Assembly (NCBI GenBank): GCA_016932555.1
Contig: JAFGCQ010000025.1
Location: 1-51,155, forward strand
Reading direction: 5' to 3'
Source: Candidatus Zambryskiibacteriota bacterium
Lineage (GTDB): Bacteria > Patescibacteriota > Minisyncoccia > Phycocordibacterales > WO2-35-19
DNA length: 51,155 nucleotides
The translations under genes were made by a program, and so were the position numbers. The notes beneath the pieces were generated by a model. The model had not been told where the DNA came from. It did not search any database and saw nothing but the letters and a program-made list of their open reading frames with translations. Below, piece by piece: positions 1 to 51,155 of the stretch; within the stretch, counting starts at the first letter, position 1; every line of letters begins with the position of its first letter.

Positions 1-49
1 AATACTGTTATTTTGTGGATTTTCAACAATTTCTTTCTAGGAGGAAGTT

Positions 50-637
50 ATGAAAAAATTCAGGATTTTAACCTGTTCAATATGTGAGAAAAAAATCAGC
101 GAGTTCAAGGCTTTCGTGCCGCCTCTGGACATTATCACCGACGATCGAGAAATCGATCTCGAAGATGTAATTCTCGAGGAACATGTCTGTTGCGCCAGAT
201 GCTCCGGCCTGACAATTCAGGACTGTTCTGAAGCGAAGTTCCATTACTACAAAGCGACGGAAAAGCTTATTCAGACCATTTTGAAAAAAAGAGCTGAAAG
301 AGCTTCTTACGAAGCTGAACAAGCGAAACGGCAAACTGAATATTTCCGGGATAAAAACTTTGAGATCCAGTCCAAGTATGGCGTCTCGGCCTGTCTCACC
401 ACCCACAATCCCTTTGAGGGGTTGGTGGCAGTGAAAATCGTAGATCGGAATGGAAATTCTCTGCGCGGTGCTGCTGCTCACAACCAGGTTCGCAAATTCA
501 TGAAAAAAATTCCAAATGATAGCGAGCCCCAACGCAAAGTGCGCCGGCCCAAGAAACAGGTAAAGAGAGAGGACTGGCAGTATTTGAACGGGCTCTCTGC
601 CGCTCAGTGCAATCAGCGCCTTCGAGAAGTAATGTAG
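50..637 (+). CDS. hypothetical protein with two CxxC zinc-knuckle motifs
   Basis: 195-aa ORF preceded by AGGAGG-like SD (taggaggaagttatg); CSIC...CCARC motifs; followed by a strong hairpin terminator. Confidence 0.75.
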   Translation: MKKFRILTCSICEKKISEFKAFVPPLDIITDDREIDLEDVILEEHVCCARCSGLTIQDCSEAKFHYYKATEKLIQTILKKRAERASYEAEQAKRQTEYFRDKNFEIQSKYGVSACLTTHNPFEGLVAVKIVDRNGNSLRGAAAHNQVRKFMKKIPNDSEPQRKVRRPKKQVKREDWQYLNGLSAAQCNQRLREVM

Positions 638-660
638 TACAATCAGCAAACCGGGAAATA

Positions 661-694
661 AAGCGCTTTCAGATGAAAATCTGAAAGCGCTTTT
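661..694 (+). terminator. Rho-independent terminator
   Basis: AAGCGCTTTCAGAT-gaaa-ATCTGAAAGCGCTTTT perfect long stem plus T run. Confidence 0.85.
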
Positions 695-768
695 CTGATT
701 TCTATACAACTTTTGATAATTAATTCAATATTTAAATTTTTTAAAAAATGTTTCGCAATACAAAAATT

Positions 769-803
769 AAAGGACATTTGGCAAATTTGCCAGATGTCCT
801 TTT
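769..803. terminator. hairpin, possible bidirectional terminator
   Basis: aaaggacatttggcaaatttgccagatgtcctttt near-perfect inverted repeat with A/T flanks. Confidence 0.5.
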
Positions 804-1155
804 CCGTTTCAGCTAATTTTTTAGCCATTCTTTAGAGGAATAAAAGTCTATTTTAAGAGGACAAAAACAAAAATTTGCAAAAACTTGTCAAGCTCTAGAA
901 AAAACAAAGCAAGATAATTATTTTCGGGATTCATTAGGACAAATCAGAGTAAAAACTGCCCTTTATAGTGTGGATAATTTTCTTTGCATAAAATTTGACA
1001 ATGCGAGATTCTAGAATTATTACAAGCAACTCGCAAAAAGGTCGAAAATTCGCGAGTTTAATGAAGTAAAAAATATGAATCCTGCCAGAAACAACAGGAT
1101 CATCATAGGTCAATAAATTATTAGAATTATTAGAAATTAATCTTAATTTAGAAAA

Positions 1156-2385
1156 ATGAAAAAAATATTAGGCAGTGTCGGAGTATTGGCTCTTGTTGGC
1201 GCTTTAGTTTTAGGTGCTACGGGAGCCTTTTTTAGCGACACCGAAACTTCCACCGGTAACACTTTTACCGCTGGAGCGATTGATTTGAAGATTGATAGTG
1301 AATGTTCTTACAATGATGGTAATCCTGGTACTTGCGGAGAATGGAGTCTTAAAGATTTAGACCCAACTTCTGACAAGTTTTTTGATTTCTCCGACATAAA
1401 ACCGGGGGATTTTGGAGAGAACACCATCAGTCTTCACGTCTATGATAATGATGCGTATCTTTGCGCAGAAGTTTCTAGTCTCGAAAGTTTAGATAATGGC
1501 CAAACTGAGCCAGAAGCTTTGGTTGATAATGATGGTCTTGAAGGAGAATTAGATGATGAAATGGTTTGGACTATTTGGAGAGATGATGGTGTGGGAGATG
1601 ATTATGAAGCTTGCAACAATATTCTTAATGATGGTGAAGTTATATTAGCAGAAGGTGCTCCAACAGAAGGAGTATTGACTCTTTATGATTCATCAACAGG
1701 AGCATTGCCAGGCGACACAACAACTTGTCTGGGTGTTTCTTGGAGTTTACCTGCAGAATCTGAAAATATAACACAAACAGATATTTTAACTGCTGACATC
1801 AGCTTCACGGCTGTTCAATCACGAAACAATGATAATTTCGTTTGTGGTAGAGAACCACAAGAGCCAGAAATGAGTGAGGTAAATCTAGAAAATAAAAACA
1901 ATGACTGGCAAATTATTGCTGGTGATCAAATATTTGGTCTTATGACTTATAGTGTTGAGGATGATACATTCCATGGTACAGTTACAGGCCAAGGATTAGA
2001 ACCTAACGCAAGATATCAAATAACCCTTAATGGTCCTGGTTCATGTACAGCAACAGATGATATGTTGGCTGGTTTTGGAGCAAATCTGTTTCAGAGTGGA
2101 TATTGGAATAATTGGGCACCTAGTCTTTCTCCAAATTGTGTAGGAGATCCCGGTGAAGGACTTTATAACATGAATCTTATTGGTGATGAATATACGGTAG
2201 AGTCAGATGGAAGTGGAAATATAAATTACGCATTTAATCTAGCTTTACCTTCTGGAAATTACTCAGGAGTGAAAGTCTTGGTGAAGAAAACCTTACAACC
2301 ATTTCAAGCTCCTTGGACAGATCCAGATACAGTTCATACCACCAACTTGTTTGAAGTTGCGTCGATTAGTTTTACTGTGAATTAA
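1156..2385 (+). CDS. SipW-dependent-type signal peptide protein (TasA/camelysin-like surface/fibre protein)
   Basis: N-terminus MKKILGSVGVLALVGALVLGATGAFFSDTETSTGNTFTAGAIDLKID is the classic SipW/TasA signature. Confidence 0.85.
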   Translation: MKKILGSVGVLALVGALVLGATGAFFSDTETSTGNTFTAGAIDLKIDSECSYNDGNPGTCGEWSLKDLDPTSDKFFDFSDIKPGDFGENTISLHVYDNDAYLCAEVSSLESLDNGQTEPEALVDNDGLEGELDDEMVWTIWRDDGVGDDYEACNNILNDGEVILAEGAPTEGVLTLYDSSTGALPGDTTTCLGVSWSLPAESENITQTDILTADISFTAVQSRNNDNFVCGREPQEPEMSEVNLENKNNDWQIIAGDQIFGLMTYSVEDDTFHGTVTGQGLEPNARYQITLNGPGSCTATDDMLAGFGANLFQSGYWNNWAPSLSPNCVGDPGEGLYNMNLIGDEYTVESDGSGNINYAFNLALPSGNYSGVKVLVKKTLQPFQAPWTDPDTVHTTNLFEVASISFTVN

Positions 2386-2404
2386 TCACTAATTATTACC
2401 GATT

Positions 2405-3721
2405 ATGAAAAAAATATTACTAAGTGCTGCTGTGATAATTCCGGTTCTGGCTTTGGTGGTAGGAGGCACTATTGCTTTCTACAACGACACCGAAACATCA
2501 TCGGGTAACATTTTCACAGCGGGTTCAATTGATCTCAAGGTTGATCATCTGAAGCAAACTTACAATGGGATTGATTGTGAGACTTGTAGTCTAGTAGTTT
2601 ACAGTAGCGATGGATCCAACTACGTAACTGGTTCAAGTGATCTCGCTACAGTTCAAGAGGGTTTCCCTTATTTAGCACCTTCGGTCAGTAGTCCTCATCC
2701 AAATTGGACAACTCATGATATAGCTGATTGGATTTGGGCCCAGCCTTCAACGTCTCAAAATGATGCTGAAAATGAAGTCGAATATACATTTGAGCGTAAT
2801 TTCTACTGGAACGGTGTAGTTGGAGACATAATCTTTGAGATGTCTCTCGCATCTGATAATGGTTATGCTATCTATGTAAACGACATCCCGCTTGTTGACC
2901 ATCTTGCTGATGAATTCAACTACAATGCAATTATTCAACCACTTGATTTACTAGAGACAGAATTTAAAAATGCACTCCATCTTGGCTCAAACACTCTCAA
3001 GATTATTGTCCGCAACCATGCACCAGATGGATGGCAAGGAACTCCAACGACTAATCCTGCTGGACTGCTCTATTACTTAAATATTGAAAGAACAGACTGC
3101 AACACGGATCTTGGCTTTCAAGAAGCTTGCAGGCTTTGGACTGAAAAGGATTTAGATGAAGGTGATACATTCTTTACTTTCGGCGACATCAAGCCGGCTG
3201 ACTGGGGAACTAATGTCATCTCTCTTCATGTTGGTAGCAATGACGCTTATGCTTGTCTTCTGATTAACAATAAAGACGATCAAGAAAATAACATTTATGA
3301 CCCAGAGGCAGAATTGAACGATGTGACTGATCCAGAAGGAGAACTCTCTAATTATCTTGATGTATTCACTTGGATGGACGCAGATGGTGATGGAGTCTTT
3401 GATGTAGGTGAAATAGTTATCAGTGGTCTAGACAGTATGCAGGATCTCTACAGCATAATGAGCTTAGATAATGAAGAGCAGTATCTAATGGCTACTTCAA
3501 CCAAACTTATCGGTTTAGTGTGGTGTGCTGGCGATCTGGAAGAGCCAATAGCTGGAAGCCCATTCGTCTGTGACGGCGCGGGTATGCTAAATGATGCGCA
3601 ATCAGACTCATTTAGCGCTGACTTAACCGCATATGCCGAACAGATGAGGAACAATCCTGACTTTGATTGTGATGAAGTTAAGTTAGATGGAGATGATGAC
3701 GGTCCAGTCCTTCCGTATTAG
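2405..3721 (+). CDS. SipW-dependent-type signal peptide protein with inserted beta-sandwich-like region
   Basis: N-terminus ...GGTIAFYNDTETSSGNIFTAGSIDLKVD; second half DTFFTFGDIKPADWGTNVISLHV matches the first TasA-like ORF. Confidence 0.83.
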   Translation: MKKILLSAAVIIPVLALVVGGTIAFYNDTETSSGNIFTAGSIDLKVDHLKQTYNGIDCETCSLVVYSSDGSNYVTGSSDLATVQEGFPYLAPSVSSPHPNWTTHDIADWIWAQPSTSQNDAENEVEYTFERNFYWNGVVGDIIFEMSLASDNGYAIYVNDIPLVDHLADEFNYNAIIQPLDLLETEFKNALHLGSNTLKIIVRNHAPDGWQGTPTTNPAGLLYYLNIERTDCNTDLGFQEACRLWTEKDLDEGDTFFTFGDIKPADWGTNVISLHVGSNDAYACLLINNKDDQENNIYDPEAELNDVTDPEGELSNYLDVFTWMDADGDGVFDVGEIVISGLDSMQDLYSIMSLDNEEQYLMATSTKLIGLVWCAGDLEEPIAGSPFVCDGAGMLNDAQSDSFSADLTAYAEQMRNNPDFDCDEVKLDGDDDGPVLPY

Positions 3722-3733
3722 TTAAATCTCTGA

Positions 3734-3788
3734 CATTGAACTTCGGCAGACTCCGCATCGTATGGTGCGGGGGAGCCGGGGTTCAATG
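3734..3788 (+). other. strong nested stem-loop between TasA-like gene and signal peptidase gene
   Basis: cattgaac...gttcaatg outer arms, cggc/gccg and ctccgca/tgcgggg inner arms. Confidence 0.6.
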
Positions 3789-3798
3789 AGTTTGTTCT

Positions 3799-4368
3799 AT
3801 GAAAAAAATCTCTAAAATCGGATATGGAGTATTTATCGGCATAGTGGTGATTATCGCCCTGGCGGTTTTTTGGAGCTTATTGCCGATCCCCGGCAATATT
3901 GAAATTAAAATTGTCCAATCCGGTTCAATGGAGCCAACCATTCACACTGGAGCGATTGTAGTGATTAAGCCGACGGAGTTTTACAAAGAAGGCGATATCG
4001 TAACTTTTGGCAAAGATACTAAGACTCAGGTGCCGACCACTCATCGCATTACCCAAGTCAGAGTCCAAGATGGGGTCACTTATTACACTACTAAAGGCGA
4101 TGCCAATGAAGAAAATGATGTTAAAGAAGTAAGGAAAAATGAAATTATTGGCAAAGTTTTGTTTAATGCACCATTTGCCGGCTACATCATAGATTTTGCC
4201 AAACAACCTTTGGGCTTCGCCTTGCTTATTGGTTTACCTGCGCTTTACATTATTTATGACGAAACGATGAAAATTGTGAGAGAGGTGAGCCGTCTCCGCT
4301 CAAAAACTATAGCAAGCCAAGAAAAAATGAAAGAGAAAAAAGAGAATGATACAAACGAAAATATATAA
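3799..4368 (+). CDS. signal peptidase I, SipW-like
   Basis: QSGSMEPTIHTGAIVVIKP catalytic Ser box; TM helices at both ends; lies among SipW-type substrates. Confidence 0.88.
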   Translation: MKKISKIGYGVFIGIVVIIALAVFWSLLPIPGNIEIKIVQSGSMEPTIHTGAIVVIKPTEFYKEGDIVTFGKDTKTQVPTTHRITQVRVQDGVTYYTTKGDANEENDVKEVRKNEIIGKVLFNAPFAGYIIDFAKQPLGFALLIGLPALYIIYDETMKIVREVSRLRSKTIASQEKMKEKKENDTNENI

Positions 4369-6235
4369 AAAATTATTCTTTAAATTGAGTGCAATTGCAT
4401 TGTTAGTTGCTTTAAATGTGGGTTTCTTAAATATTTCTCTGACTAATGCTTTTTATAATGATAGCGAAACGGCAAATGGGAATAATTTTACGGCTGGAGC
4501 GCTTGATTTTACAATTACTGACGATGGTTTTGTTCCAGCAGAGGCAGTTTTGAATTTTGAACCGACAATTACCGCAAGCAAGAATTTAGATATGGCGCTT
4601 GAATCCGTTAGCAATCCGATAAAATACTACGCTAGCACCACCAATTTGACCGGCGATATTCCTTTCTGCGATGCTATAAATTTAGAGGCCAGTTTAAATG
4701 AAGAAAACCAGTTCTCGGGCTCTCTTTCAAATTTTGTCTCTTCGGCGACAACTACCGTCGGACTATGGCATTATGATTTTTCTTTGATGGCAGATTCGTC
4801 TTTTTATAATAATGTTTGTTCGTTTGACTTTGAATATAATGGCCGCCAAACTCTGCCTCATAATGAATATGAAGAAGGCGGATATTATGATATTGAAAGG
4901 GCTGGCGGCGTTATCTATTCTTGGGGTTTTCGCATAAACAAAGTTTATTACGATGTAGATTCAGAACATGGTGTTGAAGGGGACAATGAGTGGGTGGAAA
5001 TTTACAACCAGACAGACCAAAATTTGGATATCTCGGGATGGCAAGTCTGTGATAACATAGATTGCGACATTATTCTCACAAGTGAGATCGTCCCGGCTAA
5101 AGGTTTTGCGATAATTACTGCTTCAAGCACTACTTGGGATTATTGGGATATTCCCAGTGATGTGGTCAAAATTGTTTTAAATAGCAAAATAGGTAATGGT
5201 TTAAATAATGATGGCGATATGCTCGTCTTAAAGCGTCCCGATGGCGTTGTTATAGATGAAATGAATTGGCAGACGAACACTGAAATTTGGAATCCCGGGG
5301 CAGTAGATGTAGCCGAAGGAAATATATTGGGAAGAGTTTCAACAGGTGTTGATACCAATACTGCCGAAGATTGGAAAGAATTGTTTTTGCCGACGGTGAA
5401 TATGATTTATCCTGTGGGTGGAGAAACTTGGTATGTTGGAAACGAATATGATATACAATGGGCAGCTTATAATGGTAATGGAGAAGACGATGTTTTGAAA
5501 ATTTCTTTGTGGTATTCGGCAGACAGCGGTAATACTTGGGTTAAATTTGCCTCGGATATTGATAATACGGGTACTTTCCACTGGAAACTTCCGTTGTTTA
5601 TTGATGGCTATTATATTCCATCTCATAATTCCAAAATAAAAGTAGTAGCGGTAGGACCGGAAAACTTTATGGTGCAGAATTTCGGTTCCTCTGAAGATTT
5701 TTGTCCTCCAATCAATTATGACGCTCTGACACCCGAGGAACAGCAATTAGTTGATATGCTGATAGAAAGCGGTGTAATTGACCCCAATGATGTTATTAGG
5801 GGCGGAGTAGAAAATATTGGCGAATCGATAGCAACTACAACCCCAGAAATTACTACGGAAGAAAGTATCACAACCGTATCTTTAAATACGGAAAATGACG
5901 ATATTAAATCAGCAACTACATCAGCAACCACAACCGAAGAAATCTTGGGGATTAGCGACGAAAATATTACTATCAGCACCAGCACGGCTAATAACATCGC
6001 TAGTAGTAGTGATGAAATAGTAGTGATAGAACTTGAACCAATAGAAGAAAGCGAGGAAACTATTCAAGAGAGTGAAATGGAAGAAGAACCAGTAAATGAA
6101 AGTGAAAATGAAAACTTGCCAGAAGAAAGCAATGTAATAGAACAAATTATTGAAGAAGAGGCCATAAAAGAAGAAAATGAGCCGGAAATAATAGAAGAGA
6201 TAAGTGAATCAAATCAAAATGATCAAGATGAGTAA
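4346..6235 (+). CDS. SipW-type surface protein with lamin-tail-like domain and highly acidic C-terminus
   Basis: AFYNDSETANGNNFTAGALDFTITD signature; NEWVEIYNQTDQNLDISGWQVCD lamin-tail-like motif; E-rich tail. Confidence 0.8.
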   Translation: MIQTKIYKKLFFKLSAIALLVALNVGFLNISLTNAFYNDSETANGNNFTAGALDFTITDDGFVPAEAVLNFEPTITASKNLDMALESVSNPIKYYASTTNLTGDIPFCDAINLEASLNEENQFSGSLSNFVSSATTTVGLWHYDFSLMADSSFYNNVCSFDFEYNGRQTLPHNEYEEGGYYDIERAGGVIYSWGFRINKVYYDVDSEHGVEGDNEWVEIYNQTDQNLDISGWQVCDNIDCDIILTSEIVPAKGFAIITASSTTWDYWDIPSDVVKIVLNSKIGNGLNNDGDMLVLKRPDGVVIDEMNWQTNTEIWNPGAVDVAEGNILGRVSTGVDTNTAEDWKELFLPTVNMIYPVGGETWYVGNEYDIQWAAYNGNGEDDVLKISLWYSADSGNTWVKFASDIDNTGTFHWKLPLFIDGYYIPSHNSKIKVVAVGPENFMVQNFGSSEDFCPPINYDALTPEEQQLVDMLIESGVIDPNDVIRGGVENIGESIATTTPEITTEESITTVSLNTENDDIKSATTSATTTEEILGISDENITISTSTANNIASSSDEIVVIELEPIEESEETIQESEMEEEPVNESENENLPEESNVIEQIIEEEAIKEENEPEIIEEISESNQNDQDE

Positions 6236-7331
6236 ATCAAAAATAAAAAATAATATTTTGAAAATAGCGTTAATAATTTTGTTTTTAGCAGTGCCTAATT
6301 TTGTTTTGGCGCAAATTTCAGTTAATTTTAGTCCTAATCCCCTGTTTGAAATTTCTAATTTTTTACCGGGAGATATTGCTTCAGGAAAAATTGAAATAAC
6401 TAATAGTGGTGACGTAGATAGAGATGCTTACATAGAGGCTGTTAATGTTTCAAATTCGGATAATTTGGCGAGCCAGATGAAATTAAAAATTTTAGATAGT
6501 AGTAACCAAGAGATTTACAATGATAATTTCGCAAATTTTTTAAATATTGGACCAATAAAGCTTGAAAATATAAGTACCGGTGATACGGGGTCTTATATTC
6601 TAGAAGTCTCATTTATTGAGGATTCAGATAATGATTATCAAGATAAAAATTTAGGTTTTGATATTTGTGTCGGCTTTGCTGGGGGTAATGAATATTGCAC
6701 TAATGAAGTAGATGTTAGTGATGAAAATGAAACCGGTTCTGGATCCAGTGGCACAAGTGGTTCAATTAGCAGTTTTTCTGGGGGCTCAAGTTTATTAATC
6801 TTTAATGAAAGAAATCAGGAACCGATCCCCCCAGAAACAACCTTCATCACTATTTATTGGAATACTAATAAACCAGCGACTAGTCAAGTGATTTATGGTC
6901 CGGCTAATCAAATTTATATTTTAGATTTAAATGATTTACCAACTTTAGGTTATATGTTTGCTACGCCCGAAGATATGACAAAAGTTACTGAGCACATGAT
7001 GATTATAGGTAATTTAACTCTGGGACAAACTTACAAATATCGAGTGGTCTCTCGAGCTTCACCACCAACAGTAAGTTATGAACATGAATTTACAGTGCCT
7101 GCAAGTTTAGAAGTTAATAATATTTATAATAATTCTAGTGAAATAGAAGGTGAAATATTAGGTGTATCAGATTCACAAATTCCAGAAGATGATAATAAAA
7201 TAAAAACACAAGAAGAGAATAATATAGCAGCGGTGGCCGAAGTGGGGGAAAATGTTTTGTGGTGGTGGCTTCTTATATTTGCTATCATAATATATATTAT
7301 TTGGATGTCTTTTCGTAAAAGACAAAGATGA
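6228..7331 (+). CDS. secreted, C-terminally membrane-anchored surface protein (FN3-like segment)
   Basis: Signal peptide; C-terminal WWWLLIFAIIIYIIWMSFRKRQR anchor; likely start ATGAGTAA overlapping upstream stop (ORF track starts at 6204). Confidence 0.7.
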   Translation: MSKSKIKNNILKIALIILFLAVPNFVLAQISVNFSPNPLFEISNFLPGDIASGKIEITNSGDVDRDAYIEAVNVSNSDNLASQMKLKILDSSNQEIYNDNFANFLNIGPIKLENISTGDTGSYILEVSFIEDSDNDYQDKNLGFDICVGFAGGNEYCTNEVDVSDENETGSGSSGTSGSISSFSGGSSLLIFNERNQEPIPPETTFITIYWNTNKPATSQVIYGPANQIYILDLNDLPTLGYMFATPEDMTKVTEHMMIIGNLTLGQTYKYRVVSRASPPTVSYEHEFTVPASLEVNNIYNNSSEIEGEILGVSDSQIPEDDNKIKTQEENNIAAVAEVGENVLWWWLLIFAIIIYIIWMSFRKRQR

Positions 7332-7849
7332 AAATAAGAAAAATTAAAGAAATGACCAAATTAAAGATAGGAGTTTTTTGTTTGGCTGTAATCATTGTTT
7401 TAATTAGCTTTGTTCCATCTATTCGAACTAGTATCTTAGATTCACTTTCAGCTATTTATGCCAGTGTTTTGGTTAATTTGACTAACAAAGATAGGGTAGC
7501 AGCCAATATTGAGGAACTTAAAGTTAATCCTATCTTAGAGAGAGCGGCTCAAATGAAAGCTGATGATATGGCAGAGAAGGGTTATTTTGCCCATAATACT
7601 CCTGATGGTAAAACACCTTGGTATTGGTTTGAAAGAGCTGGTTATAAATATATCTATGCCGGAGAGAATTTAGCAGTTAATTTTCAAGATAGCGAAGATA
7701 TAGAAACTGCTTGGATGAATTCTAAACCGCATTTTCTAAACATTATAAACCCCAAATATACCGAAATCGGCATTGCTACTTCTACTGGGCTCTACAAAGG
7801 TCAAGAAGCTGTATTTGTGGTGCAGATGTTTGGTACTCCCCAACCTTAA
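7328..7849 (+). CDS. CAP/SCP domain protein (YkwD-like)
   Basis: NKDRVAANIEELKVNPILERAAQMKADDMAEKGYFAHNTPDGKTPWYWFERAGYKYIYAGENLA is typical of CAP domains; overlaps upstream ORF by 4 nt. Confidence 0.85.
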   Translation: MKIRKIKEMTKLKIGVFCLAVIIVLISFVPSIRTSILDSLSAIYASVLVNLTNKDRVAANIEELKVNPILERAAQMKADDMAEKGYFAHNTPDGKTPWYWFERAGYKYIYAGENLAVNFQDSEDIETAWMNSKPHFLNIINPKYTEIGIATSTGLYKGQEAVFVVQMFGTPQP

Positions 7850-7884
7850 TTTTTTAATATGATTAAGTTTATTTAATTTAAAAT

Positions 7885-9363
7885 ATGAAAAAAAACTTAT
7901 TATTTTTATACAGCTTCTTAGGATTTATTATTTTATCACCCCAAGCTTTTGCAGGTAGCGCCACTTTAAGTTGGTTTGCTAATTCAGAACCAGATCTAGC
8001 TGGCTATAAAATTTATTATGGGACTTCTCATAGAGCAGGGTCTTGCCCCGCAGGAGGTTATTCTAACGTTGCAGATGTCGGCAAAGTGAATACTTATAAT
8101 TTTAATAATTTAACAGACGGCCTAACTTATTATTTCTCTTTGACAGCCTATGATACTTCCAATAATGAAAGCTGTTTTTCGACTGAAGTTAGTAAAAACA
8201 TATCGATAGCGGTGCCAAGTGGTGATACAATTAATCCATCTATACCCACAAATCTCTTAGCTACGGTTGTATCTTATTCCCAAATTGATCTTTCTTGGTC
8301 AGCTTCTACAGATAATGTTGGTGTCAGTGCTTATCGGATCTATAGAAATGGGATTGAAATTAACACAACTGAAAATACTTCATATTCCGATACTAATTTA
8401 ACAGCTAACACATCTTATTCATATAAAATTTCAGCTTATGACACAGCTGGTAACCGATCTGAAGAAAGTAATTCCGTAAATGCTACTACAAAAACAGCAC
8501 CAATTAGTACCAATACAACACCAGTTACCACTAATACTGGCAGTGGCAGTACAAGTGGCAGTAGTTCTGGCAGCTCTAGTAGTTTTAGTAGTCCCAGCAG
8601 TTCCTCAAGTTACACTACAACTTACCCAATTACCACTACTAATACCAACATTACTACCACCACAAGCGGTACTGGTATAGTTTTGACCCAAACTACCAGT
8701 ATTGGTTATGAAGGTGCAGAGGTCATAAAACTTCAAGAATTCTTGGTATCTAGAGGATACCTAACAATACCACCTGGCACTGATTATGGATATTACGGTG
8801 AACTTACTAGGACAGCAGTTGAGAAATTTCAATGCACAGAGGGAATAATTTGCAGTGGTAATGAGTTGACTACCGGTTATGGTATGGTTGGCCAGCTTAC
8901 GCGAGCAGCTATTAATAAATATGCCGAGGGGACTTCTATTTCCACTCCAGTATTTACTACTACTTCCGCAAATATTGGCGGCTCTGGCGTAGCCTTAACA
9001 AAGACAATGGGTATAGGTTATAAAGGCACAGAAGTTGCTAAACTCCAAAAGTTCTTGGTATCTAAAGGATATCTGACAATGCCAGCTGATACATCTTATG
9101 GTTACTATGGATCTTTAACTAGGGCCGCAGTTCAAAAATTTCAGTGTGAGCAAAAGATTGTGTGTTCTGGAAATGAATTAACTACGGGCTATGGAATGGT
9201 GGGGCAGTTAACAAGAAATGTTATTAACAAATTTACTGAAACATCATCAGTTATTCCTACTAATAACACTAATCAGCAACTCTTAGATCTTATCGCATCA
9301 CTTCTCAAACAAGTCGCATTATTACAAGCTAAACTTCAAGCAATGCAAAAAGCTGGACAATAA
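7885..9363 (+). CDS. secreted FN3-repeat protein with two peptidoglycan-binding (PG_binding_1-like) domains
   Basis: FN3-like segments (DNVGVSAYRIYRNG); duplicated VIKLQEFLVSRGYLTIPPGTDYGYYGELTRTAVEKFQ / VAKLQKFLVSKGYLTMPADTSYGYYGSLTRAAVQKFQ. Confidence 0.85.
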   Translation: MKKNLLFLYSFLGFIILSPQAFAGSATLSWFANSEPDLAGYKIYYGTSHRAGSCPAGGYSNVADVGKVNTYNFNNLTDGLTYYFSLTAYDTSNNESCFSTEVSKNISIAVPSGDTINPSIPTNLLATVVSYSQIDLSWSASTDNVGVSAYRIYRNGIEINTTENTSYSDTNLTANTSYSYKISAYDTAGNRSEESNSVNATTKTAPISTNTTPVTTNTGSGSTSGSSSGSSSSFSSPSSSSSYTTTYPITTTNTNITTTTSGTGIVLTQTTSIGYEGAEVIKLQEFLVSRGYLTIPPGTDYGYYGELTRTAVEKFQCTEGIICSGNELTTGYGMVGQLTRAAINKYAEGTSISTPVFTTTSANIGGSGVALTKTMGIGYKGTEVAKLQKFLVSKGYLTMPADTSYGYYGSLTRAAVQKFQCEQKIVCSGNELTTGYGMVGQLTRNVINKFTETSSVIPTNNTNQQLLDLIASLLKQVALLQAKLQAMQKAGQ

Positions 9364-9364
9364 T

Positions 9365-12300
9365 ATGGAAATTTTACAAAAAATAATAGTCTCGTTAACA
9401 GCAATTTTATTAAGTTTACAAAATACTGTAGCTAATCTTCCTTCCAAATCCAATTTGGCCCAAGTTTCTGCTCCTACTTCCGGACTTGTAGCTGCTTACA
9501 ATTTTGACGAGGGGAACGGAACAACCCTGACTGATTCTTCTGGTAATGGCAACAACGGAATCATTACTGGTGCTACTTGGGTTAGTGGACATAGTGGCGG
9601 AGCTTTGAGTTTTGATGGGACAGATGATGAAGTAAAAATAACGAGTCTTACCAATGCAGTAAGAGATGTAATGGAAAATGATTCTGATGGAACTGTTTCT
9701 TTTTGGGTTAATAACCAAGAAGATCCAATCTATTCCGGCGGAACCATATTTAATTATAAATATGTAATGGGCGTAGAGAATTTTATTCGTTTATGGAACA
9801 GCTATGGGACTGAATCAATTCGTTTTCATGGAACTTCTAATTGGCAAAATAATTTTGTAAGCAGTAATGATACAGATATTCTTAGAGATAATTGGTATAA
9901 CATTGTAATCACAAATCAAATCATAGATTCTTCTACGAGTACGGTTAAATTTTATGTTAATAGTGTTTTGAAAAATTCTGGCGACATAAACCGCACATAT
10001 TTTAATCGTAATGCAGGTAGTTCTCTTTATTTGGGACATTTATCAAGCAATAGTAATGGTTTTAGATATGCGGGTTTAATTGATGAATTGAATATTTATA
10101 ATCGTGTTCTCTCTGATTCAGAAATTCAACAACTATTTACTAGTTCTTCGTCTACACTAACACCTAATCCTACACCCACTCCAACTCTAGAACCTACACC
10201 AACACCTACTCCAACTCCTGTAATAAATATAGCAAAGTATCTATATAATGGTTCAACATCTGATCATATAGATATAGCTATTATCGGTTCTGGTTTTACG
10301 GAATCAGAACTTGCTACATACATATCTAAAGCAAATAAAAATATAGATAATCTTTGGACTGTAAATTGGTTTAACTCTAACAAATCTCTTTTCAATGTCT
10401 GGAGAATAGATAAAACTTCGCCGACATCTGGGATCGATCTTTCTGATGCGGAAATAAATTCAGAAGCTTCAAAAGTCTCTTATGATATTCTGGTAGTTTT
10501 ACATAATTATGATGGTCAGGAAAGTGTTAATAAACCATATATTGAATTGTTTAAATATTCAGATAATTATGTGGTTTTGGCTCATGAACTTGGTCACAAA
10601 ATCGGTTTACTTGATGATGAATATTCTAACGCTGGCACAGCTTATAAGTGTGATGGTTTAAGCAAGAGAACTTTAAATATTCATGATAAACCCAATAATG
10701 AAAAATGGTCTGATTTGATATCAGAGACTCCTATTGAGGGTGCTAGATATTGTGCAAGTGGGCTTTATCGTCCTTCACAGATGACAATAATGAATGACTC
10801 TGCAAACACCAAAATATTTGATGCGGTAGGTCTCAAGGCTATGGATTTGGGAGCAGGCAAAATACTCGGTACAATAGAAAAAAATACTCCATCACTTAGC
10901 ATATCCGGTTTGACTGATAATGAGATTAAGGGTAGTAACTTCGTTGTGACAGCGAATACGGCGGATGCTTCTGGTGTTGAAAGGGTTGAATTTTATTTCT
11001 CTAAAGCTGGCGAAACTTCAAAATCAATTAAGATAGATAAAACAGCTCCTTATGATGTATCGATAAATACAAGTTCATATTCAAATGGTCAATATTATTT
11101 AGATGTTCTTTCTTATGATACAAAATGGAACTATACCAGGAAAACAACTGTCTTCAATATTTCTAATCAAGTTCAAGAGCCAGTTACTCAACCCCCTGTC
11201 TCAGGTTCTATCATCACTTCAATGACTATAAGTGAGGCGTTGCCGACTGGTCTTAGTGGTATAGTTAGGACAAATGAACCAGTTACTTTTGGTATGCCAC
11301 TTATTGAAAACTCAGGAATCAAAAATATATCTCAGATTGGATTATCTGGTAATACAATTCAACAATTTAAACCACTCGAATATTGGCCAAATGGCAATAT
11401 TAAATGGGTTTTGGTAGATGCTCAAACTAATGTATCGGCAGGGAGTCAAACATACATTAATCTTTTGAATACTTCTGGTAACAATCCTGTCAACAATTTA
11501 GCTAGCGATTCAGGTAGTTACATATCAATCAATACAGGTATAGCTCAGTTTAGTATAAAGAAAAATAATTTCAATTTGATAGACAACGCTGTAATAAACG
11601 GGACAACTATGCTTTCATCTGGTAATTCAGGAGGACTTTCACTGACTAGTTTTGCAGGCGTCTTATATGATTCAAAAAATGATTCAGCTTCTATGGCTGT
11701 AATCGAGGAAAACGGTCCAGCTAAATCTGTAATAAAAGCCATAGGCTCTTTGAAAGATTCTTCTGGTAATAGATTTATGGATTACACAGTAAGAATGACT
11801 TTTTACAAAGGCAAATCTTATGTCAAAACTGATGTTATATTACGAAATGGCGCTCAAGAAAGCACTATGCCGACGAAAACTTTCTCCGATTTTCAGATGA
11901 ACATTCCTTTGAATTTGGGCACTAATAAACAATTTGAATTTGCCACTAAGAATGACACTGTTTCTGGTGCTATAAATAATACAGCATATATGTTTCAAGC
12001 TTTCAGTGTTTCTAAAATTCTATCTTCTGTTGGGGGAGATGTTATGCCAGCGAACAAAGGTTGGTATTATCCGCCGATGAAAAGGTTAACACAACCGGGT
12101 GCTTGCAGTGGAGTTCCAACTCCGTATGGTTCAGGTTGTATAGATTACGAACAAAAAGGGCTAGAGATTAAAAATGGGGGTGTGACTTTAAGAGCTTTAG
12201 GTAATGAAACTGATTGGACTAAGGATTATGCTGAAATAAAAGATTCAACAGGTGCGGGTTTGACAGTTGTTATGCAAGATATGTCTGCTTACTGGCCAGC

Positions 12301-14365
12301 TAGTATTGAGTTTAGAAATGACGGTGTGACAGAGATTGGTATTTTCTCAAAATACAATTCAAAAAAAGATATCAAAACAGGCTGGGCAAAGCATGAGACT
12401 AGAAATCTTATGTTAGATTTCCATACTTCGGCAGTAAATAACGAAGCAGTTTTATATCGGCTTGAATATCCAGTAGTTGGAAGAGCTTCTACGGTTCAGT
12501 ATTATAATGATACCAAAGCAATTTATGGTCAGGATAAAATTCCCACAGCTCAAGAACATGATTCTTGGTGGTCAACGAATTCAGTTTTAAATTATTATCA
12601 TCCATCTCCTGGAAAAGAACAGACTAATCAGATCCCTACGGTTTGGCGAGCTTTTTGGTGGACGGGAGTTGTGAATCAAGATAACGCTTTATCTCAAATT
12701 TATACTTTCTTACGTACAGGATACGGTGGCAGATATTTGGGCGGACTTAAAAAGGCTATTTTTATAAGCGATTCGGCTGTTAGTAGAACAGATGGGTTTG
12801 ATCTGTCGCAAACTTCTTTAAAATACACCGGACCTAGTGATCAAAACACTTCCTATAATGGTAATAATCATTTTGATCCACCAGGAGCACCTGCTCATAA
12901 TCATTGGCTTTCTTTGCCACTATACTATTACATGACTGGAAACCCAGAGTTTAAAGAAGCCGTTTATGATTATATGGAAGAATTTATACAATTTGGGGTG
13001 CGTGACATGAATACTGACCTACGTGGTTGGTCCCGTTTTTATAGAACTGTGGCTTTGGGTTATGAATTTACTGGTGATATTAGGTTAAAAAATATTTTGG
13101 AGTCAATGACAAATCAACTTCTTGATTCTCGCGATAATCCGCCGAATACATCTCCAAAAGGCAGGAATTTGAAAAGGGGATATTTATGGATGGCTGGCTC
13201 GCCAAGTATAACCGAACAACATGTCCACAGTTTTTTCTTGTATAGCATGCATGCTGAAGATGTGGGGTATGCTATTAGGGTTTTAAAAAAATACGATTCG
13301 TCTTTCCCTCGTATTGAAGAATTGGAAGATTATCTTCTGGGTGTTGGACAATTTATGTATAATGAGGTTTTTCTGACTAACCCTTCTAATCCAGCACAAT
13401 TTGCCGTTAATTATGATTATTATTTAAATCGGACAAATGTTTGGGGCCAAGGAACAATGAGTGAATATGATCAGTCAAGAGCTATGCTAAATGCTTATGA
13501 GAGAACTGGTGATTTAAAATATTTATATAGAGGAAGGCAATTACTTGCTTGCCCTGGACAATGTGCTGGTGGCGCTAGTGCTGGATCGCAAATCATGACT
13601 TTTAATGAATTAATATATGTAGATAAATATGGGCTTCCAGCTACTTGGCAATATGTTCTTAATGTAAACATAGTAAAAAATTCAAACAGTAATTATACAC
13701 TCTCTTTCACTGTTCCTACTGGTACCCAAGCATATCAAATAAAATATTCAGACAAGCCAGTTGTCGATTGGTTGGGTTTCAATCAAGTCACAAGAACTTA
13801 CCAATACGACCCAGATCAATATACAGCTTTCTTTGCTGCTAATGTAATGGATAACGAACCATCACCCCAATCTGGTGGTAGTACTCAATCAATCACAATT
13901 GACGTAAATCAAATTATAAATTCCTATAATAGTTCTCGTAATTTAACATCTACAAATAATTCGTATTTAACATTTGATCCATCCAAAACTTATTATTTTA
14001 CTATTAAGTATTTGAGTAATAACCCTGGTTTTACCAGCCCAACTCCAACACCTACCCCAACTCCAACACCTACCCCAACTCCAACACCTACCCCTGCTAT
14101 AACTTTCAATATTGGCCAAAGAGTCCAAACTATTTCCAATCTAAATGTTCGTAGTAATCCTTCAACATTCGGAACCTTACTTGGCACGCAACCTTTGGGT
14201 TCTTTGGGTACTATAATTTCTGGAGGAATATCAGCTAATGGATATATATGGTGGAATGTAAATTATGACAACGCTCCAGATGGTTATTCAATAGAGGATT
14301 ATCTAACTACTTATTTCAATGATATTATACCACCCCTAGCACCTACTGGAGTGAAAATACAATAA
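9365..14365 (+). CDS. giant secreted multidomain protein: LamG-like, M64-type metallopeptidase, YetA/rhamnogalacturonan-lyase-like, SH3-like
   Basis: GLVAAYNFDEGNGTTLTDSSGNGNNG (LamG-like); HELGHKIGLLDDEY (HExxH...DEY); GIVRTNEPVTFGMPL...WPNGNIKWVLVD (YetA/PcRGLX-like); TPTPTP linkers; QTISNLNVRSNPSTFGTLLGTQP (SH3-like). Confidence 0.8.
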   Translation: MEILQKIIVSLTAILLSLQNTVANLPSKSNLAQVSAPTSGLVAAYNFDEGNGTTLTDSSGNGNNGIITGATWVSGHSGGALSFDGTDDEVKITSLTNAVRDVMENDSDGTVSFWVNNQEDPIYSGGTIFNYKYVMGVENFIRLWNSYGTESIRFHGTSNWQNNFVSSNDTDILRDNWYNIVITNQIIDSSTSTVKFYVNSVLKNSGDINRTYFNRNAGSSLYLGHLSSNSNGFRYAGLIDELNIYNRVLSDSEIQQLFTSSSSTLTPNPTPTPTLEPTPTPTPTPVINIAKYLYNGSTSDHIDIAIIGSGFTESELATYISKANKNIDNLWTVNWFNSNKSLFNVWRIDKTSPTSGIDLSDAEINSEASKVSYDILVVLHNYDGQESVNKPYIELFKYSDNYVVLAHELGHKIGLLDDEYSNAGTAYKCDGLSKRTLNIHDKPNNEKWSDLISETPIEGARYCASGLYRPSQMTIMNDSANTKIFDAVGLKAMDLGAGKILGTIEKNTPSLSISGLTDNEIKGSNFVVTANTADASGVERVEFYFSKAGETSKSIKIDKTAPYDVSINTSSYSNGQYYLDVLSYDTKWNYTRKTTVFNISNQVQEPVTQPPVSGSIITSMTISEALPTGLSGIVRTNEPVTFGMPLIENSGIKNISQIGLSGNTIQQFKPLEYWPNGNIKWVLVDAQTNVSAGSQTYINLLNTSGNNPVNNLASDSGSYISINTGIAQFSIKKNNFNLIDNAVINGTTMLSSGNSGGLSLTSFAGVLYDSKNDSASMAVIEENGPAKSVIKAIGSLKDSSGNRFMDYTVRMTFYKGKSYVKTDVILRNGAQESTMPTKTFSDFQMNIPLNLGTNKQFEFATKNDTVSGAINNTAYMFQAFSVSKILSSVGGDVMPANKGWYYPPMKRLTQPGACSGVPTPYGSGCIDYEQKGLEIKNGGVTLRALGNETDWTKDYAEIKDSTGAGLTVVMQDMSAYWPASIEFRNDGVTEIGIFSKYNSKKDIKTGWAKHETRNLMLDFHTSAVNNEAVLYRLEYPVVGRASTVQYYNDTKAIYGQDKIPTAQEHDSWWSTNSVLNYYHPSPGKEQTNQIPTVWRAFWWTGVVNQDNALSQIYTFLRTGYGGRYLGGLKKAIFISDSAVSRTDGFDLSQTSLKYTGPSDQNTSYNGNNHFDPPGAPAHNHWLSLPLYYYMTGNPEFKEAVYDYMEEFIQFGVRDMNTDLRGWSRFYRTVALGYEFTGDIRLKNILESMTNQLLDSRDNPPNTSPKGRNLKRGYLWMAGSPSITEQHVHSFFLYSMHAEDVGYAIRVLKKYDSSFPRIEELEDYLLGVGQFMYNEVFLTNPSNPAQFAVNYDYYLNRTNVWGQGTMSEYDQSRAMLNAYERTGDLKYLYRGRQLLACPGQCAGGASAGSQIMTFNELIYVDKYGLPATWQYVLNVNIVKNSNSNYTLSFTVPTGTQAYQIKYSDKPVVDWLGFNQVTRTYQYDPDQYTAFFAANVMDNEPSPQSGGSTQSITIDVNQIINSYNSSRNLTSTNNSYLTFDPSKTYYFTIKYLSNNPGFTSPTPTPTPTPTPTPTPTPTPAITFNIGQRVQTISNLNVRSNPSTFGTLLGTQPLGSLGTIISGGISANGYIWWNVNYDNAPDGYSIEDYLTTYFNDIIPPLAPTGVKIQ
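14039..14092 (+). repeat. 3 x 18-bp perfect tandem repeat (ccaactccaacacctacc)
   Basis: Three identical consecutive units encoding the PTPTPT linker. Confidence 0.95.
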
Positions 14366-14367
14366 AA

Positions 14368-15294
14368 TTATTTCATCTTTTGCAGAGTTTGATAAATATC
14401 TTCTAGGGCCTTGACAGCATCACCGGCAGCGATGTTATTTTGATGGTAGGGAATATTGGTGCAGTCGCCGGCCGCCCAGATTCCTTCAATATTGGTCCTC
14501 TGATTTTTGTAGTCTATTTTTATGCACTCGTATTCATCCATTTCTACTCCTATGTCTTTCGCAAAATCAGTTGCCGGCACATGACCGATTTCAACAAAAA
14601 TACCTTCTACTTCAATTTCAACAATATCAACAAAAGGGGCTGTTTTTTTATAAGTCAAAGATTTTACAGATTCATCTCCTTTCACTTCTGTTGGCATCGC
14701 ATTAGTCAAGGCTTTCATTTTAGGGTTTTCTAAAACTTTTTTTATAGTAACCGGATCAGCATGGAACTCACCAACTTCTAAAAGAGTAACACTTTTACAA
14801 TAAGCCAAAAGTTCAGCGGCAGTCTCAAAACCGGCATTACCTCCACCAATAACAACCACATCTTTATCTTTAAAGAATGGGCCGTCACAGGAAGCGCAAT
14901 AAGTAATACCCCTACCTTCAAATTCTTTAGCTCCAGGAATATCTAATTTTCTCCTTCTACTGCCCGAAGCTATAAGTATAGTTTTAGTTTTATAGGATCC
15001 TTTCTGGGTGATTACTTCAAAACCGTTACTACTTCTTGTAATTTCTTCAATCTTTTCACCTTCTTTTATGTCAACAAATCCATTTGCATAAAACTTCACA
15101 TGTTCTTTTAGATTATTAGCCAATTCAATGCCTGAGATAGTAGTGGTACCTATCCAATTTTGGATTTCATTTGATTCCACTGATTGACCGCCAAAACTTT
15201 CAGCAAAAAGAGCTGTTTTAATTTGTTTTCTGGCAGCATAAACGCCCGCTGCAACTCCAGCCGGCCCTCCACCAATAATTACTAAATCGTACAT
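14368..15294 (-). CDS. trxB: thioredoxin reductase-like FAD/NAD(P) oxidoreductase
   Basis: GGGPAGVAAGVYAARK, YCASCDGPFFKDKDVVVIGGGNAGFETA, GIWAAGDC. Confidence 0.9.
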   Translation of the reverse strand: MYDLVIIGGGPAGVAAGVYAARKQIKTALFAESFGGQSVESNEIQNWIGTTTISGIELANNLKEHVKFYANGFVDIKEGEKIEEITRSSNGFEVITQKGSYKTKTILIASGSRRRKLDIPGAKEFEGRGITYCASCDGPFFKDKDVVVIGGGNAGFETAAELLAYCKSVTLLEVGEFHADPVTIKKVLENPKMKALTNAMPTEVKGDESVKSLTYKKTAPFVDIVEIEVEGIFVEIGHVPATDFAKDIGVEMDEYECIKIDYKNQRTNIEGIWAAGDCTNIPYHQNNIAAGDAVKALEDIYQTLQKMK

Positions 15295-15317
15295 AATACG
15301 TATTATATCAGAAAATT

Positions 15318-16472
15318 TTATTTAAGTTTAGATCTGCGCAAAAACGCCGGTACAGCACCCCATTCATCGTCATCTTCATCTATGATATTTTGTTTTTCAT
15401 CATCTTTGTCTTTCTTTTTGTTTTCTTTTTCTTCTTTTTCATTCTTAAAAACTGAATTAAATATTTTACCTTTATCTTCTCCGTCTTTATCATTAAAAAT
15501 GGCGTGCTTTATTAAAGTTTCAGGGAAACCTGAAGCAATAACTGTAATTTTAACTTCTCCTTTTTTAAGTTTTTCGTCTTTTACTGTACCGAATATAATT
15601 TTAGCATTTGGATCTACTGATTCGGTGATAAGTTTAGCGGCATCATGAATTTCAAACATAGTTAAATCATCACCACCAGCAATGGAGAACAGCACTCCTT
15701 TAGCGCCGTTAATAGAAACTTCTAACAGTGGGGAATTGATAGCTAATTTGGCCGCCTCCTCAGCTCTTTTCTCACCTGAAGCTCGGCCAATGCCCATAAG
15801 CGCTCCGCCGGCGCCTTCCATAATCGATCTAACGTCAGCGAAATCAATATTGATAATGCCTGGCATAGTAATTAAATCTGAAATACCTTCCACTGCCTCT
15901 TTTAATATATCATCACAGACTGCGAAAGCATTTTTAGCAGTAGTTTCTTTGTCAATAGTAGCCAGAAGTCTGTCATTGGGAATAACAATTAAAGCATCAA
16001 CAGATTGACGTAGTTCCTCTAAACCAGCTTCAGCCAGACGCATTTTCTGTTGACCTTCAAATGAAAAGGGTTTGGTGACTACACCAACAGTTAAAGCTCC
16101 TAACTCTTTGGCCGTGCGGGCAATAATCGGACCGGCGCCCGTGCCAGTACCACCACCAGTACCGTAAGCAATAAAAATCATATCAGAATTCTTAAGAGCC
16201 TCTTGGATTTCTTCTTTAGTTTCTTCTACTGCTCGGCGACCAAGTTCTGGATTCATACCAGTGCCAAGCCCTCGGGTTAAATTCTTGCCAATATGAATTT
16301 TTCTTTTTGCTTCTGAGTGATGTAGATCTTGAGCATCAGTATTAACTGCAATAAAATCCACTCCTCTAACTTTAGAGTTTATCATGTGATTTATAGCATT
16401 TTTACCAGAGCCTCCTACACCAACAACTTTAATGTTTGCAAAAACTTCTATTTCAGGTTTAATTTGAGGCAT
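15318..16472 (-). CDS. ftsZ: cell division protein FtsZ
   Basis: GGTGTGAGP tubulin signature; C-terminal DEWGAVPAFLRRSKLK peptide. Confidence 0.97.
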   Translation of the reverse strand: MPQIKPEIEVFANIKVVGVGGSGKNAINHMINSKVRGVDFIAVNTDAQDLHHSEAKRKIHIGKNLTRGLGTGMNPELGRRAVEETKEEIQEALKNSDMIFIAYGTGGGTGTGAGPIIARTAKELGALTVGVVTKPFSFEGQQKMRLAEAGLEELRQSVDALIVIPNDRLLATIDKETTAKNAFAVCDDILKEAVEGISDLITMPGIINIDFADVRSIMEGAGGALMGIGRASGEKRAEEAAKLAINSPLLEVSINGAKGVLFSIAGGDDLTMFEIHDAAKLITESVDPNAKIIFGTVKDEKLKKGEVKITVIASGFPETLIKHAIFNDKDGEDKGKIFNSVFKNEKEEKENKKKDKDDEKQNIIDEDDDEWGAVPAFLRRSKLK

Positions 16473-16578
16473 ATAATTGTGAAATCAAAATTAAAAATTT
16501 AAAACTGATTAATCGAATACTACCAAAAATATCCAATAAAAACAAAGATTGCATATATTGGGAAATGTGTTATAAAAA

Positions 16579-17775
16579 TTACGGTAAAAATTGTTTTAAA
16601 ACACGAATTAATTTACTAATCAAATTTTTACCATGTTTGCGCAAACCCAATCTTTCTTCTTCATCTGGTAAATTACCCATTATACAAAGTCCATAAGCTA
16701 CTGACCAAGATGAATCTTTAATTTGGAATTTTCCTGTATTTCCTGAATTTGTCGAGAGGTCGCTAATATTCAAAGTGGCAATGCGAGATGGTAGTTTAAG
16801 ATAGGTGCGAGCTAAATCTTCGATAAGACCAATGGAAGAAGATCCTCCAGTTATAATAATGCCAGCCGGTAAAGTTCCCGACTTACCAATCTTTTTAAGA
16901 TGAGCTTCTATTAAATCAAAAATATCACTCAAACGAGCTGAAATTATTTCTTCTAATCTTTTTCTAGAATAACTGGTGGTTGTTACCCCACCAAGTTTAA
17001 TAGATTCAGCTTCTTCCAAAGAAATTTTTAAACCCAAGGCGATGTCGTTAGTAATATCAGAACCACCGATGGAAAAAACTTCTAGTGAAATTGGAATATT
17101 ATCTTCGAAAACTACAATGGACACAGTTTCAGCGCCTATGTTAGCTAAGACACATCCAGCTATTTTTTGACTCTTGGAAAGAGTTACAAAACTAGCAGCA
17201 ATGGGAGAAGCGACGACATCAATAACTTCAATTCCTGTTTTTTCTACAGCTTCTACTAAATCGTCCAAATGAGATTCGATGCAGCTTACAAATAAAACTT
17301 TGGCTTCTAATTTTACACCTTTCATACCTAAAACCCGGCCTAAAACTGGTTTACCATCTATTTTCCAAGTAACAGGAATCGAATAAATAATCTTGCGATT
17401 TTGTATTAACGTGTCAGAAATAGATTCTTCAGCTGCTGTAATCGCTTGTTCTATGTCATTCTCGGTGATTTCTTGATCAGCTCTACTGACAATAGTAGAA
17501 CCCTGAGAATTTATGCCAGAAAGTCCAGCACCTCCTATAGAAACAAAGGCTCTTTTGATTTTAATACCGGAGATTTTTTCAGCTTGTCTTACTGCTAGAT
17601 TAACACTTCTCGCCACATCAACAGTATTTATAATGTAGCCATGTCTTAAACCTTTAGACTCTGCTCTACCAGTGCCAAGTATAGAAGGCAGGTGCCCCTT
17701 ATCATTAGATTCGGCTATAACTACTCTAACTTCGTAAGTGCCTACGTCTATACCTGCGGTAATATGTGAACTCAT
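16579..17775 (-). CDS. ftsA: cell division protein FtsA
   Basis: ITAGIDVGTYEVRVVIAE, ITGGSSSIGLIEDLA; start MSSHITAG preferred over the longer ORF start at 17796. Confidence 0.93.
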   Translation of the reverse strand: MSSHITAGIDVGTYEVRVVIAESNDKGHLPSILGTGRAESKGLRHGYIINTVDVARSVNLAVRQAEKISGIKIKRAFVSIGGAGLSGINSQGSTIVSRADQEITENDIEQAITAAEESISDTLIQNRKIIYSIPVTWKIDGKPVLGRVLGMKGVKLEAKVLFVSCIESHLDDLVEAVEKTGIEVIDVVASPIAASFVTLSKSQKIAGCVLANIGAETVSIVVFEDNIPISLEVFSIGGSDITNDIALGLKISLEEAESIKLGGVTTTSYSRKRLEEIISARLSDIFDLIEAHLKKIGKSGTLPAGIIITGGSSSIGLIEDLARTYLKLPSRIATLNISDLSTNSGNTGKFQIKDSSWSVAYGLCIMGNLPDEEERLGLRKHGKNLISKLIRVLKQFLP

Positions 17776-18097
17776 ATTCTTCCATTTTACTACCATGATG
17801 TAATCCTTTCAAATGAAGCATGGCGTGGATAACTAAGAATATAAAGTAATTTTTGAAATCGGGATAAAATTTCAACGCTTTCTTTTTGGCTACTATCGGA
17901 CAAATTAAAATTTCTCCTAGATTTCTGTCTAAATTAAATGAGAGTACATCGGTAGGTTCGTTTTTTCTACGATATTTTTTGTTCAGTTTTTGAATCTCAG
18001 GTTTGCTTATAAAAGCAAAAGAAAGCTTATATCGCTTTCCTAAAATATCATTTTTTATTTCTTCAATTACTTTTATATTCGTATCATTCGTTTTCAT
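17726..18097 (-). CDS. ybeY: endoribonuclease YbeY / rRNA maturation factor
   Basis: NKKYRRKNEPTDVLSFNLD and HAMLHLKGLHH metal site. Confidence 0.87.
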   Translation of the reverse strand: MKTNDTNIKVIEEIKNDILGKRYKLSFAFISKPEIQKLNKKYRRKNEPTDVLSFNLDRNLGEILICPIVAKKKALKFYPDFKNYFIFLVIHAMLHLKGLHHGSKMEEYEFTYYRRYRRRHLRS

Positions 18098-18113
18098 TTA
18101 TAGATTTATCAAG

Positions 18114-18350
18114 TTAATTCAATGTACCAGGCATTTTACCCATCTTGATAAGTTTTTTTACTTTTTCTCTTTTTTCAATTTTTTTTAAAGTTCTCTTCTT
18201 TTTTACGAAATCAGAAGACTTTCTTTCGCTATATCTTCTATTACGCAATCGTGGCAAAATACCAGAGCCTTGCACTCTCTTAGTAAATTTTCTTATAAGG
18301 CTCAAATTATTTTCGTTGCCGTTTTTATTTACTTCTACATTAATTGCCAT
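18114..18350 (-). CDS. rpsU: 30S ribosomal protein bS21
   Basis: MAINVEVNKNGNENNLSLIRKFTKRVQGSGILPRLRNRRYSERKS. Confidence 0.8.
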   Translation of the reverse strand: MAINVEVNKNGNENNLSLIRKFTKRVQGSGILPRLRNRRYSERKSSDFVKKKRTLKKIEKREKVKKLIKMGKMPGTLN

Positions 18351-18393
18351 AATGAAGAACATCCTAACATATATTTATGTTTTTCGCAAAATC

Positions 18394-18441
18394 ATTACAA
18401 GGGAGAAGAGTTCCCCTTCTCCTTTGGGGATGTGGTGTAAT
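18394..18441 (-). repeat. dispersed palindromic repeat R3, copy A
   Basis: Minus strand ATTACACCACATCCCCAAAGGAGAAGGGGAACTCTTCTCCCTTGTAAT; similar to copies at 33156 and 49808. Confidence 0.85.
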
Positions 18442-19586
18442 CAAATTCCGTCTTTAATGATTTCTTTGATGCAGTTGGCAAATTGGGAAAGAGGAATAAT
18501 AGTCTGAGCATGAGTGATAGTGTTACGTACCATTACCGTATTTTCTAAAGCTTCTTTTTGGCCGATAATTAAAAGATATAAAGCTTCTGAATTATGAGCT
18601 GCTCCCATTTGGGTGCCTAATTTATCTTTAGTGATTGAATGTAAAACATTGGTTCCAGTTTTTTCTAATTCTCTTAGTACGGAAAAGCTTTTTAGTTTAG
18701 CTTCTGGGCCAAATTGCACTAGATAAAATTGTGGTTTAAATTCTCTAGCTTTAACTTTTTTAAGTTTTTTCTTTAGGTGGGCAGAAATATCTAAGATACA
18801 GCCCGGTGCATCTTTTTTATAGCCGATTTTTTTGGCTAATTTACTAAATCGAAAACCAAAAGCCAATTCTTCTCCATCTGAATTTATAGAAAATACAGTT
18901 TCAGTACCGATATCAGAATTACTAAAAAGTTTATGATCGACTTGATAAGGAATTTCAGTTGTTTCTAAAAATTCCAGTACTTCCTTGAAATGATTGCGGC
19001 TTTGTTCTGATAGAAAATCTATAGATTTTGGGCATTCTTTATAACATTCATTCTCATTTTCTCTTAAAATAGCAAAAATATCTTTTTTAAGAGTTTGACG
19101 CAAATTTGTGGGGAAATCATTAATATTCTTTCTGATAAAAGCAACTATCCTCTTTTGAAATTCTACCATTGATTCTTTATCGCCAACCGAATTAACATGG
19201 ATTTCCAGATTTTTATAGCCGATTTTGTTTAATATACTTAAAGCAGATTCTATGCAGAGACACTCACAAATGCTCTTGGTTGAACCTAAGCAAGCTAAAG
19301 AACCTTCTAGATAATTAGATTTTTTCTTCTCTTTAAGTCCTGGGAATGGTCGATCACAATAAATACAAACTGGCTGAGGTGAAGATATAAACTTATTATC
19401 AAAATATATACGTAAAAGAGCCACTTTTTCTACTAAATTTCTATATTCTCCAAGATTTTTTATTGAATCAAAATCTTGTTTTTCAATTTTTGGCGAGTTT
19501 ACTAGCCTGAAGCCGTAAAATCTGGCAATTTTATGAACTTCATTTATTTTTTCTAAATCTTTAACAGTGACTGTTTCACTATCCAT
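18441..19586 (-). CDS. divergent histidyl-tRNA synthetase-like protein (class II aaRS core degraded)
   Basis: IGYKNLEIHVNSVGD; YQVDHKLFSNSDIGTETVFSI in the GLDYYTRTVFE position; HisRS-like C-terminal anticodon-binding region. Confidence 0.65.
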   Translation of the reverse strand: MDSETVTVKDLEKINEVHKIARFYGFRLVNSPKIEKQDFDSIKNLGEYRNLVEKVALLRIYFDNKFISSPQPVCIYCDRPFPGLKEKKKSNYLEGSLACLGSTKSICECLCIESALSILNKIGYKNLEIHVNSVGDKESMVEFQKRIVAFIRKNINDFPTNLRQTLKKDIFAILRENENECYKECPKSIDFLSEQSRNHFKEVLEFLETTEIPYQVDHKLFSNSDIGTETVFSINSDGEELAFGFRFSKLAKKIGYKKDAPGCILDISAHLKKKLKKVKAREFKPQFYLVQFGPEAKLKSFSVLRELEKTGTNVLHSITKDKLGTQMGAAHNSEALYLLIIGQKEALENTVMVRNTITHAQTIIPLSQFANCIKEIIKDGI

Positions 19587-19603
19587 ATTTTCTTGCTAAT
19601 TTA

Positions 19604-20161
19604 TTAATCTGGTAAACCTGGCCAAAGATCAATTTTGTTTAATGGCAAAAGCCTTAAAATTGGACGACCAACTATATATTCTCGAGGTAAAGACCCCCAG
19701 ATTCTTGAATCAGAACTACTAGCTCTATTATCACCCATAACAAAATATTCATTTTCGCCTAAGATTACAGAAAAATCTTCGTTTTTGGTATAAGCTATAT
19801 AAGATTCATCTAAAACAATACCATTTGGGTTTTCTTTATTGAATATGGTGACAATTCCTTTGTTGATTTGAACGGTCTCTCTTGGGAAAGCAATGAGTCT
19901 TTTTATAAAAAACTTTGAAGGGTTATTGGGGTATCTTATAATGAGTACAGATTTGCGTCTGGGTTCTTCAAATCTTTTACTGAGTTGATCTACAATCAAA
20001 TAATCAGAATCTTCAAAAGTCGGATCCATAGAAGAACCAGATACTATATAGGGTTGAGCAATAAAAATACGGAATGGCACAATTATAATTAAAGCTAAAA
20101 TTGCGTATTTAATAAGCTCTTTAAAAGAATTTTTATTTTTTATCTGGGTTTCTTCATCCAT
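19604..20161 (-). CDS. lepB: signal peptidase I
   Basis: YIVSGSSMDPTFEDSDYLIVDQ, FFIKRLIAFPRETVQ, YFVMGDNRASSSDSR; preferred start MDEETQ. Confidence 0.93.
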   Translation of the reverse strand: MDEETQIKNKNSFKELIKYAILALIIIVPFRIFIAQPYIVSGSSMDPTFEDSDYLIVDQLSKRFEEPRRKSVLIIRYPNNPSKFFIKRLIAFPRETVQINKGIVTIFNKENPNGIVLDESYIAYTKNEDFSVILGENEYFVMGDNRASSSDSRIWGSLPREYIVGRPILRLLPLNKIDLWPGLPD

Positions 20162-20243
20162 TTTCCCTATTCTATTATAAAAAGCTTTGCTGCACAAATT
20201 TTTGAATAATGTATAATCTATCCATTATTAATATTTAAATTCG

Positions 20244-20867
20244 ATGTTTTATATCGTAGGTTTAGGCAATCCAGGAGAAGAGTATAAAGGCACTAGACAC
20301 AATACTGGACGAGAAGCAATATTATCTTTTGCTAAGAAATTAGATTTCCCGGATTGGAATTTTGACAGAAAATCCAATTCTCAAATATCAAAATCAAAAA
20401 TAGGTAAAGAGCCAGTGATTTTGATTTTGCCAGATACTTTTATGAATAAATCTGGCAATGCAATTTCTTATTTCATAAAACCTAAGACCGGCCTGCCTGC
20501 ACAGGCAGGCAAAAAGAAATCTCAAGAAAATTTAATAGTAGTTCATGATGATATCGATTTGGGTTTGGGTACTATAAAACTTTCTTATAACAAAGGTACG
20601 GGCGGACATAGGGGATTAGATTCTATCGTTAAAGCTGTGAAAACTAAAGAATTTATCAGATTAAGAATCGGCATTTCACCAGTTACTCCTAAAGGTAAAA
20701 TTAAAAAACCAATAGGAGAGAGAAAGGTCATTGATTTTATCTTGAGTAAATTCAAGCCAACTGAGCAAATTAACTTAAAAAAAGCTTTCAAAAAATCTGT
20801 TGAAGCTCTTGGGGTTATAATATTAGAAGGTCGTGATAAAGCTATGAATATCGCTAATCAACAATAA
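20244..20867 (+). CDS. pth: peptidyl-tRNA hydrolase
   Basis: YIVGLGNPGEEYKGTRHNTGR, TFMNKSGNAI, VVHDDIDLGLG, GTGGHRGLDSI. Confidence 0.96.
   Translation: MFYIVGLGNPGEEYKGTRHNTGREAILSFAKKLDFPDWNFDRKSNSQISKSKIGKEPVILILPDTFMNKSGNAISYFIKPKTGLPAQAGKKKSQENLIVVHDDIDLGLGTIKLSYNKGTGGHRGLDSIVKAVKTKEFIRLRIGISPVTPKGKIKKPIGERKVIDFILSKFKPTEQINLKKAFKKSVEALGVIILEGRDKAMNIANQQ
20492..20509. repeat. 18-bp palindromic repeat R1 in frame in pth (encodes LPAQAG)
   Basis: cctgcctgcacaggcagg; one-base difference from gyrB copy at 41514. Confidence 0.9.
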
Positions 20868-20947
20868 GTGTTGATAAATTGTCGCTTTTTCTATGATTAG
20901 GGGTATAATTAGAACATTACTAAAATATTAACAATTAATAAAAAATT

Positions 20948-21202
20948 ATGGCAAAATCTAATTCAGCATTTATGAAGCCAATGAACCTTAGTTCAGAACT
21001 TGAGGCAGTGGTCGGCAAAGGTCCTCTCCCACGATCGGAAGTAGTTAAGAAACTTTGGGCCTATATTAAATCAAAAAGCCTTCAGGACCCAAACAACAAG
21101 CGCAATATTAATGCTGATGAAAATTTAAAGAAAGTGTTTGGCGGCAAAGCCACTGTCAATATGTTTGAAATGACCAAACTCGTTTCTAAACACCTTTCAT
21201 AA
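20948..21202 (+). CDS. stand-alone SWIB/MDM2 domain protein
   Basis: PLPRSEVVKKLWAYIKSKSLQDPNNKRNINADENLKKVFGGKATVNMFEMTKLVSKHL. Confidence 0.9.
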   Translation: MAKSNSAFMKPMNLSSELEAVVGKGPLPRSEVVKKLWAYIKSKSLQDPNNKRNINADENLKKVFGGKATVNMFEMTKLVSKHLS

Positions 21203-21214
21203 AATTTAAATAAT

Positions 21215-21239
21215 AAAGCGCCTTCATGGCGCTTTTTTT
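21215..21239. terminator. Rho-independent terminator between convergent genes
   Basis: AAAGCGCC-ttca-TGGCGCTTTTTTT. Confidence 0.85.
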
Positions 21240-22338
21240 ATTTCTTATTTTCTTCTATATAAGAAAGAGTCATTTTTTGATCTTTTGGATCAAAGATGTT
21301 TATTTTAAAATTATAAGTTTTCCCAAGTTCCAATTTTTCACGAAGCTTTTCTTCTGTACCAAAATCGGAGATATGGACTAATCCTGCCACTCCTTCTTCA
21401 ATAGAAGCCAGGGCGCCATGTTTGTTAAATTTAATAATTACTCCGCTAACCAGATTATCTTTCTTGTATTTTTTAGATGCTTCAACCCAAGGATTGGGTT
21501 TCAAAGCTTTTATAGAAAGAGAAATTTTACCATCCTTAATTTCTATTACTTTAACTTTAATTTTTTCACCAACCTTAGTAAATTTATGAGGGTCGTCTAC
21601 TAAACTCCAATCAATTTCAGAAATGTGAACCAAACCTTCTAAACCTTCTTCAATCTTTACAAAAATACCAAAGTCTACAATACCGGTAACTTCTCCTTCT
21701 ATTTCATCACCTAAATTGTATTTATCTATTATCTTTTCTTTCTCACTGTTATCAAAATCTTTTTCAGAAAAAATAAGCTTACCTTCTTTAATATTGATAG
21801 CGATGATGGCCACTGAAAGATTCTGCCCAACTAATTTACGCAATTCTTCTAGAATTTTATCTTTATCTCCATCCGAGACTCTTGGATAATGCTCAGTTTT
21901 GAGTTGAGAGGCAGGTAAAAATCCGGTTATACCCTGCCAAGAAAGCATAAGGCCCCCCCGATTAGCCTCTTTAACTGGTAATTCAAAAATTTTCTTATCT
22001 CTGATAGCTTCTTCCGCTTCACTCCAGATTAGAGCCTGTTTGGCTTCTTTAAGAGATATTTCTATATAACCTTCTTCATTATCGGTTCCAACTATCTTGC
22101 CGGTAATACTATCACCAAGGTTTATTTTTTTGATAACATCACGAGCATTTATATATTCCCGACCGAATATAATTCCAGTACCCCACGGAAAGAGATCAAT
22201 ATAAACTGAATTTTTATCTATTGAGATGATTTTTCCTTCTACAATAGTACCTCTGGTGGGTGGTAGAATAGAATCATCTAAAATCTTAGACATATTTTCT
22301 CTTTTTTCTAAAGTCAATTCTTCTTTTTTTTTCAACAT
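21238..22338 (-). CDS. rpsA: S1-domain protein / 30S ribosomal protein S1
   Basis: Four S1 repeats (e.g. GDEIEGEVTGIVDFGIFVKIEEGLEGLVHISEIDW); start uncertain (22338 or 22293; ORF track 22428). Confidence 0.88.
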   Translation of the reverse strand: MLKKKEELTLEKRENMSKILDDSILPPTRGTIVEGKIISIDKNSVYIDLFPWGTGIIFGREYINARDVIKKINLGDSITGKIVGTDNEEGYIEISLKEAKQALIWSEAEEAIRDKKIFELPVKEANRGGLMLSWQGITGFLPASQLKTEHYPRVSDGDKDKILEELRKLVGQNLSVAIIAINIKEGKLIFSEKDFDNSEKEKIIDKYNLGDEIEGEVTGIVDFGIFVKIEEGLEGLVHISEIDWSLVDDPHKFTKVGEKIKVKVIEIKDGKISLSIKALKPNPWVEASKKYKKDNLVSGVIIKFNKHGALASIEEGVAGLVHISDFGTEEKLREKLELGKTYNFKINIFDPKDQKMTLSYIEENKK

Positions 22339-22345
22339 AACAAAT

Positions 22346-22414
22346 AAAAAAGTCCGTAAGCTTTTCCGTCGACTGGAAATTTCGGATGACGAAAGGTTAT
22401 GCTTTCGGAAAACT
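22346..22414 (-). promoter_or_regulatory. structured rpsA leader with alternative stems and T run
   Basis: Minus strand AGTTTTCCGAAAGC...GCTTACGGACTTTTTT, plus competing hairpin CGAAAG-cataac-CTTTCG. Confidence 0.4.
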
Positions 22415-22710
22415 ACTAATATAAACATTTTACTACTATTGCAAAATTATGCAACTAGCCCAAAGTATCAAAAGCAGTCTTTGTTAGATATTTTTATAAA
22501 CTGTATTGACTTATTTTAAGCAGATGCTATTATTGCATATGTAAGTGTTTAGTTTCTCTTGGTTTGTTTTGCGTATTTATAGCGCGAATACACAAGCGGG
22601 ACTTCGCTTGGTCGCGGTTATTTTTATGAACAAGGGGGAAATAAAAATTTTATTTTATCCGAGAGAAGTAGAAATAACAAAATTATTATAAAATAATTAA
22701 AGAATACGCA

Positions 22711-22968
22711 ATGAAAAAGCTTTTCGTAGGCAATTTGCCTTATAAAGCCACTGATACTGATCTTAAAGAACTTTTTGCCAAATACGGCGAAGTTTCTGAA
22801 GCAGTAGTCATTATGGACAAAGAAAGGGGACTTTCTAAAGGTTTCGGTTTTGTGACTTTTGCAAATGAATCCGAAGCAGATGCTGCTATTGAAGCTCTCA
22901 ATGGTAAAGAGCTTGAAGGTAGAGCTCTTACTGTAAACGAGGCTCGACCTCAAGAACCTCGCAGATAA
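22711..22968 (+). CDS. RRM-domain RNA-binding protein
   Basis: KLFVGNLPYKATDTDLKELFAKYGEV ... RGLSKGFGFVTF (RNP2/RNP1). Confidence 0.95.
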   Translation: MKKLFVGNLPYKATDTDLKELFAKYGEVSEAVVIMDKERGLSKGFGFVTFANESEADAAIEALNGKELEGRALTVNEARPQEPRR

Positions 22969-22978
22969 TCTGACACAA

Positions 22979-23002
22979 AACCCCGCAAGAGCGGGGTTTT
23001 TG
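22979..23002 (+). terminator. Rho-independent terminator after RRM gene
   Basis: AACCCCGC-aaga-GCGGGGTTTTTG. Confidence 0.9.
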
Positions 23003-23010
23003 TTATTCAG

Positions 23011-23050
23011 ATTATACCACACATTAAAAGCCAAAGGGCATCTTTGACAT
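23011..23050 (-). repeat. 40-bp direct repeat, left copy
   Basis: attataccacacattaaaagccaaagggcatctttgacat. Confidence 0.97.
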
Positions 23051-23671
23051 TTTTTCTTTGTATAATTTTATAGTTTCGTCTTTAAACTGTTCTGTTCCAC
23101 CAAATATTTCTTTAAGAAACAGAGTGTAAACTACAGTATTATTTCTATCAAAAATAAAATCATTAAAACTGCTCCAATCATACTTTTCTGGACTTTCGGT
23201 TAGTCGGTCTTTTACAGGATTCATATGTATATAAGAAGAAACTAACATTAATTGAGAATTTGTATTAACATAAACAGATTTAAATTGATCTTGGAAAACC
23301 TGACCTACTCTTTTGTATTTTAAATTTATATATTTTGAAAAGCTTGTGCTTAATTTAGCTACTAGTTTTGAGATAGATTCTTCTCCACATTGTTCAATTA
23401 AAATATGAAAATGATTTGGCATTAAACAAAATGCATGTATTTTAAAATAATTTGGTTTAAAACTTCTTAATCTTATTCGTGATTTGGGGGATTTAATAAT
23501 TTCACAATTAGCTAAATCATCTTTATCTATTCCTAAAACCAAACCTAATCTAAAAAGAAAAGCTCTGTAATCTTGTTTATCTCTAAATAGAGTTTCTTTA
23601 TTGTTGCCTCGATTGTATATGTGATAAATACAACCTGGTGCAAAATTTTTATAATCCCTGTTATTCACATT
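23024..23671 (-). CDS. REP-associated tyrosine transposase (IS200-like Y1, RAYT)
   Basis: CIYHIYNRGNNKETLF, IHAFCLMPNHFHILIEQ (HUH), GQVFQDQFKSV, YIHMNPVK; likely GTG start (VNNRDYKNFAPG); ORF track 23698. Confidence 0.9.
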   Translation of the reverse strand, partial: NVNNRDYKNFAPGCIYHIYNRGNNKETLFRDKQDYRAFLFRLGLVLGIDKDDLANCEIIKSPKSRIRLRSFKPNYFKIHAFCLMPNHFHILIEQCGEESISKLVAKLSTSFSKYINLKYKRVGQVFQDQFKSVYVNTNSQLMLVSSYIHMNPVKDRLTESPEKYDWSSFNDFIFDRNNTVVYTLFLKEIFGGTEQFKDETIKLYKEKMSKMPFGF

Positions 23672-23674
23672 TAA

Positions 23675-23714
23675 ATTATACCACACATTAAAAGCCAAAG
23701 GGCATCTTTGACAT
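23675..23714 (-). repeat. 40-bp direct repeat, right copy
   Basis: attataccacacattaaaagccaaagggcatctttgacat. Confidence 0.97.
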
Positions 23715-23730
23715 ATAATAAGGAGTTGTT

Positions 23731-24210
23731 ATGATAAAGAAAATGGCAAAGAGGATTTTAGAATTAATATTATTGATATTGGTTGTTATTGTAGTCAGTT
23801 TTTTCTTTTCGGTTGATTTTTCTAGGCAAAATCAAACTGAAATTAATAATCCTAATCAAGTCAGAATTTTAAAAATAAGAAATCAGGTTTTAAATATTGA
23901 AATCGCAGATACAGATATTAAAAAGATTATCGGTCTCTCTAACAGAGAGGATCTAAAAAAAGAAGAAGCTTTACTTTTTGTGTTTGAAACTCCAGGACTT
24001 TACAGTTTTTGGATGAAAGATATGAATTTCCCTATAGATATAGCTTGGATAGATGAAAATAAAAAAATAATTCACATAGAAAGTAAAGTTTTACCATCAA
24101 CTTATCCAAAAATTTTTGTTTCTAACTCTCCAGCAAAATATGTTTTGGAGACCCAAGCCGGTTTTTTTGAAGATTCAGAAATTAAAATTGGCGACTTAGC
24201 AGAATTTTAA
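23731..24210 (+). CDS. membrane-anchored DUF192 protein
   Basis: GLSNREDLKKEEALLFVFETPGLYSFWMKDMNFPIDIAWID. Confidence 0.88.
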   Translation: MIKKMAKRILELILLILVVIVVSFFFSVDFSRQNQTEINNPNQVRILKIRNQVLNIEIADTDIKKIIGLSNREDLKKEEALLFVFETPGLYSFWMKDMNFPIDIAWIDENKKIIHIESKVLPSTYPKIFVSNSPAKYVLETQAGFFEDSEIKIGDLAEF

Positions 24211-24280
24211 TTTTTAATCAATCAAAAATGTTACAGGGCAAAGACTTTTAGGCGAGACTATTTACATGTACTAAAATTTG

Positions 24281-24300
24281 TTATCTACAGCTTATCCACA
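24281..24300 (+). promoter_or_regulatory. two tandem DnaA-box-like 9-mers upstream of RNR
   Basis: TTATCTACA gc TTATCCACA; same orientation, 11-bp period. Confidence 0.5.
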
Positions 24301-24403
24301 GGAGCAAGGAGGTATTTTAAGTTGTAAAATGATGAACATTAATTGCCAAATTTTTAAAAAATTTGGCAAAAAATTACTAAATTTTTAACTTTTTTATAAA
24401 AAT

Positions 24404-26728
24404 ATGCCTAAAAAATCCTCCCAAAAGTCCAATTCTAGAAAAACCAGAAAATATGCTATGGAAGATTTTATTAAAAAAGTTCAAAAAAGAGACGGGGCTT
24501 TAGTAAAGTTTGATTTTGAAAGAATTGTAACGGCTATAGAAAAGGCAATGAAGGCGGCTAGGGAAGGATCCGAAGGTGAAGCTAGATTGGTTGCTCATAA
24601 AATTTTAGCTGACTTGGTAAGAATTTCTAAGAAATTTAAAAATTTCGTACCGACAGTTGAAGGTATTCAAGATACTGTCGAAAAAGAACTTATGGCCTCT
24701 GAATATCCTAATACTGCTAAAGCTTTTATTTTGTATAGAGCTGAAAGGACTAAAATTAGAGAACAAAGCGACCTGATATCAGAAGATGCTAAAACTAAAA
24801 TAAAAGAAAGTAGCAAATATTTTAAAAATTCATATCAAGAATTTATTTTTTATCAATTTTACTCAAGATGGAGAGATGAGTTTGGCCGTCGCGAAACTTG
24901 GATAGAAACTATTGATCGTTTTATGGATTATATGAAAGAAAACATGGGTTCTAAACTTACTGATGAAGAATATTCTGATATCAAAGAAGCTATTTTAAAT
25001 CAAGAAATTTGTCCTTCAATGCGCCTTTTATGGGCAGCTGGTAAGGCGGCTCGTAATAGTAATGTCTGTGCTTATAACTGTGCTTATTTAGCACCAACTT
25101 CTTGGAGAGATCTTTCGGAAATAATGTATATCTCTATGTGTGGTGCAGGTTGTGGTTTTTCAGTTGAACCAGAAAATATAGGCAAGTTTCCGCAAATTCA
25201 AAAACAAACGGGTAAAAAAGCACCAAAAATTGTAGTAGAAGACAGCAAGATTGGTTGGTGTGAATCTTTTGTTAAAGCCTGCGAAGCCTGGGAAAACGGT
25301 ATGGATGTGGAAATTGATTATTCAAAAATCAGACCAAATGGAGCCAAGCTACAAACTATGGGGGGTAGAGCTTCTGGTCCAGACCCTCTTAAAGATTTAA
25401 TGATTTTTACTAAAAGAAAACTATTAGCTAAACAAGGACGGCGGCTTTCTTGTTTAGATTTACACGATATTATTTGCCAAATTGGCCTTATTGTAGTAGC
25501 TGGTGGTGTTAGACGTTCAGCTCTTATTTCTCTCTCTTCTCTTGACGATATTGAAATGAGAGATGCTAAAAAAGGTGCTTTTTGGCAAACTGAAGGTCAG
25601 CGTTCTATGGCTAACAATTCTGCAGTCTATGAATCTAAACCGTCGGCTGAGGAATTTTTGGAGGAATGGACAGCTTTAGTAACTTCTCATTCTGGAGAGC
25701 GCGGTATTTTTAATCGAGGCAGTTTGTCAAACCAAATGCCAGAAAGGCGCTGGAAATTAGTCAAAGATGCCAAACAAATCGGTATGAATCCCTGTGGGGA
25801 AATTTATTTGCAATCCAAGCAGTTTTGTAATTTAACTTCTATTGTAATCAGACCCAAAGATACTATGGAAGATTTGAAAAAAAAGATGCGCTTAGCTACT
25901 GTTGTTGGTACCTATCAAGCTACTTTAACCAATTTCGAATATATTTCTAAAGAATGGAAGGAACATTGCGAACAAGAACAGCTTCTAGGAGTATCTCTCA
26001 CTGGTTATTTTGATAATAAAATAATACGTGAAGAGAAAAACCTGCGAGAGTTACGCGACGAGGGCATAAAAACTAACAAAAAATATGCCAAAAGATTTGG
26101 CACTAATGAATCAACTGCTTTAACCTGCATCAAACCGCACGGCAATTCGGGTCAACTTCTAGGTGTTGGTTCTGGTATGCATACTTGGTATGCTAAATAT
26201 TATATTCGTCGAGTAAGAATCTCCGCTACTGATCCTTTAATGCAACTTGCTAAAGATCAAGGTATTCCAATTCATCCAGAAGTAGGTTATTCAACATCAA
26301 ATTCCGCTACTATGGTTTTAGAATTTCCCTGCAAAGCGCCAGAAGGAGCGGTTGTTAATAGTGACGTAAATGCTCTAGAAATGTTAGAAGAATGGAAGAA
26401 AATAAAAACAAACTTTACTGAGCATAATCCTTCAATTACAATCTATGTTGGAGATAATGAATGGATTTCGGTAGCAAATTTTGTTTATAACAACTGGGAT
26501 ATTGTTGGCGGACTTTCATTCTTACCTCGGGATAATCATATTTATAAGCTGGCTCCTTATGAAGAAATCAGTAAAGAAGAATACGATCGGCGAATGAAAG
26601 AACTTGGTTCAATAGACTTTTCCAGACTTTTAATTTACGAAAAATCAGATCAAACAATTGGTGCTAAAGAGTTGGCCTGTGTTGGCGGTACTTGTGAAAT
26701 TGGCGATTTTGTGAAAATGGAAAAGTAA
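24404..26728 (+). CDS. nrdJ: adenosylcobalamin-dependent (class II) ribonucleoside-triphosphate reductase with ATP-cone
   Basis: KRDGALVKFDFERIVTAIEKAM (ATP cone); MYISMCGAGCGFSVEPENIGKFPQIQ (RTPR-like); GMNPCGEI. Confidence 0.9.
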   Translation: MPKKSSQKSNSRKTRKYAMEDFIKKVQKRDGALVKFDFERIVTAIEKAMKAAREGSEGEARLVAHKILADLVRISKKFKNFVPTVEGIQDTVEKELMASEYPNTAKAFILYRAERTKIREQSDLISEDAKTKIKESSKYFKNSYQEFIFYQFYSRWRDEFGRRETWIETIDRFMDYMKENMGSKLTDEEYSDIKEAILNQEICPSMRLLWAAGKAARNSNVCAYNCAYLAPTSWRDLSEIMYISMCGAGCGFSVEPENIGKFPQIQKQTGKKAPKIVVEDSKIGWCESFVKACEAWENGMDVEIDYSKIRPNGAKLQTMGGRASGPDPLKDLMIFTKRKLLAKQGRRLSCLDLHDIICQIGLIVVAGGVRRSALISLSSLDDIEMRDAKKGAFWQTEGQRSMANNSAVYESKPSAEEFLEEWTALVTSHSGERGIFNRGSLSNQMPERRWKLVKDAKQIGMNPCGEIYLQSKQFCNLTSIVIRPKDTMEDLKKKMRLATVVGTYQATLTNFEYISKEWKEHCEQEQLLGVSLTGYFDNKIIREEKNLRELRDEGIKTNKKYAKRFGTNESTALTCIKPHGNSGQLLGVGSGMHTWYAKYYIRRVRISATDPLMQLAKDQGIPIHPEVGYSTSNSATMVLEFPCKAPEGAVVNSDVNALEMLEEWKKIKTNFTEHNPSITIYVGDNEWISVANFVYNNWDIVGGLSFLPRDNHIYKLAPYEEISKEEYDRRMKELGSIDFSRLLIYEKSDQTIGAKELACVGGTCEIGDFVKMEK

Positions 26729-26790
26729 GAATTTACTTGTCCACCAAAGTTTTAAGGTTGTGGAAAAAATTTTTGATATAATTAATTATT

Positions 26791-27861
26791 ATGAAAATCG
26801 CAATCAACGGTGCGGGAAGAATCGGGCGATCTTTTTTGAGATTGGCTTTGGATGCTGAAGGCTTAAGTAAAGTCGACCGCAAAATTGAAATCATCGCTAT
26901 AAATGATTTGGGTGATATAGATAATATTGCTTATCTTTTAAAATATGACACGGTTTATGGAGTGTCACCTCTAAAAATTTCAGTAAATGAAGATAAAAAA
27001 TCTATTTCTGTAAATGAAAAAAAAATTGAATTTTTAAGCGAAAAAAATCCGGCTAATTTGCCATGGCGGCATTTAGATATTGATGTAGTGGTTGAATCAA
27101 CTGGTGTTTTTGCAACTTATAAAAAATCACAAGCTCATATTGAAGCTGGTGCCAAAAGAGTGATTATTACTGCACCAGTCAAAGATGATCCTATAGATGA
27201 AAGTCAGGTTATGGTTTTAATGGGCATCAATGATGATAAATTAGTGAAAGCCCAAATTAGCTCTAATGCTTCTTGTACCACTAATGCAGCTGGCCCAATT
27301 GTTCAAATTTTAAATGAAAAATTAGGTATTGAAAAAGCTATTTTAAATACTACTCACGCTTTGACGGCTAGTCAGACTACGGTTGATGGTCCTAAAGCGA
27401 AGGACTGGAAAGAAGGACGAGCAGGAGCTCATAACATCGTCCCAACTTCAACTGGTGCAGCCAAAGCTGTTGGTAAAGTCATCTCTGAAATAAAAGATAA
27501 GTTTGACGGAATTTCAATGCGAGTGCCAGTAATTGCCGGTTCAATCGCAGATATTACTTTTATATCTAAAAAAGAAACCAGTGTGGAAGAAGTTAATAAA
27601 ATTCTAAAGGACGCGGCTCAAGAAGAGAAATGGCAAGGCATTTTTACGGCTACTGATGAAAAATTAGTATCTTCAGATATTGTAGGTTCACTTTATGGTT
27701 CAATTGCCGATCTCGGCCTCACTCGCGTTGTTGGTGGTAATTTAGTTAAAGTTTGCGTCTGGTATGATAATGAAATGGGGTACACAAACACATTACTTAA
27801 ACATATCCTTAAAATCGGAAAGTATTTGGAAGTTAATAGTAGTGAGGTAGGATTATCATGA
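26791..27861 (+). CDS. gap: glyceraldehyde-3-phosphate dehydrogenase
   Basis: INGAGRIGRSFLRLAL, SNASCTTNAAGPIV, WYDNEMGYTN. Confidence 0.97.
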   Translation: MKIAINGAGRIGRSFLRLALDAEGLSKVDRKIEIIAINDLGDIDNIAYLLKYDTVYGVSPLKISVNEDKKSISVNEKKIEFLSEKNPANLPWRHLDIDVVVESTGVFATYKKSQAHIEAGAKRVIITAPVKDDPIDESQVMVLMGINDDKLVKAQISSNASCTTNAAGPIVQILNEKLGIEKAILNTTHALTASQTTVDGPKAKDWKEGRAGAHNIVPTSTGAAKAVGKVISEIKDKFDGISMRVPVIAGSIADITFISKKETSVEEVNKILKDAAQEEKWQGIFTATDEKLVSSDIVGSLYGSIADLGLTRVVGGNLVKVCVWYDNEMGYTNTLLKHILKIGKYLEVNSSEVGLS

Positions 27862-28301
27862 AGATTTTTTTTGCAGCAGATCATGCTGGATTTGAAATAA
27901 AAAATGAACTTTTAAATTTTGTAAAAGGACTTGGATTTGAAGTAGAAGACTGCGGAGCATATAAATTTAACTCCAATGATGATTATCCAGAATTCGTAAA
28001 AAGAGCGGCAGAAACTGTATCAAAAAATCCAGAAAATAAAAAAGCTATAATCTTAGGCGGTTCAGGACAAGGTGAGGCGATGGTAGCAAATAAATTTGAT
28101 AACATAAGAGCAGCTGAATATTATGGCGGTAATTTAGAAATAGTAAGGCTTTCTCGCGAGCATAATGATGCTAACGTACTATCCTTAGGCGCTAGATTTC
28201 TATCTTTAGATGAAGCTAAAGAAGCAGTGAAATTGTGGTTAGAAACAAATTTTTCAAACGAAGAAAAACATAAAAGACGGATTAAAAATATTGAAAATTA
28301 A
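27858..28301 (+). CDS. rpiB: ribose-5-phosphate isomerase B
   Basis: AADHAGFEIKNELLNFV, GGSGQGEAMVANKF; ATGA overlap with gap. Confidence 0.92.
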   Translation: MKIFFAADHAGFEIKNELLNFVKGLGFEVEDCGAYKFNSNDDYPEFVKRAAETVSKNPENKKAIILGGSGQGEAMVANKFDNIRAAEYYGGNLEIVRLSREHNDANVLSLGARFLSLDEAKEAVKLWLETNFSNEEKHKRRIKNIEN

Positions 28302-28343
28302 AAAATTATTTTTAAGTTTAGAATTTATAATTAATTTAATATT

Positions 28344-28646
28344 ATGCTTCCAGAAGAAAATCAAAAAGAAACTCAATTAGAAAATAATGTTATTGAAAAA
28401 AAATCTGCCAATTATTCATTCTTGTTAACTCTTGTTGCTTTGCTTATTCTCACTGGTATTTTCGGTATTTATTATTTTTCCAGCTTATTACCGCAAATAC
28501 AAAATGAAGTTTATGCTGAAGAAAATAATACGCCGAAGATTATCGGAGGAGATAAAGATGAGTATGGTTGTTTAATTGCTGCTGGTTACAGTTGGTGCGA
28601 AACGAAGAACAAATGTCTTAGAACTTGGGAAGAAGCTTGTGAATAA
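28344..28646 (+). CDS. small membrane-anchored protein with Cys-rich C-terminal motif
   Basis: Single TM; DEYGCLIAAGYSWCETKNKCLRTWEEACE. Confidence 0.7.
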   Translation: MLPEENQKETQLENNVIEKKSANYSFLLTLVALLILTGIFGIYYFSSLLPQIQNEVYAEENNTPKIIGGDKDEYGCLIAAGYSWCETKNKCLRTWEEACE

Positions 28647-28648
28647 AA

Positions 28649-29494
28649 ATGTTTCAGTTAGATGATGAAAAAATAAAACGGTTAGAAGAAAAAGCGAAAG
28701 ATATTCGCATCTCTATTGTAGAAATGCTTATAGAGGCAAGTAGTGGTCATCCAGCCGGATCATTAGGAATGGCTGATATTTTTGCCGCTTTTTATTTTCA
28801 TATTTTAAGACATGATCCTACTAAACCAGACTGGCAAGATAGAGATCGTTTAATCCTTTCAAACGGGCATATTTGCCCCGTGCTTTATGCTAGTTTAGCT
28901 CACAGTGGTTATTTCCCGATTGAAGAGTTGAAGACTCTGCGTAAATTTGGTTCAAGGCTACAAGGTCATCCTGATAAGAATTTTTTACCTATAGTAGAAA
29001 TTTCATCTGGACCATTAGGTTTGGGGCTTTCTCAAGTAATTGGTATGACTTTAGCTGATAAAATTAATAATAATAATTCATCTAAAAAATATTTTTATTG
29101 CTTTTTAAGCGATGGGGAATTACAGGAAGGTAATATTTGGGAAGCAGCAATGCTTGGTGGTAAAGAAAAACTTGAAAATCTCATCGCTGTAATAGACCGG
29201 AACAATATACAAACCGTGGGTAAAGTAGAAAATGTCATGCCTTTGGAACCTCTAGAAGATAAATGGAGAGCTTTTAATTGGAATGTACAAACTATCGACG
29301 GTCATAATTTTAAAGAAATTATAGAAGCTGTTGAAAGTACTCAAAAATCTAATAAGCCTTCGATTATTATCGCCAAAACTATTCCCGGCAAAGGTATTTC
29401 TTTTATGGAAAATGATTATCGTTGGCACAGTAGGCCAGTAAGTAAAGAGGAAGGGGAGAAAGCTTTAATAGAATTAAAAAAAGATAATGCTTAA
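28649..29494 (+). CDS. transketolase N-terminal subunit
   Basis: SSGHPAGSLGMADIFAAFYF, LSDGELQEGNIWEAAMLGG (TPP site). Confidence 0.93.
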   Translation: MFQLDDEKIKRLEEKAKDIRISIVEMLIEASSGHPAGSLGMADIFAAFYFHILRHDPTKPDWQDRDRLILSNGHICPVLYASLAHSGYFPIEELKTLRKFGSRLQGHPDKNFLPIVEISSGPLGLGLSQVIGMTLADKINNNNSSKKYFYCFLSDGELQEGNIWEAAMLGGKEKLENLIAVIDRNNIQTVGKVENVMPLEPLEDKWRAFNWNVQTIDGHNFKEIIEAVESTQKSNKPSIIIAKTIPGKGISFMENDYRWHSRPVSKEEGEKALIELKKDNA

Positions 29495-30482
29495 TCAAGA
29501 TTTGAAACTTAATAGCAAAATCTTTAGTGAAGATGCAGAAAAAGAAACAAATCGTAAAGGATTTGGTGAGGGTTTAGTTTTAGCAGCAGAAAATAATAAA
29601 AATATTGTGGGTTTAACTGCTGATTTAACTAGATCGACTTCAATGGATTTGTTTGTTGATAAATATCCAGAAAGATTTGTGCAGGTCGGTGTAGCTGAAC
29701 AAAATTTAATAACTGTAGCCGCTGGTATGGCAGAGATGGGTAAAATTCCTTTTGTATCTTCTTACGCTATTTTTAGTCCAGGAAGAAACTGGGAGCAAAT
29801 TCGTAATGTGATTTGTCACAATAATCTGTCGGTAAAAATCATCGCTAGTCATGGCGGGCTTTCAGTAGGTAAAGATGGTGCTTCTCACCAAGCTCTTGAA
29901 GATTTGAGTTTAATGAGATGTTTGCCACACATGACAGTGCTTTCTCCTTGCGATGTTTTTGAAGCTAAGAAAGCTACAATTGAGGCCGCAAAAATAGACG
30001 GACCAGTTTATCTAAGACTTTCTAGAGATAAGACGCCTCAAATTACTACTGAAGAAACACTCTTTGAAATAGGCAAGGCGCAGATGTTTTTTAATCCCCC
30101 GATGATTGCACAAGCTGGTATTATTTCTACTGGACCGATAATTTATAAAGCCTTACAAGTTGCCCAAAAATTTGCTGAAAGAGGAATATCGGTAAAAGTT
30201 TTAAATATTTCTAGCTTAAGACCCCTTGATTTTGAATCTATAATAAATCTGGCCAAAGAAGCTGGGGCAATTATTACAGTTGAAGACCATCAAATAGTGG
30301 GCGGTTTAGGTTCATCAGTTTCTGAAGTTTTAGCACAAAATTATCCGACGCCGATAGAATTTGTAGGTGTCCATGACCAATTTGGCCAATCGGGTGATCC
30401 GGAAGAGCTCTACAACTACTATCATATGAATATCAGTCACATCGAAGCGGCTGTGGAGAAAGTTTTAGGAAGAAAAAAATAA
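29487..30482 (+). CDS. transketolase C-terminal subunit
   Basis: FVQVGVAEQNLITVAAGMAEMGKIPFVSSYAIF; ITVEDHQIVGGLGSSVSEVL. Confidence 0.93.
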   Translation: MLNQDLKLNSKIFSEDAEKETNRKGFGEGLVLAAENNKNIVGLTADLTRSTSMDLFVDKYPERFVQVGVAEQNLITVAAGMAEMGKIPFVSSYAIFSPGRNWEQIRNVICHNNLSVKIIASHGGLSVGKDGASHQALEDLSLMRCLPHMTVLSPCDVFEAKKATIEAAKIDGPVYLRLSRDKTPQITTEETLFEIGKAQMFFNPPMIAQAGIISTGPIIYKALQVAQKFAERGISVKVLNISSLRPLDFESIINLAKEAGAIITVEDHQIVGGLGSSVSEVLAQNYPTPIEFVGVHDQFGQSGDPEELYNYYHMNISHIEAAVEKVLGRKK

Positions 30483-30494
30483 AAGAGTTGGAAA

Positions 30495-31508
30495 TTACAT
30501 AATTTTCTGAGGCTTATAGTCTTCAGGAGCTCTCGACAGATATTGGAGTATTCTTTCTTGAGTGAGTAAGCCCTTTTGAGCACCTACATATTGGACGACT
30601 GACATTGAATTAACTGGGGCCCAGAGAAAAGCGTCAAAAAGTGATTTGCCGAGTGCTATAGCCGAAGCAAAAGTGGCAGAAAAAGCATCACCTGCGCCAG
30701 TGCGATCATAAGGCGGTTTTTCGTCAGGATAGGGTCGCATGGAAAAACCTTCATAACCATCATAAGCGTAAGCGCCTTTGGGTCCGTCAGTTATTACAGC
30801 AACATTTGGTCCGATATCATGTATCATTTTTAATAAATCTTTAATATCTATATTTTCTTCTTGTTTATTTAAAATTCTTTTAGCTTCTTCCACATTACAA
30901 AAAAAAATATCGGTTCTGGCATAAATGTTTTTCAGGACCTCGGTGCCCATTTTCATCTGAAAAGTACCCGGCTGAAAAGCTAGTTTAATTTCCTGGTTAT
31001 TCCTTAAATATTCTGCTATTTGATTATGGTAATCACCAGAATTTTCACCGATAGAAGTGAGATATATCCATTTCGGCTTGCCTAAATTCGGCAATTTGTA
31101 ATCATAAGATTCGTGTTTAACCAAAATGGTACGATCATCTTCAAACCAGAGGACATAATGGTAATTAGTTAGTTTATCTTTGTGGATAGAAACTAAATCA
31201 GTGTCTACCCCGTTTTTTTTCAGAGTAGCAATGCATTCATGACCATTATAATCGTCACCAAGATCAGTAATATGGGCTGATTTTAAACCTAAGCGAGCCG
31301 CACAGACTGCTGCATTAGCACTATTGCCTACCGCTCGCACTTCTTCCATAAATTCATATTCAACTTTATCGCCAAATTTAATGATTAAATTTTGTTTTTG
31401 CCCATCTTCGCTGCGATTTACTTTGGCATCTTTTAAACGAATAAAAGCATCAGTAGTAATGTCGCCAATAGAAACAAAATCAAAATCTTTTTTGTTGAAA
31501 AAATCCAT
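30495..31508 (-). CDS. PfkB-family carbohydrate kinase
   Basis: VGNSANAAVCAARLGLKSAHITDLGDD and PPYDRTGAGDAFSATF. Confidence 0.92.
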   Translation of the reverse strand: MDFFNKKDFDFVSIGDITTDAFIRLKDAKVNRSEDGQKQNLIIKFGDKVEYEFMEEVRAVGNSANAAVCAARLGLKSAHITDLGDDYNGHECIATLKKNGVDTDLVSIHKDKLTNYHYVLWFEDDRTILVKHESYDYKLPNLGKPKWIYLTSIGENSGDYHNQIAEYLRNNQEIKLAFQPGTFQMKMGTEVLKNIYARTDIFFCNVEEAKRILNKQEENIDIKDLLKMIHDIGPNVAVITDGPKGAYAYDGYEGFSMRPYPDEKPPYDRTGAGDAFSATFASAIALGKSLFDAFLWAPVNSMSVVQYVGAQKGLLTQERILQYLSRAPEDYKPQKIM

Positions 31509-31568
31509 TTGTTTTTATTATACACTCCTCTAAATTTTTAAAAAATAAAATTGTGATAATATGTGGAT

Positions 31569-32429
31569 ATGAAATCACTAAAAGAATATATCCAACAAGC
31601 TGAAGATACTAAGACTGCGATTGGTCATTTTAATATTTCCGATAGTGTCGGTTTTTGGGCAGTAGTGAACGCTGCTCAAAAATTAAATTTGCCAGTAATC
31701 ATCGGTGTTTCGGAAGGCGAAAGGGATTTTATCGGAGTAAAACAAGTTAAAGCTTTAGTAGAAACTTTGAAACAGACCGATATGCCTATTTTTCTCAATG
31801 CCGACCATACATATTCAGTGGAAAGAGTTGAAGAAGTGGTTAATACTGGATTTGATGCGTGTATAATTGATGGTTCAGATAAATCGTTTGAAGAAAATAT
31901 CAAATTAACGAAAGAGGCTGTCATTAAAGCTAAAAAAATAAATCCAAATATTTTAATAGAAGGGGAATTGGGTTTTATCGGAAAATCATCTGCTATGTGG
32001 GATGAAATACCAGAAGGCGCTGATTCAACTTTGACTAAACCGGAAAAAGCGGAAGAATTTGTGAAGCAAACTAATATAGATCTTTTTGCTCCTTCTGTTG
32101 GTAACATCCACGGCATGGCTAAAAATTTTAATGTTAATTATGAAAAATTAGATATTGAAAGAATTAAAGTTATAAGAAAAATCGCTGGGGTGCCACTAGT
32201 CTTACATGGCGGTTCAGGAATAAAAGATGATGAATTTAAACAAGCTATCACTGCTGGAATATCAGTAATCCATATTAATACAGAAATGCGTGTAGCTTAT
32301 AAACAAGCTCTGCAAAAATCATTTAGTGAAAATCCCGACGAGACTACTCCATACAAATTCCTTCGACCGGCTGTCATCGCCATCCAGGCGGTAGTAGAAA
32401 AGCGCCTAATATTGTTTAATAATTTGTAA
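31569..32429 (+). CDS. class II fructose-bisphosphate aldolase family protein
   Basis: AIGHFNISD, FLNADHTYSVERVEEVVNTGFDACIIDGS, VLHGGSGIKDDEFKQAI. Confidence 0.9.
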   Translation: MKSLKEYIQQAEDTKTAIGHFNISDSVGFWAVVNAAQKLNLPVIIGVSEGERDFIGVKQVKALVETLKQTDMPIFLNADHTYSVERVEEVVNTGFDACIIDGSDKSFEENIKLTKEAVIKAKKINPNILIEGELGFIGKSSAMWDEIPEGADSTLTKPEKAEEFVKQTNIDLFAPSVGNIHGMAKNFNVNYEKLDIERIKVIRKIAGVPLVLHGGSGIKDDEFKQAITAGISVIHINTEMRVAYKQALQKSFSENPDETTPYKFLRPAVIAIQAVVEKRLILFNNL

Positions 32430-32459
32430 TTCTATTGAAAAAGTGCTAGGATATTCGGA

Positions 32460-33143
32460 ATGACAATTGATATTAAAGCGGAAAAAAGGGAAAAAATCGG
32501 TAAGCTAAAATCCTTGAGAAACCAGGGCTTTATGCCAGCCGTTTATTACGGTCATAAAAAAAATTCAACCCCTATCCAAATCAAAAAAAATGATTTTATA
32601 AAAGTTTGGAAAAATGCTGGCGAATCTACAGTTGTTAAACTTCATGCCCCAGAAGGCGATCTTGAAGCCTTAATCCATGCTGTAGATATAGATCCTATAA
32701 GCGACGAACCAAGGCATGCTGATTTTTATATATTTGAAAAAGGTCATAAAGTTGAAATTGCAGTACCACTAGAATTCGTAGGTGTTTCTCCGGCAGTTAA
32801 GGAATTGGGCGGTAATCTGATGAAAATTTTACATGAGATGGAAATTAAGGCTGATCCTGCAAACTTGCCGCAAAAAATTGAAGTTGATATTTCAGTGATT
32901 ACCGAGCTTGAAGGCCAAATTTTGGCTAAAGAAATAAAACTTCCTGAAGGTGTTGAACTTATGGAAAATCCCGAAGAAGTAATTGCTACTGTAGCTACAC
33001 CTCGGGAAGAGCCAGTGGAAGAAGAGCCAGAAGCCGATTTGTCTTCAATTGAAGTTGAAAAGAAAGGCAAAGAAGATGAAGATGAGAGTACTACTTCCGC
33101 TGAAGGTTCTAGCGAATCAAAGGGGGGAAAGAAAGAGGAGTAA
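32460..33143 (+). CDS. rplY: 50S ribosomal protein bL25 (CTC form)
   Basis: RNQGFMPAVYYG, PISDEPRHADFYIFEKGHKVEIAVPLEFVG. Confidence 0.93.
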   Translation: MTIDIKAEKREKIGKLKSLRNQGFMPAVYYGHKKNSTPIQIKKNDFIKVWKNAGESTVVKLHAPEGDLEALIHAVDIDPISDEPRHADFYIFEKGHKVEIAVPLEFVGVSPAVKELGGNLMKILHEMEIKADPANLPQKIEVDISVITELEGQILAKEIKLPEGVELMENPEEVIATVATPREEPVEEEPEADLSSIEVEKKGKEDEDESTTSAEGSSESKGGKKEE

Positions 33144-33155
33144 AATTCATAAAAA

Positions 33156-33203
33156 ATTACACCACATCTCAAAAGGAGAAAGATTCCTCTTCTCCTTTTT
33201 TCT
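33156..33203 (+). repeat. dispersed palindromic repeat R3, copy B (also acts as rplY terminator)
   Basis: attacaccacatctcAAAAGGAGAAagattcctcTTCTCCTTTTttc; 10-bp perfect stem plus T run. Confidence 0.87.
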
Positions 33204-33244
33204 TTTGATTAATTTGATTAAGAGTTATGATATAATATTGGATT

Positions 33245-34594
33245 ATGAGAAAATTTATTTTTCTTGTTTTTGTTTTAATCCTGGCTACTAGCTACTGGCT
33301 ACTAATTTCTGGCAGCGCGGTTGCTTTAACTGAAGCCGAGATCCAAGCTCAAGAGGCTAAATGGCAAGCAGAATTAGAAGCGACTGAAAAAGAAATTGCA
33401 GAATGGGAAAATGTTTTAACCCAAACTAAGAAAGGCACCGCATCATTGGAAAATGAAGCTGCTATTCTTCAAGCGAAAATAAACGAAGCCAAAGCTTTTA
33501 TCAAAAACCGACAAATTCAAATCCAACAGCTAACTAACCAAATCGATCTTAAGACTGCTACCATAGAAGAATTGGAGATAAAAATAGAGCGTGGTAAAGA
33601 ATCTTTAGCTGAAATACTTCGATCAACTAATGAACTCGATTCCTACTCTCTAGTAGAAGTGATGCTTTCAAACAAAAATCTCTCGCAGTTTTTTGAAAAT
33701 ATTGATGCTTACAATACCATAAAAATCGCTCTAGAAAATCAATTTAATGAAATCAGGGAATTACAGAATAAAACTGATACTGAAAGAAAGCGGTTAGACC
33801 AAAAAAGAGCGGAAGAGGCGGACAGGAAAGCTGAAGTGGAAGTTCAAAAGAAAAAAGTGGAAATAGACGAGCAAGAAAAACAACGCCTTATAAATATAAA
33901 CAAAAATCAAGAAAAAACCTATGAACAGGTGATAGCCGAAAAGGAAAAAAAGGCCGCTCAAATCAGGGCCGCCTTATTCTCGCTTCGCGACACCGATGGT
34001 ATTCCTTTCGGAGATGCATTGAAATACGCAGAGGAAGCGCAGCGGCTTACTGGGGTTAGGCCAGCTTTTCTATTGGGTGTTTTACAACAGGAAAGCAATA
34101 TAGGTAAAAATGTCGGTTCTTGTGTCATTACTGACCTTTCAAGTGGCCGAACCCAAAGTGTAAATTCTGGTAAAATATTTGAAAATGGTATTCATCCGAC
34201 TAGAGATTTGCCAGTACTTCAGGAAGTCTTAAGTGACTTAGGCCGAGATCCAAAAATGACCAAAGTATCTTGTCCTATCTCTGTAGGTTATGGAGGAGCT
34301 ATGGGTCCTGCACAATTTATTCCTTCAACTTGGAAGCTCTATATAGACAAACTGGAAAAAGTGCTCATTAAACATCCCGATCCGTGGAATCCTAGAGACG
34401 CTTTTATCGCTTCAGCTATGCTATTAGCTGATCTGGGGGCCTCGAATGGTGGATATACAGCTGAGCATACTGCTGCGGCCAAATATTACGCCGGTGGTGG
34501 CTGGAAAACTCGCGGCCAATCTTACGCCAACAGTGTTATGGGTAGAGCTCAAACCATCCAACTTACCATGATTGATCCTCTTGAAGGATTTTAA
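33245..34594 (+). CDS. secreted coiled-coil lytic transglycosylase-like murein hydrolase
   Basis: Signal peptide, long coiled coil (EnvC-like), then FLLGVLQQESNIGKNVGSC...GYGGAMGPAQFIPSTW (SLT/MltB-like). Confidence 0.85.
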   Translation: MRKFIFLVFVLILATSYWLLISGSAVALTEAEIQAQEAKWQAELEATEKEIAEWENVLTQTKKGTASLENEAAILQAKINEAKAFIKNRQIQIQQLTNQIDLKTATIEELEIKIERGKESLAEILRSTNELDSYSLVEVMLSNKNLSQFFENIDAYNTIKIALENQFNEIRELQNKTDTERKRLDQKRAEEADRKAEVEVQKKKVEIDEQEKQRLININKNQEKTYEQVIAEKEKKAAQIRAALFSLRDTDGIPFGDALKYAEEAQRLTGVRPAFLLGVLQQESNIGKNVGSCVITDLSSGRTQSVNSGKIFENGIHPTRDLPVLQEVLSDLGRDPKMTKVSCPISVGYGGAMGPAQFIPSTWKLYIDKLEKVLIKHPDPWNPRDAFIASAMLLADLGASNGGYTAEHTAAAKYYAGGGWKTRGQSYANSVMGRAQTIQLTMIDPLEGF

Positions 34595-34651
34595 ATTAAT
34601 TAAAAAAAGTTATTGTATTTTTTATATAATGTGTTAATATAAGATATATCC

Positions 34652-34891
34652 ATGAAAAAAGATATACATCCACAATATTATACAGATGCCAAAGTGAGCT
34701 GTTCTTGCGGTAATAAATTTATTGTTGGCTCAACAAAAAAAGAAATAGAAATAGAAATTTGTAGTGTTTGTCACCCATTTTTTACAGGTAATGAAAAAAT
34801 TATTGATGCTGCTGGTAGGGTAGAAAAATTCAAAGCTAGAAAAGCAGCTGCAGAAAAAGTTTCTAAAAATAAAATTTCAAAAAAATCTTAG
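34652..34891 (+). CDS. rpmE: 50S ribosomal protein bL31
   Basis: [23 protein letters not shown]...[10 protein letters not shown]. Confidence 0.95.
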
Positions 34892-34912
34892 ATTAATGAG
34901 GTAGTTTCTGTT

Positions 34913-35851
34913 ATGGACCTCCCAAAATATAAAGAAAACGAAAAAACCAAGTATTTGGCGGAAAATTTAGAAAGGCTTTTACAAGAAGAAGCTGAGATTT
35001 TGGAATTACAACAACAAGAAGGAATGGAGGATTTGGCCAAAACGGATTTACAAAATATAGAAACTCAAAAAAAAGCTTTTATAGATGAAATAGAGAAGAT
35101 TCTTAAAGAGGAAGAGAAAGAAGAAGAATTTCCTAACGAAATAATTTTAGAGGTTCGAGCCGGAGTCGGCGGAGAAGAAGCCGCTCTCTTCGCTGAAGAA
35201 CTTGCTTATATGTATCTGAAATATGCTGAGACTAAAAACTGGACAGTGAGAACCCTAGATGAATCATCATCACCTTTAGGTGGTTACAAAGAAGCCAGTT
35301 TTGAAATAAGAGGCAAAGGAGTTTACCAAGATCTTAGATTTGAAACTGGAGTTCACAGGATCCAAAGAGTGCCTAAGACTGAAAAAATGGGCCGAGTGCA
35401 TACTTCAACTGCTTCTGTTGCTATCTTACCTATCCGCAAGAAAACTAATGTGGAAATAAGTCCTGCTGATTTGGAAGTAACTTTTTCTCGAGCTGGTGGT
35501 AAGGGCGGCCAGAATGTCAACAAGGTTGAAACTGCAGTAAGGCTTACTCACAAACCCACTGGTATTGTCATAAGCTGTCGGGCTGAAAGAAGTCAACAGG
35601 CCAATCGCGAAAAAGCCCTGGCTATTCTACAAGCTAAACTTGATGAAATTGAAAGAGAAAAAGAAGACAAAAAATATGCGCATGAGCGTAAAGAGCAAGT
35701 AGGTACTGCTGATCGATCTGAAAAGATACGTACCTACAATTTTCCTCAAGATCGCATTACTGATCATCGTATAAATAAAAATTGGCACGGCATTGAAAAT
35801 ATTATGAAAGGTCAGCTGGATCCGATAATTGACGCTTTTGGCCAAATTTGA
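34913..35851 (+). CDS. prfA: peptide chain release factor 1
   Basis: [48 protein letters not shown] (GGQ). Confidence 0.95.
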
Positions 35852-35867
35852 TAAGATTTCGCAATAA

Positions 35868-36575
35868 ATGGCAGAAAACGTAAAAACTGAAAATAACTTA
35901 GACGAGCTCTTTAAAGTGGGAGCTCATTTTGGATTTAGCAAATCTAGGAGGCACCCGAGTATGACTCCCTATATCTTTGGATCTAAAAATAGGGTAGATA
36001 TCATTGATTTAGAAAAAACTCAAAAATTTTTAGAAAAAGCTCTTGATTTTATAGGTTCTTTGGCTACTTCCAATTCCCAAATTCTCTTTGTTGGCGGTAA
36101 AAATGAAGCTCAAAAAGTAATTGAAGAAGAAGCCCAGAAGATCAGTATGCCATATTTAGCCAGTCGTTGGATTGGCGGCACCTTGACAAATTTCTCAGAA
36201 ATTAGAAAAAGGATAAATCTAATGCTTGATCTTTCATCTCAAAAAGAAAAAGGGGAACTTGGAAAATACACTAAAAAAGAAAGACTTTTGATAGATCGAA
36301 AAATAAAAAAACTTCAGAAGATGTTTAATGGTATTAAAGATATGACCGCTTTGCCGAAAGCTTTATTTATTGTAGATCCAAGATTTGAAGATATTGCTCT
36401 AAAAGAGGCTCGGACTATCAAAATTCCGATTGTCGCTTTATGCGGTTCCGATAATAATATTAAAGATATTGATTATCCTATCCCAGCCAATGACGCTAAC
36501 TCGGCTAGTATTAGATTCTTTGTGGATAAAATTGTGGAAGTGTATAATAAAAATAAAGTTGTTAAAAAAGAGTAA
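35868..36575 (+). CDS. rpsB: 30S ribosomal protein uS2
   Basis: GAHFGFSKSRRHPSMTPYIFG; SRWIGGTLTNFSEIRKRI. Confidence 0.96.
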   Translation: MAENVKTENNLDELFKVGAHFGFSKSRRHPSMTPYIFGSKNRVDIIDLEKTQKFLEKALDFIGSLATSNSQILFVGGKNEAQKVIEEEAQKISMPYLASRWIGGTLTNFSEIRKRINLMLDLSSQKEKGELGKYTKKERLLIDRKIKKLQKMFNGIKDMTALPKALFIVDPRFEDIALKEARTIKIPIVALCGSDNNIKDIDYPIPANDANSASIRFFVDKIVEVYNKNKVVKKE

Positions 36576-36576
36576 C

Positions 36577-37188
36577 ATGTCTATAACAACAGAAAAAATA
36601 AAGGAACTTAGAGATGCCACCGGTGTTTCTATTATGCAATGTAAAAAAGCCTTAGAGGAAGTTGGGGGAGATATGGAAAAAGCTAAAATAATTCTACGGA
36701 AGATTAGCAAACAAACTACTGACAAAAAAGCTAGTCGAGATTTAGGGGCAGGAGTAATAGAATCTTATATCCACAACAATGGTTCTGTGGGTGCTATGAT
36801 AGAGCTTTTATGTGAAACTGATTTTGTAGCTAAAAATGAAGAATTTAAAGCTCTGGCCAGAGAAATTGCTATGCACGTAGCTGCTATGGCTCCAGAATAC
36901 CTGAAAATGGAAGAAGTAAAAGATGAAGAAAAAGTGAAAGCCAGAGAGCTTTTTGAGAAAGAAATGGAAGAGAATCCTTCGAATGTGCTCAAGGCGAGGA
37001 AATCAAAAGAAATCCGTGATAAAATAATAGAAGGGAAAATTTCTTCATATTTTGGAGAAAAAGTACTATTAAATCAGTCTTTTATTAAAAATCCTGAAAT
37101 GACCGTCCAAACTTTAATTGACGGGGCTAATCAAAAATTTGGTGAAAGAACTGAAATTTGTAGGTTCGTTAGATTTTCTATTAATTAA
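36577..37188 (+). CDS. tsf: elongation factor Ts
   Basis: IKELRDATGVSIMQCKKALEEVGGDMEKA; ELLCETDFVAKNEEFK; start MSITTEK (ORF track starts upstream). Confidence 0.96.
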   Translation: MSITTEKIKELRDATGVSIMQCKKALEEVGGDMEKAKIILRKISKQTTDKKASRDLGAGVIESYIHNNGSVGAMIELLCETDFVAKNEEFKALAREIAMHVAAMAPEYLKMEEVKDEEKVKARELFEKEMEENPSNVLKARKSKEIRDKIIEGKISSYFGEKVLLNQSFIKNPEMTVQTLIDGANQKFGERTEICRFVRFSIN

Positions 37189-37192
37189 AATT

Positions 37193-37576
37193 ATGTACAC
37201 AATAACAGTATTTAACATTTCTTTAATCGTAGTCTTATTATTTTTATTTGTAAAGACTTTAGAGATTAAATATAAAAAACAAAGTATTGCTTCTAGATTT
37301 AGAGATAAGCTTGATGTTTTATCTCAAAAATTAATTTCCAATCTAAAATTTAAATGGCTTCAATTTATCCAAAGTTTGCAATATATTATCTTGATTAAAG
37401 CTAAAATATTATTCAAAAATGTCCTCGTAAAAATAGAAGCCAAGATTATGAATGAATATCATGCCAAGCAAAACACTATTATGGGTGGCCAGCGTAATAT
37501 TTCAAATCGTGGTTCAGTATCTTTTTATTTAAAAAAAATATCTGAAGGCAAAACTACTAGTGGAAAAATAGAATAG
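37193..37576 (+). CDS. hypothetical membrane protein
   Basis: N-terminal TM helix; start at MYTITVFN after tsf stop. Confidence 0.6.
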   Translation: MYTITVFNISLIVVLLFLFVKTLEIKYKKQSIASRFRDKLDVLSQKLISNLKFKWLQFIQSLQYIILIKAKILFKNVLVKIEAKIMNEYHAKQNTIMGGQRNISNRGSVSFYLKKISEGKTTSGKIE

Positions 37577-37581
37577 AGAAT

Positions 37582-37654
37582 GCCACCTTAGCTCAGTTGG
37601 TAGAGCTCCCGTTTTGTAAACGGGTGGTCGTCAGTTCGAGTCTGACAGGTGGCT
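37582..37654 (+). tRNA. tRNA-Thr (anticodon TGT)
   Basis: Acceptor gccacct/aggtggc, D-loop TAGCTCAGTTGGTAGAGC, anticodon loop ttTTGTaaa, T-arm TTCGAGTC; CCA not encoded. Confidence 0.96.
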
Positions 37655-37693
37655 CATTTAACAAGCATGTTAATATTTTTATTTGACGGCCGT

Positions 37694-38389
37694 CTAAAAT
37701 GTTGTGGTAGTAGCTTGGAAGGTTTTTTCAATTTCGCGTTGTTTGTCAATTTCTTTAAGGACTGGAATGATTTCTTTGATGTCGTCAATTGATTTGAAGC
37801 CATAATTAACTTCGTCATTAACCAAAATAGTAGGTTGTTCATCTTTTATGTCATAAATATTTATAAGGGTTTTCAAAGCCGAAAGTTCTAAGTTATAATC
37901 AAATGAGTAAACCCGTAATTCTGGATAATCCTCTCGTAATCTAGTTAAAACGAAACCCTCCTTTTGACAGTCAGGGCAATCATTTTTTTTATTTGAATAA
38001 AAATACATTATAAAAAGAGTTTTGGCGCCACATCTTTCATTCACCTTTTGCATAAGGAGATAATCTTTGATCTGGAGAAGAGAATAATATTTTTTGAGAT
38101 TAATCACTTCTTCGTCATCAGTACCTCGATTGTTTTCCATATATGAAAGTTTATCTCCTAATTCAGCTAACTCCTGAGAAAGGAAAGAATTTCCGATATC
38201 TTTACAAGAAAGCTCTGAAAGTAAAGAAAACTGAGTTTCAGAAGCTAAAATATCTACTGAGATGCGGCTTTCTATGTTTTTGATTTCATTAATTCTTTTT
38301 TGAGTAAAGTAATTACTAGCAAAAATAGCAGTTATAAAAATAACTGCAGTTATGAGAAATGTGTATGTATATTTTTTCCATTCAATCAT
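37694..38389 (-). CDS. membrane-anchored thioredoxin-fold protein
   Basis: N-terminal TM; MYFYSNKKNDCPDCQKEGFVL (CPDC). Confidence 0.65.
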   Translation of the reverse strand: MIEWKKYTYTFLITAVIFITAIFASNYFTQKRINEIKNIESRISVDILASETQFSLLSELSCKDIGNSFLSQELAELGDKLSYMENNRGTDDEEVINLKKYYSLLQIKDYLLMQKVNERCGAKTLFIMYFYSNKKNDCPDCQKEGFVLTRLREDYPELRVYSFDYNLELSALKTLINIYDIKDEQPTILVNDEVNYGFKSIDDIKEIIPVLKEIDKQREIEKTFQATTTTF

Positions 38390-38395
38390 TAAATT

Positions 38396-39619
38396 TTAAC
38401 GCCACTTAGAAGATTTAGAAGTAACTAAGTTATATAAAGCCCAAATCATCCAAATCGGAGAAAGAAAAGTATAAAATATAAGGAAAAGAATGCTATCAAA
38501 ACCAAATTTAGTTTTTTCTTCGGCTAAATACCTCGAAACCATTATAGTAAGGAAAACTCCGGAAATTGCAATCATAGAGATGAAAATAATGATGCTAGTA
38601 TTAAAGTAAAACAAATCAATATTAAAACTATTAAAATGAAAACCGATTGTATAAATTTCTTTTACCTTCAAAATCATATTTTCAATAGCGCTGTAAATTC
38701 TCATAATAAAAAAGTAGAGAGTAGCGAAAATAGAGAAACCAGCTGCTGGTAACACAATGAGACCAAGATGACTATGCTGGGGTTTGAAGAAAAGTTCTTT
38801 ATAATCCAGAGCATTTTTTATAAAGCCGTAAACCCATCTTAACCGCTGTTTTAAGAGTACTTTCAAATTATTTGGGGCAACGGTATAAATATAAGCATTG
38901 TGAGCATTACTAATTCTCATATTATTTTTTTGCATACGCATAGCAATTTCTATATCCTCTGTATTATGAGCATGTCTATAACTGCCCAGTTTTTCAAACA
39001 CTGATCGACGAAAAATAGAAAGAGGGCCTGGAGTAATGTAAATTGCATCTAAATTATGAAGCACTTTGCGCAAAAAAATACCTAAGATGTATTCTGCTTT
39101 TTGGATAAGACCCAAAAAACCTTTAGGTTCAAAAACTTTTATTGAAGGAGTAACTGCCATAATTTCTGGATCTTCAAATCTAGAAACTATCCTTTGTAGA
39201 GCTTCAGGATGGACAAAAGAGTCAGCGTCAAGACAGCCCACTAAATCGGTATCTATGTATTTCAAAGCGTGATTTAAAGCGGTATATTTACCACCGTTCT
39301 CTTTCTTGAAAATTTTAATTTGTTTATGATTTTTAAATCTTTGTAAAACATTCCAAGTTTTATCAGTACTGCCATCATCTACTATAAAAATAAAAAGCTT
39401 ATTTTTTGGATAATTTAAATTTAGTAGAGAAAAAATAGTTTTTAAGACAGTTTTTTCCTCATTCCAAACTGGCACAATTACAGAAACAGAAGGTAATTTT
39501 TTGAAGATTTTTGTTTTTGTACTTTTTTCTTTTTTTCTAAATTCAAAATAAGTGATAAGAAAGAAAATTTCAATATAAAGTGCGATAAAAAGAAATATGT
39601 AAGTTAAGATTTTCGGCAT
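38396..39619 (-). CDS. family 2 glycosyltransferase, membrane-bound
   Basis: VSVIVPVWNEEKTVLKTIFSLL, IVDDGSTDKTW, GCLDADSFVHPEAL, KQRLRWVYGF (QxxRW). Confidence 0.92.
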   Translation of the reverse strand: MPKILTYIFLFIALYIEIFFLITYFEFRKKEKSTKTKIFKKLPSVSVIVPVWNEEKTVLKTIFSLLNLNYPKNKLFIFIVDDGSTDKTWNVLQRFKNHKQIKIFKKENGGKYTALNHALKYIDTDLVGCLDADSFVHPEALQRIVSRFEDPEIMAVTPSIKVFEPKGFLGLIQKAEYILGIFLRKVLHNLDAIYITPGPLSIFRRSVFEKLGSYRHAHNTEDIEIAMRMQKNNMRISNAHNAYIYTVAPNNLKVLLKQRLRWVYGFIKNALDYKELFFKPQHSHLGLIVLPAAGFSIFATLYFFIMRIYSAIENMILKVKEIYTIGFHFNSFNIDLFYFNTSIIIFISMIAISGVFLTIMVSRYLAEEKTKFGFDSILFLIFYTFLSPIWMIWALYNLVTSKSSKWR

Positions 39620-39645
39620 AAGTTTAAAACTTTATAATAGCATAT

Positions 39646-40782
39646 TTACCTTATAGTTGCGCTAAATTTTTTTGCAGTTTCGTTCTCCAATTTTTTATGC
39701 AAGAGGTCAATTTCCTCATTAGTCAAAGTTTTGTCTAGCGAGCGATAAACTATTCTGAAAGCATAACTTAATTTATCTTTGCTAAATTTTTCATCATTTT
39801 CGTACTTATCCAAAAGTTTTACTTCCTCTACAATGTTTTCGCCAATGGTCTCATGGATAGCATCAAAATAATCATTTGGTACAAAGTTTTTAGGCACAAT
39901 AAAAGAAATGTCGCGGATAATGGGTGGGTATTTACTAACTTCTTGGTACTTGGACCCCAATTTAAGTTGCCTCTTTATCCTTTCGTCTTCTGACCACAAG
40001 AGGCGAATGTCAGGCAGTTCCATATTAATCATAGCTAATCTTTCTAGACCAAATCCAAAAGCCCAACCATGATAGTTCTCTAGTCCAAAATTAGCTAAGA
40101 CGCTTTTTCTAGCCATGCCACAACCAAGCATCTCCATCCATTCACCTTTGATTTCGGCTTCCATTTCAAAACTTGGATCAGTGTAAGGGAAATTATGCTC
40201 ATAAAAGCGAAAATTTACATCTTTGCCAAAAATGCTCTTAGCAATTTCCGAAAGCGCTTTTTTCAGGTCGTCTGGAGTAATTTTAGTTTTGTCATCAGGA
40301 CCAATATAAAGCCCTCCAAACTGGTGGAAAACATTCATGTGATTTCTATCAATTTCGTCTTTGCGATAAACTTTGCCATAGCAAATAACTCCTAAAGTTT
40401 CTTTATTTTCAATCCTTTTCTTTATATCAGGGTGATTCAAATAATAATACCAAAATACCGTATCGTGAGTCCTTAAGACATGGCTATCATCAACATAATA
40501 AGTGTCTGACTTACTACGAGCCGGGTGTCCAGGTGGCATGTTAAACAAATCAAAAAGAATATTTGCTGGTATTATTTCCGGAATTTTGATCACATCAAAG
40601 CCCTTTAGGCTCTTTACTTTAGAAGCTCGATCCACAACTTCCTTGATAGGACTACCTTTAGTGCGAGACAAATCAGGCATTGAAAGATAGCACTTAATAC
40701 GTTTAGCTTCGCTATCATCTCGTTTTTTAAGTTCCTTTATAAGTCTGTTTTCTTCTTCTGTAGAAATGTTGTATTCAGTCAT
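39646..40782 (-). CDS. phenylalanyl-tRNA synthetase, PheS catalytic core fused to FDX-ACB domain
   Basis: MPPGHPARSKSDTYYVDD, WMEMLGCGMARKSVL, GWAFGFGLERLAMI; C-terminal YPPIIRDISFIVP...SYAFRIVYRSLDKTLTNEEI (FDX-ACB). Confidence 0.92.
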   Translation of the reverse strand: MTEYNISTEEENRLIKELKKRDDSEAKRIKCYLSMPDLSRTKGSPIKEVVDRASKVKSLKGFDVIKIPEIIPANILFDLFNMPPGHPARSKSDTYYVDDSHVLRTHDTVFWYYYLNHPDIKKRIENKETLGVICYGKVYRKDEIDRNHMNVFHQFGGLYIGPDDKTKITPDDLKKALSEIAKSIFGKDVNFRFYEHNFPYTDPSFEMEAEIKGEWMEMLGCGMARKSVLANFGLENYHGWAFGFGLERLAMINMELPDIRLLWSEDERIKRQLKLGSKYQEVSKYPPIIRDISFIVPKNFVPNDYFDAIHETIGENIVEEVKLLDKYENDEKFSKDKLSYAFRIVYRSLDKTLTNEEIDLLHKKLENETAKKFSATIR

Positions 40783-40863
40783 TTTTTTGTTAATTTATTT
40801 ACGAAATGATTGTAGCAAAATCAGCAGGAATTTGCTATAATGAGTAAGTAATAATTCAAATAA

Positions 40864-42903
40864 ATGGCCGTAAAAATCAATAAAAAAAACAACACTGGTA
40901 AATACAGTGCAGAGTCTATAACAGTATTAGAAGGTCTTGAGCCAGTGCGTCGAAGACCTGGGATGTACATTGGCACTACCGGACCCGATGGCTTGCATCA
41001 CCTTATAACTGAAATATTCGATAACTCACGTGACGAAGCTATGGGTGGTTTTTGTGATGATATTGAAATTGCTCTTTTACCAAATAATCAAGTGAGAGTT
41101 GTAGACAATGGTCGAGGCATACCGGTTGATATACATAAACAAACTAAAGTTTCAGCTTTGGAAACCATCATGACTACCTTGCATGCCGGTGGTAAATTTG
41201 GTGGTGAGGGTTATAAGATTTCCGGTGGCTTGCACGGTGTCGGATCTTCGGTAGTTAATGCACTCTCAATTTATACGAAAGCTGAGATTCATAAAGATGG
41301 TGGAATTTATATTCAAGAATACGCTAAAGGTAAAAGAAAAGCAGCTGTCAAAAAAATCGGCAATACTAAATTACATGGTTCTATTATTACATTTCAACCA
41401 GATCCTGAAATCTTTAAGGAAATAAATTTCGATTTTAGTAGAGTTGTACACCATATGCGCCAGCAAGCTTATCTAGTCAAAGGACTTAAAATTTCCGTAA
41501 TAGATTTAAGAGACCTGCCTGCGCAGGCAGGAATAAAAGATAAAATAGACGATTCTGTATTTTTCTTAAGAGATTTGGGGTTGGAAGCACCTTCTATGAG
41601 TTTTTATTTTGATGGCGGTTTGGTTTCTCTTGTTAGATTTTATAATCATAACCAAAAAGCTATTCATAAAAATATTTTTTATGTGGAAAAAAGAAATGAG
41701 GATTTTGAAGGAGCAGAAATTGCTTTACAATATATTGATGATATTTCTGCTCGTGTTATGCCTTTTGCCAATAATATTTATAACAGTGAAGGCGGTACCC
41801 ACATCACTGGCTTTAAAACTGCTTTAACTAGAACTTTAAATAATTACGCTAAGAAAAATGGCTTATCTAAAAACGGAGATGATACTTTTACTGGTGATGA
41901 TGCTTTAGAGGGACTCACTGCTGTAATTTCTGTTAAACTTAAAGAGATTCAATTTGAAGGTCAAACTAAAGCAAAATTAGGAACAGTAGAGGCTCGAGGA
42001 TTAGTAGAAAGTGTTTTTAGTGAAGCTTTTGAAAATTTCTTAGAAGAAAATCCGGATGATGCGAAAGATATAATTGGCAAAGTAATTCTAGCAATGAAAG
42101 CCCGCAAAGCGGCTAAAGCGGCTAAGGATTCAATTTTAAGAAAAGGTGCTTTGGAAGGTATGACTTTACCGGGTAAATTAGCTGATTGTCAATCAAAATC
42201 AGCTGAGGAGTCGGAAATTTTTATTGTAGAAGGAGACAGTGCCGGCGGTACCGCTAAAACAGGCAGGGATAGAAAAACTCAAGCCATTTTGCCACTTCGG
42301 GGTAAAATTTTAAACATTGAAAGAGCTAGGTTAGATAAAATGCTCGCATCGGAACAAATCAAAAATTTGGTAGTTGCGTTTGGTACTGCCATTGGTGATA
42401 CTTTTGATATAACCAAACTTAGATATCATAAAATTATTATTGCTACTGATGCTGATGTTGATGGTGCTCATATTCGCACTTTAATTTTAACCCTGCTTTA
42501 CAGATATTTCCGCCCACTTATTGATGGTGATTTTGTTTATATTGCTCAACCACCTTTATATAAAATTAAAAAAAGTAAAGAAATTTTTTATGCTTACAAT
42601 GATGAAGAAAAAGATAAAATAATAGGAAAAAGAGATAAACTTGAAACTGAAAACTTAGAGCTTAAAGAAGAAGAAAATCAAAGCTCTAAATTTAGCGTGC
42701 AGCGCTATAAAGGTTTAGGTGAAATGAATGCCGAAGAACTTTGGGAAACCACCATGGACCCTAAAAATCGTATTCTAAAGCGTATTACTATTGAAGATGC
42801 TCAGGAAGCCGATCGTATTTTTGATGTTCTCATGGGTACTGATGTCCCTTCCCGTAAGAGTTTTATTCAATCTAATGCCAAACTTGCCACTATTGATATT
42901 TAA
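40864..42903 (+). CDS. gyrB: DNA gyrase subunit B
   Basis: RRRPGMYIGTTGPDGLHHL, EGDSAGGTAKTGRDRKTQAILPLRGKILNIE, QRYKGLGEMNAEELWETTMDP. Confidence 0.95.
   Translation: MAVKINKKNNTGKYSAESITVLEGLEPVRRRPGMYIGTTGPDGLHHLITEIFDNSRDEAMGGFCDDIEIALLPNNQVRVVDNGRGIPVDIHKQTKVSALETIMTTLHAGGKFGGEGYKISGGLHGVGSSVVNALSIYTKAEIHKDGGIYIQEYAKGKRKAAVKKIGNTKLHGSIITFQPDPEIFKEINFDFSRVVHHMRQQAYLVKGLKISVIDLRDLPAQAGIKDKIDDSVFFLRDLGLEAPSMSFYFDGGLVSLVRFYNHNQKAIHKNIFYVEKRNEDFEGAEIALQYIDDISARVMPFANNIYNSEGGTHITGFKTALTRTLNNYAKKNGLSKNGDDTFTGDDALEGLTAVISVKLKEIQFEGQTKAKLGTVEARGLVESVFSEAFENFLEENPDDAKDIIGKVILAMKARKAAKAAKDSILRKGALEGMTLPGKLADCQSKSAEESEIFIVEGDSAGGTAKTGRDRKTQAILPLRGKILNIERARLDKMLASEQIKNLVVAFGTAIGDTFDITKLRYHKIIIATDADVDGAHIRTLILTLLYRYFRPLIDGDFVYIAQPPLYKIKKSKEIFYAYNDEEKDKIIGKRDKLETENLELKEEENQSSKFSVQRYKGLGEMNAEELWETTMDPKNRILKRITIEDAQEADRIFDVLMGTDVPSRKSFIQSNAKLATIDI
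41514..41531. repeat. 18-bp perfect palindromic repeat R1 in frame in gyrB (encodes LPAQAG)
   Basis: cctgcctgcgcaggcagg. Confidence 0.92.
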
Positions 42904-42930
42904 ATACGTAGAGTAATATTAAATGTATTT

Positions 42931-42948
42931 GTAGCGATGCATCGCTAC
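42931..42948. repeat. 18-bp perfect palindrome R2, copy 1
   Basis: gtagcgatgcatcgctac between gyrB and TrpR-like stop codons. Confidence 0.95.
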
Positions 42949-42963
42949 GTTTTAATAAATAAA

Positions 42964-43374
42964 TTAGATATGGAATTTCCCTTGTCTGACAAATCTGTAT
43001 CTTTTACGACCAACTTTAGGAGGAATAATAAAGTAAATTTTTTCCAACATATCAATAATGCTCTCCCTGTTTTTTCTCATTAAAGAAACCAAATATTTGT
43101 ATTCTCCTTTTTCGTATTTTTCAGCCATGCGGCCAATGGTGGAAGTACTGACTGACAAAGTATCTGCTATGACTCTATCTGGAATTTTTTCTATCATCAT
43201 ATAAAGGATGCCTATCCTCTTAGCAAACATAATACGTTCAGTGGGGTAAAAGAATTCTTTTATAAAATTTTTGATATATTTTTTAGACCTAGATAAATCG
43301 ATAATTTCGATAAACTTATCAAAAATTTTCTTGAAATCTTCGTCTTTTATTTTTCTTTTAGAAACTTGAGACAT
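42964..43374 (-). CDS. TrpR/YerC-like helix-turn-helix regulator
   Basis: FYPTERIMFAKRIGILYMMIEKIPDRVIADTLSVSTSTIGRMAEKYEKG. Confidence 0.75.
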   Translation of the reverse strand: MSQVSKRKIKDEDFKKIFDKFIEIIDLSRSKKYIKNFIKEFFYPTERIMFAKRIGILYMMIEKIPDRVIADTLSVSTSTIGRMAEKYEKGEYKYLVSLMRKNRESIIDMLEKIYFIIPPKVGRKRYRFVRQGKFHI

Positions 43375-43376
43375 TT

Positions 43377-43402
43377 TTCTAATACTACTTTCTAATACTA
43401 CT
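43377..43402. repeat. 2 x 13-bp tandem repeat in TrpR-like gene leader
   Basis: ttctaatactact x2. Confidence 0.9.
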
Positions 43403-43414
43403 ATTATACAAAAT

Positions 43415-43432
43415 GTAGCGATGCATCGCTAC
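43415..43432. repeat. 18-bp perfect palindrome R2, copy 2, upstream of TrpR-like gene
   Basis: gtagcgatgcatcgctac next to minus-strand TATAAT (tttTGTATAATAG). Confidence 0.95.
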
Positions 43433-43516
43433 AAATGATTTGACTTATATAATGATTAACGTATAATCTCGGGAGGAACAGTCCTTAAATAATCAAATGT
43501 ATGGGAGGTAGAAAAC

Positions 43517-44119
43517 GTGATAAGAGAAATCTGTGTATGGATTGTCACTTTTATGATGATAGTTTTTGGGTCTCTGTATGCCTACCAAGTTCGGAAACGA
43601 GAGATAAATCCTGCACTCTCAACATGGATTATTTTTCTTCTTGGGACAGGACTAAGCCTCACGACCTATATAATTGCCGAAAAACACGATCTCCGTTCTG
43701 GAATTTTGAACATGACAGATACCATGGCAGTTATAATCGCACTTGTTGCCATTATTTTGTACGGAAATCGCAATATGCGCTTCAGACCGTTCGAGAGATG
43801 GTATCTCTGTGGTGTAGCAGCAATTGTCGCCTATGGATTATGGTCTGGGGATGCCTGGGGTTCTAACATATTTACGCAAGTTCTTATTGCCATAGGATAC
43901 CTTCCGACAATTCAAAAGTTGCTCACGGAAAAACGAAATACGGAATCATTTACCGCGTGGGGTTGCAATAATATCGCTAGCCTTATCGCGCTGTACCCGG
44001 CTATTGTCAACGGTAATTCCCTTGCTGTCATGTACGCTTCTAGGTCTTTCGTTCTTACTTTGAGTACTATAGGACTAATGGCTTATTACGAGCTCCGCTT
44101 ACAAAAAAAGCAGCCATAA
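43517..44119 (+). CDS. multi-pass membrane protein of unknown function
   Basis: GTG start with GGGAGG SD; about 6-7 hydrophobic segments; preferred over overlapping ORF 43501..43866. Confidence 0.75.
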   Translation: MIREICVWIVTFMMIVFGSLYAYQVRKREINPALSTWIIFLLGTGLSLTTYIIAEKHDLRSGILNMTDTMAVIIALVAIILYGNRNMRFRPFERWYLCGVAAIVAYGLWSGDAWGSNIFTQVLIAIGYLPTIQKLLTEKRNTESFTAWGCNNIASLIALYPAIVNGNSLAVMYASRSFVLTLSTIGLMAYYELRLQKKQP

Positions 44120-44148
44120 ATATAGGCTGCATTAAACAAACACACTAT

Positions 44149-44184
44149 ACCTATCAGGGATGAGACCTCTGATAGGTTTTTGTT
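44149..44184 (+). terminator. Rho-independent terminator
   Basis: ACCTATCAG-ggatgagacct-CTGATAGGTTTTTGTTTTTTT. Confidence 0.88.
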
Positions 44185-44187
44185 TTT

Positions 44188-45966
44188 TTATTTCTTCTCT
44201 TTGATTTCTTTGTTGAGGAGCTCGAGGAATTTATCGAGAGACATAGCGCCGAGCTTTTCGGTGCGGGATTCGACGGTAACTTCGTCTGACTTGATCTCGT
44301 TGTCGCCGATAACGAGATAATAGGGAATTTTTTGAGTTTTAACTTCGCGAATTTTTTTACCCAGTGATTCGTTTAATTCATCGATTTCGGCACGAATGTT
44401 GTTTTCTCTTAGTTTTTTTAAGATTTTTTCAGCATATTTGAAATGATCTTCGCCAATCGGCAAAACTTTGACTTGAACAGGTGAGAGCCAGAAAGGAAAA
44501 GCACCTGCATAATGTTCAATGAGAAGACCGATGAATCGCTCGAACGAGCCAAATAGCGCGCGATGAAGCATATAAGGCCTTTCTTCTTGTCCTTTAGAGT
44601 TTATGAAAACCATTTTAAATCTCTCAGGAATATTAAAATCAAATTGCAAAGTTGAACATTGCCATTCTCTACCAAGTACGTCTTTAACTTTAAAATCAAG
44701 TTTGGGACCATAAAATACAGCGCCGCCGATATCTTTTTGATAATTTAAACCTTTCTCTTTGGCTACTTTTTCCAAAATATTTTCTGTAAACTTCCAACCT
44801 TTATCATCACCTGCATATTTATCAACTTTGGGATCACGAACAGATAAATAAACATTTACATCTTTAATATCAAAGCCAAAAGATTTATAAATAAACAAAA
44901 TAAAATCTACCACTTTTCCTAATTCTTCTTCTACTTGATCTTTACTACAGATTATATGAGCATCATCTTGAGTAAAACCTCTAACTCTAGTTAGACCAGA
45001 TAATTCTCCTTTTTTCTCATATCTGTAAACTGTACCACATTCCGCCCAGCGCATTGGAAGATCACGATATGACTTTGGCTCGTTTTTGTAGATTTGAACA
45101 TGGAAGGGGCAGTTCATCGGCTTAAGCAGGTATTCTTCGGAAACTTCAGCTTGCTTGCCCTGCTGGCGCTCTTCCAGAGTCTGACCGACTTCCATAGGCG
45201 GATACATAGAGCTATTATAAAAACCCCAGTGGCCTGAAGTCTCCCAGAGCACACGGTTGCCTATATGCGGAGTTCTCACTAGGTTATAGCCGTTTTTTAG
45301 GTGTTCCGCATACCAAAAATCTTCAATAATCCTCCAAAGCAAAGCGCCTTTGGGGTGCCACAGTGGCAAACCGGCACCGACTATTTCATCTATATGAAAA
45401 AGATCTAAATCTTTTCCAAGTTTTCTATGATCCCTTTTTTTAGCTTCCTCTCGATTTTTAATATATTCATCTAATTCTTTTTTATTCTCAAAAGCAAGTC
45501 CATAAATACGAGTTAGCATTTTATTTTGCTCACTACCCAACCAATAAGCGCCAGCAATACGATCAAGCTTCCAACTGTCAAGGGGAACCTTTGACATATT
45601 GTTGACATGGCCGCCTCGGCAAAGATCGGTAAATTTACCCGAGGTATAAAAGCTTATTTTTTCGCCAGCTTCTTCCAAATCTTTTATGAGTTCGAGTTTG
45701 TATTCATTATCTTTGAAAAACTCTTTGGCTTCTTTAATATCCACTTCCTTGCCTTCAATTTTATCCCAAGTTTTTAGGATTTCGCGCATCTTCTTCTCGA
45801 TTTTCTCTAAATCTTTTTTGGTGATAGGCTCTGGAAGGTCAAAATCATAATAAAAGCCGTTTTCAATAACCGGTCCAATAGTATGTTTGGTATTAGGGTA
45901 CAATTCAAGCACAGCCGCTGCCATTAAATGAGCCAAAGAATGCCTGATTTTTTCAATATCTTTCAT
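44188..45966 (-). CDS. thrS: threonyl-tRNA synthetase lacking N-terminal TGS domain
   Basis: Starts directly at IRHSLAHLMAAAVLELYPNTKHTIGPVIENGFYYDF; LLKPMNCPFHVQIYKN, RVRGFTQDDAHIIC. Confidence 0.95.
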   Translation of the reverse strand: MKDIEKIRHSLAHLMAAAVLELYPNTKHTIGPVIENGFYYDFDLPEPITKKDLEKIEKKMREILKTWDKIEGKEVDIKEAKEFFKDNEYKLELIKDLEEAGEKISFYTSGKFTDLCRGGHVNNMSKVPLDSWKLDRIAGAYWLGSEQNKMLTRIYGLAFENKKELDEYIKNREEAKKRDHRKLGKDLDLFHIDEIVGAGLPLWHPKGALLWRIIEDFWYAEHLKNGYNLVRTPHIGNRVLWETSGHWGFYNSSMYPPMEVGQTLEERQQGKQAEVSEEYLLKPMNCPFHVQIYKNEPKSYRDLPMRWAECGTVYRYEKKGELSGLTRVRGFTQDDAHIICSKDQVEEELGKVVDFILFIYKSFGFDIKDVNVYLSVRDPKVDKYAGDDKGWKFTENILEKVAKEKGLNYQKDIGGAVFYGPKLDFKVKDVLGREWQCSTLQFDFNIPERFKMVFINSKGQEERPYMLHRALFGSFERFIGLLIEHYAGAFPFWLSPVQVKVLPIGEDHFKYAEKILKKLRENNIRAEIDELNESLGKKIREVKTQKIPYYLVIGDNEIKSDEVTVESRTEKLGAMSLDKFLELLNKEIKEKK

Positions 45967-45975
45967 AACTAAATA

Positions 45976-48900
45976 TTATAATTTTTTTGCTTTTTCGGCA
46001 ATCAGAGTTTTTTCACCATTGCGCTCAGAAACTCGTGCCTTAACCGCAATACAATAGTTAGGATTAAAAACATCTCTAAATTCTTGCAGAACTCTAGGAA
46101 AAACTACCATTTCAATATCATCAGTTAAATCAGCAAATTTTATAAAAAGCATTCTTTCGTTGCTCTTGGTTAAAATATTACGAATTTCTTCTATAAGACC
46201 ACCTATTATTACTATATCATTTTCTTTAGAGTTTGATTTTATTTTTTTAACAGTAATTTTTTGGTTTTGGAGTTTATTTTTAAATTGATCTAAGGGGTGG
46301 CCAGAAATATATAATCCCAAAAATTCCTTTTCCCAGGAAAGTTTTTGAGCAGAAGTGGCAGGATTAGCTTCTCGTAGATGTAGAGGTGAATATTTTCCCG
46401 AAGCGCTGAGAGCAGAAAAAAGTGAATTTTGACTATCATTTCCAACCGCTTCTTTATTATATTCTAAAAGTAAATCTAAATTAGCTAAAAGCCACCCTCG
46501 CTCGCCAAAAGCATCTATGGCTCCGCTTTTAATAAGTGCTTCAAGCGATTTTTTGTTTAAATTATGATCTTGGATTCTTAACAGAAAATCTTCCAAAGAA
46601 TTAAATCTACCCTTAGCTTTACGGTTTGCGGTAATAATGGAGGAAATACTTTCCCCAAAATTTTTAATTGTCATTAATCCAAATCTAATTGTTTCTGGCT
46701 TGCTTGGTGAAGATTTTAACAAATTAGGATCCTTTTTAACTAGAGTGAAATCAGAAAAGCTTTCATTTATATCAGGCGGCAATATTTCAATACCCATGCG
46801 TTTGCATTCGGCAACAGTATAAGCCACTTTTTCGGTATCACCAGATTCGGCCGAAAGCACCGAGGCCATATATTCACCGGGAAAATTGGCTTTTAGGTAA
46901 GCGGTTTGATACGCTACTCGACCATAAGATACCGAATGAGCTTTATTGAAGCCATAAGCAGCAAAAGGCTCTATCCAGCTCCAAATTTGACGGGCTTTTT
47001 TTTCACTCCATTTTGAATGTTCAATACAACCTTGAATAAATTTTTCTTTCTGTTTAGCCATTTCTTCAGGAATTTTTTTTCCGACTGCTTTGCGGAATTT
47101 ATCTACTTCGCCCCAAGTATAACCGGCTAAATTATGTGCCATCATTAAAAGATCATCTTGATAAACCAAAATACCATAAGTTTTTTTGAGGATTGGCTCT
47201 AGCGCTAGATCCATATATTTAATTTTTCCCGGATTGTGCTTGCGCTCAATATAGTCAGGGATAAATTGCATTGGTCCTGGCCGATAGAGTGCCACCATCG
47301 CATTAATATCATGAATAGTAGTAGGCTTGAGCTCAACTAAAAATCGCGTCATACCGTCACCGTTTAATTGAAAAAGATCTTCAGTTTCGCCCCGAGCTAA
47401 CATTTCAAAAGTTTTTTTGTCGTCTATGGGCATATTATCAAAATCAATTTCCACATTTTTGGTTTTTTTCGCGAGTTTAATTGTATTGGCGATAATAGTT
47501 AGATTTTTAAGTCCTAAGAAATCAAACTTTAGAAGGCCGGCACCGTTTTCATCAACGCTATACATGTCATATTGGGTAATAATACCCTCACCTTTAGGAT
47601 CATACTGAAGCGGAGTAAAATTAGTTAAATCCGATGGAGATATAACAACTCCAGCAGCATGCACACCAATATGTCTGGCACAACCTTCAATTTTTTTTGC
47701 CATGTCGATAATTTTTTTGGAATCATTGTCTGTTTTATAAAGCTCGACAAGTTCAGGAACTTCAGAAAGCGCCTTGTCTATCGTCATGGGAAAACCCTGA
47801 GAACCAAAAGGTATCAGTTTGGCTATTTTATCTCCTTGAGCATAAGAAAAGCCTAAGGCTCTGGCTGTGTCACGCACACTGCCGCGAGCCATCATAGTAC
47901 CAAAAGTCCCGATTTGAGCCACATTTTTTTCTCCATACTTGCGCTTAGCGTATTCAATCATTTCGTCTCTTCGATCTTTGGCAAAATCCATATCAATATC
48001 GGGTGCACTGGGACGATCAGGATTTAGAAATCTTTCAAAAGGAATTTCATATTCAAGAGGATTTAAATTAGTGATACTTGACACATAAGTCACAAGTGAA
48101 CCGGAAACTGAACCTCTAATATTAGTAAGTATCCCGTTTTCATGCGCATAGTTTAAAAGATCAGCAACCACTAAAAAATAAGGTGAATAACCTTTATCTT
48201 TTATCACTTTGAGTTCATATTCTAATCGTTCTATCACTTCTTTACTTTTTGGTAAATTTCTTTCTTCGAGACCTTTATAAGCCAAATAACGAAGTTCTTC
48301 ATCATGAGTGCGACCAGAAGCAGTTTCAATATAAGGGAAAGACCATTCTCCTAATTTGAGTTCCAAATTACAAAGCCCTGTTATTTTTTGATTATTAAAA
48401 ATCGCTTCCGGCAAATCTTCAAATCTTTTTTTCATTTCATCTACAGAAAGAAAAGAAAAGTCTTCATTTTCATCATTCCAATTACTTTTATCACCTTGCA
48501 TCATGCCTTGACCAACCGCCATAAGAGTTTCTCTGACCTCGCGGTCTTCGGGATGTAAATAATAAACATTATGGTTTGCTACAATTGGTACATCCTCTTC
48601 TTTGGCAAAGTTGGCTAATTTTTCCATATAATTATTATGGTTGGCTAATTCTGGATGTTTGGTTATTTCAATGTAAAAATCTAAAGATTCTTCTTCTGAA
48701 AATATTTTTTTGTATTTTTCGATAAGTTCTTTAGCTAGCTCTGTATTATTACCCCTAAAAGCAGTTGAGATATCACCACTCCAAGATGGAGAGATACAGA
48801 TAAGTCCTTCATGATATTTTTCTAAAAGTTCAAAATCAATACGTGGTTTATAATAAAAACCTTCTAAATAAGAAGCTGTTACTAATTTTAAAAGATTTTT

Positions 48901-49197
48901 GTAGCCAATTTCATTTTTACACAACAAAACTAATCTGTATCTTTCTTTATCTACACCGGCTTGCTTGTCATGTCGAGTTCGACCGGCTAGATAAGCGTCA
49001 ACGCCTATAATAGGTTTAATGCCTTGTTTCTGACACTCTTTATAAAATTCAATCGCTCCGTAAAGGTTTCCATTGTCAGTCAGTGCCAACGCTTCCATTT
49101 CTGCCTCCTTAGCCGCATTGACTAACTCCGGTATTTTGGGTAATGCCTGAAGTAAGCTGTAATGGCTGTGTGTATGTAAGTGAGTAATTTTAGACAT
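45976..49197 (-). CDS. dnaE: DNA polymerase III alpha subunit
   Basis: PHP start THLHTHSHYSLLQALPKI; PDIDMDFAKDRRDEMIEYAKRKYG; ALYRPGPMQFIPDYIERKH. Confidence 0.97.
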   Translation of the reverse strand: MSKITHLHTHSHYSLLQALPKIPELVNAAKEAEMEALALTDNGNLYGAIEFYKECQKQGIKPIIGVDAYLAGRTRHDKQAGVDKERYRLVLLCKNEIGYKNLLKLVTASYLEGFYYKPRIDFELLEKYHEGLICISPSWSGDISTAFRGNNTELAKELIEKYKKIFSEEESLDFYIEITKHPELANHNNYMEKLANFAKEEDVPIVANHNVYYLHPEDREVRETLMAVGQGMMQGDKSNWNDENEDFSFLSVDEMKKRFEDLPEAIFNNQKITGLCNLELKLGEWSFPYIETASGRTHDEELRYLAYKGLEERNLPKSKEVIERLEYELKVIKDKGYSPYFLVVADLLNYAHENGILTNIRGSVSGSLVTYVSSITNLNPLEYEIPFERFLNPDRPSAPDIDMDFAKDRRDEMIEYAKRKYGEKNVAQIGTFGTMMARGSVRDTARALGFSYAQGDKIAKLIPFGSQGFPMTIDKALSEVPELVELYKTDNDSKKIIDMAKKIEGCARHIGVHAAGVVISPSDLTNFTPLQYDPKGEGIITQYDMYSVDENGAGLLKFDFLGLKNLTIIANTIKLAKKTKNVEIDFDNMPIDDKKTFEMLARGETEDLFQLNGDGMTRFLVELKPTTIHDINAMVALYRPGPMQFIPDYIERKHNPGKIKYMDLALEPILKKTYGILVYQDDLLMMAHNLAGYTWGEVDKFRKAVGKKIPEEMAKQKEKFIQGCIEHSKWSEKKARQIWSWIEPFAAYGFNKAHSVSYGRVAYQTAYLKANFPGEYMASVLSAESGDTEKVAYTVAECKRMGIEILPPDINESFSDFTLVKKDPNLLKSSPSKPETIRFGLMTIKNFGESISSIITANRKAKGRFNSLEDFLLRIQDHNLNKKSLEALIKSGAIDAFGERGWLLANLDLLLEYNKEAVGNDSQNSLFSALSASGKYSPLHLREANPATSAQKLSWEKEFLGLYISGHPLDQFKNKLQNQKITVKKIKSNSKENDIVIIGGLIEEIRNILTKSNERMLFIKFADLTDDIEMVVFPRVLQEFRDVFNPNYCIAVKARVSERNGEKTLIAEKAKKL

Positions 49198-49313
49198 GAT
49201 TTGTACCTTGATATTAGCATATTAGCTTTATTCACATGCATATTGAATTATTTAAGAAAATTGTTATTATAAACATTAGGCAGTACCTCAGGTTTCAATA
49301 GCACATTGATGAA

Positions 49314-49397
49314 ATGGCAAACGGAAGAAACGGAGAAATGCTTATGATTGTATTTAATTTTACACTGAAAAAAGAAGCGGGGAAATCTGGATCATGA
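49314..49397 (+). CDS. possible 27-aa small ORF (MANGRNGEMLMIVFNFTLKKEAGKSGS)
   Basis: Lies in a promoter-to-terminator unit between dnaE and rnhB; no homology recognised. Confidence 0.2.
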   Translation: MANGRNGEMLMIVFNFTLKKEAGKSGS

Positions 49398-49441
49398 TGG
49401 GTCTGGCGTGACCTATATCAAGCACCTAACCGAGGTGCAAA

Positions 49442-49473
49442 AGGTCCCACAAAATATCGTGGGACCTTTTTTA
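49442..49473 (+). terminator. Rho-independent terminator
   Basis: AGGTCCCAC-aaaatatc-GTGGGACCTTTTTT. Confidence 0.9.
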
Positions 49474-49494
49474 TTTTGAGGTAAAATATATAGT

Positions 49495-50127
49495 ATGAAA
49501 TTAATTATTGGCATAGATGAGGCAGGGAGGGGATCTTTGGCGGGACCATTAACTTTATCAATATTCGCCGCTCCGCAAAATCTGCGAAACAAGCTTATAA
49601 AAATCCTGGGCGGAAAAATCAAAGATTCCAAAAAAATTTCACCAGAAAATCGAGAAAAAATTTACAAAGAATTTTTGAGATTAAGAAAAGCAAATCAGAT
49701 AGATTTTAATGTAGCTCACACTACAAACATAATAATTGATAGAAGAGGAATCAGCTATGCAACTAAATTAGGAATAAAAAAGTGCCTGAATAAATTAGAA
49801 CACACTAATTGCGGGAAGGAGGGTTCCCCTTCTTCTTTTGAAAAATGTGGTGTAATTAGGTTGGACGGGTTACTAAAGGCGCCTGAGAAATATAAAAACC
49901 AAAAAACTATTATTGGGGGAGATGAAAAAAATATTTTTATCGCTTGCGCTTCCGTAGTTGCTAAAGTCCGCCGTGACCGATTAATGTGTCGTTATGCCAA
50001 AAAATTTTCTCAATATTCTTTTGAAATTCATAAAGGATATGGTACTGCTCTTCACTATAAACTTCTCAAAAAGCACGGTCTTTCTATTCTCCACCGCAGA
50101 TCATTTTTGAAGAAATTGATCAAGTAA
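49495..50127 (+). CDS. rnhB: ribonuclease HII
   Basis: IGIDEAGRGSLAGPL, KDSKKISPENREKIY; IACASVVAKVRRD; HKGYGTALHY. Confidence 0.95.
   Translation: MKLIIGIDEAGRGSLAGPLTLSIFAAPQNLRNKLIKILGGKIKDSKKISPENREKIYKEFLRLRKANQIDFNVAHTTNIIIDRRGISYATKLGIKKCLNKLEHTNCGKEGSPSSFEKCGVIRLDGLLKAPEKYKNQKTIIGGDEKNIFIACASVVAKVRRDRLMCRYAKKFSQYSFEIHKGYGTALHYKLLKKHGLSILHRRSFLKKLIK
49808..49856 (-). repeat. dispersed palindromic repeat R3, copy C, in frame inside rnhB
   Basis: Minus strand attacaccacatttttcaaaagaagaaggggaaccctccttcccgcaat; encodes NCGKEGSPSSFEKCGVI on plus strand. Confidence 0.82.
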
Positions 50128-50166
50128 AATTTGCTTTATTTTCCAATATAAAGTAGGATATCTTCC

Positions 50167-50397
50167 ATGGTAGTCAGGATGAGACATACTCGGGCCCATA
50201 CGGCTAATAGAAGGAGTCATCACAAAATTGATGCTCCTATTTTAACTTTATGTAAAGAATGCGGTTCACCTAAAAAGCCTCACGCCATTTGCGAAGTCTG
50301 CGGCAAATATAAAGGTCGAGAAATCATAAATGTTACTGCCAAGATTGCTAAAAAAGAGAAAAAGATCAAAGAGAAGGAAAAAGAACTAAGTAAATAG
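50167..50397 (+). CDS. rpmF: 50S ribosomal protein bL32
   Basis: RHTRAHTANRRSHHKI...LCKECGSPKKPHAICEVCGKYKGREI. Confidence 0.88.
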   Translation: MVVRMRHTRAHTANRRSHHKIDAPILTLCKECGSPKKPHAICEVCGKYKGREIINVTAKIAKKEKKIKEKEKELSK

Positions 50398-50421
50398 TAA
50401 TTAGAATTCAGTAATTAGAGG

Positions 50422-50452
50422 AAAGACAAGTTTTACACTTGTCTTTATTTTT
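50422..50452 (+). terminator. Rho-independent terminator
   Basis: AAAGACAAG-ttttaca-CTTGTCTTTATTTTTTT. Confidence 0.85.
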
Positions 50453-50509
50453 TTGCTTTTGTTATAATAATTTAAGCTCTAAGCTTTAAGCTTTTAGCTC
50501 ATTCAAAAA

Positions 50510-51155
50510 ATGGCAAATAGGCACCTCGCAAGATCAATAGTTCTTCAGACTCTTTACGAGTGGGATTTTGAAAATCAAAAAATTGATCCGAAAGAAATTT
50601 TGGAAAGGGATGTTACTGAGTTTGCTCCTGGCTTTCAATGTGCAGGTTTTATGAAATCTCTTTTGGAAGGAATTATCTCTAAACAAAAAGATCTTGACGA
50701 TATCATCACTAAAGCCGCTCCTGAATGGCCTATTGAAAAAATTAGTGTTATGGACAGAAATATTCTGCGTTTGGGTCTTTATGAGCTCCTATTTTCTGAT
50801 CACGATCAAGTACCACCTAAAGTGGCTATTAATGAAGCTATTGAGCTCGCTAAAAAATTTGGCGGAGAAACTTCAAGCAAGTTCGTAAATGGCGTCTTGG
50901 GTGCAATCTATAAAGAAATGGGTGAACCTGGTAAAAATGAGACAAGCAGTACTAAAAATAAAAAACCATTTACTTTAGAAATTCATGCCGGAGCGGTAGT
51001 TTATTCTATGCACAAAAATGAGATTTATGTAGCTCTGGTTCATGATGTCTTTGGTCATTGGACTCTAACTAAAGGTAGATTGGAAGAAGGAGAAGATCCA
51101 ACTATTGGTATTGTAAGAGAAGCCAAGGAAGAGCTAGGGCTCGATATCGCCGTTC
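50510..51155 (+). CDS. nusB: NusB-like domain fused to Nudix hydrolase domain (3' end truncated by window)
   Basis: Manual translation MANRHLARSIVLQTLYEWDFENQ...MDRNILRLGLYELLF...VAINEAIELAKKFGGETSSKFVNGVLGAIYKE, then KGRLEEGEDPTIGIVREAKEELGLDI (Nudix box); absent from ORF track. Confidence 0.88.
   Translation, partial: MANRHLARSIVLQTLYEWDFENQKIDPKEILERDVTEFAPGFQCAGFMKSLLEGIISKQKDLDDIITKAAPEWPIEKISVMDRNILRLGLYELLFSDHDQVPPKVAINEAIELAKKFGGETSSKFVNGVLGAIYKEMGEPGKNETSSTKNKKPFTLEIHAGAVVYSMHKNEIYVALVHDVFGHWTLTKGRLEEGEDPTIGIVREAKEELGLDIAV

Follow-up and report, generated by a model that had tools for sequence, protein, structure and literature searches.

Are the short palindromes scattered through the window, the whole 51,155-nt stretch of DNA analysed here, spread by a RAYT (TnpA-REP, a Y1/HuH single-strand transposase), and is the RAYT encoded at 23 kb in the same window the responsible one? 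The initial annotation had described three such palindromes (R3) and had suggested an affirmative answer to both questions. The DNA stems from a relative of Ca. Zambryskibacteria/Nomurabacteria (Patescibacteria), a kind of bacterium that is very small and depends on a host. Genome-wide counts given below refer to 607,940 bases (G000, ~608 kb), and the comparison set comprised nine genomes of the family, some of them incomplete. Taken jointly, the data are best explained, with a probability of roughly 75% and judged from sequence comparison, by R3 being non-autonomous REP-like elements of a RAYT system.

R3 copies and their shared head

All three R3 copies were recovered at the reported positions and strands. 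R3-A (18399 to 18441, minus strand) consists of the head ATTACACCACAT and the palindrome core AGAAGGGGAACTCTTCT and is located directly at the stop codon of a probable hisS (18441 to 19586, minus strand), which has homologues in the genus and in which HGTP_anticodon was the sole domain detected. R3-B (33156 to 33198, plus strand; head and palindrome AAAAGGAGAAAGATTCCTCTTCTCCTTTT) lies 13 nt after rplY (ribosomal protein L25/TL5; 32460 to 33143, plus strand). R3-C (49812 to 49856, minus strand; head and palindrome core AGAAGGGGAACCCTCCT), which carries a decayed mirrored head at its opposite end, lies in frame within rnhB (RNase HII, 49495 to 50127, plus strand; PF01351, E 6.3e-29; aligned with 19 homologues), where it encodes the peptide CGKEGSPSSFEKCGVI. 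The elements are about 40–60 nt long and share one layout, in which a 12-nt head (ATTAYACCACAY) is separated by approximately 5 nt from a short A-run, followed by a palindrome that spans ~17–25 nt and has a 3-nt loop; a second, mirrored head is present in many of them. An Rfam search over R3 and the RAYT-flanking repeat gave no match, the only one in the window being a tRNA (37582-37654).

R3-B and the repeat flanking the RAYT gene are identical at 16 of their first 20 positions, in agreement with the earlier count by eye. The head ATTAYACCACAY is shared beyond chance, with ten exact matches in the 607,940 bases compared to one for the reversed control. When up to one mismatch was allowed, six matches were found in the window (shuffled mean 0.80), a number reached by none of 100 shuffles. 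R3 and the RAYT repeat are relatives that combine a conserved head with variable arms, as had been proposed.

The hairpin said to follow the head was borne out by comparison across elements. Folding of the DNA alone gave a strong signal for R3-B only (z −4.4) and weak ones for R3-A (−1.4), R3-C (−1.0) and the RAYT repeat (−0.9); the folding energy of single sequences was discarded as a test, being uninformative for most copies. Among 35 related elements, 91% of the cells were paired, a percentage inflated by the choice of the palindrome centre according to best pairing. The safer measure, changes on both sides of a pair, amounted to 91 cells compared to 27 in shuffles and supports the hairpin.

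The RAYT at 23 kb and its flanking repeats

The RAYT at 23 kb, a Y1/HuH transposase, is encoded on the minus strand (23024 to 23668; 214 aa from a GTG start codon; PF01797, E 2.5e-10) in a reading frame open to 23698. Its HuH residues (HFH) are intact, as is the conserved Tyr, and NHFH and YIHxNP are invariant in the RAYT alignment. The family model NF047646 (REP_Tyr_transpos) scored 66.5 bits, under its curated cut-off of 80, and the sole match in a PDB sequence search was 4er8, TnpArep (E 0.0057). One copy of the flanking repeat is located upstream of the gene (23675 to 23713, plus strand) and a second one, in direct orientation relative to the first, at its 3' end (23011 to 23049, plus strand), where it codes for the C-terminus MSKMPFGF and the stop codon. 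The head of the upstream copy gives an extended −10 element: its complement, TGTGGTATAAT on the minus strand, lies 6 nt ahead of the start codon and serves as the RAYT's own −10 box. The full 39-nt repeat has four perfect or near-perfect solo copies outside the window, compared to no control matches, and these match the palindrome of the 23-kb RAYT at 16–17 of 17 positions.

Four Y1 genes are encoded in G000, three of which carry an N-terminal RDYK motif; each of these three has its own palindrome on both sides. The same holds throughout the genus for the RDYK-type RAYT genes with readable flanks, the palindrome being distinct for each RAYT. Upstream and downstream palindromes matched in 33 of 42 RAYTs, a set in which a few loci were fetched twice (95th percentile of mismatched pairs, 13.5), and in 52 of 71 more distant RAYTs taken from genome contigs. 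The heads of the two flanking copies point in the same direction and are not inverted, some downstream copies being headed at both ends. Dispersed solo copies sort into the same palindrome classes as the RAYT flanks. Y1 genes of the MRYENFA type (after the N-terminal motif), which are located next to gatB, were considered as members of the system and rejected, their flanks being mismatched and the head absent.

An ordinary promoter −10 motif in front of ordinary intrinsic terminators might produce a similar picture. R3-B, with its A-run, hairpin and T-run behind rplY, and R3-A at the hisS stop codon resemble terminators, TGTGGTATAAT is found 6 nt before the start in 12 of 17 RDYK-type RAYT genes, and bare ATTATACC matches lacking a palindrome occur in G002, G003 and G008. 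Read on the opposite strand, the ATTATACC form of the head is an extended −10 promoter, so that some of these bare matches are probably promoters indeed. As an account of the elements themselves, this explanation is nevertheless very improbable: copies are in frame within rnhB, mnmA, leuS and argS, 29 of 47 compiled elements have ATTAC, a poor −10, instead of ATTAT, mirrored heads are found on many elements, and the palindromes are class-specific and match RAYT flanks.

Assignment of R3 to a RAYT

The proposal that R3 was mobilised by the 23-kb RAYT did not hold. This RAYT shares the head and A-run with R3 and lies in the same window. However, several RAYTs have an identical head, so that the head cannot tell which of them is responsible, and the R3 cores match the palindrome of the 23-kb RAYT at only 9–11 of 17 positions, which is chance level (95th percentile of the null, 12), in contrast to the 16–17 reached by its own solo copies elsewhere. 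A RAYT of the matching palindrome class is encoded on another contig of the same genome (C22); the R3 cores agree with it at 13–14 of 17 positions and with RAYTs of the C22 clade in two congeners (G004 L089 and G007 L095) at 14–16. Random controls reached at most 14 against the latter two, a value exceeded by R3 except for R3-B, which ties at 14. By palindrome sequence, R3-A, R3-B and R3-C all fall into the class of the C22 RAYT clade and outside that of the 23-kb RAYT, which is very improbable as their source. What also stands of the earlier claim is that R3 resemble the non-autonomous members of a RAYT system. Agreement with the C22 RAYT of their own genome at only 13–14 positions suggests that the R3 copies are old, or else that a previous form of this RAYT spread them.

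The RAYT would recognise its own palindrome in single-stranded form along with the shared head, which doubles as −10 box of the RAYT gene, and would cleave beside such copies and spread or rewrite them. Insertions would persist between genes or, if the reading frame is kept, in those loops of housekeeping proteins that tolerate them, and an occupied site may later receive a palindrome of the resident RAYT's class.

Element numbers across genomes

About 12 solo copies were found in the 608 kb of G000. Since ATTATACC matches include promoters, the bare head is too crude a proxy for the element; across 60 genomes, its count correlated only slightly with Y1 genes of any kind (rho 0.28, P 0.028; genomes having a Y1 gene compared to those lacking one, P 0.13), and a covariance model was used instead. 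Matches to this model ranged from 0 to 60 per genome, both strands counted, and their number tracks that of RDYK-type RAYTs in the nine genomes (Spearman 0.875, P 0.002). The initial annotation had called for a comparison of copy number in genomes with and without the RAYT, and equal abundance in relatives lacking one was not observed: the congeners without an RDYK-type RAYT had no match (G006) and one weak match (G001).

Solo palindromes fit RAYTs of their own genome better than those of other genomes, the observed sum being reached by 12 of 40,320 label permutations, in which relatedness is uncontrolled. Several solo copies of the GTCAAAGGGCGCCTTTGAC class in G004 and G007 agree more closely with RAYTs of G005 and G002 than with those of their own genomes, and the elements of G008 are matched by none of its RAYTs. 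These class mismatches, the low copy numbers and the imperfect match between R3 and the C22 RAYT speak against R3 as members of a RAYT system.

Comparison with known systems

REP/RAYT systems (REPtron, TnpA-REP) are known from Proteobacteria (Nunvar 2010 PMC2817692; PMC8266576). Features in common are a TnpA-REP-type Y1/HuH transposase that has both HuH and Tyr, encoded by a gene flanked by its own specific palindromes, a RAYT 3' end that can fall within the repeat, short-looped palindromes preceded by a conserved head, solo copies at dispersed positions, apparent coevolution and a correlation of element number with RAYT presence. In contrast to the GT(A/G)G tetranucleotide adjoining the palindrome there, the head here comprises 12 nt (ATTAYACCACAY); of 48 elements, only 3 have GTAG or CTAC within 60 nt, and GTGG is confined to the head's complement, 3' of the palindrome and separated from it by several nt. 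Moreover, flanking copies are direct instead of inverted, the elements are AT-rich, the head is the −10 box of the RAYT, the hosts are Patescibacteria, and tens of copies are found instead of hundreds (typically >100 per genome). A Y1 transposase and, at either end, a subterminal hairpin of the same strand orientation are also known from IS200/IS605 insertion sequences, from which the present system differs by a protein of ~210–225 aa matching REP_Tyr_transpos, by several distinct copies in one genome that each have a palindrome of their own, and by many solo copies.

Rickettsia palindromic elements, which likewise belong to a reduced genome, are inserted in frame in housekeeping genes unrelated to one another (PMC10969869), similar to the in-frame elements in rnhB, mnmA, leuS and argS. 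They are ~150 bp long, whereas those described here measure ~40–60 bp, have a dedicated RAYT and differ in palindrome at the same site. GTAG- and CGTC-tagged REPs are located within genes of several species, many of them replication and repair genes, the CGTC repeats being without a dedicated transposase (Di Nocera 2013 PMC3733652); tagged palindromes within genes are a shared feature, while the tag is different here and a dedicated transposase is present. In a search of open-licence papers, no report of RAYT-linked palindromes in Patescibacteria/CPR was found. The system would extend RAYT-linked palindromes, here with a different head and differently arranged flanks, to a phylum whose genomes are tiny and reduced, and would show such palindromes reshaping loops of housekeeping proteins, tRNA synthetases among them.

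Different palindromes at orthologous sites

R3-A and R3-C occupy sites at which the palindrome varies across species. Orthologous sites with differing palindromes were found in rnhB (six genomes), mnmA (four), leuS, argS and at the hisS end, and the palindrome at a site often matches a RAYT of the same genome. REP and RAYT belong to the commonest repeats of bacterial genomes, and the spread and class change of REPs are unexplained according to the main comparative studies. In the REP orthoswitch of Pseudomonas and Stenotrophomonas, orthologous RAYT genes have different flanking REP classes, and old classes may be partly replaced by new ones (Nunvar 2013 PMC3686654). There, the switch concerns the RAYT gene and old copies are expected to decay; here, orthologous solo sites differ, including those within coding genes. 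The alignments suggest either that RAYTs drive the replacement of palindromes at sites that stay fixed, or that permissive sites receive insertions repeatedly. The genus supplies natural before/after pairs, i.e. the same site in alignable genes at which both the palindrome and the resident RAYT differ, which makes in-place replacement versus fresh insertion directly testable.

Repeated independent insertion at permissive spots, without replacement of a resident palindrome, has close to an even chance of accounting for the differences. Element offsets and loop lengths in leuS and argS vary between genomes, and elements in frame would survive in tolerant loops only. The differing offsets make independent insertions likely in these two genes, which were therefore dismissed as proof of in-place replacement. 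Harder to reconcile with repeated insertion is rnhB, where the head lies at an identical nucleotide with the same flank in G004, G005, G007 and G008 (decayed in G000 and G003) and the palindrome differs. Likewise, at the hisS end the heads of G000 and G005 are at an identical nucleotide and are followed by different palindromes (no element in G004 and G006), and no common target 5' of the heads was obvious by inspection. Tentatively, resident RAYTs might instead overwrite palindromes in place (palindrome homing), with the shared heads as fixed docking sequences. Copies at conserved positions, some of them in coding loops of essential genes, would then perhaps convert to the class of the resident RAYT, which is put forward with the same reserve.

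Point mutation with compensation, or loop flips templated by the hairpin, are unlikely to have changed the palindromes at orthologous sites. In favour of such changes, L157 and L159 (flanks 94% identical) differ by three changes at the palindrome centre only, one of them a compensated pair, and the loops of L150 and L160 have opposite orientations (GAA and TTC). They poorly explain the unrelated palindromes GAAGAAGGGGAACCCTTC and ATTACAATGGGCACCATTGTAAT at one rnhB site, the flanks of which are 79–82% identical, and leave the match of the new palindrome to the resident RAYT unaccounted for. A second mnmA site was rejected as a clean empty/occupied pair between G007 and G004, the loop being too variable to define a junction. 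A solo copy of G007 sits where G005 carries a palindrome, a RAYT and a second palindrome.

Head and palindromes in the genome

The three dispersed palindromes R3-A, R3-B and R3-C, described in the initial annotation, were recovered at 18394-18441 (minus), 33156-33203 (plus) and 49808-49856 (minus). Their start, the head ATTAYACCACAY shared with the repeat flanking the RAYT (REP-associated tyrosine transposase) at 23 kb, far exceeds chance on both scales: 6 matches with at most one mismatch in the window vs 0.80 expected, and 10 exact matches in the 608-kb genome (G000) vs 1 for the reversed pattern. A head match on contig C28 lacks a palindrome and is probably a promoter. The whole 39-nt repeat of the 23-kb RAYT has four copies beyond the window (three without mismatch, one with a single mismatch) and thus constitutes a dispersed family of its own. 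Its tail (23011-23049 and solo copies) ends in TTTGACAT, a perfect, outward-facing -35 hexamer, so that solo copies might generate promoters.

Transposases and their flanks

G000 encodes four Y1_Tnp genes. The 23-kb RAYT contains the HuH motif and the conserved tyrosine in the alignment; its match to NCBIfam REP_Tyr_transpos lies below that model's cut-off, and TnpArep (4er8) was the sole match in a PDB search with the profile of its family. Since its nearest named relatives are found in Ca. Zambryskibacteria and Ca. Nomurabacteria MAGs, the host is a member of Patescibacteria (CPR). An N-terminal RDYK motif is common to three of the four genes (on contigs C3, C16 and C22), each of which has a palindrome of its own on either side: GTCAAAGATGCCCTTTGGC for C3, ACAAGGGGCGCCCTTGT for C16 and AAGAGGGTTCCCCTCTT for C22. 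Upstream and downstream flanks match (score of at least 17; 95th percentile for flanks of different genes, 13.5) at 33 of 42 RAYT loci, a slightly inflated count because a few loci were fetched twice, and likewise in 52 of 71 more distant RAYTs.

A second RAYT lineage with the N-terminus MRYENFA was found in G000 to G006 (L014, L083, L087, L094, L103, L080), adjoining the same downstream gene, apparently gatB, in five genomes. Comparison of the flanks at these loci gave no match. The RAYT at L080 of G001 has lost both the HuH histidine and the tyrosine and therefore looks catalytically dead.

Along the coding strand of the RAYT, the unit runs from the palindrome through approximately 10 A/T-rich bases and TGTGGTATAAT to the start codon. 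A TATAAT ending exactly 6 nt upstream of the start codon is present in 12 of 17 RDYK-type RAYTs, which suggests the head complement as the extended -10 box of a presumably leaderless transcript. The upstream and downstream copies are oriented alike, and at 23 kb the downstream one encodes the C-terminal eight residues of the RAYT together with its stop codon. A second, mirrored head is present on many solo copies (L110, L111, L112, L315, L327), and in G019, which represents another family of the order, the whole element is palindromic, with a head on each end. A fully symmetrical 43-nt form, ATTACACCACACTTGGAAGCCGAGCTTCCAAGTGTGGTGTAAT, is abundant there (30 head matches; e.g. L184 and L185), and heads lie near both RAYTs of this genome. 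Judged from this distribution, the head predates the family of the window's organism. Among 35 elements, double-sided changes occur in 91 cells vs 27 in shuffles (covariation score 0.57 vs 0.17), where palindrome classes are few and inherited, so that these do not count as independent changes, and where the centre had been chosen for its pairing.

Assignment of R3 to a RAYT

The central 17 nt of each element were compared with RAYT flanks; for random 17-mers and random palindromes the 95th percentile is about 12, and scores beyond 13-14 are rare. The 23-kb RAYT, initially proposed as the source of R3, does not hold as such: the R3 cores reach 9-11 of 17 there vs 13-14 with the C22 RAYT. With the related RAYTs of G004 and G007 they reach 14-16, which places R3, on sequence comparison, as older members of the palindrome class of the C22 clade. 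The 23-kb RAYT itself is matched at 16-17 of 17 by the four solo copies of its class. The covariance model retrieved further C22-class solo copies on C9, C13 and C14 and a C16-class copy at C8:4273 (17/17). By these scores, all RDYK-type RAYTs of G000 have solo relatives.

Element number and RAYT number

Covariance-model matches in G000 to G008 (G001-G008 being related genomes) numbered 18, 1, 8, 7, 22, 60, 0, 31 and 4, counted on both strands, so that some elements count twice; RDYK-type RAYTs numbered 3, 0, 2, 2, 3, 5, 0, 2 and 0 (Spearman 0.875, P 0.002). Equal abundance of R3-type elements without a RAYT, considered initially as an argument against the association, was not seen in these nine related genomes, few as they are, since element number tracks RDYK-type RAYTs and G001 and G006 have only the type adjoining gatB. 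The bare-head count, a cruder measure, is weakly related to any Y1 gene in 60 genomes.

Different palindromes at the same sites

In rnhB, which holds R3-C in frame, the head lies at an identical position in G004, G005, G007 and G008 and is decayed (ATTAGAACACAC) in G000 and G003; G006 is without the element. G004 and G007 carry the palindrome GAAGAAGGGGAACCCTTC, G005 ACAATGGGCACCATTGT, G003 ACAATGACGGCCATTGT and G008 CCAAGGGTGACCCTTTG; those of G003, G004, G005 and G007 match a RAYT flank in their own genome at 17/17. At the hisS 3' end, the element of G005 differs in class from R3-A of G000 and begins at the identical nucleotide; G004 and G006 lack an element there. The mnmA element is of the 23-kb class in G000, of the class of its own RAYT (L104) in G005 and close to its own RAYT (L097) in G007; G004 has a close variant, for which no matching RAYT was found. 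A second in-frame element of AAGGGGAACCCTT type lies farther along mnmA of G007 (L202), absent from G004 despite 90% identical flanks. leuS and argS contain in-frame elements of differing classes at slightly different offsets, some matching their own RAYTs. In argS of G002 (L355) and G007 (L363), two different palindromes are adjacent, in frame and in one loop, which may be stacking of elements.

Overall, the agreement of palindromes with RAYTs from their own genome is better than under random labelling: after permutation of the genome labels the observed sum was reached in 12 of 40,320 cases, with relatedness uncontrolled. Clear exceptions are seen in G004 and G007, whose GTCAAAGGGCGCCTTTGAC copies agree better with RAYTs of G005 and G002. 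At the position of solo copy L158 in G007, G005 has palindrome-RAYT-palindrome, as if a RAYT gene had been gained at, or lost from, a spot marked by one element. Mutation or hairpin-templated inversion can account for the small changes in the palindrome centre (L157/L159) and the flipped loops (L150/L160) that are also seen.

By analogy with experimentally studied TnpA-REP proteins (PMC8266576), the RAYT would recognise the hairpin and the neighbouring head on single-stranded DNA and cleave nearby. Differing palindromes at one site could arise by overwriting of the resident palindrome, best supported by the sequences of rnhB and the hisS end, or by repeated insertion into permissive spots, for which those of leuS and argS speak best; these routes are not mutually exclusive.

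Relation to known systems

Observed here are palindromes specific to each RAYT on either side of its gene, a head common to them, dispersed copies of the same classes, some copies in frame within genes, and orthologous sites that differ in class. Among known systems, REP/RAYT comes closest, sharing transposase type, flanking palindromes, coevolution and RAYT-dependent copy number. The GT(A/G)G tag beside the palindrome, inverted orientation of the flanking REPs and high copy number are missing; the elements are therefore described as a RAYT-associated palindromic repeat that functions in the manner of a REP and are not counted among the GTAG REPs. A change of REP class at orthologous RAYT genes has been named orthoswitch (PMC3686654), and REPs within genes (PMC3733652) and in-frame Rickettsia palindromic elements (PMC10969869) are already known. 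As far as the open-access literature shows, such a system in Patescibacteria, a head doubling as the -10 box of the RAYT and class differences at fixed solo sites are new.

Two further repeats were found in the window. A nearly perfect 27-nt inverted pair, ATTTGTAGCGATGCATCGCTACGTTTT (42927-42953 and 43410-43436), with the palindrome TGTAGCGATGCATCGCTACA within each arm, brackets a Trp-repressor-like gene (42964-43374; PF01371, E 1.9e-8). A 169-nt direct repeat (8666-8834 and 8978-9146; 70% identical) lies within the ORF at 7885-9363.
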